Of a DNA stretch of 64,000 nt, positions 1-64,000 are shown one piece after another. The position numbers and the translations under genes are program-made. Under the pieces are notes generated by a model, which was not told the origin of the DNA, did no database searches, and saw nothing but the letters and a program-made list of their open reading frames with translations. The stretch covers positions 1,426,001 to 1,490,000 of the forward strand of contig NC_060063.1 of the NCBI RefSeq assembly GCF_020283565.1, given 5' to 3'. The stretch is from Trifolium pratense (Eukaryota; Streptophyta; Magnoliopsida; Fabales; Fabaceae). Every line of letters begins with the position of its first letter. The first letter of the stretch is position 1.

Positions 1-300
1 TGAAAATACTTATCGAGACAAATCAAATATCTCATATGCTAATATTTGCATTTAAATATTAGTAGAAAAATATGATCAAATAGATCATATAAATAGTACA
101 CAATGTAAAAAATAGACCAAATTGCAATTTAATTAACCAAAAAAAAATTATATTAAGCTACTAGTATAAAAATTATATTAATGCTTGTTAAAATTATAAT
201 TAATAATGCTTGTAACGTTGTACAGAGATTCAATCTTAGTTGGTCTTATCCTCTTGTATTTACAATTTATTTATTTATATGAATGCTTTGAAAAAGTTGA
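1..300. repeat. Dispersed AT-rich repeat remnant
   Basis: AT-rich DNA resembling 5740-5840 and 27740-27840, sharing the stretch around gagacaaatcaaa and catatgctaatatttgcat. It looks like the inner part of a Stowaway-type MITE or of the duplicated blocks. No gene is seen here. Confidence 0.5.
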
Positions 301-548
301 AAGAAATATGAGAAGTGACACATCCTTCAAAAGTTCACAAAATATTAGGGTGCATCATCTGATTTTACACTATACTCCCTATTCCCTCTCTCTTCTCTAC
401 TTTCTTCTGCACACATTTCTGCACCCCTCTAACCCGAAAACTTGTCCATAAAACCCCCAAACCTCGGTCTTTATTACCATCACCTATCTCTACACCTTGA
501 TCCATCTTTTCCTCTCTTTTCTCCTTCTTCTTCCTAGTTCCTACTACC

Positions 549-644
549 ATGCCACCATATTCTTTGCTGGAGATCTTGTTAGTGGAGTTGAAGCTACTGC
601 TTTATAGAATCATGATTTATTTTTATGTTTATCATCGGCTGTAA
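549..644 (+). CDS. Short-ORF family, copy A (31 aa, unknown function)
   Basis: This ORF of 31 codons is one of five related copies in the window (also near 6642, 28327, 46363 and 51857). The peptide starts MPPYSLLEILLVELKLLLYR and ends in His-Arg-Leu. It has no cysteines, is leucine-rich and has no obvious signal-peptide cleavage site. Upstream is a pyrimidine-rich leader containing aacttgtccataaaac, shared with the other copies. Just after the stop lies a conserved block ending in ggtaacaaatttctatct, which looks like a splice donor, so the ORF would sit in a first exon. Compared with the other copies, most differences in the first 20 codons are synonymous, which argues for coding. This copy is the most diverged of the intact ones. 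I do not recognise the family and assign no function. Confidence 0.55.
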   Translation: MPPYSLLEILLVELKLLLYRIMIYFYVYHRL

Positions 645-850
645 TTTCTTTGATTAATTTTAGGTAACAAATTTCTATCTTAAACTTTTATTATTATTTT
701 TAATTTAATATATATGTCAGTTATCAAGTAGTAATTGTTTTGGAATGCTCTTTCTGTTCCGAAAATAATTGTCACAATTTAATGATGTGCATTATTCTTA
801 CAAGTTATTACAAGTTATTTTGATCATATTTTTTTACTAATGTATAAAGA

Positions 851-1040
851 TGTTGTGGCAAGTGTGAGTGGTCAAGTCCCATATTACTTAGAAAACTAGA
901 GGTTGAACACTTTATAAGTGAGAGAACCCATAAACCTAACACCTTAAGGTTTTGGGTAAAAGTGTGTTGTCCAACTTACTTATGTAGTTGTTCTTAAACC
1001 CAATGTGGATGATCCGACTGCCCCTCGTGATGACCCAACA
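851..1040. mobile_element. Probable solo LTR, TRIM-like
   Basis: The segment begins TGTTGTGG and ends ACCCAACA, the TG...CA form of an LTR. It contains the phrases cccatattacttag and cctaacaccttaaggttttggg, typical of short plant LTR/TRIM elements; the second matches, in reverse complement, the LTR of the complete miniature element at 6172-6475. Flanks are aaaga and aaaaa, so a target duplication is imperfect at best. No internal region or second LTR is seen. Confidence 0.45.
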
Positions 1041-2020
1041 AAAAACAACTTATACATTTGAAATCTAATTTTATTATATATGTATAAGATATTACAAACA
1101 TCTAAGTTTATTTATAACATTACTGCATTTTATTCACTTTTTTGTTGTTACAATATTTATGTTTCAAATTAATAGTTTATTTATGAAATTTACGGATTCA
1201 ATGACTAAATTTGAGTTGAACCCTTTCATAGATATAAATTATTGTTTTTACTTTATTTATTTCTATAACGATTTTTTTTTTCAATTTAGACAAAAAAGAA
1301 TAGAAATGCTTACAAAAGAAGAGATGTTTCATATAGTGGTTTATCCATATAAGGTTCTTATCTCTGTCTAAGTCTAACATCTAGTTTGAAATATTTTGTT
1401 ATAAATTTGATTAAATACTGAAATTTTATTAATCTCTTAATAGCCTCAGATTGAAATACTTTCAAGAAAAAATAGTATAAAAAGATGAAAAAAATATGAT
1501 CATGCATGACTGGTACACCCAGATGGAGAAATAACTTTGGTTCTTTTGAATCTCTACAAGTTTGACTCATATCTGTCTTCAGGAATAATCGTATTAAAAA
1601 ATTTGAACATTGAAAAACCAACTGAAGTTATTATGGAATACGTAGAAACTGATAACAGATTTAAAATAATAATTATAAAAAATGAAAAAATTGATATCCT
1701 GAAGACAATATCAATTGATGTTGCTGCAGAAAACAATAAGTGATCCACATTTGTTGGATTTCAATTTTAATATGGTGTTTACAAATGGACAAGAAAGTCA
1801 CAAAAGCAAATGCAAGCAGAAAAAAAAAATCAACCTTTGGTATGCTAAATTATTTTGATTTATACTCTTTATAATTCAATTATTTGTCAATCAAGCTTTT
1901 ACTTTGTTATATCAAACATTTCATACTCTATATTATGTCTATTGAAAATTATTTTGATATTCTCAACAAAATCTGTTTTTTTAACATTATCTTACTTTAT
2001 ATACATTCTAAGCATGTTTC
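1041..2020. other. AT-rich stretch without clear gene
   Basis: Mostly AT-rich sequence. A 68-codon open frame on the plus strand at 1537-1743 has fairly protein-like composition and lies upstream of the B3-like remnant, so it could be an old exon, but I see no family motif in it. Nothing else is supportable. Confidence 0.3.
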
Positions 2021-2033
2021 AACAGATGGCGTT

Positions 2034-2929
2034 TGACACTCACTTCAAGATAAAGAATTCATTGTTGTCCAATGTGCACACTGTGAGATTTTGGTTAAGT
2101 GCAAGATTTCTCCCGCCATTGGTTTTTCCTTGAAAAATGAAGAAAGCATATTTTTTGGTGGTGTTGCTGGTCATCACACCAGGCTTGCTGCACCGGCGCC
2201 TGGCTCAACGTTTTGTAGGTTTGAGTAATGGTCTCTGGCCTCTGCGCCAGGCTTGACATGGCCTGCGCCAAGCTTGGGACAAGATTATATATATCCCTTG
2301 TTTTCTTTTGTTCAGCCGTCAGCTTGAGTAAGAGAGAGAAAAATTGATTATTTCTAGGGTTCTTCAACATCATAAAGGCTAGATAATTAGAGGGCTTCTC
2401 TTAGGTATTATCTAGGGATTAAGAACTCATCTCTTTCATCTTGTAATCATTATCATTGAATCTCTTGGTCACAGTGAGAGATTCGAGAAAATGGTAGAAA
2501 TAGGTAAAACTCATATTTCTTGCAACTCTTTGAGAAGATCTTTTGAAATCAAGACCAACAAGTTTGATAGGGGATCGGAGAGCTGCACTCTCCCCAGAGT
2601 AGGTCACATTGACCGAACTAGGTAAACAATTTTATTGTGTCATTTTCTTTCTCGCCTTTTACCTTTCGATTTGTGATTATTATTGTCGTTCGCTTATTTG
2701 ATTGTTTAATCGTAATTGCTCCACACATTAAGGTTATTGGTGTGATTTAATCGAATTCACAACACCCGCTACTAGAGATGACAACAACACTGAGAAATAC
2801 ATTACCACAGGTTGGAATGACTTTGTTAAGCATAAGAAACCCAAAGTTGACGACAAAATGTTCTTCGAGCTAAATCAGGCTGGAACTCTTCTGCGTGTCA
2901 AATTTGTTAGCAGAGACACAAATAAGTAA
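2034..2929 (+). pseudogene. B3 DNA-binding domain remnant split by an LTR
   Basis: From 2765 to the TAA at 2927-2929 an open frame reads through TGWNDFVKHKKPKVDDKMFF and ELNQAGTLLRVKFV. The pattern GW-x-x-FVK...VDD...FEL matches the C-terminal half of a plant B3 domain of the REM type (consensus GW..FVKEN.L..GD...FEL), with D in place of the usual G of GD. Before the interruption, one frame of 2040-2160 is also open with protein-like composition. The two parts are separated by an LTR-like insert at 2162-2764. B3 proteins are nuclear transcription factors, but this remnant is too short and broken to bind DNA in the usual way. Confidence 0.5.
2162..2764 (+). mobile_element. LTR (solo or truncated) inside B3 remnant
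   Basis: The segment starts TGTTGCTGG and ends TTCACAACA, giving TG...CA ends with inverted tips (ggtgttg / caacacc). It carries a TATA-like tatatatatccc and a transcribed-leader style region. Composition differs from its surroundings, with a GC-rich part at 2170-2280. No primer-binding site follows the 3' end; B3-like coding sequence resumes directly. I could not find a matching 5-bp target duplication (ggtgg / cccgc), so the exact ends are uncertain. Confidence 0.5.
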
Positions 2930-4071
2930 TATGATGTTTCCGTAGTGACAGATTTGTGCCTTAATCTACTATATGATGTTGTCAACATTGTCTTAATCTA
3001 CTAAATGAATGATATGTGCCTTTTGTTGTTACCAATTAACTTTTATAATATTTTGAATGTTACTGTCTATTGATGGTACTGCGTCATCTATGAACAACTC
3101 GAATGAATGTTTTGTAATCCTTAAGTAATGCAATTTCAAATTATGAGTTAAACTTTATTTGAATTTTCCATTTTTATATCTCTTTTTTAATTTGCGTGTT
3201 TATAGTTGATATTTTCAAACATTTTAAAATTTCATATAATGTTCTCACAAAAATCATTTTTAAGAGATTCCTTTTTTAAAAAATTGTGATTTTTATTAAG
3301 TTAAATCTATACATGAATATTTAAATTATTTACTGTCAAAATTACTCTTTTAATTTATAAAAAAATGAATTTAAAATAACTTTTACTATTTTTAATTAAG
3401 TTATAATTAAAATCATTTTTAAAATACGAAAACAAAACAAAATCAATATTTTTTTTAAAAAAATTAAAACAAACGCACACTAACATCATTAGATTCTATA
3501 AAAATAAAAAAAAGGAGTGAAAAATGAGATTTTACATGATGAGATAGATTTTGAGTTCTTAGGAAAATTTTGTTTGATAAATTAAGAGCGTTTAGACATC
3601 AAGATAGGGATAGACATCCAGTCGTCCATCTATAGCTCATATTATTATTAAAAAAAGAAAATAAAGTATATACAAAAACTGAGGGACATAGACCTAACCT
3701 AGAGCGCCCAACGAATGCGTAGGACAATAAAAGATACCAACTTCTAGTTAATCCTAAAAGAAAAAATAGAAGTCCTAAAAAATGAGGTGAATGGATCGAC
3801 TGTCAACGCGGAAACGGTCTACGTCCGAACTACCCCTTGCAGCATGCAACAAGTGACTATGCGATGCTTTTTCAAGCAATACAATCTGAAATCAAATAAT
3901 GATATGGATATTAAAATATCAACTCTAACGAAACAAATCTTGTTGAGATCCAAAGCATCTCAGAACCATTCGAAAGGCAGATCGAGCGATGGTCGATTGA
4001 GAAAGTGTTTTCAATCTCTTCACACCTTTTTCTTTGTTCTTATTTTTTACAATATTTTCACTTTTTTCCTT
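2930..4071. other. AT-rich intergenic DNA
   Basis: No gene is recognised. The open frame entering the XTH fragment begins at 3787, but its first 95 codons match nothing I know. The phrase ttgagttcttaggaaa occurs here near 3550 and again at the start of the XTH fragment at 4070, suggesting a small local duplication. Confidence 0.35.
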
Positions 4072-4269
4072 GAGTTCTTAGGAAATATTTCGGGACAACC
4101 TTACATTATTCATTCAAATTTGTACACTCAAGGAAATGGAAGTATGGAGCAACAATTTTACCTTTGGTTTGACCCAACAGCCGATTATCACAACTATACT
4201 ATCCATTGGAATCCCACCGAAATTGTGCAAGTTGATATAATACTAAACTCTATTGATTACAAAAGTTAA
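4072..4269 (+). pseudogene. Xyloglucan endotransglucosylase/hydrolase (XTH) fragment
   Basis: The frame reads [20 protein letters not shown], then [20 protein letters not shown] and HWNPTEIV before a stop. This is the glycoside hydrolase family 16 XTH core: EFLG is the end of the HDEIDxEFLG catalytic motif, and QFYLWFDPT...Y.I.W is diagnostic. XTHs cut and rejoin xyloglucan in the cell wall. The upstream half of the active site (HDEIDx, with the nucleophile) and everything N-terminal of it are missing, and after about 55 codons the similarity ends. It is a gene relic of one exon portion and cannot encode an active enzyme. Complete XTHs are about 280-300 residues. Confidence 0.8.
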
Positions 4270-4960
4270 TTATACATTTTTATTTAGATATACACTATAC
4301 TATATGTCATCTTAAAAGTTTTTTACACTATTAACTGATTAAAAAAATTTGCCTCATTAAAAATGTTGACTACAACCCTAACTACTTTAAAAATCACACA
4401 TAAGATAATTTATGGTTAATTGACATTGTAAAGGATATTTAGATAATGCAAAAAAATTTAATATGGATCATCTCATCAAGTGCTCCCTGGTGGACCAGCT
4501 ATATTTAAAAAATATTTAAATTATATCGATAATAAACATTGTTGTTTGAAAATATAACTTAATGATTATTTTTATAATTGAAAGACTTAATTGAAACCGA
4601 TTTTATTAAAAAAAACATATAATATCGCAACTCGTACTTAATTGACGTTAATAATGTCAATTTTTTTAGCCATCAAAATAAGAAGAGTCGTAATTTTATA
4701 CCTTTAAAAATATTATCGACAATCGTTAATTTTTTTTATAATTTTAAGAATTGGTCCATTGTAGATCACTTGTGAAAGTGGTCCACTGTAGTATTAGCCT
4801 GCATATGAGCATATCAATTACTACTATCCATCGATCACCTTGAAAATTTTGTTTATTACTTTTGATAGGATCCTCTTGAAATTTTGGTGCGATTTTTTTT
4901 CTTCTTGTTTTCACCACTAGTATTATTTGGTTTGAGAGTTAGTTCTGACATCAAGTGGTT
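4270..4960. other. AT-rich intergenic DNA
   Basis: Very AT-rich with no open frame of note. No gene, RNA or clear transposon end is recognised. Confidence 0.35.
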
Positions 4961-5940
4961 TCAGCCCCCTCACGACCGGAGTTGCGGAAAATCGAACTGT
5001 GGTCCTCCCTATCAAGTTCAACGCCAATCACCACTGAACCAACTAACGATTAATAAATAATTTTATTTTTTTGCCAACAAACTCCTTAGTATTATTTTCT
5101 AATTTTCCTACAATCAACAATAAATATTATGGTAAGTCAATTTTTTTTTTTATGATGGTACATATAACTATTTGTTTTCAATGCTAAACTTGTAAAAATA
5201 ATATTAATTAATAAAAAATTTAATATTATCAATAATTTTCTTAATTTGCTTGATTTAGTCAATGTAATTCTAAATTTAGGAGCGTAGTAGTAAAATTATA
5301 AAAATTAAAAAAAAAACTATAATAATAATAGATCGGTTATACCAAGGTTGTCACTGCTAATATTTTTAATTAAGTAAATACACAATTTTTCATAAAAAAA
5401 TTGACTCGACCCTTTCACACTTTCTCATTGACAAGACTTATGCTTGCCTCTCTCTACTAGTATCTCTCAAGAGTCAAGACATCACACAATTTACTCTTTA
5501 TTTCCAATTTCCTAGACTGCAGCTATATGTTGCTTGAAATATGCAAAAGCTATCATATTGTCTCTAGTCATGTCGGTGTAGGCGTGTAGCATCTTCCCAA
5601 GTTTCTTGAGACCCACAAGTACTAATACTATCATCATTTACTCCGTATTTCATGGAAAAATCCGAAATAAATGACATATCACATTTGTCAATGTAAAACT
5701 TTAATTGTTAATAAAAATTATAAAAATTATACATTTTGAAAATATTTATTGAGACAAATTAAATCACATCTCATATGATAATATTTGCATTTATATATTA
5801 GTAGAAAAATAAAATTTAAGTAGATTTTATGAATAGTACATAAATTCAAAAATAGCTAATTTATTTTAAGACAAATAGAGTAATTTTTATTTCTTTCACA
5901 CTTTCTCATAGACAAGACTTGTGCTTGCGTCTTTCTATTA

Positions 5941-6163
5941 CTCCCTCCGTCTCAAAATTATTGTCACACTTTACTACTGTATACTTGTCGATACACAATT
6001 TTGATTATTAATATTTTGAAAAAATAATATTTTGATAATAATGATCGAGACAAATCTAACAAGATCTCATATGCTAATATTTATACATTATTAAAAAAAA
6101 TTTGATCAAAATAGCTTATATAAATAGTACACCGATAAGCAGTCAAATTTTATCACGGGGGAG
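5941..6163. mobile_element. Stowaway-like MITE (block I copy)
   Basis: Terminal inverted repeats CTCCCTCCGT at the left and ATCACGGGGGAG at the right are flanked by a TA duplication, the signature of Stowaway MITEs moved by Tc1/mariner transposases. No coding capacity. A related copy occupies the same place in block III (27902-28158), so insertion predates that duplication. Confidence 0.8.
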
Positions 6164-6171
6164 TATATCTC

Positions 6172-6475
6172 TGTCAAATAACCGATTATCCCAAAACCTT
6201 AAGGTGTTAGGATAGAGCCATATCAATGGTTTTATATTATTTCTAACACGCCCCCTCACGCAAGAGCCCACTTGGGCTTGAAGTGTGGATAATGCATAGG
6301 CCCACCTACCATATGCTTAAATTCCACTTTTTTAATTAGAAAGTGAGGGGAGCGGGGATCGAACTCTAGACCACTTAGTCATAGAGGCTCTGATACCATG
6401 TCAAATAACCGATTATCCCAAAACCTTAAGGTGTTAGGATAGAGCCATATCAATGGTTTTATATTATTTCTAACA
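6172..6475 (-). mobile_element. Complete miniature LTR retrotransposon (TRIM/SMART type), 304 bp
   Basis: Two 77-bp direct repeats, 6172-6248 and 6399-6475, each begin TGTCAAATAACC and end TTTCTAACA and appear identical. They are flanked by a perfect 5-bp duplication ATCTC (6167-6171 and 6476-6480). Read on the minus strand, the 5' LTR is at the right and is followed at once by TGGTATCAGAGCC (6386-6398), a primer-binding site for initiator methionine tRNA. A purine-rich tract (GTGAGGGGGCG) abuts the other LTR at 6249-6260. The 150-bp interior has no coding capacity, so it must be moved by proteins of other elements. Block III shows the empty site near 28159-28170. Confidence 0.93.
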
Positions 6476-6548
6476 ATCTCAACATTGCAACATTGCAATA
6501 ATGAATGACTTATTCTCTCTACTCTCTAACACGTTTCTTCTGCACACC

Positions 6549-6557
6549 TATATATAA
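6549..6557 (+). promoter_or_regulatory. TATA box of short-ORF copy B
   Basis: TATATATAA lies 85-93 bases before the ATG at 6642, within a stretch (cacacctatatataacccc) that is identical in the block III copy. The transcript would start about 30 bases downstream, giving a leader of roughly 60 bases. Inferred from position and motif only. Confidence 0.55.
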
Positions 6558-6641
6558 CCCCAAAACTTGTCCATAAATCTCCAATCTCAAAAGTCTTCAC
6601 TACCACTACCTTTCTCCATCTCTTTAGTTCTTCCTACTACC

Positions 6642-6743
6642 ATGCTATTGCTACCATATCCTTTGCCCAAGATCTTGTTGCTGGAGTTGAAGCTACTGAT
6701 TTATAGAACAATGACTTATTTTTGTGTTCATCATCGACTGTAA
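6642..6743 (+). CDS. Short-ORF family, copy B (33 aa, unknown function)
   Basis: A 33-codon ORF whose peptide begins MLLLPYPLPKILLLELKLLI and ends CVHHRL. It has two more codons near the start than the 31-codon copies, an in-frame difference. A TATA box lies about 90 bases upstream, with a pyrimidine-rich leader ending ttcctactaccATG. The segment after the stop, ending attagaggtaacaaatttct, offers a splice donor. The nearest relative is copy C at 28327; both are at the end of a segmental duplication. Unlike copy C, this one is followed immediately by a MULE-like insertion at 6798, which may have cut off any downstream exon. Function unknown. Confidence 0.6.
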   Translation: MLLLPYPLPKILLLELKLLIYRTMTYFCVHHRL

Positions 6744-6797
6744 TTTCTTTGATTAATTAGAGGTAACAAATTTCTATCTTATAGTGTTTTATTATTT

Positions 6798-7392
6798 GGA
6801 AAATGCTTTATATCACGACATTTGCATTTTGCATCACGAGCGTGTATCACGAATGACATGGTATCTATTTGTAATTTTTATTGTTTAACGACTTGCCTAA
6901 TTTATTCAATTTCTCTCTGTTTTTATTTTAATAAATATTTAGTTTCTTAATTTTTTTTATTTACAAAAGCCCCCTCTCTCTCTTCTTTGATAAGAGTTCA
7001 AAGGAAAAAATTGCTCATCTGCCATGCACCTGCGCCGCTGTGGTGGCTTGTTTGGTTTCTTGTATGTTGGAGTTAAGTTTTTAAACATTAATGGTACCTT
7101 TACATGAAGATAGAAGCTATGTTTCTAAGAAAATTCTCATTCTTTACAAAGATCTATGTCATTAATTCAATGGTTTTTTAGAATTAGTCTTTTTATTTGC
7201 AATAACAGAAGCTGAAGCTATGGAAGGAGTGGGTGGAGGGTATACTATTGGGTCGGTGTTTTTTGTTTTGTTTTGAAGGTATAGGAAAGAAATATTGGGG
7301 CGGTGTTAATTTATATAGGAAAGAAATAAAATACCATTAATGCCATTCGTGATCAACTCGTGATGTAGCTCTCGTGACATATAGCAGCTCTC
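6798..7392. mobile_element. MULE-like non-autonomous element, 595 bp
   Basis: The element starts GGAAAATGCTTTATATCACG and ends GTGACATATAGCAGCTCTC. The ends are imperfect inverted repeats sharing ...TATRTCACGA. A perfect 9-bp duplication TTATTATTT (6789-6797 and 7393-7401) flanks it, typical of Mutator-like elements. Short cacga/tcgtg motifs recur near both ends. No transposase is seen. The right part of a second copy lies at 31077-31160, split by another MULE-like element. Confidence 0.8.
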
Positions 7393-7401
7393 TTATTATT
7401 T

Positions 7402-8387
7402 ACATCCCCATGATGCAATTTTTTAGAAATGGTTGTGAGTGGACTGTATGCTTTTAAGTATGCTATTAGTTTCAGAATGGAGTGACTAACATGATGCCCC
7501 TGTTTTCTACCAGAAACTTGCTAACAAATGCAATGATCTGTTTAAGACCCACACAATGGTTATTCCAACGACACTTCTATGACACAATCATAGTTTTGAT
7601 AGTGGCCAGTCTTCGGGACGAAGACCAAGTGGGTCTTCAGGAGGAGCAGGAGGACCGATTCGTCGGCGTCAGTCGACCACAACTCCATCTGTCTTTCTGC
7701 CCCAGGTCTCAGAATACGATCCTGAGCCTGAAGAGAGGATCGATAAAGAATTGTGGGCACTTTTGGAGAACAATAAAGTTTCTGATCAAAGACAAGTATT
7801 CATAATGTCCAACATGACACTTAAGGAGAAGACGATGTTGCTAAATACTCCTCCGTGTAATGTGTACATGATGGCAAGGCAGCTCGAGAAAAACCACCAC
7901 CAAAACTACGGCAGGTATTTTTAATATGTTTTGGATTTTAGTTTGATGCAAACACTAATATATTTTTATGGTATATTTTAGAATTGAGTTTTGGTTTGTA
8001 AGGTGGGGATTGACTCTTACTTGTAAACATTTGTTCAGGCCTTCTCGCAAGCGATGTGGGATTTCTTTAACAGTATATACCAATTAATATGTTTTGGCTT
8101 TTATATGGTAAATAGTAATGAATAAATGATGAAGAAGAAGTGATACCAGAACTTTGTTTGTCCTAAAACACAAGTCCAAATTAACTTGGTTTTAATAGAA
8201 ATTGCTGCTTAAATCTGATGATACCCTTATTGTCGGAACAGTTATTGTCGGAACAGTGATGCTTTGTATGGTTTCCATATTATTGTACTCTTATGTCTAT
8301 CATGTACAAAGGAAAATGATTTTTTTGGAATTTCTTATTCTTCTTTTATGTTTACTATAATACTATAAATTATGTATGCTTTGTTCT
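7402..8387 (+). pseudogene. Unknown spliced gene fragment (Ser/Gly-rich exon), copy 1
   Basis: From about 7586 to a splice donor at 7914/7915 (ggcag|gtattt) a frame is open, running through a Gly/Ser-rich tract, then PSVFLPQVSEYDPEPEERID, then a charged segment with ELWALLENNKVSDQRQVF and NVYMMARQLEKNHHQNYG. A stop codon (TGA, about 7580) precedes it, with possible acceptor sites just upstream. A second copy at 31252-31553 shares the first two thirds and differs by a 12-base in-frame duplication, consistent with coding. A further possible exon, after tgttcag, is near 8039. I do not recognise the protein. The Copia element sits directly downstream and may lie in a former intron. Confidence 0.5.
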
Positions 8388-8569
8388 TGTTGTAAACAAG
8401 GGGTTTGTATTCTCATTAATAATTCCAACAATACAATCTCTCCTTATATAGGGAGATACACATACACAGGCCTAGCAGACTTGGCCCATTGTCAAGGCAA
8501 GCCCACTAACGCGCGCGCCACAAGGCCAACTATACAATGACTTGGCCTGCAAGCTATGTGACTCTAACA
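8388..8569 (-). repeat. Copia 3' LTR
   Basis: 182-bp terminal repeat, 3' with respect to the minus-strand element. It has TG...CA ends and contains ccttatatagggag (TATA-like on the plus strand) and a GC-rich acgcgcgcgc tract. It appears identical to 12784-12965. Confidence 0.97.
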
Positions 8570-8666
8570 TACACTCCCCTAAACTGAACATCCTATACAG
8601 TTTACATCAAACAAACACAAAAAACAACATGAATAAGACTGAAAAAACTCAGGACTTAAGCCAAAC

Positions 8667-11600
8667 TTAAGCCAAACTGTGAACATCACAAAGGCCAAGC
8701 CTCTCTCTGAACTTGCAAAATGACTCAAGCTTTAAAGCCTTGGTCATAATGTCTGCTATCTGATCTTGAGTGCTGCAATGAATGAGCTTCACCACTCCAT
8801 CCTTGGTCAAGTCTCTCAGAAAATAGAACCTCACATCAATGTGTTTAGACCTGCCATGCAAAACTGGATTCATAGAAAGCTTGATGGAGGAGCTATTGTC
8901 ACAATGTATAACAGTACAATCTTGCTGCTGATTCAGTTGCTCAAGAATTCTTCTTAGCCAAATTCCTTGACAGGCACAAGCAGTGGCTGCCACAAATTCT
9001 GCTTCAGTAGTTGACAATGTAACAATAGCTTGCTTTTTTGATGACCATGATATAGGGCTTGAGCCAAGCATAAAGACATAACCAGATGTACTTTTCCTAT
9101 CATCAAAGTCTCCTGCATAGTCACTATCAGACCAACCCTGCAACTTCAAAGCTTCACCTCTTTTGTACAAAATACCAAGGTTCAGTGTCCCTTTGAGATA
9201 CCTCATCACTCTTTTTGCAGCCATCAAATGAGCTTCCTTAGGCTTTTCCATGTATCTTGCAATCAAGCAGACTGAAAAGGTAAGATCAGGTCTGGTAGCT
9301 AGTAAATACATCAGACAACCAATTATCTGCCTGTAGTTTGTAGCATCAACAATGGATCCATCTTGATCTTTTGTCAATTTGTTACCAGGCACTATAGGGC
9401 TGTTCACACTATTGCATTGTGCCATGTTAAACCTCATCAAAAGATCTTTTGCATACTTCTGCTGATAAATGAAAATTCCATGATCAGATTGCATAACTTC
9501 CACTCCAAGGAAGAACCTCATCCTTCCTAAGTCTGTCATAGAGAACTTTCTTTCCATGGAATGTTTAAATTCTTCAAACATGAGGACACTACTTCCAGTG
9601 AAAATCAAATCATCTACATATATGCTCACAATTAGCACATTTCCCTTTCCATCATATTTCATGAACAATGTGTGTTCATGAGGGCATTTCTCAAAGTTCT
9701 CTTCTGTAAAATAGGATTCTATCTTGCTGTACCAAGCCCTTGGTGCTTGCTTAAGACCATACAATGCCTTTTTGAGTTTATACACCTTACCATCTTGTTT
9801 ATCATAACCTGGAGGTTGATCAACAAACACATTTTCAACTAATTCTCCATGCAAAAATGCACTTTTCACATCAAGTTGGTTCACAGGCCAGCCTTTTGAA
9901 GCTGCAACAGCAAGAATTGCTCTAATAGTATCCCATCTAGCAACAGGGGCAAATACCTCATTAAAGTCAACTCCATATTGCTGAGTATATCCTTTGGCCA
10001 CTAACCTTGCTTTAAGCTTTTCAACCTCTCCATGTTCATTATATTTTGTCTTATAGACCCATTTCACACCAATTTTCTTAACTCCTTTTGGAAGATCTAC
10101 CAGCTCCCAAGTATTGTTCTTCTCAATGGATTCTATTTCCTGATCCATAGCTTGTTTCCAGCCCTTAACTTTTACTGCCTCATCATAGGAAATTGGGTCT
10201 TCATTGTTGCAAAAAGCAGCTAAATTCTGCAATTCCTCTTGACTATTTAAATCTGTGACATAGTCTCTAGTCCAGCCAGGTGGCTTTCTAGTTCTTGGAG
10301 GTAATGAAGTCTCTTCTTCATCAGTACTACTATTGTCATCATGATCTTCTTGATCATTCTCTTCACCAGCATGATTTCCATTGTTCACTGAACTAGTTGG
10401 CTCATCTGCTCCAACCATTGGTTCAGTTACTTCAAGATCAATGCTTTGATAATCTTCTACTACTTTACTTGTGTTCTTCTCATCCCAATTCCAACCTTGA
10501 TTCTCATCAAACACAACATCTCTACTGATGATAATCTTTTTTTGAATGGGATCATAGAGCTTATAGGCTTTTGACTCTTCACTCACACCTAAAAGAACAC
10601 ACTTAATTCCTTTTGCATCCAACTTCTTTCTTTTGACATCTGGTACATGCACATACCCTAAACATCCAAACACTTTAAAGAAAGAAACAGAAGGTTTTGT
10701 ACCTCTCCAAGCTTCCTCAGGTGTCATGTTCTTCACAGACAAGGTAGGGCTTCTGTTGATCACATAAGTAGCCCAAACTACTGCTTCTGGCCAAAACCTC
10801 TTAGGTACATTTCTTCCATTTAGCATACTTCTGACTACATTCATCAATGTTCTATTCTTTCTCTCAGAAACTCCATTCTGTTGAGGAGTATAGGCTGTAG
10901 TCAATTGCCTTTTGATGCCATACTCACTGCAAAATTCATTAAAAGTATCAGAAAGGAATTCCCCACCTCTATCTGTTCTAAGACACTTAATTGACTGATT
11001 TGACTCATTTTCAACTAATGCTTTGAACCTTTTAAACACAGCAAGAGCACTTGACTTCTCTTTTAAAGGATAAGTCCATGTTTTCCTGCTGTAATCATCT
11101 GTAAAAGTAATGAAGTATCTACAACCTCCATTAGAAGTGGGTGTGATGGGACCACATATATCTGAATGAACCAATTCAAGCTTCTCAGTGGCTCTCCATG
11201 ATGATGTTTTAGGGATTGAATCTCTGTGTTGCTTGCTAATTACACAATCACTACACAATTCTTGACTTTCTTGCAGTAGGGGTAATCCATTGACCATATC
11301 TTTCTTTGCAAGTGTGTGTAGGCCTTTGAAGCTCAAATGGCCATACCTATGATGCCAAAGAGATCCCTCACTGTCATGAGCTGTTTTCAAGCAGCTTGGA
11401 GTGATAACTGGACAAAGTAGAATATACATTCTATTGACTGTCATGGGAGTTGACACAATCAAGCCTCTTTCTTCATGAAATATCTTGCAGGTATCTTTGC
11501 TAAAGACAATTGTGAGATTCTTTTGTTGTAGCTGCCCTATGCTTAACAAATTGTTTCTCAGATTTGGTAGATAGTATACATCAGTGATGACACTAATTTT

Positions 11601-12650
11601 GCCTTGCAAGCTTATTTTCACATTTCCTTTACCCATCACAGACATTGTAGAGTTATCACCAAGCTTAACAGTCTCACGAAACGTATCATCAAAGTCAAAT
11701 AACCATTCTTTGGTGCCAATCATATGATTGCTACAGCCAGAGTCTAGGAACCAAACCTGATTAGTATTGACATTTGATTGATTCTGAGCCATCATCAACA
11801 TTTCTTCATGCTCATCAAATTCAGCAAAATTTGCATTTTCCTCCCAAGTTGGACACTCATTCTGATAGTGTCCAAGCTTATGACATCTGTAGCATTCTAC
11901 AAATTCTTTTGAGGTACTTGCAGCTGATCTACCTCTCCCACGCCCTCTTGAGCTGGTACGACCCCTACCTCTTGAATTTGCAGACCCTCTTCCAAGATTG
12001 GAGTTAGACACCTTCAGAGCCTGCTCTTCCTCCTTAACCTTGTGAATCTTCATCCTGCCTTCATGAACAAGTAAACTACTCTGAAGTTCATCAATGGACA
12101 TGGTGGTAACATCATGTGATTCCTCAATTGAGCATACAACATACTCAAATTTGGAAGTCATTGATCTCAAGATTTTCTCAACAATGTTGCCATCAGTCAA
12201 TCTTTCACCATGTGATGTCATCTTGTTGGCAATAGCAAGGGTTCTTGCAAAGAACTCTGTGACTGATTCATCCTCTTTCATACAAAGAATCTCAAAATCA
12301 CGCCTCAATGATTGCAATTGAGCACGTTTCACCTTATTAGAACCTTGATACTTTCTTCTCATAGATTCCCAAATATCTCTAGAAGTGCCTCGTACAAGAA
12401 TGGTTTCAAGTATGGAGCGATCAATAGATTGAAAGAGGTAGTTCTTTACCTTCAGATCTTTCAATTTACTTTCTTCAGCAGCTTTGATTTGATCTGGTGT
12501 AGCATTTGCAGGAGCTACCACAACTCCATTCTCAATCAAACTCCAGTATTCTTTCGAACGCAGTAGATTTTCCATCAATTCGGCCCAATGATCATAGAAA
12601 CCGTCGAATTTAGGAATGGAAGGAGGCATAAACGAAGGGTGATCCGCCAT
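8667..12650 (-). CDS. Copia gag-pol polyprotein (1327 aa)
   Basis: A single open frame encodes all functions for replication through an RNA intermediate. In order: gag with a zinc knuckle CYRCHKLGHYQNEC (about residues 253-266) after a Gly/Arg-rich tract; aspartic protease with DSGCSNHM (about 303); integrase zinc finger (HRYGHLSFKG ... CSDC), then the DDE core with the Asp of HSDICGP, FTDDYSR and the Glu of NGVSERKN; reverse transcriptase with the active-site YVDD; and RNase H with SDSDYAGD, TTEAEF and HCDNSSSI. The order protease-integrase-RT-RNaseH defines Copia. No stop or frameshift is present. The ATG at 12650 is 118 bases inside the primer site. The protein would act in cytoplasmic particles and then in the nucleus. 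Every key residue I can check is present. Confidence 0.98.
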   Translation of the reverse strand: MADHPSFMPPSIPKFDGFYDHWAELMENLLRSKEYWSLIENGVVVAPANATPDQIKAAEESKLKDLKVKNYLFQSIDRSILETILVRGTSRDIWESMRRKYQGSNKVKRAQLQSLRRDFEILCMKEDESVTEFFARTLAIANKMTSHGERLTDGNIVEKILRSMTSKFEYVVCSIEESHDVTTMSIDELQSSLLVHEGRMKIHKVKEEEQALKVSNSNLGRGSANSRGRGRTSSRGRGRGRSAASTSKEFVECYRCHKLGHYQNECPTWEENANFAEFDEHEEMLMMAQNQSNVNTNQVWFLDSGCSNHMIGTKEWLFDFDDTFRETVKLGDNSTMSVMGKGNVKISLQGKISVITDVYYLPNLRNNLLSIGQLQQKNLTIVFSKDTCKIFHEERGLIVSTPMTVNRMYILLCPVITPSCLKTAHDSEGSLWHHRYGHLSFKGLHTLAKKDMVNGLPLLQESQELCSDCVISKQHRDSIPKTSSWRATEKLELVHSDICGPITPTSNGGCRYFITFTDDYSRKTWTYPLKEKSSALAVFKRFKALVENESNQSIKCLRTDRGGEFLSDTFNEFCSEYGIKRQLTTAYTPQQNGVSERKNRTLMNVVRSMLNGRNVPKRFWPEAVVWATYVINRSPTLSVKNMTPEEAWRGTKPSVSFFKVFGCLGYVHVPDVKRKKLDAKGIKCVLLGVSEESKAYKLYDPIQKKIIISRDVVFDENQGWNWDEKNTSKVVEDYQSIDLEVTEPMVGADEPTSSVNNGNHAGEENDQEDHDDNSSTDEEETSLPPRTRKPPGWTRDYVTDLNSQEELQNLAAFCNNEDPISYDEAVKVKGWKQAMDQEIESIEKNNTWELVDLPKGVKKIGVKWVYKTKYNEHGEVEKLKARLVAKGYTQQYGVDFNEVFAPVARWDTIRAILAVAASKGWPVNQLDVKSAFLHGELVENVFVDQPPGYDKQDGKVYKLKKALYGLKQAPRAWYSKIESYFTEENFEKCPHEHTLFMKYDGKGNVLIVSIYVDDLIFTGSSVLMFEEFKHSMERKFSMTDLGRMRFFLGVEVMQSDHGIFIYQQKYAKDLLMRFNMAQCNSVNSPIVPGNKLTKDQDGSIVDATNYRQIIGCLMYLLATRPDLTFSVCLIARYMEKPKEAHLMAAKRVMRYLKGTLNLGILYKRGEALKLQGWSDSDYAGDFDDRKSTSGYVFMLGSSPISWSSKKQAIVTLSTTEAEFVAATACACQGIWLRRILEQLNQQQDCTVIHCDNSSSIKLSMNPVLHGRSKHIDVRFYFLRDLTKDGVVKLIHCSTQDQIADIMTKALKLESFCKFRERLGLCDVHSLA

Positions 12651-12783
12651 GGATGAAGCTTAGAGAGCAAGAATCGAAGAAAGAATGAGGAAGAAGAGTA
12701 ACAGAAAACGGTTGCACCGTTGTAACAAACTGTAACAAACTTTTGAACAAACAAGTCTTAGTGAAAGGCTCCTTGATACCAAA

Positions 12784-12965
12784 TGTTGTAAACAAGGGGT
12801 TTGTATTCTCATTAATAATTCCAACAATACAATCTCTCCTTATATAGGGAGATACACATACACAGGCCTAGCAGACTTGGCCCATTGTCAAGGCAAGCCC
12901 ACTAACGCGCGCGCCACAAGGCCAACTATACAATGACTTGGCCTGCAAGCTATGTGACTCTAACA
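12784..12965 (-). repeat. Copia 5' LTR
   Basis: 182-bp terminal repeat that would drive transcription of the element on the minus strand. It appears identical to the 3' LTR, and the primer-binding site begins two bases inside the element. Confidence 0.97.
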
Positions 12966-12970
12966 GTTCT

Positions 12971-13296
12971 TACTCTTACCTTTTTTTCAATAGATTCATT
13001 TACTCATTGCCTACGTAACATAGTCTAGATTTACTACTAAATGTTGCATGCCATGTTTCATGAGAAGTAATTTTGTCAAACTATTTGCTTGCCTGCATTA
13101 AAAGTACGCATGTAGTACTAGCAGCTGTAAGATTATTTATATCATGTCATTATTGTCATCTAAGGTAGAATGGTTACTTGATAACAATATTTGGATTTTG
13201 GTTAAGTCATCATTTAGGGTATTATCTTACCTTCGGTTTGGTTTGCAGAAAAAGAGGTGAGATACAGATGAGGGAAGAGCGAAGAACAAGATGAGA
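12971..13296 (+). other. Flanking DNA with possible exon
   Basis: Ordinary AT-rich sequence. A good acceptor (ggtttgcag) ends near 13249 and is followed by a purine-rich stretch, aaaaagaggtgagatacaga, which could be an exon of the fragment on the other side of the Copia insertion. Not otherwise supported. Confidence 0.25.
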
Positions 13297-13668
13297 ATAC
13301 CTCATCTGATGCTTGCCTAGAGGTTCAGTTTGGAATAGTCTCATCTGATGCTTCAAAACTATATATTGGTTACTGTGCTCCACTGTAATGTTTGATCAAG
13401 ACTTAGTATTTGTGTTTTGAATTTTTTATGATCAAGACTTAGTATTTGTGTTTTGAATTTTTTATTTATGAATGTTTTATGGATACCTCATCTGATGCTT
13501 GCCTAGAGGTTCAGTTTGGAATAGTCTCATCTGATGCTTCAAAACTATATATTGGTTATTGTGCTCCACTGTAATGTTTGATCAAGACTTAGTATTTGTG
13601 TTTTGAATTTTTTATGATCAAGACTTAGTATTTGTGTTTTGAATTTTTTATTTATGAATGTTTTATGG
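13297..13668. repeat. Tandem duplication, 186-bp unit x 2
   Basis: The unit starting atacctcatctgatgcttgc occurs at 13297 and 13483 with almost no differences. Inside each unit a 35-36-bp segment starting tgatcaagacttagtatttg is itself repeated twice in tandem, so there are two nested levels. Confidence 0.95.
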
Positions 13669-13916
13669 ATTTCGAGATGTTTGTTTAATTTTACATTAGT
13701 TTAATTGATGAATGTTTTATAGTATTATTTATGTAATTTTAAAAAAAAATTAAATAATCGGCTATCCCAATTTTGGAGCTGGCCGCTCCGCTCCGGGATT
13801 AACTACTATATAGGTAGCGGATGAGTAGAATTAGGATGCGCGAGAAACTTTTAAGTAGCGAATTAGTAAAAATAGGGCGCGCGAGAAAGTCGTAGGTAGC
13901 GGATGAGTAGAATTAG

Positions 13917-13933
13917 GGAATTGACGGGGGCCT

Positions 13934-13966
<33 letters not shown>

Positions 13967-13981
13967 ACAACGCGCAAAACC
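13917..13981 (+). pseudogene. rrn18: Mitochondrial 18S rRNA fragment (NUMT)
   Basis: These 65 bases carry the universal small-subunit rRNA segment including gaattgacggggg and gtggtttaattcga. The variants cctgcacaag, gatacaacgcgcaaaacc match the plant mitochondrial 18S form as I recall it rather than the plastid 16S form (cccgcac, gatgcaaagcgaagaacc). It is a short nuclear insert of organelle DNA or RNA and is not functional. The preceding repeats (tagcggatgagtagaattag at 13818 and 13897) may belong to the same insertion. Confidence 0.85.
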
Positions 13982-14057
13982 ATATATCATTAATTTTCTA
14001 CCACCTCAAAGCAAAAAAAAAAAGTATTTTTTTTCTTCTTGTTTAATGGGGTTATAT

Positions 14058-14230
14058 ATGAAATGGTTTATTTTTTTTTTTTTTCTCATTCTTGTGTTTC
14101 TATAAATGTGATATGTTATAGTAAAGTTGAAGATGAAATCAGATGAGAAATATTAGTAGGGGGTTACCCATTACTATCATAGTAGTGGGTTACCCTCTAC
14201 TAAATAAGTAGTGGGTAACCCCCTACTAAG
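14058..14230. repeat. Repeat R copy 1 with palindromic ggttaccc block
   Basis: Sequence starting atgaaatggtttattt and running to ccctctactaaataag recurs at 14484-14625 and 15744-15895. It includes tagtagggggttaccc; in this copy it is followed by the reverse complement gggtaaccccctacta, so the end can form a hairpin. The three copies bracket the RDR6 fragments and look like termini or internal repeats of the carrier element. Confidence 0.75.
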
Positions 14231-14324
14231 ATATAGTAGAGGGTAACGCACTACTAACATGAGTCTACTGAACAATTTGTCGGGTCCTTTCATTTTGAGG
14301 TCAACAAGAAAATGAGTGTTGTAG

Positions 14325-14483
14325 TATTCATTTTTAGCCTTTTTGTCCAATCAAATTAGAGATCGTTCTGCTTGGTTTTTTGCTGAAGAAAAGAACATCA
14401 CTTGTGATTTTATAAGAAACTGGATGGGTAAGTTTAATCAAAAGAATGTTGCAAAATGTGCAGCTAGGATGGGGCATATTACT
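14325..14483 (+). pseudogene. RDR6: RDR6 fragment 1 (plus strand)
   Basis: The frame reads YSFLAFLSNQIRDRSAWFFA, then EEKNITCDFIRNWMGKFNQK, then NVAKCAARMG. This matches the plant RNA-dependent RNA polymerase RDR6 (SGS2/SDE1) segment whose family form is close to SFLAFSxNQLRDRSAWFFAE...WMGKF...KNVAKCAARMG. The codon before YSFLAF is TAG, where the family has lysine. After ARMG the frame enters repeat R. RDR6 makes double-stranded RNA from aberrant transcripts in post-transcriptional silencing and tasiRNA synthesis. This is a piece of about 50 codons lying well before the catalytic DLDGD motif of the family, which is not present here. Confidence 0.85.
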
Positions 14484-14623
14484 ATGAAATGGTTTATTTA
14501 TTTATTTTTTTTCTCATTCTTGTGTTTCTATAAATGTGATATGTTATAACAAAGTTGAAGATGAAATCAGATGAGAAATATTAGTAGGGGGTTACCCATT
14601 ACTATCATAGTAGTGGGTTACCC

Positions 14624-14788
14624 TCTATTCGACAATTCAACTTCTGGTGTTATACAATAGGCTTTTGTTCGAGTAACAATCAGTCTTCTAACCTCCATAA
14701 TATCATCGGACTGCTTGGAGATCTGATAAATTTTTGGATTTCTGAGCAACCATCTTTGGACCATTTCCAGCCTCTTAGCTGCGTCAAA
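14624..14788 (-). pseudogene. RDR6: RDR6 fragment 2 (minus strand)
   Basis: On the minus strand the frame reads FDAAKRLEMVQRWLLRNPKI, then YQISKQSDDIMEVRRLIVTR and TKAYCITPEVELSNR. It is the RDR6 region just N-terminal to fragment 4. It is directly repeated as fragment 3, about 479 bases away, together with about 120 bases of shared upstream tail. It ends where repeat R copy 2 begins at 14625. Confidence 0.85.
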
Positions 14789-15063
14789 CATTGGGCGCGT
14801 GTAAGTACATAAGTGCTTGTAAGTGCATGTCAAATACTAAAATCTTCTCGGAATTTCAACCAACTACCCCTGAAAAATTCACTCCAACTCTAGCCCTTCT
14901 TCAACGAATGAAAGACGATATTTAGGGATGATGTTATGTTTGTTATGTTTATGATGATATCGGTGGAGTTAGAGCAGAAGACGAAAATTACAAGAACTTA
15001 TGCACTTACAAGCAAAGACTCTAACATCATCCCTAAATATAGTCTTTCATTCGTTGAAGGACT

Positions 15064-15267
15064 CAAAAATTGATCTGAAACTTCTCTAAATCTTCTCAGA
15101 ACCCTATTCGACAATTCAACTTCTGGTGTTATACAATAGGCTTTTGTTCGAGTAACAATCAGTCTTCTAACCTCCATAATATCATCGGACTGCTTGGAGA
15201 TCTGATAAATTTTTGGATTTCTGAGCAACCATCTTTGGACCATTTCCAACCTCTTAGCTGCATCAAA
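15064..15267 (-). pseudogene. RDR6: RDR6 fragment 3 (minus strand)
   Basis: This is nearly the same as fragment 2 but extends further, through NRVLRRFREVSDQFL. The extension (15061-15134) is an inverted copy of the start of fragment 4 (15455-15528), with about 72 of 74 bases complementary and a 320-base loop between. No stop lies inside the RDR6-derived part. Confidence 0.85.
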
Positions 15268-15455
15268 CATTGGGCGCTTGTAAGTACATAAGTGCTTGTA
15301 AGTGCATGTCAAATACTAAAATCTTCTCGGAATTTCAACCAACTACCCCTGAAAAATTCACTCCAACTCTAGCCCTTCTTCAACGAATGAAAGACGATAT
15401 TTAGGGATGATGTTAGGATCTTTGCTCGTAAGTGCATAAGTTCTTGTAAGTGCGT

Positions 15456-15743
15456 ATAACACCAGAAGTTGAATTGTCGAATAGGGTTCTGAGAAGATTT
15501 AGAGAAGTTTCAGACCGATTTTTGAGAGTCACCTTTATGGATGAAGGAATGCAAACATTGAATATATATGTTCTTAACTATTATGTTGCTCCCATTGTGA
15601 AGGAAATCACATCAAGCTCCTATTCACAGAAGACAAGAGTATATAAAAGAGTGAACATCACTTGTGATTTTATAAGAAACTGGATGGGTAAGTTTAATCA
15701 AAAGAATGTTGCAAAATGTGCAGCTAGGATGGGGCATATTACT
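15456..15743 (+). pseudogene. RDR6: RDR6 fragment 4 (plus strand), internally deleted
   Basis: The frame reads ITPEVELSNRVLRRFREVSD, then RFLRVTFMDEGMQTLNIYVL, then NYYVAPIVKEITSSSYSQKT and RVYKRV, all RDR6-like. It then jumps to NITCDFIRNWMGKFNQKN, also found in fragment 1. About 40 codons expected between (the TILTEGFYLCGRKYSFLAF...WFFAE region) are missing. With fragments 1-3 this covers one contiguous part of RDR6, cut up and rearranged. It ends in repeat R copy 3. Confidence 0.85.
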
Positions 15744-15895
15744 ATGAAATGGTTTATTTATTTTTTTTTTCTTCTCATTCTTGTGTTTCTATAAATGTGA
15801 TATGTTATAGCAAAGTTGAAGATGAAATCAGATGAGAAATATTAGTAGGGGGTTACCCATTACTATCATAATAGTGGGTTACCCTCTACTAAATA

Positions 15896-16368
15896 AGAAA
15901 GAAAACAATCTGAAGGACTAGATTTGTTTGGTCAAATTATAACATTTTGTTGATTGTTTGACATTGACTTATTTAGGACGAGTATATTGTTTCCCCCAAA
16001 AATGGTGATCAAAAGATTGAATAAATGTATTGAGGTGCTAAGCCAGTCTCCTATGAAGCCCCGATACTTCAAAAATGACGAAGTATCGTGTCCGATACGT
16101 ATCCGATACCGATACTCGTATGATACTCGTATTGGGAAGTATCGGACAATTAAAATTATTTTTTTAAAAAAATAATTACCGATACGTGTCGGATACTTCT
16201 CCGATACGCGTATCAGAGAAGTATCGGGAAAATAATATTTTTTTTATGATAGAAATGAAGAAGATGAAACTGATACAATCTGTCTTTCCTCTTAAATAGT
16301 GATTAATGAATATTAGAGTATGATGTTCTTTATAGATTGACAACCATGTGTTATTTGTGGTATCGATG
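15896..16368. other. Intergenic DNA with gatacg-rich patch
   Basis: Between 16058 and 16230 the motif cgatac and its complement gtatcg recur more than a dozen times on both strands around an A/T core at 16150-16180. This gives an imperfect palindrome and may be the tips of a hAT-like or foldback element. No gene is seen. Confidence 0.4.
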
Positions 16369-16373
16369 ATTTA

Positions 16374-16500
16374 AAACCCCTTCTACTGCGATACCCCTTC
16401 TAGCTTCAGAGAACCCCTTCTAGCTTCTCAACCCCTTCTACCTACCACCAGAACCCCTTCTAACACATAACCCCTTCTAGTCCTATAAACCCCTTCCATT
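16374..16500. repeat. Degenerate array of aaccccttcta, 7 copies
   Basis: The 11-mer aaccccttcta (with close variants taccccttcta and aaccccttcca) occurs seven times in about 125 bases, separated by 5-13 unrelated bases. The spacers differ in length and sequence while the core is kept, so this is not a simple slippage microsatellite. Confidence 0.75.
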
Positions 16501-16701
16501 CACGTGCAAACTGCAAAACAAACTATTCATTTCAACTTTTTTCTCTTCACTCTATCAACTTCATGTCTTCATCTATCATTTTTGCAGATGAGAATACTCT
16601 TTTCTGACTATTACTCAATTTTAAATTATAGTATTTGTCTTACTCAATTTTAGTAATTGTCTTACTTTTTTATTATACATAAATACATAAATATTTGTTC
16701 T

Positions 16702-17133
16702 TTACGGGCATGGTTTCTTTACGGATTTAAATGAGTCCGTCGTTGATGACTTCCGTTTACCACTACTCGATGTTCTTCTTGATGTATTCAAGCTATAACT
16801 GTTAGGATGTTGGTATAAATATCTTAAATGTATGCTCTCACAAATGCATTTCAAATCATGATAATGCGAGATCACGTGTTTGTACATCACCGCCAGGCTT
16901 GACATCTTGTTTGTCTGCAAATTTATGACATTTGAGAATAAGAATAATGATAAGCGATGAAAAGCCAAGAATTAAAATTTACTAACCAACTTACCATTCG
17001 AGTGTCGGAGGGTGATGATGTCTTATGGGTTGCATAAAAAGTACCGTCATCAAAACGAAATACCAAACCATGAACCCCTTGCGACATTTTCTTGCAATAT
17101 TCGTGAAATTGAAATGCCAAAGAGTTCAATGTA
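16702..17133 (-). pseudogene. Unknown two-exon gene fragment (minus strand)
   Basis: Two open segments on the minus strand are joined by good splice sites. The upstream exon (about 17133-16999) starts after an aatag acceptor and contains NSLAFQFHEYCKKMSQGVHG and LVFRFDDGTFYATH; it ends atg|gtaagt. The second (16918-16702) starts after atttgcag and runs to a stop. It contains a basic Ser/Thr-rich tail with SSSGKRKSSTTD. I do not recognise the protein; the tail looks like a nuclear or disordered C-terminus. No promoter or first exon was found. Confidence 0.4.
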
Positions 17134-17197
17134 TCGCGAACCTATTAAGAAATACAAATTTTATACGATTGAAGCAAGAGAAATGTATTTTTCATAT

Positions 17198-17222
17198 AAT
17201 AATAATAATAATAATAATAATA
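17198..17222. repeat. (AAT)n microsatellite
   Basis: Eight units of aat in an uninterrupted run. Confidence 0.9.
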
Positions 17223-17642
17223 GAGCATTGCTATATATCCCGATACTTTTTTCCCGAATTGCTCCCGAACAGCACACGTCATTGTTACTAGCCAATGAAA
17301 TTGAGGTTTTAACCGAAATCATTGTAGTAGTCAATTAACACTATAATAAAAATCATTATTGCTCTATTTTTATTTCTTAATAAATTAGATAAATATATAG
17401 TCCCAGAACCAAAACCTTGGCGTCCCTCTATGTACTCTGTTTTGCTCACACTAAAATTTCTTTTCATGTGCACAAATGGTAAGGGAACCAACATATCAAA
17501 ATCATTCAAAGCAAACCAATATGATAAATTGATAAACATTCAAAGCAAAATTGTGGTTTTTATCCCTTGCTTTCTATTTGACTGTAGATATTGTGAATGA
17601 GTGCACTCATTATTAATCATAATCAAATTATTTCATTTTGCA

Positions 17643-17850
17643 GGACCCTAAACCTAACACGGATTTTATTAAGCGTCACACAAAAGGGGTTGATCTTCTC
17701 GATGATGAAAACTTAGTAAAAAAAATTCTTGCTATGGCTAGATCAAACGGGGTCCTATTAGATCAGGACCAGTTATGTTCTAACTTTGAAGCTAAGTGTT
17801 TAGCGGAAAAACTAGATAAGTTCGAAAAGATAGAAGTGGAGCCTTCGCAG
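17643..17850 (+). pseudogene. Unknown internal exon
   Basis: Open frame bounded by a good acceptor (ttttgcag) and donor (tcgcag|gtataa). It encodes a charged, probably helical segment starting DPKPNTDFIKRHTKGVDLLD and ending KFEKIEVEPSQ. Composition is protein-like and no stop is present, but I do not recognise the family. It is convergent with the fragment at 16702-17133. Confidence 0.4.
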
Positions 17851-17915
17851 GTATAAGTATATACTATATTTATTTGCTTAATTTGATCCATCCTTTTGTG
17901 TGTGTGTATAATCAG

Positions 17916-17918
<3 letters not shown>

Positions 17919-17946
<28 letters not shown>

Positions 17947-18060
17947 AATTATTATGGAAAATGCTTGTACCGAAAACTTCCTCCCGGAAAATTCCCGAAT
18001 GACCTGTCACTCACTTATCACCACACTTGCATTATTTTATTTTATTTTATTTTATTTTAT
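17919..18060. repeat. (ATT)n and (ATTTT)n microsatellites
   Basis: A run of about nine att units at 17919-17944, and tattttattttattttattt at 18033-18060. Between them is tggaaaatgcttgt, which resembles the terminus of the MULE-like element at 29748. Confidence 0.8.
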
Positions 18061-18888
18061 TCAACAATTTATTTCATTGTTTTTCTCTCACCTCTTCTTC
18101 TACCGTCCCAACAACAACAGTTTTGCCCCTTTATTTCATTGTTTTTCTCTCATCTCCATTGTGCGTCTGAATGTCTGTTATCACATCATCGTTGTTCTTT
18201 TTCATTACGTCTTCGTTGCTTTGCTGTTGTTCGGCGTCGCCGATGTTGCGAGTGCCGTCTTTTACTTGCTCGATTGATTTTCTGTGCAAATTGCGAATTG
18301 AATTGATTGATTTTCAATTGGTCGGCCACTAACAAATAGAGAAGATGAAATGTGCATAACAAAAAGGATGAAAACACAAAGTGAGAATAATTCTTGAAGA
18401 AACAATGGATTTGAAAAAAATAATGATATACAAAAAAGAGGAAGAAAAAGGATTGGGGTTGTTGCATGATGTTTTCATCCCTTGCATAATCTTACGGTAT
18501 TTTTCATTTTTATTTCCTTTTTGACAATTTTAATCCATGCATATTTCTTGCGATCATACATGCATTGCATCAAACCTTAATTTGCTAAAGGTTTTGTGTG
18601 TATTACTATTTTTTTAAGATAAAAAGAAGATTTATTAAGATAATTGATCTCATATTAATAGTGCACTTCGTTAGTATAAAAAGTACAATTTTGATAATTT
18701 ATTTAAAGCATTAAAGGAAAAACTTAGTTTTTGTGTAATCTTTGTTAATGCACACAACACCAAATTTTCTTAATAATTATTTGAGACTCCTACAAAAATT
18801 ATTTCCACTATTTCACTTGACCTCTCCTTAATTATTATTTTTTATTTATTTTGTTCCAAATTTTAAAATTATACTTTTCATTGTTACA
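18061..18888. other. Intergenic DNA, no gene seen
   Basis: A pyrimidine-rich stretch at 18060-18260 and AT-rich DNA after it. Open frames here have low-complexity composition and I do not support them as genes. Confidence 0.35.
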
Positions 18889-19395
18889 TGTTGACTGGGC
18901 AATGAGCTTAGAGGCAAATCCAACTAGCCCAATTAATATAAAAAAGAATATTAGGCCCAAATCCAGAAAGATCTAAAACGCCCCATTAGGCGATACGAGG
19001 CCAAGGCGTGATCAATAATCACGTGTCAATATCCAGAAAATAGATTTAGTATTATTGTAAATATCTCCTTCTTCCCTGTGTGAACAGCTGACTTTAGAAG
19101 GAAGAAACCAACTTCCCATAACCGCCATAGCTTGGAGACCAAGGTTCTCATCCCTACTTTCACGCTGTGTCACCAAAGAAGGCGCTGTAGACCGGATTTC
19201 CAGGAATCCTTGCTTGGAGAAGAAGACTAGATGCTCTATAAATAGCTCCATACTTTCATTTGTAAAGAAGATCACGATCTGACTTATAAAACTCTCAGGG
19301 TTGTTGGGATTGAACCAAGGGTAATCACACCATTCAATCAATAATATAACCCCCTTTAGTTTTTTACCAGAACATTTTGGCGCCCACCGTGGGGC
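18889..19395 (+). mobile_element. Gypsy-type 5' LTR and primer-binding site
   Basis: An LTR of about 486 bp runs from TGTTGACTGG to ACCAGAACA at 19374, with a TATA-like ctataaatagctcc near 19235. It is followed at 19378-19395 by TGGCGCCCACCGTGGGGC, the primer-site region typical of many plant Ty3/Gypsy elements. No second LTR was found in the window, so the element is truncated. Confidence 0.75.
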
Positions 19396-19460
19396 TGCGG
19401 TAAAATCATTTGATCCCAGCCTACCACATCAAACTAGACGAAAAATCAACACATTTCCAC

Positions 19461-19979
19461 ATGGCAGGAGAACACGGAAATAACGACAGTTCTAGCGTTA
19501 ACACCTTGCAAGCCGCCGTGGTAGAAATACGGCGCTTACAGACACAGATTGCGGCCATCGAGGCCGAAAGGACACATGAGAAAGAAAAAGCGAAAATGAT
19601 TTCAGAAGAGGAGGAAGGAGAGAGCATCATGGATGTACAGCCTTTGGCGCAGCACTTATGGGATACCCAAGTCATGGAAGCAATCAAGGTTCCTCACCTT
19701 CCTACCTTTGACGGAAAAACTGACCCTCGAGAGCATCTGATGGCAATTGGAACACAAACCGCCATAATCAATGCTCCGGAACACCTGAAATGTAAACTAC
19801 TAGCCGGCACCTTCAAGGATGTAGCCTTGCGTTGGTACATGAACCTTCCAAAGAATTCAATAGAAAGTTACGCGGATTTTCACAAAAAATTCGTTCACCA
19901 GTTCGCCGGATCGAAACACGTGAAAGTCACATCAACTAGCCTTTTTTCCATTCGCCAAAACCACGGCGAATCATTGCGC
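19461..19979 (+). pseudogene. Ty3/Gypsy gag, truncated
   Basis: From the ATG at 19461 the frame encodes an N-terminal coiled-coil-like region (ALQAAVVEIRRLQTQI is its style) and then a retrotransposon gag domain with HLPTFDGKTDPREHL, LLAGTFKDVALRWYMNLP and YADFHKKFVHQFA. The similarity stops near 19979, where the sequence turns into segmental-duplication block II. No zinc knuckle, protease or polymerase follows. Gag forms the particle around element RNA; here only the first 170 or so residues remain, and the rest was lost when block II was joined. Confidence 0.85.
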
Positions 19980-20363
19980 CCTCTCACGACCGCAGTTGCG
20001 GGAAATCGAACCGTGGTCCTTCCTATCAAGTTCAGCGTCAATCACCACTGAACCAACTAACGATTGATAAATAATTTTATTTTTTTCCCAATAAACTCCT
20101 TAGTATTGTTTTATAATTTTCCTACAATCAACGATAAATATTATGGTAAGTCAAAAAAAAAAAATTATTATGATGGTACATATAACTATTTTTTTTTTCA
20201 ATGCTAAACTTGTAAAAATAATATTAATTAATAACAAATTTAATATTATAAATCATTTTCTTAATTTGCTTGATTTAGTCAATGTAATTCTAAATTTAGG
20301 AGCGTAGTAGTAAAATTATAAAAAAATTTAAAAAAATCTATAATAAGAATAGATTGGTTATAC

Positions 20364-20796
20364 CAAGGTTGTTAGAACCGGTAAGCTTACATGTTCAAGG
20401 TTCAATTTGTCGGACCGGGGTTCAACCGTGTCAGACCGTTTTTAATTAAATATATTTTTTAATTATTATATAAATAAAAATATAAAATAATTACTCAATA
20501 TTTTCTAGTTTCACACATTAAAAAGATAAAATGTCATAACGCCAATATAAAATAAAAACTTTTGTACATTAGATATAAAATTTCTAATTCAAACCAAATT
20601 AGAAATTACCGATGTTTACTAGTTTTGCGGTTCAATGCCCGGTTTTGTCCATTTTCTTTTAAACAAAATTCAGGAACCGCTAAACAGTACCGACCAGTTT
20701 GACCCAGTTCGTTTGCTGCCCATTTTTCAGGCCAAACCGAACCGCATATATAGCCGGTTCACGGTCCGGCCGGCCGGTCCGGTTCTGACAATCTTG
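20364..20796. mobile_element. hAT-type MITE, 433 bp
   Basis: Terminal inverted repeats CAAGGTTGTTAGAACCGG and, reverse-complemented from the right, CAAGATTGTCAGAACCGG. Flanked by an 8-bp duplication GGTTATAC (20356-20363 and 20797-20804), which is the hAT signature. It is GC-rich at both ends and AT-rich in the centre, with no transposase. Confidence 0.85.
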
Positions 20797-20804
20797 GGTT
20801 ATAC

Positions 20805-21713
20805 CATTCTACGTATCAATAGTTGTTGGTACAAATGGTTGGAAAATGCAGTGGCAGAGCTAAACGAAAAACTTGGGGTGGGCTGCTATAAATATAAATC
20901 AAATAACAAAAAAATTACTCAAAAAACAAATGTGTGTATGTCTAATATGAATATCTAAAAAATAGTCAAAAGGTGGACCATTACAATTTTCAAAAAATAA
21001 TTTTAAAAATATATTATAAAATATATTTTTTGTTTCCTTTGGTATAAGACTTTTATTAAACAATTGTGAATTTTGAGTTGTATTATCACATTTGATGTTA
21101 AACAATTCATGTATGTTATTACCATGATTATTATACTTTTAAGGGTTAAATAAGTTTTCAGACCTTATAAATATACTATATTTCAATTTTAATTTCTTTA
21201 ATTTTTTTTAGCAATTTTTGGTCTTTCCAAATGTTTTTCATCACGATATTTGTCTCTTATTTTTAAGTCAATTTATGTGTAAACTTCACATTTTTTTAAT
21301 TAGTTTTTGTATTTACGATTGTAATATTATATGAATCTCTCTCACAAAAATTTATAATTTTTTAACGTAACATGAATTTTTATACACTAAAACTCTATTT
21401 TAAATAACACTTTAAGTACTTTTTCTCAAAAAAATAATAATATTAAAAGGCTTTGACAAAATAAATTAAATAACACATTTTAGAACATTTAATACATTAT
21501 TATATAATAGAAATATTAGAATGGATGCTTAAAAAAGTAATTTAAAAAGGACATTTGAATTATTAAGAATAGAAAGAAAAAAAATTAGCAGAACACGTTA
21601 ACGAGGGTTTATAACCACCACAAATTAAAGAGTTGTGGGCGAGTTTTGTGAGAGAAATACACAGAACACTTAGCGGGGGTTTGAAACCGCCCTACCTTTG
21701 TATTAAAAAATGA
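20805..21713. other. AT-rich DNA in block II, no gene seen
   Basis: Contains two related phrases near 21600-21690 (aacgagggtttataaccacc and agcgggggtttgaaaccgcc) which may be transposon tips. This stretch is missing from block I. Confidence 0.35.
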
Positions 21714-22287
21714 TGTCATTGCTAATATTTTTAATTAAGTAAATACACAATTTTTCATAAAAAAATTGAAGACGAAATTTGTATTTTTCATACACTTTTT
21801 TCGAGCAAATTTGAACTCGGTATTTTAAGACTATAAGACTAAGTTCTTACCGTTGAATTAACACATTGTTAATCGAGTTTTGTTCATAATAATTACTATT
21901 ATTAAGTAAAACACTCTTTTTTATCAAATAATTTAATGACTATAATTTCAATTGCAAAGTGAATAATTAGAGTATTTGAAGTTCAAACTCCGATCTTTTA
22001 TATATGATTTGATGTCCCTAGTAACTAAACTAAACTCATGTGGATTAAATAAAACACTTTTATTAACTGTAATTTCGTGCATAATAATTTTTTATTGATA
22101 AATATCCATTCTAAACTTTTCTAGAATATACTAGTATTATTTTTTTAAAACGAGAAAACGTGACTAAATTCTTAATTTTTTATTGATAAATATCCATTCT
22201 AAACGTTGAATTGGCAACACCTTAGAAACTAGAAGGTGAATTAGAAAGTAAATGAGAACCATGTGCAAAAGAATAAGTTTAATACTA

Positions 22288-22542
22288 CTTCCGTCCCTAA
22301 TTATAAGATCTTGTTTGACAAAAATTTACTATTCATTTATCTTGTTTTGACCGTATTTTTTTAATAATATATAAATGTAAATATTAGCAAATAAGATATT
22401 GTTCAATTTGTTTTGATGAATATTTTTAAAATATTAAATTTTTATAATTTTTACTAATAGACAATTACAAATGTTAATGATCAAAATTGTGTATTGCCGT
22501 ACGTGCAGTGGTCAAACAAGATCTTATAATTATGAACAGAGG
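22288..22542. mobile_element. Stowaway-like MITE
   Basis: Ends CTTCCGTCCCTAATTATAAG and, at the right, CTTATAATTATGAACAGAGG, are inverted repeats flanked by TA. The inverted homology continues through atcttgtttga. The counterpart place in block III lacks it. Confidence 0.7.
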
Positions 22543-23040
22543 TAATATTTAACTAGGACAAAAAACATTAACAGATCATTTGGAAGTTTAATTTTTTTTT
22601 TTATTTGTCATGTACCCTAATAACTAAAAAAAATTTACCCTTAAAATGGACTGAATTTAGTATTTAACTAGGACAAAAAAAAACCATTAACTGATCATTT
22701 GGAAGTTTAACTCAATCTTCTTTTTTTTATTTGTTACATAGCTTAATAGCCTAATGACTGGAAAATTTTTATCCTTGAAATGGACCAAATTTTGGACTAT
22801 GACAAGACTTATGCTTGCCTCTCTCTATTAGTATCTCTCAAGAATCAAGACATCACACAATTTACTCTTATTTCCAATTTCGTAGACTGCAGCGCTATAT
22901 GTTGCTTGAAATATGCAAAAGCATCACATTAGTACAATCGTATTCGTATGCACTATGCAACACGTTATTATATTGCAGAAGCTATCATATTCTCTCTAGT
23001 CACGTCGGTGTAGCATACTATAGCTATCATATTGTACTAC

Positions 23041-23245
23041 CAGTAATTTTTATTTTATCCGTTTTAAAATCTAAGTTATTTTGGTCAAATTACACAAATT
23101 AAGAAATGTAATTAATATTGTATGAAAAAAAGAAATTATGAGTTAGTTTACAAAATTATCCTATAATAATGGTATAGAAAAAATAAATTGAATAAGAACG
23201 CTGCTATATGCAGTGAAGCCTTTATCCGTGAATTCTCACGAATTG
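23041..23245. other. Unassigned DNA after block II
   Basis: Short AT-rich stretch; nothing recognised. Confidence 0.3.
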
Positions 23246-24145
23246 AATAAACTACGTGTGTGTTTGGTTTTGAGTTGAAGAAAATTGAGTTTGTGATAAT
23301 TGAGTTTGAGAGAATTGATTTTGATTAAGTGAGTTGAATATAATTGATTTATATTTGGATACATTTAGTAAAAAGTGATTTTCATCTATTTATATTATTT
23401 GGATAATTTAGATAAAAATTGCTTTTGGAGTGACTAATTACCAAAATAGATTTTAATTAAAAAACAAAAACACATTTAAAAATTATCAAAAAAAAAAAAT
23501 AACAAAATTTGTCTATCGTTCATATTTGTTCGGACAGTTTGGTTGAGACTAAAACCCAACCCAATAGAAATAAAATCAAACTCAAAAAAATCAAGAAAAA
23601 CCCAACCCATTAGAGAAACTAAAAATCAACAAAAAATTGCTCGTATTCTACTGAAATCCAGAACCTTATACATTTATGGAGATCGATTCCTCTCCCCATC
23701 TCTCAGCACTCTTCTATGTTCTATCGTTATTCCATCTCCATATCTCAATATTCTTCTCTCATGCTACCATTTCTCCATTGCTCAATTGTTGTATGATGAA
23801 TTTAAGCTTGCAAAGGGGAATATGGGGAATTTAAGTTTGTATGTTTGTGGGTTTCAGAGAGAAAGAAGATGTGAATCTGGGTCTTGTTGAAGAAGAAGAA
23901 TAAATAAATTTATGGGCAAATAGGTAAGTTTACATGCCACCGAAAATTAATTGCTTGGACTTGATTTTTTTTTGACGTGGAAGCTCAAATTTCTAGCTTT
24001 AAGATGACTCGCGTTTGGGGCTAAAATCACGTTCTAGAGATTTGCTTTTCCAAGTTATCCAAACATCCAAGATTTGGTTCAAATCGCGTCTGGCGATTGT
24101 AACTCGTGTTTGGGGTTTCAAAAAGCCAAACCAAACAGATACTAC
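23246..24145. mobile_element. Candidate MITE with gtgtttggtt ends
   Basis: Begins near GTGTGTTTGGTTTTGAG and ends AAAGCCAAACCAAACAGATAC, an inverted pair common in plant MITEs of PIF/Harbinger or hAT type. A clear target duplication was not found, so ends and class are tentative. A 115-codon frame inside (23543-23890) is probably chance. Confidence 0.45.
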
Positions 24146-25059
24146 TATATTTACTATATCTTAAAAAACGACAATGCTATCTTAAAAAACTAGCGCATGC
24201 ATTTTTACTTTCTTTTGGTCAAGTTTACCAATAGCTTTTGAAGTTATTGTTATTTTTATTAAAAAAATAATAAAGAAATGAGTGATATTTTGGTCTGGAA
24301 TTAAGGTTGGTAATGAGTTGAGTTGTGTTAAACTCGTTTGAGTTCAACTTGATTCGATAAGAATTGAACCCGCTTAGAACTCGGCTCAAGTTCGGCACGA
24401 ACTCTTTCAGCTCAAGTTCGGCTCGTTTAAAATTCACAAACAGTTCGGTTCGTCTCATTAAGTCAATTTTTTTGTCAAAATTTGTTCTTTAACCTTTTAA
24501 ACTATTTTTTTAAAAGAAATATCAAATATTAAATTAAAATAAAATTCATCTAAGTGTATACTGGATAAACAAGTACAAAATTCAAACTGGCATAAAACAC
24601 CAAGCTTTAATTGTTGAACTATTTGCGAGAATGTTTATGAGCCAAATGAGCCAAAGAAAATGTATGTGTAATTATTTTTTTTGACACATGTGTAATTATA
24701 TTTTCTTTTGACACATGTATGTGTAATTTTTATTTTTTTTAGTAAATGTATGTGTAATTATATAAATAAATAACACTATATAGGACTTGAGGTGACTACA
24801 TGTGTTGCCTAGTGGAAACTAAATCTAAACGCACCGCCTAATGAACAAAACGCACAATTATGTGAAATTCGTGAAATTGTCGTGAAATAAATTTCGCTGA
24901 ATCAAGTATTTTTCATTGAATAATTAAAAGAAGAGAGAGTAATATATAATTAAGAGTATAATAGAAAAAATATCATTAAATACTTCATTAATAATGTAAA
25001 GTTACTTATAATTTATTACAATTTTTTTTCTCAAAGTAACTTACACGGGGAGTATTTCT
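24146..25059. other. Intergenic repeats, no gene seen
   Basis: Includes a patch at 24310-24450 where gttcggctcg / cgagttc motifs recur on both strands, probably a decayed transposon tip. No gene supported. Confidence 0.35.
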
Positions 25060-25124
25060 TTCACACTTTCTCATAGACAGAATTGTGCTTGAGTCAGACT
25101 TATTCTAATATTTTTAATTAAATA

Positions 25125-25535
25125 AAGGTTTAATTAGTTTATTGGTCCCTTGAAGATATTTTAGGTTTCACAATGGTCACTTAAAGAAAAAATGTTCGGA
25201 TTGATCCCTTAAAGAAAAAAAGACCCGGATTGGTCCTTTAAAGACATATATGTTTGTCATATTGGTCCTTTCCGTTAAATTTTAACTCCAAATATAACAA
25301 AAAATTCCAATGGTTAAAATTTTAAAAATCAATAAGGTTTTTGGTAGACCACTTACACTTAATGACATTCACAATTCAGTCAACTAAAACTAACGTTTTT
25401 TGTAAAAAATTGACGGAAAAGATCAATGTGAGAAACAAATGTGTTTTAAAGGACCAATCCGGATTTTTTTTTTCTTTAAGGGACTATTATAAAACCTAAA
25501 ATGTCTTTAAAAGGCTAATAGACTAATTAAGCCTT
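25125..25535. mobile_element. Foldback MITE with long inverted repeats
   Basis: Starts AAGGTTTAATTAGTTTATTG and ends AATAGACTAATTAAGCCTT; the complementary arms carry ggtccctt.aaga repeats (ttggtccctt, attgatccct). The same family appears near 41190-41480. Blocks I and II show continuous sequence (tttttaattaagtaaatac) where it sits, so it inserted after the duplication. Confidence 0.75.
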
Positions 25536-26022
25536 AAGTAAATATACAATTTTTCATTAAAAAATTGAAGACGAAATTGTATAACAATGATCATTTTACA
25601 ATTATTAAGTAAAACACTCTTTTTTTATCAAATAATTTAATGACTATAATTTCAATCGCAATGTGAATAATTAGAGTATTTAAAGTTTAAACTCCGATTC
25701 TTTATATATAATGTGATATCTCTACTAACTAAACTTATGTGGATTAAATAAAACACTCTTATTAGCTGTAATTTCATGCATAATAATTTTTTATTGATAA
25801 ATATCCATTCTAAACTTTTTTAAAACGAGAAAACGTGACAAAGTTGAATTGGCAACAACTTAGAAACTAGAAGGTGAATTAGAAAGTAAATGAGAACCGT
25901 ATGCAAAAGAATAAGTTTAATATTTAACTAGGACAAAAAAACCATTAACAGATCATTTGGAAGTTTAACTCTTTTTTTAATTTGTCATGTAGTCTAATCT
26001 AGAAAAATTTTACCCTTAAAAT

Positions 26023-27028
26023 TAGGGGTGTGTAAAAAATCCAAGTAACCTTAAACAAATCACTAACCAAACCATATTCAAAATTAATAACCAAATCCAT
26101 TTTAAAAAAAAACCACACCAATCCAATACAAAAAAACCAATTCTAAACCATATCCAATTTTTTATAATTGGTTTAAAATTGGTTTTTAAATTGAGGCCCA
26201 ATAAGAAAAAAGCCCAATAGTTTTTTTTTAAAAAAAAAAAAAATTTCCAAATTCAATTAATTATATAATTTAATAAATAAATAATTAATAAGGTGGTGGA
26301 GGAATTGGTCAACGCGGCGGTCAACGCCGGACCACCGGCGGCCGGCACGATGGAGCTCCGGCGACGGACGGCGATTTTCCGGCGACCGGTGCGGTGGTTG
26401 GCGGCGGCGCTCCGGCGGCCGGCCACCGTCAACCACCCTTTAATATTTAATTATTTTTTATTTAACAAAATTTATTTATTTTAAAAATAATTATAAAAAA
26501 CAGATTTTTGATGGTTTTATTTTTTAAAAAAATCTATATTTTAATTATTTTGGGCTTAAAAAAATCTGTTTTGTTAGCCTTAGTTTGAAATATATTTGGG
26601 CTTAGAAAAAACACTTTTATGAATTGATTATAAATCAATAATTCATAAAATTAAAGAAAAATTATGTTTTTTTTATAAACAATAATTATTAAATATGTTC
26701 TTTTAATCAATTAAACAAAAAATAATAATTGGCTTAATTATTGTAAAAAAAGAAGTTTAAATATATAGGAATTAAAAGTTATAATAATGCATTTTTAAAA
26801 AAAATAAAAAATAAAATAAAATTTAAGATGAATCGGTTATAAATAAGTAACCTATTTTTTTATTATAAACCGGTAATAAATTGATTTCGAACCGATTATA
26901 AACCATATCCAAATTAGTTTTGCAAAATAACCAATTTTTCATTAAAATGGTTTTGATTCTAAACCAAAACCATAAATATGGTTTGGTGTGGTGTGGACCG
27001 TGTGGTTTTTAAACCATGCACACCCCTA
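26023..27028. mobile_element. hAT-type non-autonomous element, 1006 bp, with GC-rich core
   Basis: Perfect 10-bp ends TAGGGGTGTG ... CACACCCCTA are flanked by 8-bp CTTAAAAT (26015-26022 and 27029-27036). Block II at about 22633 carries the unfilled site with a single cttaaaat. The interior is AT-rich except 26293-26440, a GC-rich island built of ccggcg/cgccgg motifs. No transposase is seen. Confidence 0.88.
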
Positions 27029-27901
27029 CTTAAAATGGACCCAATTTAGTATTTTACTAGGACAAAAAAACCATTAATAGATCATTTGGAAGTTTAACTC
27101 AATCTTCTCGTTTTTTTTTATTTATTACGTAGTCTAGTGACTGAAAAAAATTTATCCTTAAAATGGACAGAATTTAATTATTGCAATGACCAAATTTTAG
27201 ACTTGGACCCTCTGCATATATGATACAATTTCTCTGCTAACTGACCTAAATTCATGGTATATTTAAAAGTTTAACTTTAATTTTACCTTATATGAAAAAC
27301 AAAACAATTTTGAGGGTGTTACTGTTTACAGATTTAATTTGTCATATGAGGTGTAAGTTACACTATTAAATACAAGTCTCATCCTTCTTTCACACTTTCT
27401 CATAGACAAGACTTATGCTTGCCTCTCTCTATTAGTATCTCTCAAGAATCAAGACATCACACAATTTACTCTTTATTTCCAATTTCCTAGACTGCAGCGC
27501 TATATGTTGCTTGAATTGAAATATGCAAAAGCTATCATATTGTCTCTAGTCATATCGGTGTAGGTGTAGCATACTATAGCTTTCTTATCTCTATTCCCAA
27601 GTTTCTTGATACCCACAAGTACTACCATCATTTATTCCGTAATCCGTTCCAAAATAAATGATATGGTTGATCACTGTAATATTTATTAATGTAAAACTTT
27701 AATCGTTAATAAAAATTAAAAAAATTAAATATTTTAAAAATATTCATCGAGACAAATCAAACTACATCTCATATGATAATATTTGCATTTTATATATTAG
27801 TAGAAAGATAAGGTACAAGTAGATTATATGAATAATACATAAATTCAAAAATACTTTCACACTTTCTCATAGACAAGACTTGTGCTTGCGTCTTTCTATT
27901 A

Positions 27902-28158
27902 CTCCTTCCGTTTCAAAATTATTGTCACACTTTACATTGTATACTTGCCGATACACAATTTTGATCATTAATATTTTTAGTTGTGTATTATTAAAAATTA
28001 TGAAAAAAATAATATTTTGATATTAATGATCGAGACAAATCTAACAAGATCTATCTCATATTCTAATATTTATCTTTAGACATTATTAAAAAAAAATTGA
28101 TCAAAATAACTTGTATAAATAGTACACTAACACGCAGTCAAATTGTAACACGGGGGAG
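27902..28158. mobile_element. Stowaway-like MITE (block III copy)
   Basis: Ends CTCCTTCCGTTTC and AACACGGGGGAG flanked by TA, corresponding to the copy at 5941-6163. It lies directly upstream of the short-ORF promoter. Confidence 0.8.
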
Positions 28159-28231
28159 TATCTCTCAACATTGCAACATTGCAATGAATGACTTATTCTC
28201 TCTATTCTCTAACACGTTTCTTCTGCACACC

Positions 28232-28240
28232 TATATATAA
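28232..28240 (+). promoter_or_regulatory. TATA box of short-ORF copy C
   Basis: TATATATAA about 87-95 bases before the ATG at 28327, in the same context as copy B (cacacctatatataacccc). Confidence 0.55.
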
Positions 28241-28326
28241 CCCCAAAACTTGTCCATAAATCTCCAACCTCAAGAGTCTTCACTACCACTACCTTTCTCC
28301 AACTCTTCTTAGTTCTTCCTACTACC

Positions 28327-28422
28327 ATGCTACCGTATCCTTTGCCCGAGATCCTGTTGCTGGAGTTGAAGCTACTGATTTATAGAACCATGACTTATTT
28401 TTGTGTTCATCATCGACTGTAA
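28327..28422 (+). CDS. Short-ORF family, copy C (31 aa, unknown function)
   Basis: A 31-codon ORF starting MLPYPLPEILLLELKLLI and ending CVHHRL, close to the consensus of the five copies. Its TATA box, leader (ccactacctttctcc... actaccATG) and trailing donor block (attagaggtaacaaatttct) are all conserved with copy B. Against copies D and E the first 20 codons show changes in nine codons that keep the amino acid and in two that do not (by eye). The trailing sequence continues into AT-rich DNA without a recognised second exon. Family and function unknown; the product is probably a small leucine-rich peptide if translated. Confidence 0.62.
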   Translation: MLPYPLPEILLLELKLLIYRTMTYFCVHHRL

Positions 28423-28500
28423 TTTCTTTGATTAATTAGAGGTAACAAATTTCTATCTTAAACTTTCATTATTGTTAATTTAATTTAATATATATGTTTG

Positions 28501-29747
28501 TTATCAAGTAATAATTGTTTTGAAATAATTTAATATTTGTTGTAAAAAGATTACATTTAGAATATTTTCGTCAAATTTGTGTGATTGATACTTAGTAGCA
28601 TACATTTTAAGTTTTTTAATGTATAAATTTTCTTTTATGTCAAAGAGTTGTTTTATTTATTTATTTACCTTTTTGATTTCTTAGACATAGCTCGGGCACT
28701 TGTTTAAATTTTTTTACTTTTTAATTAATAAAAACTCTTACCTCATGATTTAATTCTTTTATATATGTACTACTAATTTTTTAGATGAACTAAACTAGTA
28801 ATATTATGTAACCAAAAAAAAAAAGAAGTAATATTATAGTATAAAATGTTAACAATTAATATTTATAAAAAATTAAACCTACTAGTTATGCATATCTTCT
28901 AAAAATTAAACAATTAATATTTATATTAATTATTCAATGTAAACAATTTCTTTAGCTTTTCAGACATGTAAATATTATTCAAAAATGAGCTACAGTATGA
29001 GAGACATGACGAAAATATAAATAGTAGTTTCATACGATAATTAATTTTGACAGATCTTCACTAAAACGGTAATTAATCTCTCTCTATAATTCTAAATTTA
29101 GTGGAGTTTGATTATGTGAAAAACTAACTCGATTGCGGTCATTTTGGTATTAGTTTGGTGAATTATTGATTCAAATTAAATTCTGTGGGAAACTTCGAGC
29201 TTGAGGCTAAAAAGTAGATTTTGTGCTGAATTTTGGTGGGGTAAAATTCCGAATTTTAAAATAGGAGGGTAGATGGGACTCTATTAGTCATTGATTTAGA
29301 GTAGGTTGCAAGACAGTTGCATTTACACCGACAGATGTATCTACTACTCATTTCAGAACGAATGTGTAAGTGTGAAATTAGTTTAATTTTTTTAACTACT
29401 TCATATATGTTATCATTTTATTTTTGTTCATCACAATTTTATTTGGCCTTAATTATCTTTTTTATTTAGAGTGTTTGTTCGAGTACATGAAGCAGTAATG
29501 CGTGATCATATTTTCGAATGCATGAAACCAAGGGGATGGCTCTAATGTCTGCGGCCACCCAAATAATGATGAATGATCTTTTGAAAAATAGAGATTACAT
29601 GAAGCGTTTCATAATTAGTCTTTTTTATTTGCAATAACATAAGTTGAAGCTATGGAAGGAGTGGGTGGAGGGTATACTATTGGGTCGGTGTTTTTTGTTT
29701 TGTTTTGAAGGTATAGGAAAGAAATATTGGGACGGTGTTAATTTATA
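28501..29747. other. AT-rich DNA with possible Ulp1-like relic
   Basis: Mostly AT-rich. Near 29488-29610 two overlapping frames read MRDHIFECMKPRGWL and then MSAATQIMMNDLLKNRDYMK, offset by one base. The wording resembles the start of Ulp1-type protease domains carried by some plant transposons, but I could not confirm it. 29640-29747 matches 7207-7320 (part of the MULE-like element). Confidence 0.3.
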
Positions 29748-31076
29748 GGAAAATGCTTGTTTGTACGACAAAGTCAAGGCAAGAAATGTGAGAATGACGT
29801 GGCAGTTGAAAATTTTCGGCTCCCCATCCTTTTTGTTCCCTCTCTCTTCTTTTTTTGTTTTTCTTTTTTAAACAATTTTTCCTATTTTTGTTCTTCTTCT
29901 TCTTTAACGCACGCAAGAAATTTGGAACTACACCGAACAAATTCAATCTTCCTTCTCTGCTGGTACAACCGTAAATCCAAACTCACAGAACAACAAAGGA
30001 TTCTACGCGAATCTTAAAACAGTGCTATTTCTTATGGGATTCTTATCGATTATGGGATGAAGGCTGTGATAGAATAAACCCGACTCGATATTTGGGTGAA
30101 CGGTTTTTGGAGTGTTGAAACAGAAACAAAGACTATCGACTCTACATTGAATGACAAACATCCTCAATTGTAGTAATTGCTGAATTTAGTGACTCAACTG
30201 ACCCTTGTTCCTTTTTAAATTTTTAACTCATTTTTGGTAGAGACGAGGAAGGGGTTATCAGCTATCACTATGCTGTTGAGTATATGTTTTAATGGTTTGA
30301 TTTTGCTAGTTGTTGTTGTTGTTGTCCTGGTTGTAGAAGATAAGGTCAATTTGTTTCTATTGGTTTTTCCTCCATATTACTATAATGCATTGGTTAGTGT
30401 TTAATATACTATTTTGCAGTTTTCAAAAACAAAACTCTTTATTAGTAAAAGAGGGATGTTTGATTCATAATGCTTTTATGTAGCTGATATGCATCAAAGG
30501 AAGGAAGATGGAGCATACTTAAAATTGATCTTTAAAGGCTAAACCGAGTTTTTTCATTAAATTAAATCTCTAAAGATCACAAAAACTTGTAAAACATCAA
30601 CATAATAAACCAAAGATTTCACACAATATCATATCACCAAAATAACTCAACTTCTCAACAGTACTTCTTAAATTGACAGCGCATAATCATGTTTGATGAC
30701 TTGATCATACACAACTTACAACATTGCAAATTAAGATACATAAACTATTCTCATGGTTTTTTAAAAGCCTAGGCACTTGATAGTATTTCTTAACCTTACA
30801 AGAAACTGCACAATTTTGCAGATTAAAAAGTAAATTTTGATAGTGACAACAACAAATATGATTGCTGCAAATAGGATGTTCTGCAAAAGGAGATACGTTT
30901 ACGCGGGAGAGAAGATGCGGCGGTTTCTTTTCCAGGAGTGGTTTTGTTGTCTTAGCTTTTATTTTATTTATTATTTGTAAAAACCTATGAACCGTGATTT
31001 ATGGGGGACAACGCATGTGCAAGGCATGCTTTCTTGCGTTTCGTTTTTAAGTTTGTCGTACCAAATAGCGGTGCTG
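29748..31076. mobile_element. MULE-like element, 1329 bp, nested
   Basis: Starts GGAAAATGCTTGTTTGTACG and ends TTTGTCGTACCAAATAGCGG plus tgctg, sharing inverted TACGACAAA. A perfect 9-bp duplication TAATTTATA flanks it (29739-29747 and 31077-31085). Comparison with 7200-7400 shows it is inserted into a second copy of the 595-bp MULE-like element. No transposase frame is recognised. Confidence 0.8.
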
Positions 31077-31251
31077 TAATTTATATAGGAAAGAAATAAA
31101 ATACCATTAATGCCATTCGTGATCAACTCGTGATGTAGCTCTCGTGACATATAGCAGCTCTCTTATTATTTACATCCCCATGATGCAATTTTTTAGAAAT
31201 GGTTGTGAGTGGACTGTATGCTTTTAAGTATGCTTTTAGTTTCAGAATGGA

Positions 31252-31553
31252 GTGACTAACATGATGCCCCTGTTTTCTACCAGAAACTTGCTAACAAATG
31301 CAATGATCTGTTTAAGACCCACACAATGGTTATTCCAACGACACTTCTATGACACAATCATAGTTTTGATAGTGGCCAGTCTTCGGGCCAGTCTTCGGGA
31401 CGAAGACCAAGTGGGTCTTCAGGAGGAGCAGGAGGACCGATTCGTCGGCGTCAGTCGACCACAACTCCATCTGTCTTTCTGCCCCAGGTCTCAGAATACG
31501 ATCCTGAGCCTGAAGAGAGGATCCATAAAGAATTGTGGGCACTTTTGGAGAGT
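31252..31553 (+). pseudogene. Unknown spliced gene fragment (Ser/Gly-rich exon), copy 2
   Basis: Nearly identical to 7482-7770. It contains an extra 12 bases (gccagtcttcgg repeated) that add four codons to the Ser/Gly-rich tract without breaking the frame. After ELWALLE it leaves the copy 1 sequence at gagagtaagc, a possible splice donor. Function unknown. Confidence 0.5.
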
Positions 31554-31656
31554 AAGCTATGAATACATTTTCTGTGAGTAAGCTATGAATACATGTACAT
31601 TTAATAATTGTTGTAATAAATTTTGCAAAATATATAATTTACCAAAATTGTTATTG

Positions 31657-32600
31657 TAGGATGATGTGATTGCAAATTTACCTAAGTTGCATCACAATGC
31701 ATGCATGACTCGTCACTCGTTTACTAATCTTGTATCGAACCATTTAAGGATAAGTGATGATCCAATCGAAATCATGAGGCATTGTAACTTGGTAAGTGTA
31801 CGCTCTCACTTTGTCCTTGCGGCATTTAATTTTTCTGTGCAACTTAGTTAATATTTTGGTTTTCGTATTTTAGATCTTTGGCCCAACCATACAAGACCAA
31901 CATTGGTTTTGTTATGTACTTGATAAGATCTAAAAGAAGTTGTTTGTGCTAAATTTTTGTATAGTGAAAGAAATGAAAAGGAAAAACAGTTGGATCTTTT
32001 TATGGTAAATAATTTTATTCACAAATTAATGATGATTGTTTTGATTGATAGCAAATGCTCTACAAGTAATTGTTGATCACCTTTTATTATGTGAATCTAT
32101 AGAAGAGGAACTCCGAGAACTTGCTGCATTTCATGGATGAATGCCAAACATTAGAGCTCGTTTACGAGGACTTGCTGCAACAAAAAAATATGTAAAGAAA
32201 TGCTGGAAACTTTACTTCATTTATGGTTTTATAATTTTTTAGCAAGAGATTATATTCACGATTCATATTGTACATATTTTGTAGCCATGACTATGGAATA
32301 TATGTTTTAAAGTATTTGGAGATGTGGGATGGTGACAGGAAATGAGGTGATAGAACCATGTCTGATTCACATTGGTAAAATTTTAACGATTTGTCAACTT
32401 AACTAGTATTTTATTGAAATAGAAATATATAAATTTATGTGTAATTGATGTATGTGTAGGATGAAATTCTACATTTTCGTCGACAATTTGTTTGTGAATG
32501 GGTGTTGCATCCTCAAAATCTCGAGTTGAAACATGTACGAGTAGAAGCAAGTCTGCCGGATGACTTCTCAATAGATTCGCTTCAGTCTTGATTGGGTAAC
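31657..32600 (+). pseudogene. Unknown exon series
   Basis: A protein-like segment follows tattgtag at 31659 and contains NLPKLHHNACMTRHSFTNLV and SNHLRISDDPIEIMRHCNL before cttg|gtaagt at 31790. Further open pieces lie near 32052-32140 (VDHLLLCESIEEELRELAAF) and 32459-32590 (HFRRQFVCEWVLHPQNLELK) after acceptor-like sites. They may be exons of one decayed gene continuing from the fragment at 31252. No family recognised. Confidence 0.35.
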
Positions 32601-32739
32601 TCATCTATCATCTTTTTTTTTTGCATTGTGTGTTGTCATTTTTTTGAATTGTGAATTTGATGGTCCTCCATATCCATGATGTATTGATGTATGTGTCCTT
32701 TTAAGTTTTTTGTTTTGTTGTCGGTAGTGACTTAACCAA

Positions 32740-35070
32740 AAGCGTGCCTCCTAAATTATTTGTATTACAGATATAGGGAGAGTTTCACTCTCACAATGCA
32801 GGGAAACGTAATCTTGTGCAAGATTCCCAAATGGTAATTTAGGCGCAGTTGAAGTGACAATGAATCAAGTAACAAATCAAGATTCCTAAAGGTTGAGATA
32901 ATGTCTGTTGTGAGTTAAGACTGTGAGCGGACAAATATTGATGCTCATATTTCTGTGAGCGTGTCCTAAATGTTTATGCTTTTATTTTGGCATCTCATTA
33001 TTTTGGTTGTTAAGCAAACAAATCTTTGGGTTTCCTTCTTCATACTGGCTTAATTTGGTTATTGTGATCAAAGAATGAATACAGTTTGTTTGTTGTTAAG
33101 TGCTTTAACTTGAAGATCAGTAGAAGAAGCTACTTTAGACGTAGAGATTATGTTTACCTTAAAAAATCTATTAATTAGCCAAAAATTTGTACTAAGGTAA
33201 GCAATTCGAAATGATAGTTGTATTGAAGCATTGCAAACAACTTTTACTGTATCATATGTCGATTAAAACAAACGGGTAGCCAAACAATATAACATTGCAC
33301 AACTAGAAGTTTAATTTTTATAGTTTTGTTTTTGGTGAAATAATATTTTCAATATCATGGAAAATGTATACAATCAGCTTTAATTTTATTTTTTTTAACT
33401 CTTGCAACTGTAAAAAGCTAGAAGAGTTCCCTTCTCACAAAGTACAAACATGATCAAAAAATGTGATTCTCCTAAATTATTTGTATTTCAGATATGGGGA
33501 GTCATGTTAATATAACTGGGGAGTTGAATATGATATTTGGTTAACTAGTTTAAATTATTCCAAACACATAAAAATGTTTCATTCATTGTAGTTCTTTTTT
33601 AGTTTTTAACTATATCAACTGCAAAAAGTCAGAAGAGTGCCCCATTCCAAAGTATAAATGTGATCAAATAGTGAGATTCTCCTAAATTATTTGTATTTCA
33701 GATATGAAGAGTCACGTGCATTTAACAATGGAGTTGAGGAAGACAATTGATTAAGTCGACTAAACTCTTCCATACTAGGAAAAATCATTCACGTTTAATG
33801 GAATAAACACACTTATGGTTAGGTAATAGTGAGATTCAAAATACAGATAATATCAATAACTAAAAAAAAAGTACAAATAATAATGAAGAATACAAATACT
33901 TATGAAATTTTAGAAGACATGTCACTCCACACCCGGACATTTGTGATTAATTAAACTATTCTTCATCGGAATTTGATAAGTATTCATCTGTGCATAAGAT
34001 GACTTCTTCTATCGCAGATAGAAACGTTCTATTTGCTTGTAAAAATATAGTGCACATTTTTAACATACCGTATCGCGCCCTTTGTAATGCCATAATGTTG
34101 TTCTCTATTCTGATACGAAGCAATGCTCTCTCCATATTATCAAACTGGGTTGGATTATCTTGCCACAACTTAATAGCTCTCAATTCTGGAAGTGGGGCCT
34201 CCAACTCATTTAGATCTAACTTAAGATCAATTGACTCTTGTGATCGAAATCGTCATTCCTTCCTAATTGCTTTCTTTGCTAGTGATCTATTTGTTTGCTC
34301 TTCATAATCTAAATCAACCAACAAGTATCTATAATCTCCCATTTTTGTGAACAATCTCAACCTTCAATATTTAATGAGATTGAAGTAGATTACAAGTTAT
34401 ATGGCATAGTGTTTATATAGAATAGAAAAGGTACTTAATGTTTAAATGACAGTATAATGGTGAGATTCTTTGAAATTTTAGCAACTGTAAAAAGCCAGAA
34501 GACTGCCCCATTGACAGTAAAACCTGATCAAATAGTAAGATTCTCTTGAATATTTGTATTACATATGTGGGGAGTGAGGTTAAAATAAGTGGAGAGTTGC
34601 ACAATAACTCGGGTTAACCCTTGTAACTTTTGGCAAACACTAAAAAATGCTTCATTCACCATTAATTTTATGTTTTTCTTTAACTCTAGCAACTGTAAAA
34701 AGCCAGAAGACTGCACCATTCTCAGTAAAACGTGGTCAAATAGTAAGATTCTCTTGAATATTTGTATTACATATGTGGGGAGTCGGGTTAAAATAAGTGC
34801 AGAGTTGCACAATAACGCGGGTTAACCCTTGTAACTTTTGGCAAACACTAAAAAATGTTTCATTCACCATTAATTTTACGTTTTTCTTTAACTCTAGCAA
34901 CTTTAAAAAGCTAGAATACCTCCCCATTGATAGTAAAACGTGATCAAATAATATGATTCTCTTGAATATTTGTATTACATATGTGGGGAGTCGGGTTAAA
35001 ATAAGTGGAGAGTTGCACCATAACTTGGGTTAACCCTTGTAACTTTTGACAAACACTAAAAAATGTTTCA
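32740..35070. repeat. Array of diverged ~208-bp repeats
   Basis: The segment gattctcttgaatatttgta followed by catatgtggggagt recurs at 34539, 34747 and 34955 (spacing 208). Older forms reading cctaaattatttgtatttca are at about 33471 and 33681 (spacing about 210), and one near 32750. Each unit also carries gccagaag..tgc.ccatt and ggttaacccttgtaactttt. The array is split by the minus-strand pseudogene at 33956-34342. Confidence 0.85.
33956..34342 (-). pseudogene. Unknown small gene with one in-frame stop
   Basis: From the ATG at 34342 the minus frame runs 129 codons to the stop at 33956, broken only by TGA at 34253-34255. It starts MGDYRYLLVDLDYEEQ and later reads PLPELRAIKLWQDNPTQFDN and RARYGMLKMCTIFLQANRTF, ending in an acidic SNSDEE tail. 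Codon use and composition look like a real protein. A TATA-like ctatataaac lies on the minus strand at about 34412-34421, some 70 bases upstream of the ATG. I do not recognise the family. It points away from the gene at 35323, with 208-bp repeats between. Confidence 0.5.
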
Positions 35071-35114
35071 TTCACTCTGTAACTCAAAAGTGTGTCATTC
35101 ACTCCTATATATAA

Positions 35115-35124
35115 TACTTGTGTG
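35115..35124 (+). promoter_or_regulatory. TATA-like element upstream of 35323 ORF
   Basis: ctatatataa followed by an A/C-rich leader with atcaaccaaatcat; about 70 bases upstream of an ATG at 35190. The inferred transcript would read into the open frame at 35323-35649. Confidence 0.4.
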
Positions 35125-35189
35125 TTTGAAGCTATGTCACTCATAACATCAACCAAATCATATTTTCCGAAAAAATACTTCTAACAACT

Positions 35190-35649
35190 CATAATGTATG
35201 ATGCGAATAATCCAGAACAACAATATTGGTAGTTTAACTTTCTTTCAAAGCGTAAGGGAACAAGATACACTCCTAAACAAATGTTGGAGTCTATGGGTCA
35301 TGTGTGGGCATTAGAGTGAGATATGTTTCACTACTCATCGTGTCCTCGGGACCGATACTCACCCGCAAATATGAATGAATATGGTAGAGAATGGGATTAC
35401 CGCATGGGAGAGTCTAGACGGCTCAGACAAAGTATAAGTTATCGCCTCCTAAAAAAGCCAACGAAACGATCATTACAAGTTCCAAGAGACACTGATGAAT
35501 TGCTCGAGATGGCCATTAATATAGTGCGGCATGAGAATAACCAGATGCAAATTCGAATCAATAGATATGAGGCTTCATCAATGTTGAATTCGCATGGTAC
35601 GCCTCTCCGTCAATATATCACAGATGGGGACTTAACCAATGAAGAATAA
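35190..35649 (+). pseudogene. Unknown gene, open over its last 108 codons
   Basis: A first ATG near 35190 begins MYDANNPEQQYW, then a stop. Further coding-like sequence (RKGTRYTPKQMLESMGHVWA) follows, then a stop at about 35318, and the frame is open from 35323. That part reads SPANMNEYGREWDYRMGESR, is rich in Arg and Glu, and ends DGDLTNEE. It may be a decayed gene with two stops or a real protein starting at 35323. Like the divergent neighbour at 33956-34342 it has an acidic tail and a TATA-like element, so both may belong to one kind of locus. No known domain recognised. Confidence 0.4.
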
Positions 35650-36134
35650 TTTCATTTAATAAATTTCTAGATGGTTTTTCATGGGAGTTGCACTTATTGT
35701 ATTTTGGTTTTTATGTGTTTGTGCTCTATGCGTCTTTGTGAACTTTTGTGTTATTTTGTTCCTTATGCTTGCCTTAGTACTCCTTTGGTTTTGTTCCTTT
35801 TGCTTACCGTAGTATTCATATGTGATGGAGGACTAATTTCATTTGTTGCTTAAAACACATAAATAAACTTTGTATTTTATGTAGCTAAAATTGTACTGAT
35901 GATAAATCATCAAGTACAAGATGTACTAAAGATGATCACCAAACTACACTTTGAATAATTAACCAACATAACTAGATACTTTGCATGGTCTGAAACAAAT
36001 ACTTAATTATCAATGACGTTAACAAATATGGTACTTTACAAGGCCATACAAAAGTTAATAAAAAAGAATATTACAATAAACACATGTATAGTGTGATCAC
36101 ACCTCTTTTCTCTTTAACTTCCTCTTTTTTGGTT
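35650..36134. other. Intergenic DNA, no gene seen
   Basis: Ordinary AT-rich sequence between convergent unknown genes; a 60-codon frame at 35671 is hydrophobic and low in support. Confidence 0.35.
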
Positions 36135-36790
36135 TCACCCATGGTGTCCGTGTGACCGCACTATCCGTACGCTTCCTTGGCTTTTCTTTAAGTCGAGTGT
36201 AGAGGTCGCCATCTTCATATATATGCTTACATCACATGGAGTTCTCAGTAGATTCATTTCTCGCAATTGTACTTCAAGCTGTGGTATGGTTGCCTCAATC
36301 TCTTGGTCTTCAGCAATTAACAACCAGGTATTATTCATTATGGTGATCTTATCGACTAAATCTTTACTCCATTTGAAATATCCAGTTGGTACCCAAAATA
36401 AAGCTTCCCGCACTGCTGCATATTCGAGCTCTTCGTTAGTGGCACACAAATCTTCAATAGCCTATTTTAGAATATGTTAACGCAAATGATTTTATTAGAA
36501 CAAGTCAATGTACCAAGGTGAAAATAAAACTACTAGCCAAAAAAAACAAGGGGGGCAGAAACATTATTAGGACTAGTTGCCTTGGTAAGAGATATTGATC
36601 GAACATTACCCGATTGTTGTCAAGCAAATGTGCTATATCTTTATCAATGATCGAACTATCATACATCTTGAACATTAACTCAATGTGCGCGACTCCTCAA
36701 ATTCGTAATATTAATCGATATATAACCTGTCCAACCGATTCCTCAAATTTCGTTGCAGCGCCCTTATCTTTGCTGATTTTCTTCTTTTAT
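36135..36790 (-). pseudogene. Unknown two-exon gene fragment (minus strand)
   Basis: Exon at about 36790-36611 contains ATKFEESVGQVIYRLILRI, a TGA, then KMYDSSIIDKDIAHLLDNNR and a donor (cgg|gtaatg). The next exon starts after aaaatag at 36464 and reads AIEDLCATNEELEYAAVREA, LFWVPTGYFKWSKDLVDKIT and IAEDQEIEATIPQLEVQLRE, ending at 36135. The join keeps frame. The single stop in the first exon argues for a pseudogene. Helical, mixed-charge composition; no family recognised. It lies about 800 bases from the end of the receptor kinase gene on the same strand. Confidence 0.45.
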
Positions 36791-36940
36791 AAATGTTGAC
36801 ACCAACTCTCTCATCCATAATAGCAAAGATACGAAACAAATATTCAATCACGTGAGTCCCTATCTAATACTAACACACTATCAACATCAAACTCATATAT
36901 TAATTACTGAAACATGAGATAGACAAACAAATGTGACATT

Positions 36941-39900
36941 TTAGTCACTATCACTATCAACAAAATCTAACCTACTATCCCTATTTTTTGAATTTTTAAG
37001 AAAAGGAGCATCATCATATTCCCCAACAATAACATTCCTCTCTCCAAACACAATCCCTCCTTCACTTCTTAGCAATATATGTAACACTTCTTTCATGGAA
37101 GGTCTACTAGAAGGAAGTGTAGCAGTACACATTATTCCAAGTTTGAAAATGCAACACATTTCATCCAAATAACTTTGTTCCACAAAATCTTTGTCAAGAA
37201 GCTCTTCTATATTGCTTCCTTCATGAACATGCCTCCATGACCATTCTACAAGTGATGAATATTCATCACCATAAGTAGCTTCTTTACCAGTTGCTAGTTC
37301 CAATAAGATAACACCAAAGCTGAACACATCAATCTTTTCATTCACTTTAGTTGTTTGAACATATTCTGCATTTCAAGCATTACAACATACATTTAGATCC
37401 AAAGTCAATTTAAGAGTCTGTTTGTTTCAGTTTTCCAAAAAAATAAGGGTTAAATTATTTTTACACAGTACAATGTTAGCAAATTATGGTTTATCCCTCT
37501 GTATTAATATTTTTTCCATTACACCATATAATGTGAAAATTTCGTCCTTTTAGTCCCTCGTTGAATATATAGGCTTAAGATTCCGTCATTTTGCCTCTAT
37601 AATGTTAGCAAGTTTCGGTTTACCCCCTCACTAAGTATGTCACGTCACCATTTTTGAGGAATCTTAAGCCAGCATATATTCCATAAGAGGCTAAAAGGAC
37701 GAAATCTTGACATTACATTAGGGTGATCGAAAAAAATAAATATTACAGGGGTAAACAAAAATTTGCTAACATTGCAGGGAGTAAATACTATTTTACCCTA
37801 GTGTAAAATATTTTTACATTGTCGGTGCATATGAATTGAATCTTAAGAAATATATTAGTTGGTAAGAAAAACAAAACAATTGGTATGTTGTTCATTTTAC
37901 CTGGAGCCATATAACCAAATGATCCAATCACAGCTGACATGGTGTTAGATTGTCCTGCCTTTATCAACATCCTAGCAAGACCAAAATCAGCAACTTTTGC
38001 ATTGAATTGAGAATCCAAAAGAATGTTGCTTGTTTTTATATCGCGGTGAACAATCGGAGGCGAGCAATCATGGTGCATGTAGCACAAACCATGAGCAATC
38101 CCAATGGCTATTCGCAATCGCTTTGGCCAATCAAGGACAACATGTTGCGCCGAACCTGACATATTTGATGACTCATTCTTGTTGTGCAGCCACTTGTCTA
38201 GGCTGCGGTGTTCCAAATACTCATACACAAGCATCATTGAATCCTCATTATAGATACAACACAACAACTTCACAATATTTCGATGTCGAATATTGCTAAG
38301 TATTTTAACTTCTGCACGAAAGGAAGCTACGAGCTTTTGCCTTAACTTTCTGTTGCTAGTGATTTTTTTCACAGCAACATAGGCTAAACCGTCGACTGGA
38401 ACACGGTATACCGTGCCGAATCCACCACTTCCAATGATATTTTGTTCTGTCAATGAAGAAACTATGTTTGATTCTGTGAAACTTAGCCTTTGGAATGAAA
38501 TGAACTTCCATGAATTTTCCAATGCTTGTTTTCTTTTATTGTAAAGTTTGATAATCATGAATGATGCAAACAAAACCAACAAGAAAATCACCACAATTAA
38601 GCTAATAATCAAACCAAGAGACCACTGTGAGCTTTTGGTTGATTTTTGAAGGCCAAAATTGCAAAGGGTAAGGCTAAGTTTTGGTGTATCAGCACATAAA
38701 CCAGAATTGTTCAAAAAGCTTCTATCGAAAGCCGAGTTTTCAAATTCACTAGGAACTCTTCCTGTCAAAAAATTGGATGATAGATTGAGATTTGTGATTC
38801 TAGGAGGTATAGACGGTATTTCGCCGGAGAATCGATTTTCTGATAGATCAAGAACACTAAGTGAAGGTAAATGACCAATTGATATTGGAATTTGTCCTTT
38901 GAGTTGGTTTTGGCTCAAATTTAGTGTCACTAATGATTTCCATGATATGATATCATTTGGAAGTGACCCTTTAAGCTGATTTTGATCAAGCAACAATGTG
39001 TCAAGCTTAGGAAGATTTGTTAGCTCTTGAGGAAAAGTTCCATTAAGAAAGTTCTTACTAGCCTTAAACTCAATCACATTAGTCCAAGAAGATACTCCAA
39101 TTGGAATTCTACCATAAAACTTATTGTAACTTATATCAAAAAGTGAAACATTTGAAGACAAATGTTGTGGAATCTCACCAATAAACTTATTATGGCTTAT
39201 CATGAAAAACACCAAATTTTTACTCCAAAAAAGACCACTAGGAATTTTACCATAAAACTCATTCTTGTAAATTTTCACCTCAACCAAACTACTACAATTT
39301 CCAAGTGACTTTGGTAATTCACCACTTAAATGATTTTCATAAACACTTAGGTTTTGTAACTTACCATGATAACACAAATTCTCAGGTAACCTTCCCTTAA
39401 AATTGTTCATTGCTAAATGAAAAATTTCAAGCTTTGAGTAAAGTCCAAAATCAGAAGGAATTGTACCTGAAAACTTGTTCTTAAAGATACTAAAACCTTT
39501 TAAAGATGGAAGGTGCCCTATGCTTTGTGGAATCTCTCCTAAAAACTTGTTCATGAACAAATTCAACCATGTTAACTTTATCAACTTTCCAAAATCATTT
39601 GGTATTTTTCCTGTAAGATTATTCTCTGCTACATCAAGTTCAACCAAATTCAATGCTTCAACCACACTTGGTATCTCTCCAAAGAGACTATTTCTATAAA
39701 GGTGCACTATGCTCAAATTCTTTAGCATGAACAAACCACTAGGAATTTTTCCACTTAAATTATTTTTTGATAAATCCAAATTTTCCAATGCAACCATTTC
39801 ACCAATAGTCTCAGGAATTTCCCCTACTAAATTTGAACCAAACATGTAAAAAACTTTCAATTTTTTCAACTTGGTTATGCTCAATGGAAGCTTCAAAGGA

Positions 39901-40514
39901 GGTAGCATATAATTAGAGGACATATCCAATAATTCAAGGTTGAACAAGTTACCAATTTCGGCCGGAAAAGTAGCATTAAATGAACAATATTGAAGATAAA
40001 GGAATCTTAAATCCTTAAGATTTCCAATACTAGAAGGAATTTCACCACTAAAATAGGTTGAACCAAGGTTGAGATATTGCAAATTAACCAAACTTTGAAT
40101 TTCATAAGGAATCTTGCCAACAAAGTTATTCATTGATAAATCAAGATACTCAAGCTTGGAACATTTAAATAGAGATTTTGGAAACTCACCAGGAATGAAA
40201 TTCTTGCTGAAATCAACATGTGTGAGGTTTTTAAGGTCACATATGAAAGAAGGTATAGTTTGAGTTATGTTGGAGTTGACCAAAGTCAACCCTGTGATAG
40301 AACCTTTGGTGCATGTGATTTTTGGCCAAGAACAATAAGAGGTGTTTGATGAGTTCCAATGACTAAGAAAAGATGGATTTTGTAGGTGAAACTTGAATTT
40401 TAATAAGATTAAATGTTCTTGTTGAGATTGAAAATTTGCATGGCTCAAAATTAGAAAAATGGCTATGTGAAAGTAAAGTGAAAATTTGATATGAGATGTG
40501 GCTAATATTGTCAT
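36941..40514 (-). CDS. LRR receptor-like kinase, subfamily XI type (HSL1-like), 1012 aa
   Basis: Two exons, 40514-37901 and 37365-36941, join in frame (CCAG|GTAAAA ... TGCAG|AATATG), restoring the APEY motif after SFGYM. The protein has a signal peptide (about 1-28), an N-terminal cap with CSWPKITC (61-68), about twenty leucine-rich repeats, a membrane segment (about 635-657) and a kinase domain from about 680. The glycine loop GSGGFGTV (695-702), the lysine in VAVKK, HRDIKTSN (823-830) and DFG (843-845) are present, so the kinase looks active. HRD identifies an RD kinase. Such receptors sit in the plasma membrane and bind peptide ligands through the LRRs; relatives include HAESA/HSL and CLE- or PIP-type peptide receptors, but the ligand cannot be told here. 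Length is normal. The 535-base intron at this place is usual for the subfamily and holds a MITE. Confidence 0.95.
37446..37799. mobile_element. Foldback MITE in the kinase intron
   Basis: Arms aagggttaaattatttttac...caatgttagcaaatt and the reverse complement of tttgctaacattgcagggag...attttaccct bracket a centre with a second inverted pair (aggcttaagattccgtcatt / ggaatcttaagcc). It makes up most of the 535-base intron and leaves the splice sites intact. Confidence 0.7.
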
Positions 40515-40768
40515 TTGAGAGTGTTTGAGTGTTTTTTTTCTTAGTTTTTTTATTGTTTTGAATTTGTATTAAAAAAAGAAATTTGTATGCAAAGGAGGAA
40601 GAAGAAGAAGTCTTATGGTCTTCCACTAACTTACAATTGTTGGATTGATTGAAAATTTGGACACTACTCATTTTCAATATATGGATGTGGATAAGGGACA
40701 ATAGTTTGAGATTATTATTACACTAGTTTATTTACTTGCCATAAATTTTAAAACGACATTAATCATGG
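40515..40768 (-). promoter_or_regulatory. Upstream region of the receptor kinase
   Basis: About 250 bases between the start codon and the foldback element at 40769 hold the likely leader and core promoter. The leader is A/G- and T-rich (gaagaagaagaag on the plus strand). No confident TATA box or motif is named. Confidence 0.3.
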
Positions 40769-41182
40769 TTAAATATACAAAAGATCCATGCACTTACGAG
40801 TCATTTGAGTTTTAGTCCCTGCATTTTAAAAACATTTTATTTTGTCACTGCACTTTCATTTTACTTTAAAAATGGTCTCATACCTTTTTTTTTTTTGAAA
40901 TGACACATTTTTGCTGATCTGTCACTGTTGACTGGACTTTAGAGTTGATGACTCATTTAATTTTGTAGTGAATCGATCAAAATACCCTTAAATAAATAAT
41001 TTTTTAAAAGTAAAATAAAATTGACACATCATAAAAAAAAATGTGTCACTTCAACAAAAAAATGGATTCAGAGACTATTTTTAAAGTAAAATGAAAGTGC
41101 AGTAGCAAAATAAAAGAATTTTAAAATGCATGGACTAAAACTCAAATGACCCGTAAGTGCAGAGATCTTTTGCATATTTAAG
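40769..41182. mobile_element. Foldback MITE with ~140-bp arms
   Basis: Left arm begins TTAAATATACAAAAGATCC and continues through cacttacgagtcatttgagt; the right arm is its near-complete reverse complement, ending gatcttttgcatatttaag. The right half recurs at 42790-42930 as the start of the second tandem copy. Confidence 0.8.
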
Positions 41183-41189
41183 ATGGATA

Positions 41190-41480
41190 TGTGGTCCCTT
41201 AAAGACATTTTTGGTTTCAGATTGGTCCCTTAAAGAAAAAAAGGTTCAAATAGGTCCCTTAAAGAAAAAAAAGTCCGAATAGGTCCCTTAAAGACATCTC
41301 CGTTAATCAGTTTGGTCCCTAAAAAGAGGTCTAAATAGGACCAAACTGATTAACGGATATGTCTTTAAGGGACCTATTCGGACCTTTTTTTCTTTAAGGG
41401 ACCTATTTAGACCTTTTTTTCTTTAAGAGACCAATATGAAACCAAAAATATCTTTAAGGGACCATTTTACTAATTAAGCC
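41190..41480. mobile_element. Foldback element with ggtcccttaaag repeats
   Basis: The motif ggtcccttaaaga occurs repeatedly in the left half and its complement tctttaagggacc in the right half, giving a long hairpin centred near 41320. It is related to 25125-25535. The matching point in the second tandem copy (42990) lacks it. Confidence 0.8.
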
Positions 41481-42169
41481 TTAAATTTGTGAATGTGAAC
41501 TATTTTATTGCTGCTCTTGATTATTTGCGGTGGCCATCAAGGTGATCCAAATGGGTCACGGCTACCCCCAATTTTTTTTTGTCTTTTTGTGTAAATTATT
41601 GTGGTATTATATTTAAAAGTCTTAAGTCAGTTGTCTATTAGTCTTTACATTTATTTTTTTGTGTATTCTATATATATTTTGAAGGCTTTAACTCAAATGA
41701 TCAAATAACACCTATATATTTTGTGTTTCAACCTTCTTCTTTTTTTTTATCTTTGTATGAGTATGCTTAGAAATTTATACCCCTAAGAAATTTAGTTGCT
41801 CTAGTGCTCAACAGAGAAGTGACACCAACAAGAAGATTCGAACTTCAAGTCTTGAGAGAAGCACACTTTGATCATTTTAGTTACAAAATTTAGACAATTT
41901 CATCCTCCCATTAGAAACCAAAATATCTTAATAATTTTAATTTAAAAGATCAAATTGTTCAAAATTTATAACTAAAGAGACCAAACTATCTAACGTTTGT
42001 CTGTTAGAAGACCAAAATGAAACAAAACAACCTTAAAAAACCAAAGTCATACTTAAAATTAATTTAATGGACCAAAAGTTTAATATAACCTTATTTTTAT
42101 TATTTTTTAGAATTACCTATAAATGTCTTCATACATGATGCGTACATGATGCGTAGAAGGTTAATCTGA

Positions 42170-42540
42170 GGTCTTAACAACTTGCATAGTTGAACTAAGG
42201 GTGAATTTCAATATGACTTGCATGACTACACTGAGCTTGTCATGATGAAGGTTGAGCTCTACATGACCTGGATGGTCAAGCTAAGCTAGACATGTTGAAA
42301 CTAGAGCTCATGCTTGAGTTGAGTTAGGCATGATAAAGGAGGAGCTTATGGTCGAGTTGAGCTATTCATGTTGAAAGTGGTGCACATGGTCAAGCTGAGC
42401 TAGACATGCTGAAGGATGAGCACATCGTTCAGTTGAGCAGAGCATGTTGAAGGTGGAGCTCAAGGTCAAGCTCAGTTGAGTATGCTGAAAGTGGAGCTCA
42501 AGGTCGAGCTGAGCTGAGTATGATGAAGGTGAGCTAAAAT
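42170..42540. repeat. Degenerate ~48-bp minisatellite, copy 1
   Basis: Seven to eight imperfect units of about 48 bases built on aaggtggagctcatggtcaa followed by gctgagctagacatg. The same array is in the second tandem copy at 43760-44120. It creates minus-strand open frames of repetitive composition (for example at 42362-42586), which I do not regard as genes. Confidence 0.8.
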
Positions 42541-44399
42541 ATGATAAGCATAACAAAAATGTTATTTGAACGACTATTTTTGACAACTTTATCTCTCTTA
42601 CTCACATTATATTTTTATTCTCTCTCCCCATTTTTCTCTCTATTTTTTTGGCCAATAAAAAAATTAGAGGACAACAACCAAGTTGTCTCAAAAGTTGTTA
42701 AAACTAGTTGTTTAAATATCATCCCGCTAAGCATAAATGAACCATTGTTTAGTCGGTGTTGGTTTTTATTGGGATGTATCACTTTCGATAAATGTGTCAT
42801 TTCAACAAAAAATGGATTCAGGGACCATTTTTAAAGTAAAATGAAAGTGCAGTGGCAAAATAAAAGGATTTTAAAATGCAGGGACTAAAATTCAAATGAT
42901 CCGTAAGTGCAAGAATTTTTTGCATATTTAAGCCTATATTTAAGAGTTTGACAAAATGTGATATATAAATTCTACAAATTTAGATGGATATGTGGTGTTT
43001 AAATTTGTGAATGTGAACTATTTTATTGCTGCTCTTGATTATTTGCGGTGGCCATCAAAGGTGATCCAAATGGGTCACGGCTACCCCCAATTTTTTTTTG
43101 TCTTTTTGTGTAAATTATTGTGGTATTATATTTAAAAGTCTTAAGTCAGTTGTCTATTAGTCTTTACATTTATTTTTTTTGTGTATTCTATATATATTTT
43201 GAAGGCTTTAACTCAAATGATCAAATAACACTTATATATTTTGTGTTTCAACCTTCTTTTTTTTTTTTTTATCTTTGTATGAGTATGCTTAGAAATTTAT
43301 ACCCCTAAGAAATTTAGTTGCTCTAGTGCTCAACAGAGAAGTGACACCAACAAGAAGATTCGAACTTCAAGTCTTGAGAGAAGCACACTTTGATCATTTT
43401 AGTTACAAAATTTAGACAATTTCATCCTCCCATTAGAAACCAAAATATCTTAATAATTTTAATTTAAAAGATCAAATTGTTCAAAATTTATAACTAAAGA
43501 GACCAAACTATCTAACGTTTGTCTGTTAGAAGACCAAAATGAAACAAAACAACCTTAAAAAACCAAAGTCATACTTAAAATTAATTTAATGGACCAAAAG
43601 TATAATATAACCTTATTTTTATTATTTTTTAGAATTACCTATAAATGTCTTCATTTAATCGGCATGATATTAGGCTAGTCCGTGCAAATCACTTGGAGCT
43701 GCAGCACGCCTAGCGCACATCACTATGTTCGTACATGATGCGTAGAAGGTTAATCTGAGGTCTTAACAACTTGCATAGTTGAACTAAGGGTGAATTTCAA
43801 TATGACCTGCATGACTACACTGAGCTTGTCATGATGAAGGTTGAGCTCTACATGACCTGGATGGTCAAGCTAAGCTAGACATGTTGAAACTATAGCTCAT
43901 GCTTGAGTTGAGTTAGGCATGATAAAGGAGGAGCTCATGGTCGAGTTGAGCTATTCATGTTGAAGGTGGTGCACATGGTCAAGCTGAGCTAGACATGCTG
44001 AAGGATGAGCACATCGTTCAGTTGAGCAGAGCATGTTGAAGGTGGAGCTCAAGGTCAAGCTCAGTTGAGTATGCTGAAAGTGGAGCTCAAGGTCGAGCTG
44101 AGCTGAGTATGATGAAGGTGAGCTAAAATATGATAAGCATAACAAAAATGTTATTTGAACGACTATTTTTGACAACTTTATCTCTCTTACTCACATTATA
44201 TTTTTATTCTCTCTCCCCATTTTTCTCTCTATTTTTTTGGCCAATAAAAAAATTAGAGGACAACAACCAAGTTGTCTCAAAAGTTGTTAAAACTAGTTGT
44301 TTAAATATCATCCCGCTAAGCATAAATGAACCATTATTTAGTCGGTGTTGGTTTTTATTGGGATGTATCACTTTCGATAAAAAAAAAAAAAAAAAAAAC

Positions 44400-45010
44400 C
44401 AAATAAAAAATAGGCTTTAAGGCGTAAAATGAGCCCTAAGTTCCCAATTTTTTTTTAGAAAAGAATAGTTTGGAATTTTTTCGGGAAACAATTTTTTAAA
44501 ATTTTTAGGAAATACTTTTCGAAATTTTTTCAGGAAAAAAAGTTTCGGAAATTTTTGTTCGGAAAAAAAGTACCCGAGTTTTTCCCGAAATATGTCTCGG
44601 AAAGTTTTTGGAAAAAAATTATCATAATCTTTTTTGAAAAAAAAAGTTCAAGAGTATTTATTGGAAAAAAAAGTAATGAAGTTTTTCTTAGAAAGTTTCC
44701 GGAAAAAATATCTCGAATTTTTTTTAGAATCATTTTTCTGAAATTTTATTTCGAAATTTTTTGTCAGAAGAAAATAATACTGAAGTTTTTCTTAAAATTT
44801 GCTTCGAAAAGTTTTCGGGAAAAAATTCCTCGATATTTTTTTGAGAAAAAAGTTTTGGATATATCTCGGGAAAAAAGTACCGAAGGTTATTCTCGAAATT
44901 TTTTCAAAATGTTTCTTGGAAAAAATTCTCAAAATTTGTTTCGGGAAAATATCCTGAAAATTTTTTCAGAGAAAATGGAGGTTTTCTTAAAAAAAAAAAA
45001 GAATTATCAA
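44400..45010. repeat. Low-complexity tandem repeat (ttttcggaaaaaa type)
   Basis: About 600 bases made of short imperfect units with alternating T-runs and A-runs, for example gtttttcttagaaagtttcc and ggaaaaaa. Its composition leaves a plus-strand frame open from 44555 to 45064, rich in Phe, Lys and Ile. I take that frame as a by-product. A second piece lies at 45373-45545. Confidence 0.75.
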
Positions 45011-45372
45011 ATGTTATGTCCATGTCCATTGAGGAAAACTCACCGAACCACTTGCGTTAAATAATTCTAACAATCTTGTCCTAATTAAAAATGCATACCA
45101 GCTAGCTAGTTAGTGTAGTACTAGTACTATCTTTGTATTGTAGCTTCAAAATCTCCAGCTAGATACTATGCCAGAGACAAGTCATTTCATTTCAACTGCT
45201 CAGACCAAAAGAAATTGTTCCCAGTTCCCACTCCAAACAATGGAACCTCTCTCCATACCACTATATACCACTTTATTCCATCTCATATCACCAATTCAAA
45301 CAAAACCTAAATCATGAATCCCTTTTTTATGTTATAGAAATTAATCTATCAATAAAGATACTGTATTTTGGT

Positions 45373-45545
45373 AGTATTTATTGGAAAAAAAAGTAATGAA
45401 GTTTTTCTTAGAAAGTTTCCGGAAAAAAATACTGAAGTTTTTCTTAAAATTTGTTTCAAAAAGTTTTCAGGAAAAAATTCCTCGATATTTTTTTGAGAAA
45501 AAAGTTTTGAATTTATCTCAGGAAAAAAGTACTGAAGTTATTCTC
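45373..45545. repeat. Displaced copy of the low-complexity repeat
   Basis: Matches 44653-44900 with an internal deletion (from ggaaaaaa to tactgaag). It is separated from the main block by about 360 bases of unrelated DNA that includes a stretch near 45160-45310 without repeats. Confidence 0.75.
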
Positions 45546-45907
45546 TCATTTTAATAGAACGAAGCGGAATGAAATAAAATGGAGCAGAATGGAAAATAAA
45601 TTTTATTTCATTGTTTGGACAATTTTATAAAGTGGTTGTATTCTATCTCATACACCTCAAATTGGAGGGAAAAAAAAAGAAAAAATATTAAACGGTACCC
45701 CTGAGTCAATGGTTAAGAAAGCAAAACCGATAATATATTTTTGAAAATAGCGAATTCAATGTATTGAAATATTAAAAAATAATTTTTTTATTAAAAACTT
45801 TTGTTTTTGTTTTATGTTTTTTTTTATGTATTATCTTTGACTGTTCATCACTTGTCTCTGTCCATTATTAATACTACTATATATAGAGTAGACACGTGAA
45901 TTTCCAG

Positions 45908-46160
45908 GTCAAAGAGTTATTGTTACAAAGATTCCAAGAGATAGAGCAAACAGCTAGGGAACAAGCAACCGATAATGCTATATTAGATCATACTAGTATT
46001 TCTAAGGTAACATATTTCCATATAACAATTCTTCAATTTCTGTAACTTTATTCGATTATTCAATTTCTGTAACATTTTCGCTTTAATATTCATACTGTCA
46101 TTTCAGATGGTAGAAGTTGATATACCTCGATCCTTGTTTGAGGAACAAGGTAGACAGCAA
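45908..46160 (+). pseudogene. TIG: Trigger factor (plastid-type) fragment, two exons
   Basis: Exon 45908-46006 (after ttccag, before gtaaca) reads VKELLLQRFQEIEQTAREQA and TDNAILDHTSISK. Exon 46107-46160 (after tttcag) reads MVEVDIPRSLFEEQGRQ. This resembles the C-terminal chaperone region of plant plastid trigger factor as I recall it (QTARxQATDNAILDxLxKMVEVDIPxSLFEEQGRQ). Trigger factor is a ribosome-associated folding chaperone of bacteria and plastids with a peptidyl-prolyl isomerase domain. Only this piece is present. Three residues (TSIS in place of a shorter link) near the exon end look altered. The sequence then runs directly into the leader of short-ORF copy D. Confidence 0.7.
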
Positions 46161-46362
46161 GTATCACCATATTGTTTTTCCAACACTATTTTCTTTGATC
46201 CAAAACCAACAACTTGATCGACCTCTGATTCTTCATCTTCATAAGTTCATATACCTTTTCAAACATAAATTTCAATTCAACTTGTACAAATTTGCTACCC
46301 AGCCTCTAACCCCAAAATTTGTTCATAAAACCTCAAGCTTTTTCTTAGTTCTTCCTAGTACC

Positions 46363-46458
46363 ATGTTACCATATCCGTTGCCGGAGATCCTTTTGCTGGA
46401 GTTGAAGCTACTGCTTTGTAGGACAATAGCTTCTTTTTGTGTTCATGGTCGACTGTAA
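46363..46458 (+). CDS. Short-ORF family, copy D (31 aa, unknown function)
   Basis: 31 codons starting MLPYPLPEILLLELKLLL and ending CVHGRL. Upstream sequence from 46160 (tatcaccatattgtttttcc) matches that before copy E at 51645. The frame is also open upstream to 46117, so the ORF could in principle be read as the end of a longer frame including part of the trigger-factor exon, but the conserved part starts at the ATG. A donor (aaggtaacaattttct) follows the stop. Compared with copies A-C it has AGG for Arg20 and changed residues only in the last third. Function unknown. Confidence 0.6.
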   Translation: MLPYPLPEILLLELKLLLCRTIASFCVHGRL

Positions 46459-47993
46459 TTTCTTTGATTAAGGTAACAATTTTCTATCTTAAACTTTCAT
46501 TATTTGTTAATTTAATATATGTTTCTTATCAAGCAATTGTTTTCAAATAATTTAATATTTATTTTTAATGTGTGATTTACATTTTAAAAATTTACATTAA
46601 GACTCTGATTTTAGAGTTTTATAGACAAATTTTGGGGTTAGAGTATTTATTTACATATTTGTTAATTTAATTTCTTATGAAGACATGCTTACTTGGGGAT
46701 TTAATGCTCATCAGCAATCTATTGATTAATTTTTGTCTTTTTACATGTTTTTAAGATGCTATTATGTGTTTAAATTGCGTTTTGATGTGATAATTGTATG
46801 TGTGGACCACTTGAAACTCGGTCATCTTATGGATAGTTGTACAAATTCATCTAATAGCCAAAAAATAAATGTTTCTTTAAGTCAACTTTTAATACCACCC
46901 GGATTAAAATAAATGTTTCTTTAAGTCAAATGTTAGTGCCAACCGGATTTAAAAATTAGAGCATATAATAATTAGCTCTTTAATTGGTCATTTTTATAAG
47001 AACCCGTCTAAAAAAATAATCGTTGCTCTTTTGATGGTCATTTTTTAAGTTAAACAGTCTAATGCAATTTAAATGTTTTCTCTATGAGCTACATATTGAT
47101 CCCATTGATCAATGAAATTTACGGAGCAATTCACTTTGGGAAAGCACACTGCAATAAGCTACATCTCATCCATTGATTAAATCCGGCCGTTAAAATTTTT
47201 GTTGTGTATCGGTTTGAGACTGATTTTGCCTGCGCACCGTAGTCGGATCATATTATTCAATTATAAAATTTGATAAATCAAACCGATATACTAAATCTAA
47301 GAAGTTACAACCCTGTTATTTAATCATTGAAAATTAATTAGTAACAGGGTCTTATAATTATGGACGGAGTCAGAGGCAACAATAGATCAAAATAAAAGTT
47401 TTGACTAAGTTGTGTAATCATGTGTGGGGTGCGTTGGGTATAGGGCGGGTATAAGTGCATTAAATGTGAGTGTTAGTTTTGATTGATTTAATGCTTTCAA
47501 TTGCATACTTAACTAAGCATAGTAGGGAAAAAGGCTACTTGACTTTATAACACAAAAGAAGGAGCAGAGCAAACCATAGTACTATATCTGTTCTTCATCG
47601 TTTCCATCAGCTTTTCTTCTTCCATCCTCCAACAATAGATCTCAACAACAAATACATTTTGGTCTCCAGCCCTGCAAGAGGAAGCAATTCGTAAATTCAT
47701 AACCAACTTTAACTTTCATTTACACGATTTAAAGTTGATAACTTTATCTATATTCCATGATATTAATAAAGAAAAATGTGTTTGTGTAACATCCACCCTC
47801 AAAACGATGGTACTGGCTCGGTCATGCATATTTCCTCAATTGAACCTATGGATGACAATGTAATGGCTGTATAATAAGTTCTAGTAATTAAATCAAAGGT
47901 TCTAGCGATTAAATCAAAAGTTCTAATGATTAATCAAGGTCGTTTTTATGAAATATCACGAGTTTCACAAATTTTAATAAACTTTTGTTACAG
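46459..47993. other. AT-rich DNA, possible intron
   Basis: No gene recognised. 47330-47370 contains cttataattatggacggag, a partial Stowaway-like end. It could be the intron between copy D and the exon at 47994. Confidence 0.3.
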
Positions 47994-48939
47994 GTGGTTC
48001 ATGAGCGTGGGGTTCATGTTACTGAAGATGTTGCACATGCTGGATCTACGACAGACATCACACTCAGGGACATAATGGATGTTATAGAGGTACAAATCTG
48101 TTTATCAAAAGTTGTTTTCGTTGAATCCATTTTTGTGTGTATTTATAAATAAATACGTAGCATTCAAAAAGAACAAAGTAAATCATTTTTGTGTGTTTTC
48201 ATTCAATCCATTTTTGTGTCTTTATAAGTAAATATGTAGAATAAAAAAGAACTAAGTAAATCATTTTATTATTTTAGAACTTCAACATTCGTCTTGATAG
48301 CATGGATGTATGTAACACTGACATGATCAAACATTATATCAAAGATCTTTCAAAACATGTTGTTCGATCACCGACTAAGGGGAGGGAGGATGGTGATGTC
48401 CACAGTAGCTCTGGTTACTCTCCTGAGCTTGGGGAGAATGGGCAAAAGCTGAAGCAAAAATTTGTTTTGCAAAGAACCGCTGTCGATAACGAGATCGAAA
48501 TCGACAAGGAGATGGAGAGACTTAAAAACTTTGGTACAATCTCCTTGTCAGAAGACATAGCTGAAGGATCCAAAGTGAAGAAAAAAACAATTAGTAAAGA
48601 ATCTTTTGTTCGCACCGAGACACAACCAAAGAGGGCGAACAAACGCGTATGGTATTTTCAAATCCAGTGAATGAGGATGATCTCGCGAAAGCTAACGATG
48701 ATAGTCAAACTTACCAACCATTCAACAGTGACTACCGGAGATGTGGCAATGACAAGGTAAAAAACATTTGCATGATTAAGTAATGAATGTAAATTAGCAT
48801 GTAGATAGTACATAAAAGTTTGCTTGATGTTTAATGTTATATTTACAAATTTAAATTATTGATGAAGGGAACAACACTGAGAAGTGCAACGACGATGCCG
48901 AGAAGACTGAGTTTTACACCTGGTGAATGCTCAATGTAA
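47994..48939 (+). pseudogene. Unknown three-exon gene
   Basis: Exon 47994-48089 (after gttacag) starts VVHERGVHVTEDVAHAGSTT and keeps frame for 32 codons to a donor. Exon 48278-48756 (after attttag) reads NFNIRLDSMDVCNTDMIKHY, then a long hydrophilic, Lys/Glu-rich segment. At about 48653 the frame meets a stop unless one base is skipped, after which MVFSNPVNEDDLAKANDD continues to a donor at 48756. The last exon 48868-48939 ends TPGECSM and a stop. A frameshift thus probably breaks the gene. The protein looks disordered and nuclear-like; no known domain. It may be downstream of short-ORF copy D. Confidence 0.45.
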
Positions 48940-50190
48940 CAACCCAATATTTTACATACTTGATTTTCTTAATCTATTATTTGTTCAACTATTTATTTTG
49001 TATATAAAGAATTTAGATTTAATTATTTGATAAACACCTTAATTTTATTTATTTTCATTTTAACTATTTATTGAGTATATGTAATATGCGACTATAATTA
49101 AAAGGTTATTCTTTACGTTGACTTATTCTTATCACTTGATGATTCATTAATTAATTGAGTAATCATTTTTATACTTATCATTCGGTGATTTGTTTTATTT
49201 GAAGCAATTGTCAATTTATTGGCTATAGGAATATATAACATTAGATTAGATTTAGAGATAAATCTTCCATTGGCCTTTCTTATCGTGTGTCTTTCAAAGT
49301 TGACTTTCAATCCAATGTTTACTCCAATACTATGTTGAATCATTCATTGTCACAATTCATTACAATTAATTCTAAGTTCCCCAAGTAATCGTCTCTCGGT
49401 ACCAACAATCGTTCTTAGTACAACCATTAGTCTCAAAGAAATAATAAATACTCGATCGTTCGATTGACAGTAGGATATCGAGAGTCAGCATCGTTGAAAG
49501 GAAGTTCTTCAAGGGTTTTTTTTTCATACATTCATGCTACTTTTTCCTGTCCCAATGTTCGTTCCATCCCATCCAAACCTTGTCACAATATAGTCCAGTG
49601 ACACCAAGTTAAGATAATAAAAAAGTAATTTTATATCGAAAACAACATTTTGACTCTGTTCGGTAAAAAATAATGGATGACTGATAAACTAACTTATAAC
49701 GGATGAGCTTATGGTGGATAACTTATAAGTATGAAATGACATAAAAAATAAATATTTAATTAATATTTAATTTTTTCAAGTAAGATTGTAGGGATAAAAT
49801 TGGGAGAAAATATGATAAGCGATGGGCTATAAGCTACTTGAAATAGCGTTTAAAAAATAAACTATAAACTAGTAAAATAAACTATAAGCTCTTTTTAAAA
49901 AATTGTTACCAAATAGAACTTATAGCTTATAAGTTATTATAGCTATAAGCTCAATATTTCGCCTTAGTAAACATAGCCTGTAAAAACAAAGTTTGAAATA
50001 GATTTAGAATAGATTTAGTGTACTTTTTTTGCTGATGAAGAAGAGAATGAAGATGAATTGGTAGATTCAGATCTGGCTCTAAAAAGTTAGAGAATATTGG
50101 TCCTCTACCCCATATAGAGGTATTAATAATGGACGGAGACACGTGACGTGATGAACAGTAACCAGAGTTTTTAGAACATTTTCAATGTTG
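48940..50190. other. Intergenic DNA with candidate MITE
   Basis: From about 49655 to 49975 the ends ctctgttcggtaa and cttagtaaacatag enclose arms rich in acttataa/ttataagt, a common plant MITE type. Nothing else recognised. Confidence 0.35.
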
Positions 50191-50203
50191 TGTACTTATT
50201 TTC

Positions 50204-51106
50204 AGGGCCGGCCCAACATATCTTCGGGCCTAAAGCGAGATTTTACATGAGGCCATTTTACGATTAATAATAATAATAATATTCTAAAAAAGTTATACCC
50301 TTTTTTTATATATTTTTAAAATGTAATTTTTAAAGGTAATATAATTTTTTTGCCGAATATATAAACTTTTTTGGACTACTGTGAGTGATTCTTATAATAC
50401 ACTTTAATTAAAAAAATTTCTTAATATTTTCTTAAGTTTGGGGCTCATTTAGATTAACCTATTTTTAAGTTTATGATAATAACTTATACAAATAAATAAG
50501 TTTTTATATATTATTTGCATAAGTTCAAAAATAAGTTAATCTAAATGTCCGCATGCCTACTTTTTTAAACAATAAAAAAATTACTTTGTAGATTTTAACT
50601 AATTTATTTAATTGTAATTAGCGATAAATATATACCATTAAAATATATTAGTGGTAGTGTTTGGGATAGAACTCTTTGTTTAATTAAAGGAAAATGATAA
50701 ACAGTGTCCTCGGGACACTGGTTACTGGTTAAGTAGGTTAAAATGGAAATTTTGTCTCAAAATGTGTGCGTTCAATGCCTCAAAAGTGCAAAAAATTATT
50801 TTTTCAATATAAATTTTATTTTTTATTTCCTTTTTTAGGTATGCTTAACAAGTGTCCGAAAGCACTATTTAGCATGACCATTAATTAAAACCTTTAGTGA
50901 GTTCAAAACTTGAAAAATGAATTCATTTGCATTAAAAGGGCAAAATACATTATAAAAAGGCAAATGAAAAAGTAGGACGGAGGTATGGATCCTGAATGTA
51001 TGGTTTATTTTAAGGCCTTTACTATATAATAATATATTATTCCAATATGAGGCCTAAATTTAAGCCAAAATGGTCTTAAAAAATTGAGGCCTAGAGCCCT
51101 ATCTTT
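50204..51106. mobile_element. Candidate hAT-like element
   Basis: Left end CAGGGCCGGCCCAACATA with cgggcctaaag, right end gaggcctagagccctatc, an inverted pair seen in plant hAT elements. An internal palindrome lies at 50440-50550 (catttagattaac ... gttaatctaaatg). No target duplication could be identified. Confidence 0.5.
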
Positions 51107-51856
51107 ACTAGTATTGAAGGGTGGTGGTTGAAGGGGAAGGAAGGAAGAGATAAAGAAAGACATAAATGGGCTGTCTTATCTCCCATCTGCCTAATAATTT
51201 TATTTTCCATTTCCATGCTTGCTTTTTGTGATAGCAATTTGCAAATCAGTCAGTCTAGAGTTCAAATCAGTCTACTGATTTTTATGAGGGATCAGATTAT
51301 GTGACATAACTTTGACTCAATTTTAACCATTAGATTAATCACATCCTTGACACCTGTTAATCATTTATTTCTTAGTCTATTAATTATAGTCTATTAATTG
51401 TAGTACTTTGTTATGATGGTCCTTTTGACCGTTAATTTGAATTTTAATTACAAAGTCCATCAAAGGATTGGGTTTACTGCTGCAACGTATCCCACAGAGG
51501 AGATTTGGTAGACTTGCATACTCCCAAGGCTAAGAGAAAACGTTTTCTGCTCTGTGATCAGCCATCAATCAATCTTCTTTCCTATGTATTTATTGCTGTG
51601 CTCCTGCGCTATTAGAAAGAAAGAAAAAAAGACAAAAAGTATCACCATATTGTTTTTCCAACATCATTTTCTTTGATCCAAAACCAACAAGTTGATCAAC
51701 CTCTAATTCTTCCTCTTCATATACCTTTTCAAACATAAACAGCAATACAACTCGTATAAATTTTCTACCTTACCTCTAACCACAAAACTTGTCCATAAAA
51801 CCCTAACCTAGAGTCTTCATTACCACCACACCTTCTTCTTAGTTCTTCCTACTACC
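51107..51856. other. Upstream region of short-ORF copy E
   Basis: AT-rich DNA, then from 51640 a leader shared with copy D (tatcaccatattgtttttcc, accttttcaaacataaa). No other gene seen. Confidence 0.4.
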
Positions 51857-51953
51857 ATGTTACCATATCCGTTGCCAGAGATTTTATTGTTGGAGTTGAA
51901 GCTACTGCTTTATAGGATAATGACTTATTATTTTTATACATTATCGACCGTAA
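51857..51953 (+). pseudogene. Short-ORF family, copy E (frameshifted end)
   Basis: The first 25 codons match the family (MLPYPLPEILLLELKLLL, then YRIMTY). One extra base in the tta.ttattttta stretch shifts the frame, so the usual stop at 51951-51953 is out of frame and translation would run on to 52027. The conserved N-terminal part is intact; only the variable end is affected. The copy could be a pseudogene or a variant with a longer tail. A donor (atgaggtaacaaatttct) follows, and exons at 52543 and beyond lie downstream on the same strand. Confidence 0.55.
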
Positions 51954-52542
51954 TTTCTTTGATTAATGAGGTAACAAATTTCTATCTTAAACTTTTATTA
52001 TTTGTTAAATGTAATATTATTTGTTAAATGTAATATATGTTTCTTATCTAGTAAATGTTTTCAGATAATTTAATATTTGTTAAAAACTTACATTTAAATA
52101 TTTTCTTCAATTTTGTGTGACTAATACTTTTTTGACTTAAAAGTATAGATTTTAGTTTTTTTTAATATATAAATTTTCTTTTACAAATTTGTGTGATTAA
52201 TTCTTAGACCGTGCTTGGGCCCTTATTAAACTTTTTTTTTAATGAAATCTCTTACCTCATGATATGATTTAATTCTTTTATACACGTACTACTGATTTTT
52301 TAATCAATTAAACCAGTAATTTTATAGTATAAAAATGTAAAAAAATTAATATTTATAAAAATATAACCATAACTGGAATTAAAATTTAAAATTAAATCTA
52401 CTAGTTATGCATATCTAAGTTCATGACATCAAGAGATTATGTTAACAGGGTGAGTTGTGTGTTACATTGTTGCAAACAATGTTGTCGCATTAAAAATTAT
52501 ACATGGACCATTTTTTAAAATTTTGTTTATGTTGTGTGGCAG

Positions 52543-53447
52543 ACCATATTTATTGAGGAAATCTTGATGCACGAGTCTTATGGGCAAGATCTCCCCGGAT
52601 TTAATCAAGATAAATTGGTATCAACTTTCTCGCTTTATCAACCAAGACATATTCAGCAGCAGAGACCCAGCTCGTAAGTACTCTAAAACCTTACACTTTA
52701 TTTAATTGATTGATGTTAACTGTCACTTGTCACTAATGCATTTACTGCCTAGCCACAGCAATGACTGTGGAGTGTCGGTTTCTAAATGGATGATCGAGTG
52801 TCCGTTAAGATATGAATATGGCTACGTCACTATAAGTTGAATGCACGTGAACATTATTTATTAATCATTTCCCTATAATTATAACTAATTGTCCTAAATG
52901 TTCATAATAATATACATGTCATTTCCTATTATTTTTTAAAATTTTGTTTATGTTATGTGGCAGGCTATGGTCAAGTTCTCCCTGGATTTAACCAAGACAG
53001 ACTGGTATCAACCTTCTCTCTTTATCAACCACGGCATATACAGCAGCAGAGACCTGGCTCGTAAGTACTCTAAAACCTTAAACTATATTTAATTGATTGA
53101 TATTAACTGTCACTTGTCACTAATGCATTTACTACCTGGTCACAACAATGACTGTGGAGTGTGGATTTTTAAATGGATGATTGAGTGTCCTTTGAGATCG
53201 GAATATGGCTACGTCACTGTAAGTTGAATGCAAGTGAACATTTTTTATTAATCATTTCCCTGTAATTATAACTCCAATTGTCCTAAATGTTCATAATAAT
53301 ATACAGGTCAACACAGCCACAAGGATGAAACTTGCCATCCATTTGGTCAAAGCAGCTAATAATGAGCTGTACGATGAGGTTTTGGCCAAGGCTGCTGAGA
53401 ATTGCAGAGCGGAGGAAGAGAAAAGGAAGAATTTGGTTAAACTTTAA
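52543..53447 (+). pseudogene. Unknown gene end with tandemly duplicated exon
   Basis: Exon 52543-52673 (after gtggcag) includes YGQDLPGFNQDKLVSTFSLY and QPRHIQQQRPSS. Exon 52964-53060 is a close copy (YGQVLPGFNQDRLVSTFSLY). The unit, including intron, repeats at about 387 bases from 52530 to 53300. After the second donor, exon 53307-53447 follows. In the phase set by the previous exon it ends soon (SSTQPQG, stop); in another frame it encodes MKLAIHLVKAANNELYDEVL and a coiled-coil-like AAENCRAEEEKRKNLVKL. Family unknown. It may be the 3' part of the transcription unit that starts at copy E. Confidence 0.45.
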
Positions 53448-55561
53448 CTGTTTGGTTATGTCGGTGGTTTTGGTTAAATATTAATGTTGTGAACATCAGT
53501 TTGTATTTTGCTTGGGTATGTAATTCTAACAAAAAAGAAATACTTGTATAAGTAGTATTTGAACATCACTTTATGACTCTTTGTGGTTGTAAACACGTAT
53601 CCATCCTTATTTTAAAACAAAAGTCTACCGTTTAGATTCATTATGAATAATTATTGAATCTAAAAAGTAGAGTTTTGCTTATAATTAAAGATATAGGGAA
53701 TAGTTTTTATATTATGTTTGCCTATGATTCTAGCAAAAAAAAAATGCAACTTGTATGTATAAGTAGTATTTGAACGTTAGTTTATGACCACCCTATGATG
53801 TTCTAAACATGTAGTATTTATATTGTGTTTTTGTTGTAATGAATGCATGCTAATGTTTTGATGTTTTTTATTTTGTGTTTGTCTTCACCTATGGTTTTGG
53901 ATATTGTGGTTATCTTTTGAATAAATTTGATGATAATTTGGTTATATTTGATTAGGTTCCTTCTAATTTGAAGTGGGGAAAGGGGAAACCCAAAAGAGTT
54001 GTTGTTTTACTATAGTTTTTCTTCAATCCAAATTAACCAAATATGAGATGCCTACATTATCTTTTACTAGTAAAAGGAAGGTTGAATTGCTCATAGGTCT
54101 TCATTGTGATGATGTGGCATGCTTTAGAGAGCTTCTCATATCTATTTAAAATTTGCCCACAATTTATTTTGTGTGTCCATTCATCCTCCAAAGTAATTAT
54201 CTATATGTTACAATAATAATGGCTCCCAATAATAATGAAAGAAAGAAAAGAAAAAAAAAAGACAAATTACAAAAAGAACAATGAATAGATATATGCTCTT
54301 TCATATTTTACGTTACCAAACATAAAATATAAATCATGCATGTGTAAAATATGATTTGCAATTTGCAAAAATTTACTTTAAATAAATAAACCAAATAAAA
54401 AAATTACTCCTCAAAAAAATTTCATGCTTGACAAAATTAAATTTTATGAAAAAAAAATACTTTAGTTGTTAAGTTGCTCAAAGCATGCATTGTGATGATG
54501 TGACACTCTATAAGAAAAGTTTACAATCTCTATTAAAACATTTTCATATTTCATATAATAGAGTTACTCTAATAATAATAATATATTAAAATATATATTG
54601 TATGTTACAATTCTCTATTAATGCAATTGAAAACAAAGAATTCTTGGAGACACTAATGTTGAATATGTAAATTTAGCTAATTATCAAACACAAGCTCTAT
54701 ATAAAGTTAACCCAAAAGCTAATTATCATCACCACCATATCAGGAAGTCTACCTTCTATGTTTTAACAAAATTTTAATTTATCTATCTCATGGCAAAAAC
54801 TCTATGGTTTCTTTGTCTAACATCTCCATGAGAAAAAGTTATGCATCTTCACCTTCCATATGTTATAGTTACACATTATAGTGTTATGAATTAATTTAAA
54901 AGCTATTGTGTGCATATATATAGTTACATCGTAAGTATATTATGGTTTTTGTCCTTGGTAGGTGATGGTGTCTAACCTCTTAGAATATCAGGTATGTCTA
55001 CATGTGATTGATTAAGAAATTGATATACATATATGTGATAGTTGTCTATTAATATGTTTGTAAATTGAAATTTTTCTATTACTCTGAGTTTGGAACATCT
55101 CTAATCATTTTTTATATTTCTTTTTTAGGTTGGATATTTTTTAAAATATCAACCGGTGTTTTGTTCGATGATTAATTAAACTTTGAGTTGAATCGTTTAA
55201 TATGAATATGACTATTTTTTCATGTGAAGGAGGAGAACAAGATAAAACATACTTCTATTTTTGCTTACGTTGCATCCTTGCTCCTTATAATACGGTTCTT
55301 ATAATTGTAATACATGTAAGAAGTATATTGATTCAACTTGACTTAGAGGTTGTCCAAATATATAATCTTCATGCACTTATCGTATAACACTTGCCTAAAT
55401 CTGGATGGTTCAATATGAATATATATGAATTTTAATAGACGGTCCTATTTCAATCTACGTATGCCATCTTATTCTTACGGCCATAAAATGAATCAACGAA
55501 AAGAATTGTGCTAAAAACATGTTAGTTTAGAAATTGTGCTAAATACTTTTTCCTCCACTTA
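53448..55561. other. Long AT-rich intergenic stretch
   Basis: No gene or transposon ends are supported here. Open frames are short and AT-driven. Confidence 0.35.
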
Positions 55562-55975
55562 GGGTGTGTTTGTTTTGGGGATTAAAATTATAATCCTAGG
55601 ATTATTATTTCTTGGAATATTATTGCTAGGAATATTATTCCTATCAATGTATTTGGTAAATAAATAAAGTTCCTTGGAATATTTTTAAAATAAATTCAAT
55701 TAACATTTTAAAATATTAAAATAAAAAAATAAATGAGTTAAAAATAATGGGAGAGTGGGGAGTTATGGGTGGTTACCTCTTATTCCCATGGGAATATAAG
55801 ATTCCCACCATTTAACATGAGAATGAAAAGTGAGAAAGTCATGTGTAATTTATATTCTAAGGAATAAAAAATTCCTAGGCATAATTTATTAAAACTTGAA
55901 ACAAACATAGGAATTAAAGATTCCCAAAGTCACATTCCTGGGAATAAATTTATAATCCATGAAACAAACACCCCC
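55562..55975. mobile_element. Tourist-like (PIF/Harbinger) MITE, 414 bp
   Basis: Ends GGGTGTGTTTGTTTTGGGG and, reverse-complemented from the right, GGGGGTGTTTGTTTCATGG, are flanked by TTA (55559-55561 and 55976-55978). This is the PIF/Harbinger signature. No transposase inside. Confidence 0.88.
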
Positions 55976-55978
55976 TTA

Positions 55979-57239
55979 GAATTGTACTAAAAACTTTCTA
56001 AATTAAATTAAAAAAGACAAAAATTATTAAATAAAAATTGTTGATGCTCATTTGTCAAAATAAATTTTAGAAATTATTAAAACCGTAGATGTTAAAATAT
56101 ATTTACATACATTTAGAAAATATAATCACACGTATATTTAAACATATTTACACACAACTAAAATTCACCAGTAATTCAAAAATTATTAATTTAATTTATA
56201 TAATAATATAACTTTTTGGATAAATTAAGTACATATTCTAAAAGAATGTTTACGTTACAGCTGAAAATAAAATAGTGGAATATTTATAAGAATAAGATGA
56301 CATTTTTTTTTAAGAAAATAAGAAGATGACACATGTTAAATCTTAAATTCATCTATAAGACTTTCTTTACCTTAACCAAATAACTAAACCTAAATTCAAA
56401 TATATAAAATCTTCGTCCAAACTTATATATTGACAACGACATATATTTAAGTTTATATAATATAATAAGAAAAATAAAATAAATGTTCAAAAAAATATTA
56501 AATAAGAGGGACAAAAACTAACAATAATTTTGAAGAGACACAAACCTCACCAAGAAAAAGAAAAACAAACAAAAAACAAAAGGACCAAGCAAGAAAAAAA
56601 AAAGTGAACCAAACAATAGACTAAAAAATTGGGACTAATAAAGTTGGAATAAAATTTCACCAAGTGAATAAGTGAGAATAAACTCCAAGACAGAGTAAGT
56701 AGATAAGTTATTTGGAACCTTAAATTGCATAGAACGTAGTAAGCAAATACGCTATTTGATACATAATTTTCAAAAAATGAGATCACGTGGAACAAATAGT
56801 CAAAGCCACCATATATGAATCATATTCTATAATCAAAACTTATTTTAACATTTCTCATGAGCAATATTGTCTACAAGTATAATTAGGTATACCTCCAACT
56901 CTTATTAAAAATAATAAAATAAGGGATACATCAAAAATAAAAAACAAAGTGACATTTGACTATAAAATTGCAACTCATACAAAGAAAACTAAAATCTTAT
57001 ATGATTACACTAATAAAATATAAAAATGATACATCCTTTCAAACTTATGAAATATTATAAGAGATCTATTACATTAAAATATAAACAAACTACGATATAA
57101 ATTAATAAAAAATCTAATATTTTTAAACAACTTTTTTTTACTCATATACTAATATTAAATATAATCATATTTTAAAATAATATATATATTATTTAACTAT
57201 ATGTGATTATATAAAAATATTTTAATTATATATTTTATT
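55979..57239. other. AT-rich DNA, probably Helitron interior
   Basis: Very AT-rich, no genes. It lies before the Helitron 3' end, so part of it should belong to that element, but I could not find the 5' TC end. Confidence 0.35.
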
Positions 57240-57243
57240 CAAA

Positions 57244-57271
57244 CTCGTGCAACGCACGGGTTTACCCCTAG
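57244..57271. mobile_element. Helitron 3' terminus
   Basis: A hairpin (ctcgtgcaacgcacggg; arms CGTGC/GCACG) is followed after 8 bases by CTAG, then T. Helitrons, rolling-circle transposons, end with a short hairpin and CTRR and insert between A and T. This form of terminus is widespread in plant Helitrons. No Rep/helicase gene is seen, so it is non-autonomous. Confidence 0.75.
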
Positions 57272-57699
57272 TAATCTATAATTATAACGCATACATATAT
57301 AAGTGTTATTTCTATCTCAACCACAACATATGATAAGTATTTTATGTCTAATATTAACATACCTCTATCGGAAATTTTATTCTTCCATCACTGTATCAAA
57401 ACTTTGTTACTCCATCAGTTTCTATGCTTGAAATACATCTTGATGCATTTAATCAATACTTTATTACATGCAGTTTATTTCAATAAACAGTCAAAAATAT
57501 TTATGTGTTCAACAACATTTTTCATTTAACAATTCAACTGATTATATATCCTTTGATTTTTTTTAAGTTTAATTTTTTTTAATAAATATTCAAGACTAAC
57601 TATTAAATTTGATATCAGTTTACTTGGAGATCGTATCTTTTACTCAATCATCAACCTCAACTAGCACAAAGTTGGATATGGAGTGTTACTATTTTCCTG

Positions 57700-58262
57700 A
57701 TTTGTTTTGAAATTGTCGAAATGCACCAAACTGATAGTCAAACTTCAATTTGGATTCCCGCAAGAAATTACACAACAAACAACTAACATGCGAGACTACC
57801 ACAAATTATCCTTGCGAAAACAAGTGGACACTTCGTGGGGGATAAAATGGGCAAATGAGATTGCAAATTGGAATCATCGACACGAACGCGTTTTAAATGG
57901 CGCAATGCGCTTCGAAGTTGAAGTTAAACCAAACTACAATTTTATGTCTTGGTTTAGAGCCACTTTTGCTCCTTTTCTTTTGTCAACTCAACAACTTCAA
58001 GACCCGCCGTGATTGAATTAATGCCAACTACATATCCATCATCACCACCAACCCAACAAAGCACGGAAGCTTTCTCTACCCCTCTCCATTCATCTCAACC
58101 ACAATATCACATAGTTACAACAAATCCATACACATACCCTTAAACCACCCAACACCAGTACGCGTCCTCATCAACATTTCAACCATTTGAGTACCCACTG
58201 CCCCATCAACATATCAAGCATTCGGGTTCCCACCACCACAACAACATTTTGGGTTCCCTCCA
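57700..58262 (+). pseudogene. Plant mobile domain (MAIN/PP7-long-like) remnant
   Basis: The frame contains MRDYHKLSLRKQVDTSWGIK, WANEIANWNHRHERVLNG and NYNFMSWFRATFAPFLLS, then after a stop at 58010 a proline/glutamine/serine-rich stretch with QYHIVTTNPYTYP and repeated PPPQQ-like runs. The W..I..WN.R pattern and MxWFRxxxxPF motif, followed by a Pro-rich tail, are those of the C-terminal end of plant mobile domain proteins, many of which are transposon-derived (the MAIN and PP7-long families). The N-terminal three quarters are missing and stops interrupt the tail. Decayed. Confidence 0.55.
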
Positions 58263-59316
58263 ACCGAACACCAATTAGGGAATTATTCTGAAAATGACTG
58301 TCTCCGACGACTTGTCCATGAATCTAATAATATCCAACTTGGATGAATTCAGTGGCTCAATTTTTGCAAGGTAGACCTTGCATTGCACAATCTTCAGGAC
58401 AAAATGCGGGATTTGATCTAAACACAAATGAAGAAGAACAAGAAGAATCGGTTCTTCAATTGCATACACACCGCCACTTACCCCATCGAAATCGTCAATC
58501 TCCACCATGTGGCACTTAGATAGATCTATGTCAATACAAATTAATTTTTTTCTATGTGTTTTTATTATTGTATTAAATATAATTAAATAAATAAGATATT
58601 TACGAACACCAAGGATTGTGATACTATTGTAAAAGGCATACGGTTTAGACTGTTTGGTTGTTTGAGTACTGTCTCTACTCTCTACCTCTGTTGTTGAGTT
58701 CAATAAAAATGAGAGAAGGAATGTACCCTTGGAGAGCTTATGTATATACTGACATTGCAATCGAAATCGGTCAGGAACTCAGAGGTCTCTTCTCAAGGAA
58801 GTGAGTCTCAGACCATATGTAGTTCTTGGTACTTTAATCACAATATGTTCCTCATTCCTTTTAGGAATTTTAATATACTGTGTACCTATTTGAAAAATGG
58901 ATGAATTATAAATGGAAGGTGGCCATAGAAAGGCAACCTTATTTCTTTTTCGACAAAAAGGAAAAATATCAGTGTTGTCAATTAGCTGCAATAGTGTTAT
59001 AGTGTAGCGGAATTTGAACAAACTATTGTTACGTGATCCATAGTTTAGTATAAAGTGTTGTCAAAATTGGCTATAACGCTGTAGCATAGTAGAATTCGAA
59101 CAAAATCACTATTTTATGCTATTTGTGATTGAAACACTAGGAAAAACAAAATGATATGTGTTCCTTAAATATTACTGTGTTCCATGGAAGTTCTGTGTGA
59201 GAATGATCCAATATGATTATCTCAGAAACAAAATTGGAAAATGTGTCCTCATAAAACAATACAAAAAATAAAATACAATGCAGAAGTAGCAAAATTTGAA
59301 AATGATAAATATAAAA
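58263..59316. other. Intergenic DNA, 3' side of DIM1
   Basis: Residual coding-like sequence from the neighbouring remnant continues to about 58440 (gacaaaatgcgggatttgat). After that, no gene is recognised. The DIM1 3' UTR should lie in about 59100-59316. Confidence 0.35.
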
Positions 59317-63060
<3,744 letters not shown>

Positions 63061-63069
63061 TGAATTTTA

Positions 63070-63792
63070 GACAGAGTACCGATATCGGGTACGTACCGGA
63101 TACTGGTACGCGTACGGTACTCCCCTGGTACGCACCGACACCGTGCCAATTTATATTTTTTTGCAAATGGTACACGCATGGTACACCAATCCAAAAAAAC
63201 ATTTTTTTTTTCTTCTCCTTTTTCTTTTATTATTAGTTTTTTTTTATAGGAAGATTTAGATTTTTTATTTGTTTATAATATAAAAGTATCAACTATTGCT
63301 AAAAAACAATAACAAAGTAGTCGTCAGAATTATTCACTCATTTATTGAAAAGGAATAGACTCAATTTAAAGAGAGATAAAAATCTAGTTTTTATTCATAT
63401 CAATTTTCGTCTTCTCTCGAGAAAGAGAAATATTAATAATTATAATGAAAGTGCAACAAAAATGTGGGATATTCGTAGAGATGAATGAGATTTATTTAAT
63501 ATATAGTTGATATTCTTGAAATTGTTAGTCTTTCTCGCGGTGAACCAAACTAGAGGTCGCACTTTTTAGTGACGATGAAGAGGGAAATAATTGACTCTTT
63601 TTGAGCTAATTGCTTTTTAATTTCATATTTTGATGTTTCAAACAATTTAAATTACTTTTAAAGTGTAGTGTGATATTTTTTATGTTTGATTATTTGTTTT
63701 AACAATATAATTCTATTTAAAAAAATTATAGGGACGTTCCGTACCTTAGTTTTTCAAAAAATGATGTACCATGTACCAGTACTCGGGCAACA
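63070..63792. mobile_element. Candidate element with gtacc/ggtac-rich ends
   Basis: At 63075-63180 the motifs gtacc and ggtac recur on both strands (gagtaccgatatcgggtacg, ggtacgcgtacggtactc). Similar short motifs return at 63735-63790 (gttccgtacc, gtaccatgtaccagtactcg). The inverted arrangement suggests a foldback or hAT-like element; no target duplication found. The remainder to 64000 shows no supported gene. Confidence 0.4.
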
Positions 63793-64000
63793 TATGCTTT
63801 GAAAGATTGTTGTTGGGCAAGATTTTGTTTGGTCTATTATGTCAGAGATCTAGTCGCACTTCATTTCAGCCCCCTTCCTCAATACATTTATCCAAAACCA
63901 GGAAAGCAAGCTAAATCGAAGCCCAGTGTCAGGCAAAGCCCTAGACTACAACTACAAGTGAAGAAATTGGGTTCCATGGTCCAGTAAACGCCATTAGACT

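Follow-up and report, generated by a model that had tools for sequence, protein, structure and literature searches.

Dispersed copies of a short-ORF unit in red clover as possible 5′ ends of a decaying B3-type gene cluster

According to the main texts of PMC3426882 and PMC7106846, plant CPuORFs often occur in transcription factor genes; the term 'B3 domain' is absent from both main texts. The ESUCA criterion for CPuORFs, as given in the main text of PMC7106846, combines a Ka/Ks below 0.5 with significance against controls. PMC4294137 and PMC7106846 also describe a legume case, Medicago MtHAP2-1 / NF-YA1, where a uORF is present in an intron-containing leader.

The window, a 64,000-nt stretch of red clover DNA, contains five units (A to E), all on the plus strand, whose ORFs begin at 549, 6642, 28327, 46363 and 51857. 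A unit profile scan of the window returned these five places with E-values from 4e-60 to 1.6e-53, the next best reaching only 2.6. Further, a stretch that an earlier sequence-only reading had reported as identical in all five units, GAGTTGAAGCTACTG, is indeed found at 585, 6684, 28363, 46399 and 51893, always on the plus strand, and has no occurrence on the minus strand of the window. Chance is excluded, and the five units are homologous copies. Unit A (430-663) comprises a core promoter-like block with its core at -119, a pyrimidine-rich leader, the short ORF and the end of the inferred exon 1, as delimited by the conservation profile, followed by a donor GT at 664. Units B (6555-6762), C (28238-28441) and E (51777-51970) likewise extend from a core promoter-like block to the donor, as does unit D (46316-46472), whose core block carries changes. 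The leaders contain 67-85% pyrimidines from -60 to -1, versus a window mean of 51%. Because positions -130 to -1 lack an ATG in all five units, each ORF starts at the first ATG, and ORF A (549-644), the first in its exon, is proposed to be an upstream ORF. The donor AG/GTAACA is present in all five units, 15-20 bases after the stop codon in A to D; an ORF that ends before the donor in four of five copies would be an upstream ORF in a spliced mRNA.

The earlier reading thus described the shared leader, donor and short ORF correctly, though not the range of 31-33 codons: the ORFs have 31 codons in A, C (28327-28422) and D (46363-46458), 33 in B (6642-6743), which is longer by exactly two codons as claimed, and 56 in E (51857-52027). 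In E, a one-base insertion near codon 25 shifts the frame, alters the C-terminal end and carries the ORF through the donor at 51971. Across the first 20 codons of C, D and E, two differ non-synonymously, as stated, and eight rather than nine synonymously.

Across the red clover genome, at least 24 copies of the unit could be aligned: 11 at C5:1.12-1.48 Mb, all on the plus strand, four standing singly, and nine belonging to a dispersed repeat. The search listed 38 matches, making these counts lower bounds; besides the 24 units, the matches consist of eight inverted 42-base matches beside the repeat copies, four upstream pieces of known units, and two short exon fragments at C6:38808246 and C4:1482150. 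Of the 24 copies, 11 have an intact ORF and 13 a broken one, including the nine repeat copies, which have lost the ATG. Three places of the dispersed repeat share 97.6-99.8% identity over the 7 kb compared, and in the three places read a B3-like piece lies about 2 kb from the unit on the opposite strand.

B3-gene exons follow three of the copies (window A, C5:1344k and C5:1362k), which have a common acceptor and exon 2. Downstream of A, the exons are 61-91% identical to the red clover B3 genes P0003 and P0004. In particular, the inferred intron 1 (664-1289) begins as the unit's intron and from about 1045 matches the B3-gene intron 1; the inferred exon 2 (1290-1353) has the acceptor TTTAG, an ATG at 1306 and MLTKEEMFHIVVYPYK. 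Two degenerate B3-gene exons come next, one at 1489-1839 with in-frame stops (61% to P0003) and one at 2013-2159 with an in-frame stop (65% to P0004), and then a piece of B3 domain at 2762-2926 (91% to P0004; Pfam B3 E = 3.6e-5), all on the plus strand. This piece scores 24.1 bits against a Pfam B3 (PF02362) cut-off of 30.1 bits, and the window A gene is pseudogenic. At C5:1362k, two exons joined across the intron score 32.3 bits, over the cut-off (the second exon plus flank alone scores 19.0 bits), and a B3 domain is predicted to be encoded downstream of the unit in this copy. For comparison, P0004 itself scores 24.2 bits, below the cut-off, and P0002 (LOC123905417) 30.9 bits, just above it.

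A second, B3-like gene lies 0.7-4.6 kb after the copies C4:25523k, C5:1351k and C5:1373k, at each of which its 95-aa exon is open. It shares the intron position of P0004, is 33% alike to a P0003/P0004 exon, and has the unit at three of its four closest copies; a 44% relative adjoins a weak B3 match (21.2 bits, below the cut-off). Within the window, no B3 exon was found after B, C, D or E, and blastn and protein comparison found no coding exon common to the downstream regions of all five units.

The relationship between unit and B3 gene is clarified by eight related B3 loci (L051-L058), of which L051-L054 are near-identical tandem copies and L056-L058 have in-frame stops. All eight contain A's exon 2, none has the unit within about 1.3 kb upstream, and seven possess a different coding exon 1. 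On this evidence, the unit is not the ancestral, native first exon of the P0004-type B3 subfamily, and A is a chimera, since its relatives share exon 2 without the unit. A sharp boundary separates unit sequence from B3 intron 1; in A-type copies, the unit takes the position of the B3 gene's native first exon, with the junction inside intron 1. Should chimeric mRNAs begin in the unit, these copies would be a clear example of first-exon replacement in plants.

Overall, we consider it somewhat more probable than the contrary that the units are the promoter, the 5′ UTR exon with its upstream ORF, and the donor of a decaying cluster of B3-type genes. With B3 exons after three copies and the B3-like gene after three more, the ORF is better read as a uORF of a 5′ UTR exon, and remnant gene starts that include a small upstream ORF are a likelier account than a new peptide-gene family. 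Each unit would represent a gene's 5′ end, running from a core promoter through a leader, a 31-codon first-ATG ORF and a brief non-coding tail to a donor and the opening part of intron 1, and the downstream partner, where it can be named and is related between copies, would be a B3-domain-type gene. On chromosome 5, tandem and segmental duplication may have enlarged the array, and most copies would have decayed or lost the gene body; the copies, their anatomy, the B3-type partners, the breakpoint and the decay are all apparent at the DNA level. We infer that the units are transcribed and spliced and that the uORF could affect translation: ribosomes would reach this ORF first, and the main protein would be made only via re-initiation or leaky scanning. 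Weighing against a B3 gene start are the other neighbours of other copies and the several B3 matches below the Pfam cut-off.

A credible though doubtful alternative is that the unit is a duplicated 5′ UTR exon constrained as DNA or RNA (promoter, donor and intron start) and that its ORF is functionless. Conservation past the ORF favors this alternative. GTAACA is retained in 24 of 24 copies and the preceding AG in 22, and a 16-base block over the stop codon, GTAATTTCTTTGATTA, is unchanged in all 24 aligned copies, including the 13 whose ORF is broken. In 14 copies, 12 of 42 sites vary between the stop and the intron start versus 47 of 93 in the ORF (Fisher P = 0.024); this greater conservation of the stop-to-intron stretch was absent from the earlier reading. 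Moreover, in the fragment at C6:38808246 the exon end, donor and intron start are little changed, and its match to the query extends no further.

Codon-model fits, which covered 12 of the 24 copies (leaving out the nine repeat copies, two with a premature stop and one truncated), also favor a functionless ORF, with an omega of 0.58 (P = 0.095) for codons 2-21, 0.75 (P = 0.29) for codons 2-31 and 2.88 (P = 0.15) for codons 22-31. The purifying selection previously claimed for the peptide is therefore not borne out, as omega over 12 copies is not significantly below 1 and lies nearer to 1 than with five copies. Further, pN/pS reaches 17 and 3.4 in five recent A-type copies, and a codon-position-3 test gives P = 0.12. 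However, over codons 2-21 the true frame has the lowest omega, both in five copies (0.36 vs 1.11 and 1.50) and in twelve (0.58 vs 1.13 and 1.07), and simple counting, which gives values below the codon model, yields a 12-copy pN/pS of 0.32 for codons 2-21 and 0.51 for codons 2-31 (without E). The window copies also show fewer amino-acid changes than column shuffles do (P = 0.0004; by pair, C-E P = 0.003, C-D P = 0.026, C-A P = 0.73 and C-B P = 0.13). For codons 2-21 in 18 of the 24 copies, deep branches have an omega of 0.54 versus 1.31 for recent ones, a hint only, as the branch classes were chosen after the copies had been seen; the fit for codons 2-31 was affected by faulty optimisation (omega 1.04 with P = 0.119), and only the 2-21 result is used. 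Constraint on the ORF in older branches, absent from recent ones, is thus possible, and the graded copies (intact, start lost, stopped and frameshifted) form a test set for past selection on a uORF.

As to RNA-level candidates, a miRNA or structured RNA was rejected, as Rfam returned no family at the gathering score and, at E ≤ 5, none overlapping a unit. A consensus of the units folds weakly (-11 kcal/mol), and one of 29 predicted pairs has changes on both sides, a single compensatory pair. A scan found stems of at least 20 pairs near several units, and also elsewhere.

The neighbours of the remaining copies bear on a quite improbable alternative, in which a mobile promoter-plus-first-exon module, copied by a transposon or by repeat recombination, starts whatever gene follows. 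Consistent with mobility, there are at least four types of downstream neighbour, among them Transposase_32 after C5:1118k, a MULE/FAR1 gene about 4 kb after C5:1387k, and an exon after C6:29332k whose one genome match is itself. Nine copies lie in the dispersed repeat, and the 1.3 kb around C (28032-29357) is 99% identical to a stretch on C4 (L042:440-1767). However, tandem duplication explains the 11 of 24 same-strand copies on one C5 stretch, the nine repeat copies lack the ATG, and the 40 bases flanking each end of the C/C4 copy, inspected by eye, show no target-site duplication or terminal repeat. It is also unlikely, if a little less so, that promoter, 5′ UTR exon with translated uORF and donor constitute a ready-made gene start that has at least 24 copies, precedes no fewer than four kinds of sequence and in one group replaces a B3 gene's native first exon, thereby conferring uORF control.

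Several identities for window sequences were rejected. The ORF at 48278-48667 after D is real (85% to T. pratense P0001), has no Pfam match, and is absent at the other units, which excludes it as a common exon. Tested pieces of the B/C block (7176-7769 and 29607-31551) had no Pfam match, and E's downstream region (52519-53430) had no Pfam support as an Ulp1 protease. For an NF-YA/HAP2-1 leader, an approximate query found no NF-YA domain in the window (best E 0.5), and for a viral origin, there was no relative among viral contigs.

The earlier reading's remark that the peptide could not be matched to a known plant peptide family holds: a database of 5.8 billion proteins gave 26 candidates, none at E ≤ 10, and the peptide letters were not found in open-access papers. 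ORFs in 5′ UTRs are rarely included in protein sets. A family of stand-alone, translated small-peptide genes evolving under purifying selection, suggested by the five-copy omega for codons 2-21 (0.36, P = 0.054), the 10 synonymous versus 2 non-synonymous differences between C and E, and pooled pN/pS values of 0.25 in five copies and 0.32 in 12, is not demonstrated and is very unlikely, given an ORF intact in only 11 of 24 copies, a donor conserved just past the stop, B3 or B3-like genes after six copies, and a codon-model omega that moves towards 1 when more copies are included. Seen in just five copies, a duplicated first exon can pass for a conserved small-peptide gene.

Transposons capture gene fragments, and the nine unit copies in a dispersed repeat, with a nearby B3-like piece in each of the three places read, resemble such capture. 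Compared with the red clover B3 genes P0004, P0003 and P0002, A's acceptor and exon 2 are alike; unlike A, the eight related loci lack the unit. Set beside the ESUCA threshold, the unit ORF has values of 0.58/0.75 by codon model and 0.32/0.51 by simple count. Medicago MtHAP2-1 / NF-YA1, as described in PMC4294137 and PMC7106846, differs in its NF-YA domain, which an approximate query did not find in the window, and is alike in being a legume transcription-factor gene with a uORF and an intron in its leader. Finally, the unit differs from CPuORFs, as portrayed in the main texts above, in a codon-model Ka/Ks not significantly below 1, and resembles them in its short first-ATG ORF, its probable 5′ UTR exon and the transcription-factor-type gene downstream.

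The five short-ORF copies in the window (units A–E, at 549, 6642, 28327, 46363 and 51857) are most probably duplicated 5′ gene ends, consisting of a promoter, a 5′ UTR exon with an upstream ORF, and a splice donor. As the sequence-only reading had proposed, the five are homologous, and all lie on the + strand; its pyrimidine-rich leader and splice donor (AG/GTAACA) are likewise borne out. The leader contains no ATG, making the first ATG of each unit the start of its ORF, and a core promoter-like block (TAACC..AAAACTTGTCCATAAA) is found in every unit, in altered form in D. The proposed ORF length of 31 to 33 codons holds for A, C and D (31 codons) and for B (33 codons), but not for E, where a one-base insertion results in a 56-codon ORF. 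In A–D, a tail of 15–20 bases separates the ORF's stop from the donor. Across the five copies, conservation peaks 3′ of the ORF, with mean identities of 0.95 and 0.92 at +90 to +149; the corresponding values are 0.81, 0.91 and 0.79 inside the ORF, 0.74–0.85 in the leader, and 0.38–0.71 deeper in the intron.

A DNA search of the 413.6-Mb assembly that holds the window at C5:1426001-1490000 yielded 38 matches, of which 24 are units. Eleven form a chromosome 5 group at C5:1.12-1.48 Mb, all on the + strand and ten of them within 1.34-1.48 Mb; the remainder are three on C4, one at C6:29332k (chromosome:kb), and nine on C2, C5, C6 and C7 that have long flanks in common. The dispersed repeat containing the unit shows 97.6–99.8% identity among three places compared over 7 kb. 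It extends over >7 kb (loci L047–L050) and carries the unit at C5:43.9 Mb, C7:50.0 Mb and C7:59.24 Mb; this last place lies some 3 kb short of the contig end. In the three repeat places read, a B3-like ORF lies on the opposite strand about 2 kb from the unit, scoring 25.7 bits and thus below the Pfam B3 cut-off of 30.1. Of the 24 units, 14 start with ATG and the nine from the dispersed repeat with ACG, while one has lost its start codon to truncation; among the 14, a stop at codon 8 interrupts the ORF in two and a frameshift disrupts it in E, so that it is intact in 11/24. GTAATTTCTTTGATTA, whose first base is the one immediately 5′ of the stop codon and which includes the stop, is found in 24/24 units, as is GTAACA; the AG preceding it is present in 22/24, the deviating bases being AT in C5:1344k and CG in C6:29332k. 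Further, a fragment at C6:38808246 (L033:1480-1570) preserves, with few changes, the end of the exon, the donor and the beginning of the intron; one base differs within its 16-base stop block, and the rest of the unit is unmatched.

Downstream of the unit, 6/24 copies have a B3 or B3-like gene; some copies were read to 1.5 kb only, and the genome-wide B3 searches scored part of their candidates (150 of 280 in one search). In copy A, an acceptor whose AG ends at 1289 leads into exon 2, which has an ATG at 1306; B3-gene pieces then lie at 1489-1839 and 2013-2159 (both with in-frame stops) and 2762-2926. This acceptor and exon 2 recur after the C5:1344k and C5:1362k copies; the C5:1362k gene, with two of its exons joined, reaches 32.3 bits (Pfam B3 cut-off, 30.1) and has a frame change as well. 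A second gene lies 0.7 kb 3′ of C4:25523k and about 4.5 kb 3′ of C5:1351k and C5:1373k, with its 95-aa exon open in all three. Its sole other close copy (C7:9950697, 88%) has stops, and no unit was found beside it within the flanking sequence examined. This gene is putatively B3-like, judging by its 33% likeness to the B3-gene proteins P0003 and P0004 and by a 44% relative that adjoins a weak B3 match; it has an exon boundary in common with P0004, a T. pratense protein matching the genome at 98.6–100% over its two main exons. Within the window, no B3 exon was found 3′ of units B, C, D or E. Other neighbors are a Transposase_32 gene after C5:1118k, a MULE/FAR1 gene some 4 kb after C5:1387k, an exon after C6:29332k with no second occurrence in the genome, and, after unit D, a gene with no Pfam match that is also annotated in T. 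pratense, its protein being 85% identical to a T. pratense protein.

Eight related B3 loci (L051–L058) have exon 2 and its acceptor in common with copy A. L051–L054 are near-identical neighbors; the aligned exons are without stops in L051–L055 and contain stops in L056–L058. There is no unit in the ~1.3 kb upstream of any of the eight, 7/8 have their own coding exon 1 (ATGGCTTCAAGCTC..AAAAG/GT), and the homology with copy A begins at 1045 (1095 for L057), inside intron 1. In copy A and its close sisters (A-type copies), the unit thus sits where exon 1 of the B3 gene would be expected, which makes copy A a chimera. A ~195 bp stretch (846-1045 in copy A) separates the intron sequence of the unit from that of the B3 gene in these copies; it may resemble a short plant LTR-like repeat and may have mediated the fusion.

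The ORF had been read as a small-peptide gene under purifying selection. The pooled NG86 pN/pS of codons 2-21 is 0.25 in the five window copies, and that of codons 2-31 is 0.56 in four of them (E left out); a codon model of the five gives an omega of 0.36 (P=0.054), compared with 1.11 and 1.50 when the remaining two frames are used. Column shuffles of the window copies show a low count of amino-acid changes (P=0.0004), but the excess of codon position 3 changes is not significant (P=0.12). On a larger set of 12 copies, omega for codons 2-21 stays below 1 but is not significant (0.58, P=0.095); codons 2-31 give 0.75 (P=0.29) and codons 22-31 alone 2.88 (P=0.15). Fits with branch lengths fixed give 0.60 (P=0.11) and 0.81 (P=0.42). 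The simple pN/pS of the same 12 copies, a count that takes no account of the strong transition bias (kappa ~6), is 0.32 for codons 2-21 and, without E, 0.51 for codons 2-31; in five A-type copies it is 17 (codons 2-21) and 3.4 (codons 2-31), with very few synonymous changes behind these figures. A two-class fit to 18 copies, its branch classes chosen after the fact, puts omega at 0.54 for deep branches and at 1.31 for those that are recent or have lost the start codon (P=0.015). From these counts and fits, a past constraint on the peptide, lost in recent copies, is possible rather than demonstrated. The peptide-gene reading is unsupported for these copies; a peptide gene as the ancestor of the units is conceivable.

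Elsewhere in the window, a Copia-type element by our own reading (8388-12965, - strand) has one long open frame (8670-12659), and its flanking 182-bp repeats are 100% identical, indicating a young insertion. The interval 14057-15900 is a jumble of direct and inverted pieces that are 94-99% alike, and an RNA-dependent RNA polymerase match is found in one frame (Pfam RdRP E=1.3e-14, 15450-15791). The - strand also carries an LRR receptor-kinase-like gene (36944-40568, own reading of the translation) and a Ribosomal RNA adenine dimethylase gene (59320-62492; Pfam RrnaAD E=4e-42 on 59320-60078, the rest our own reading). A 1.3-kb segment with internal 38-bp tandem repeats occurs as two nearby copies that are 99% identical (41481-42792 and 42999-44381), and inverted-repeat elements at 25205-25483 and 41192-41464, MIR2655-like on both strands below the gathering score, are perhaps MITEs.

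Letter searches of open-access papers found no match to the peptide or the 15-mer, and the main text of two papers on conserved-peptide upstream ORFs (PMC7106846 and PMC3426882) does not contain the term 'B3 domain'; the duplicated 5′ ends described here, with their upstream ORF, are linked chiefly to a B3-type gene cluster that is decaying.
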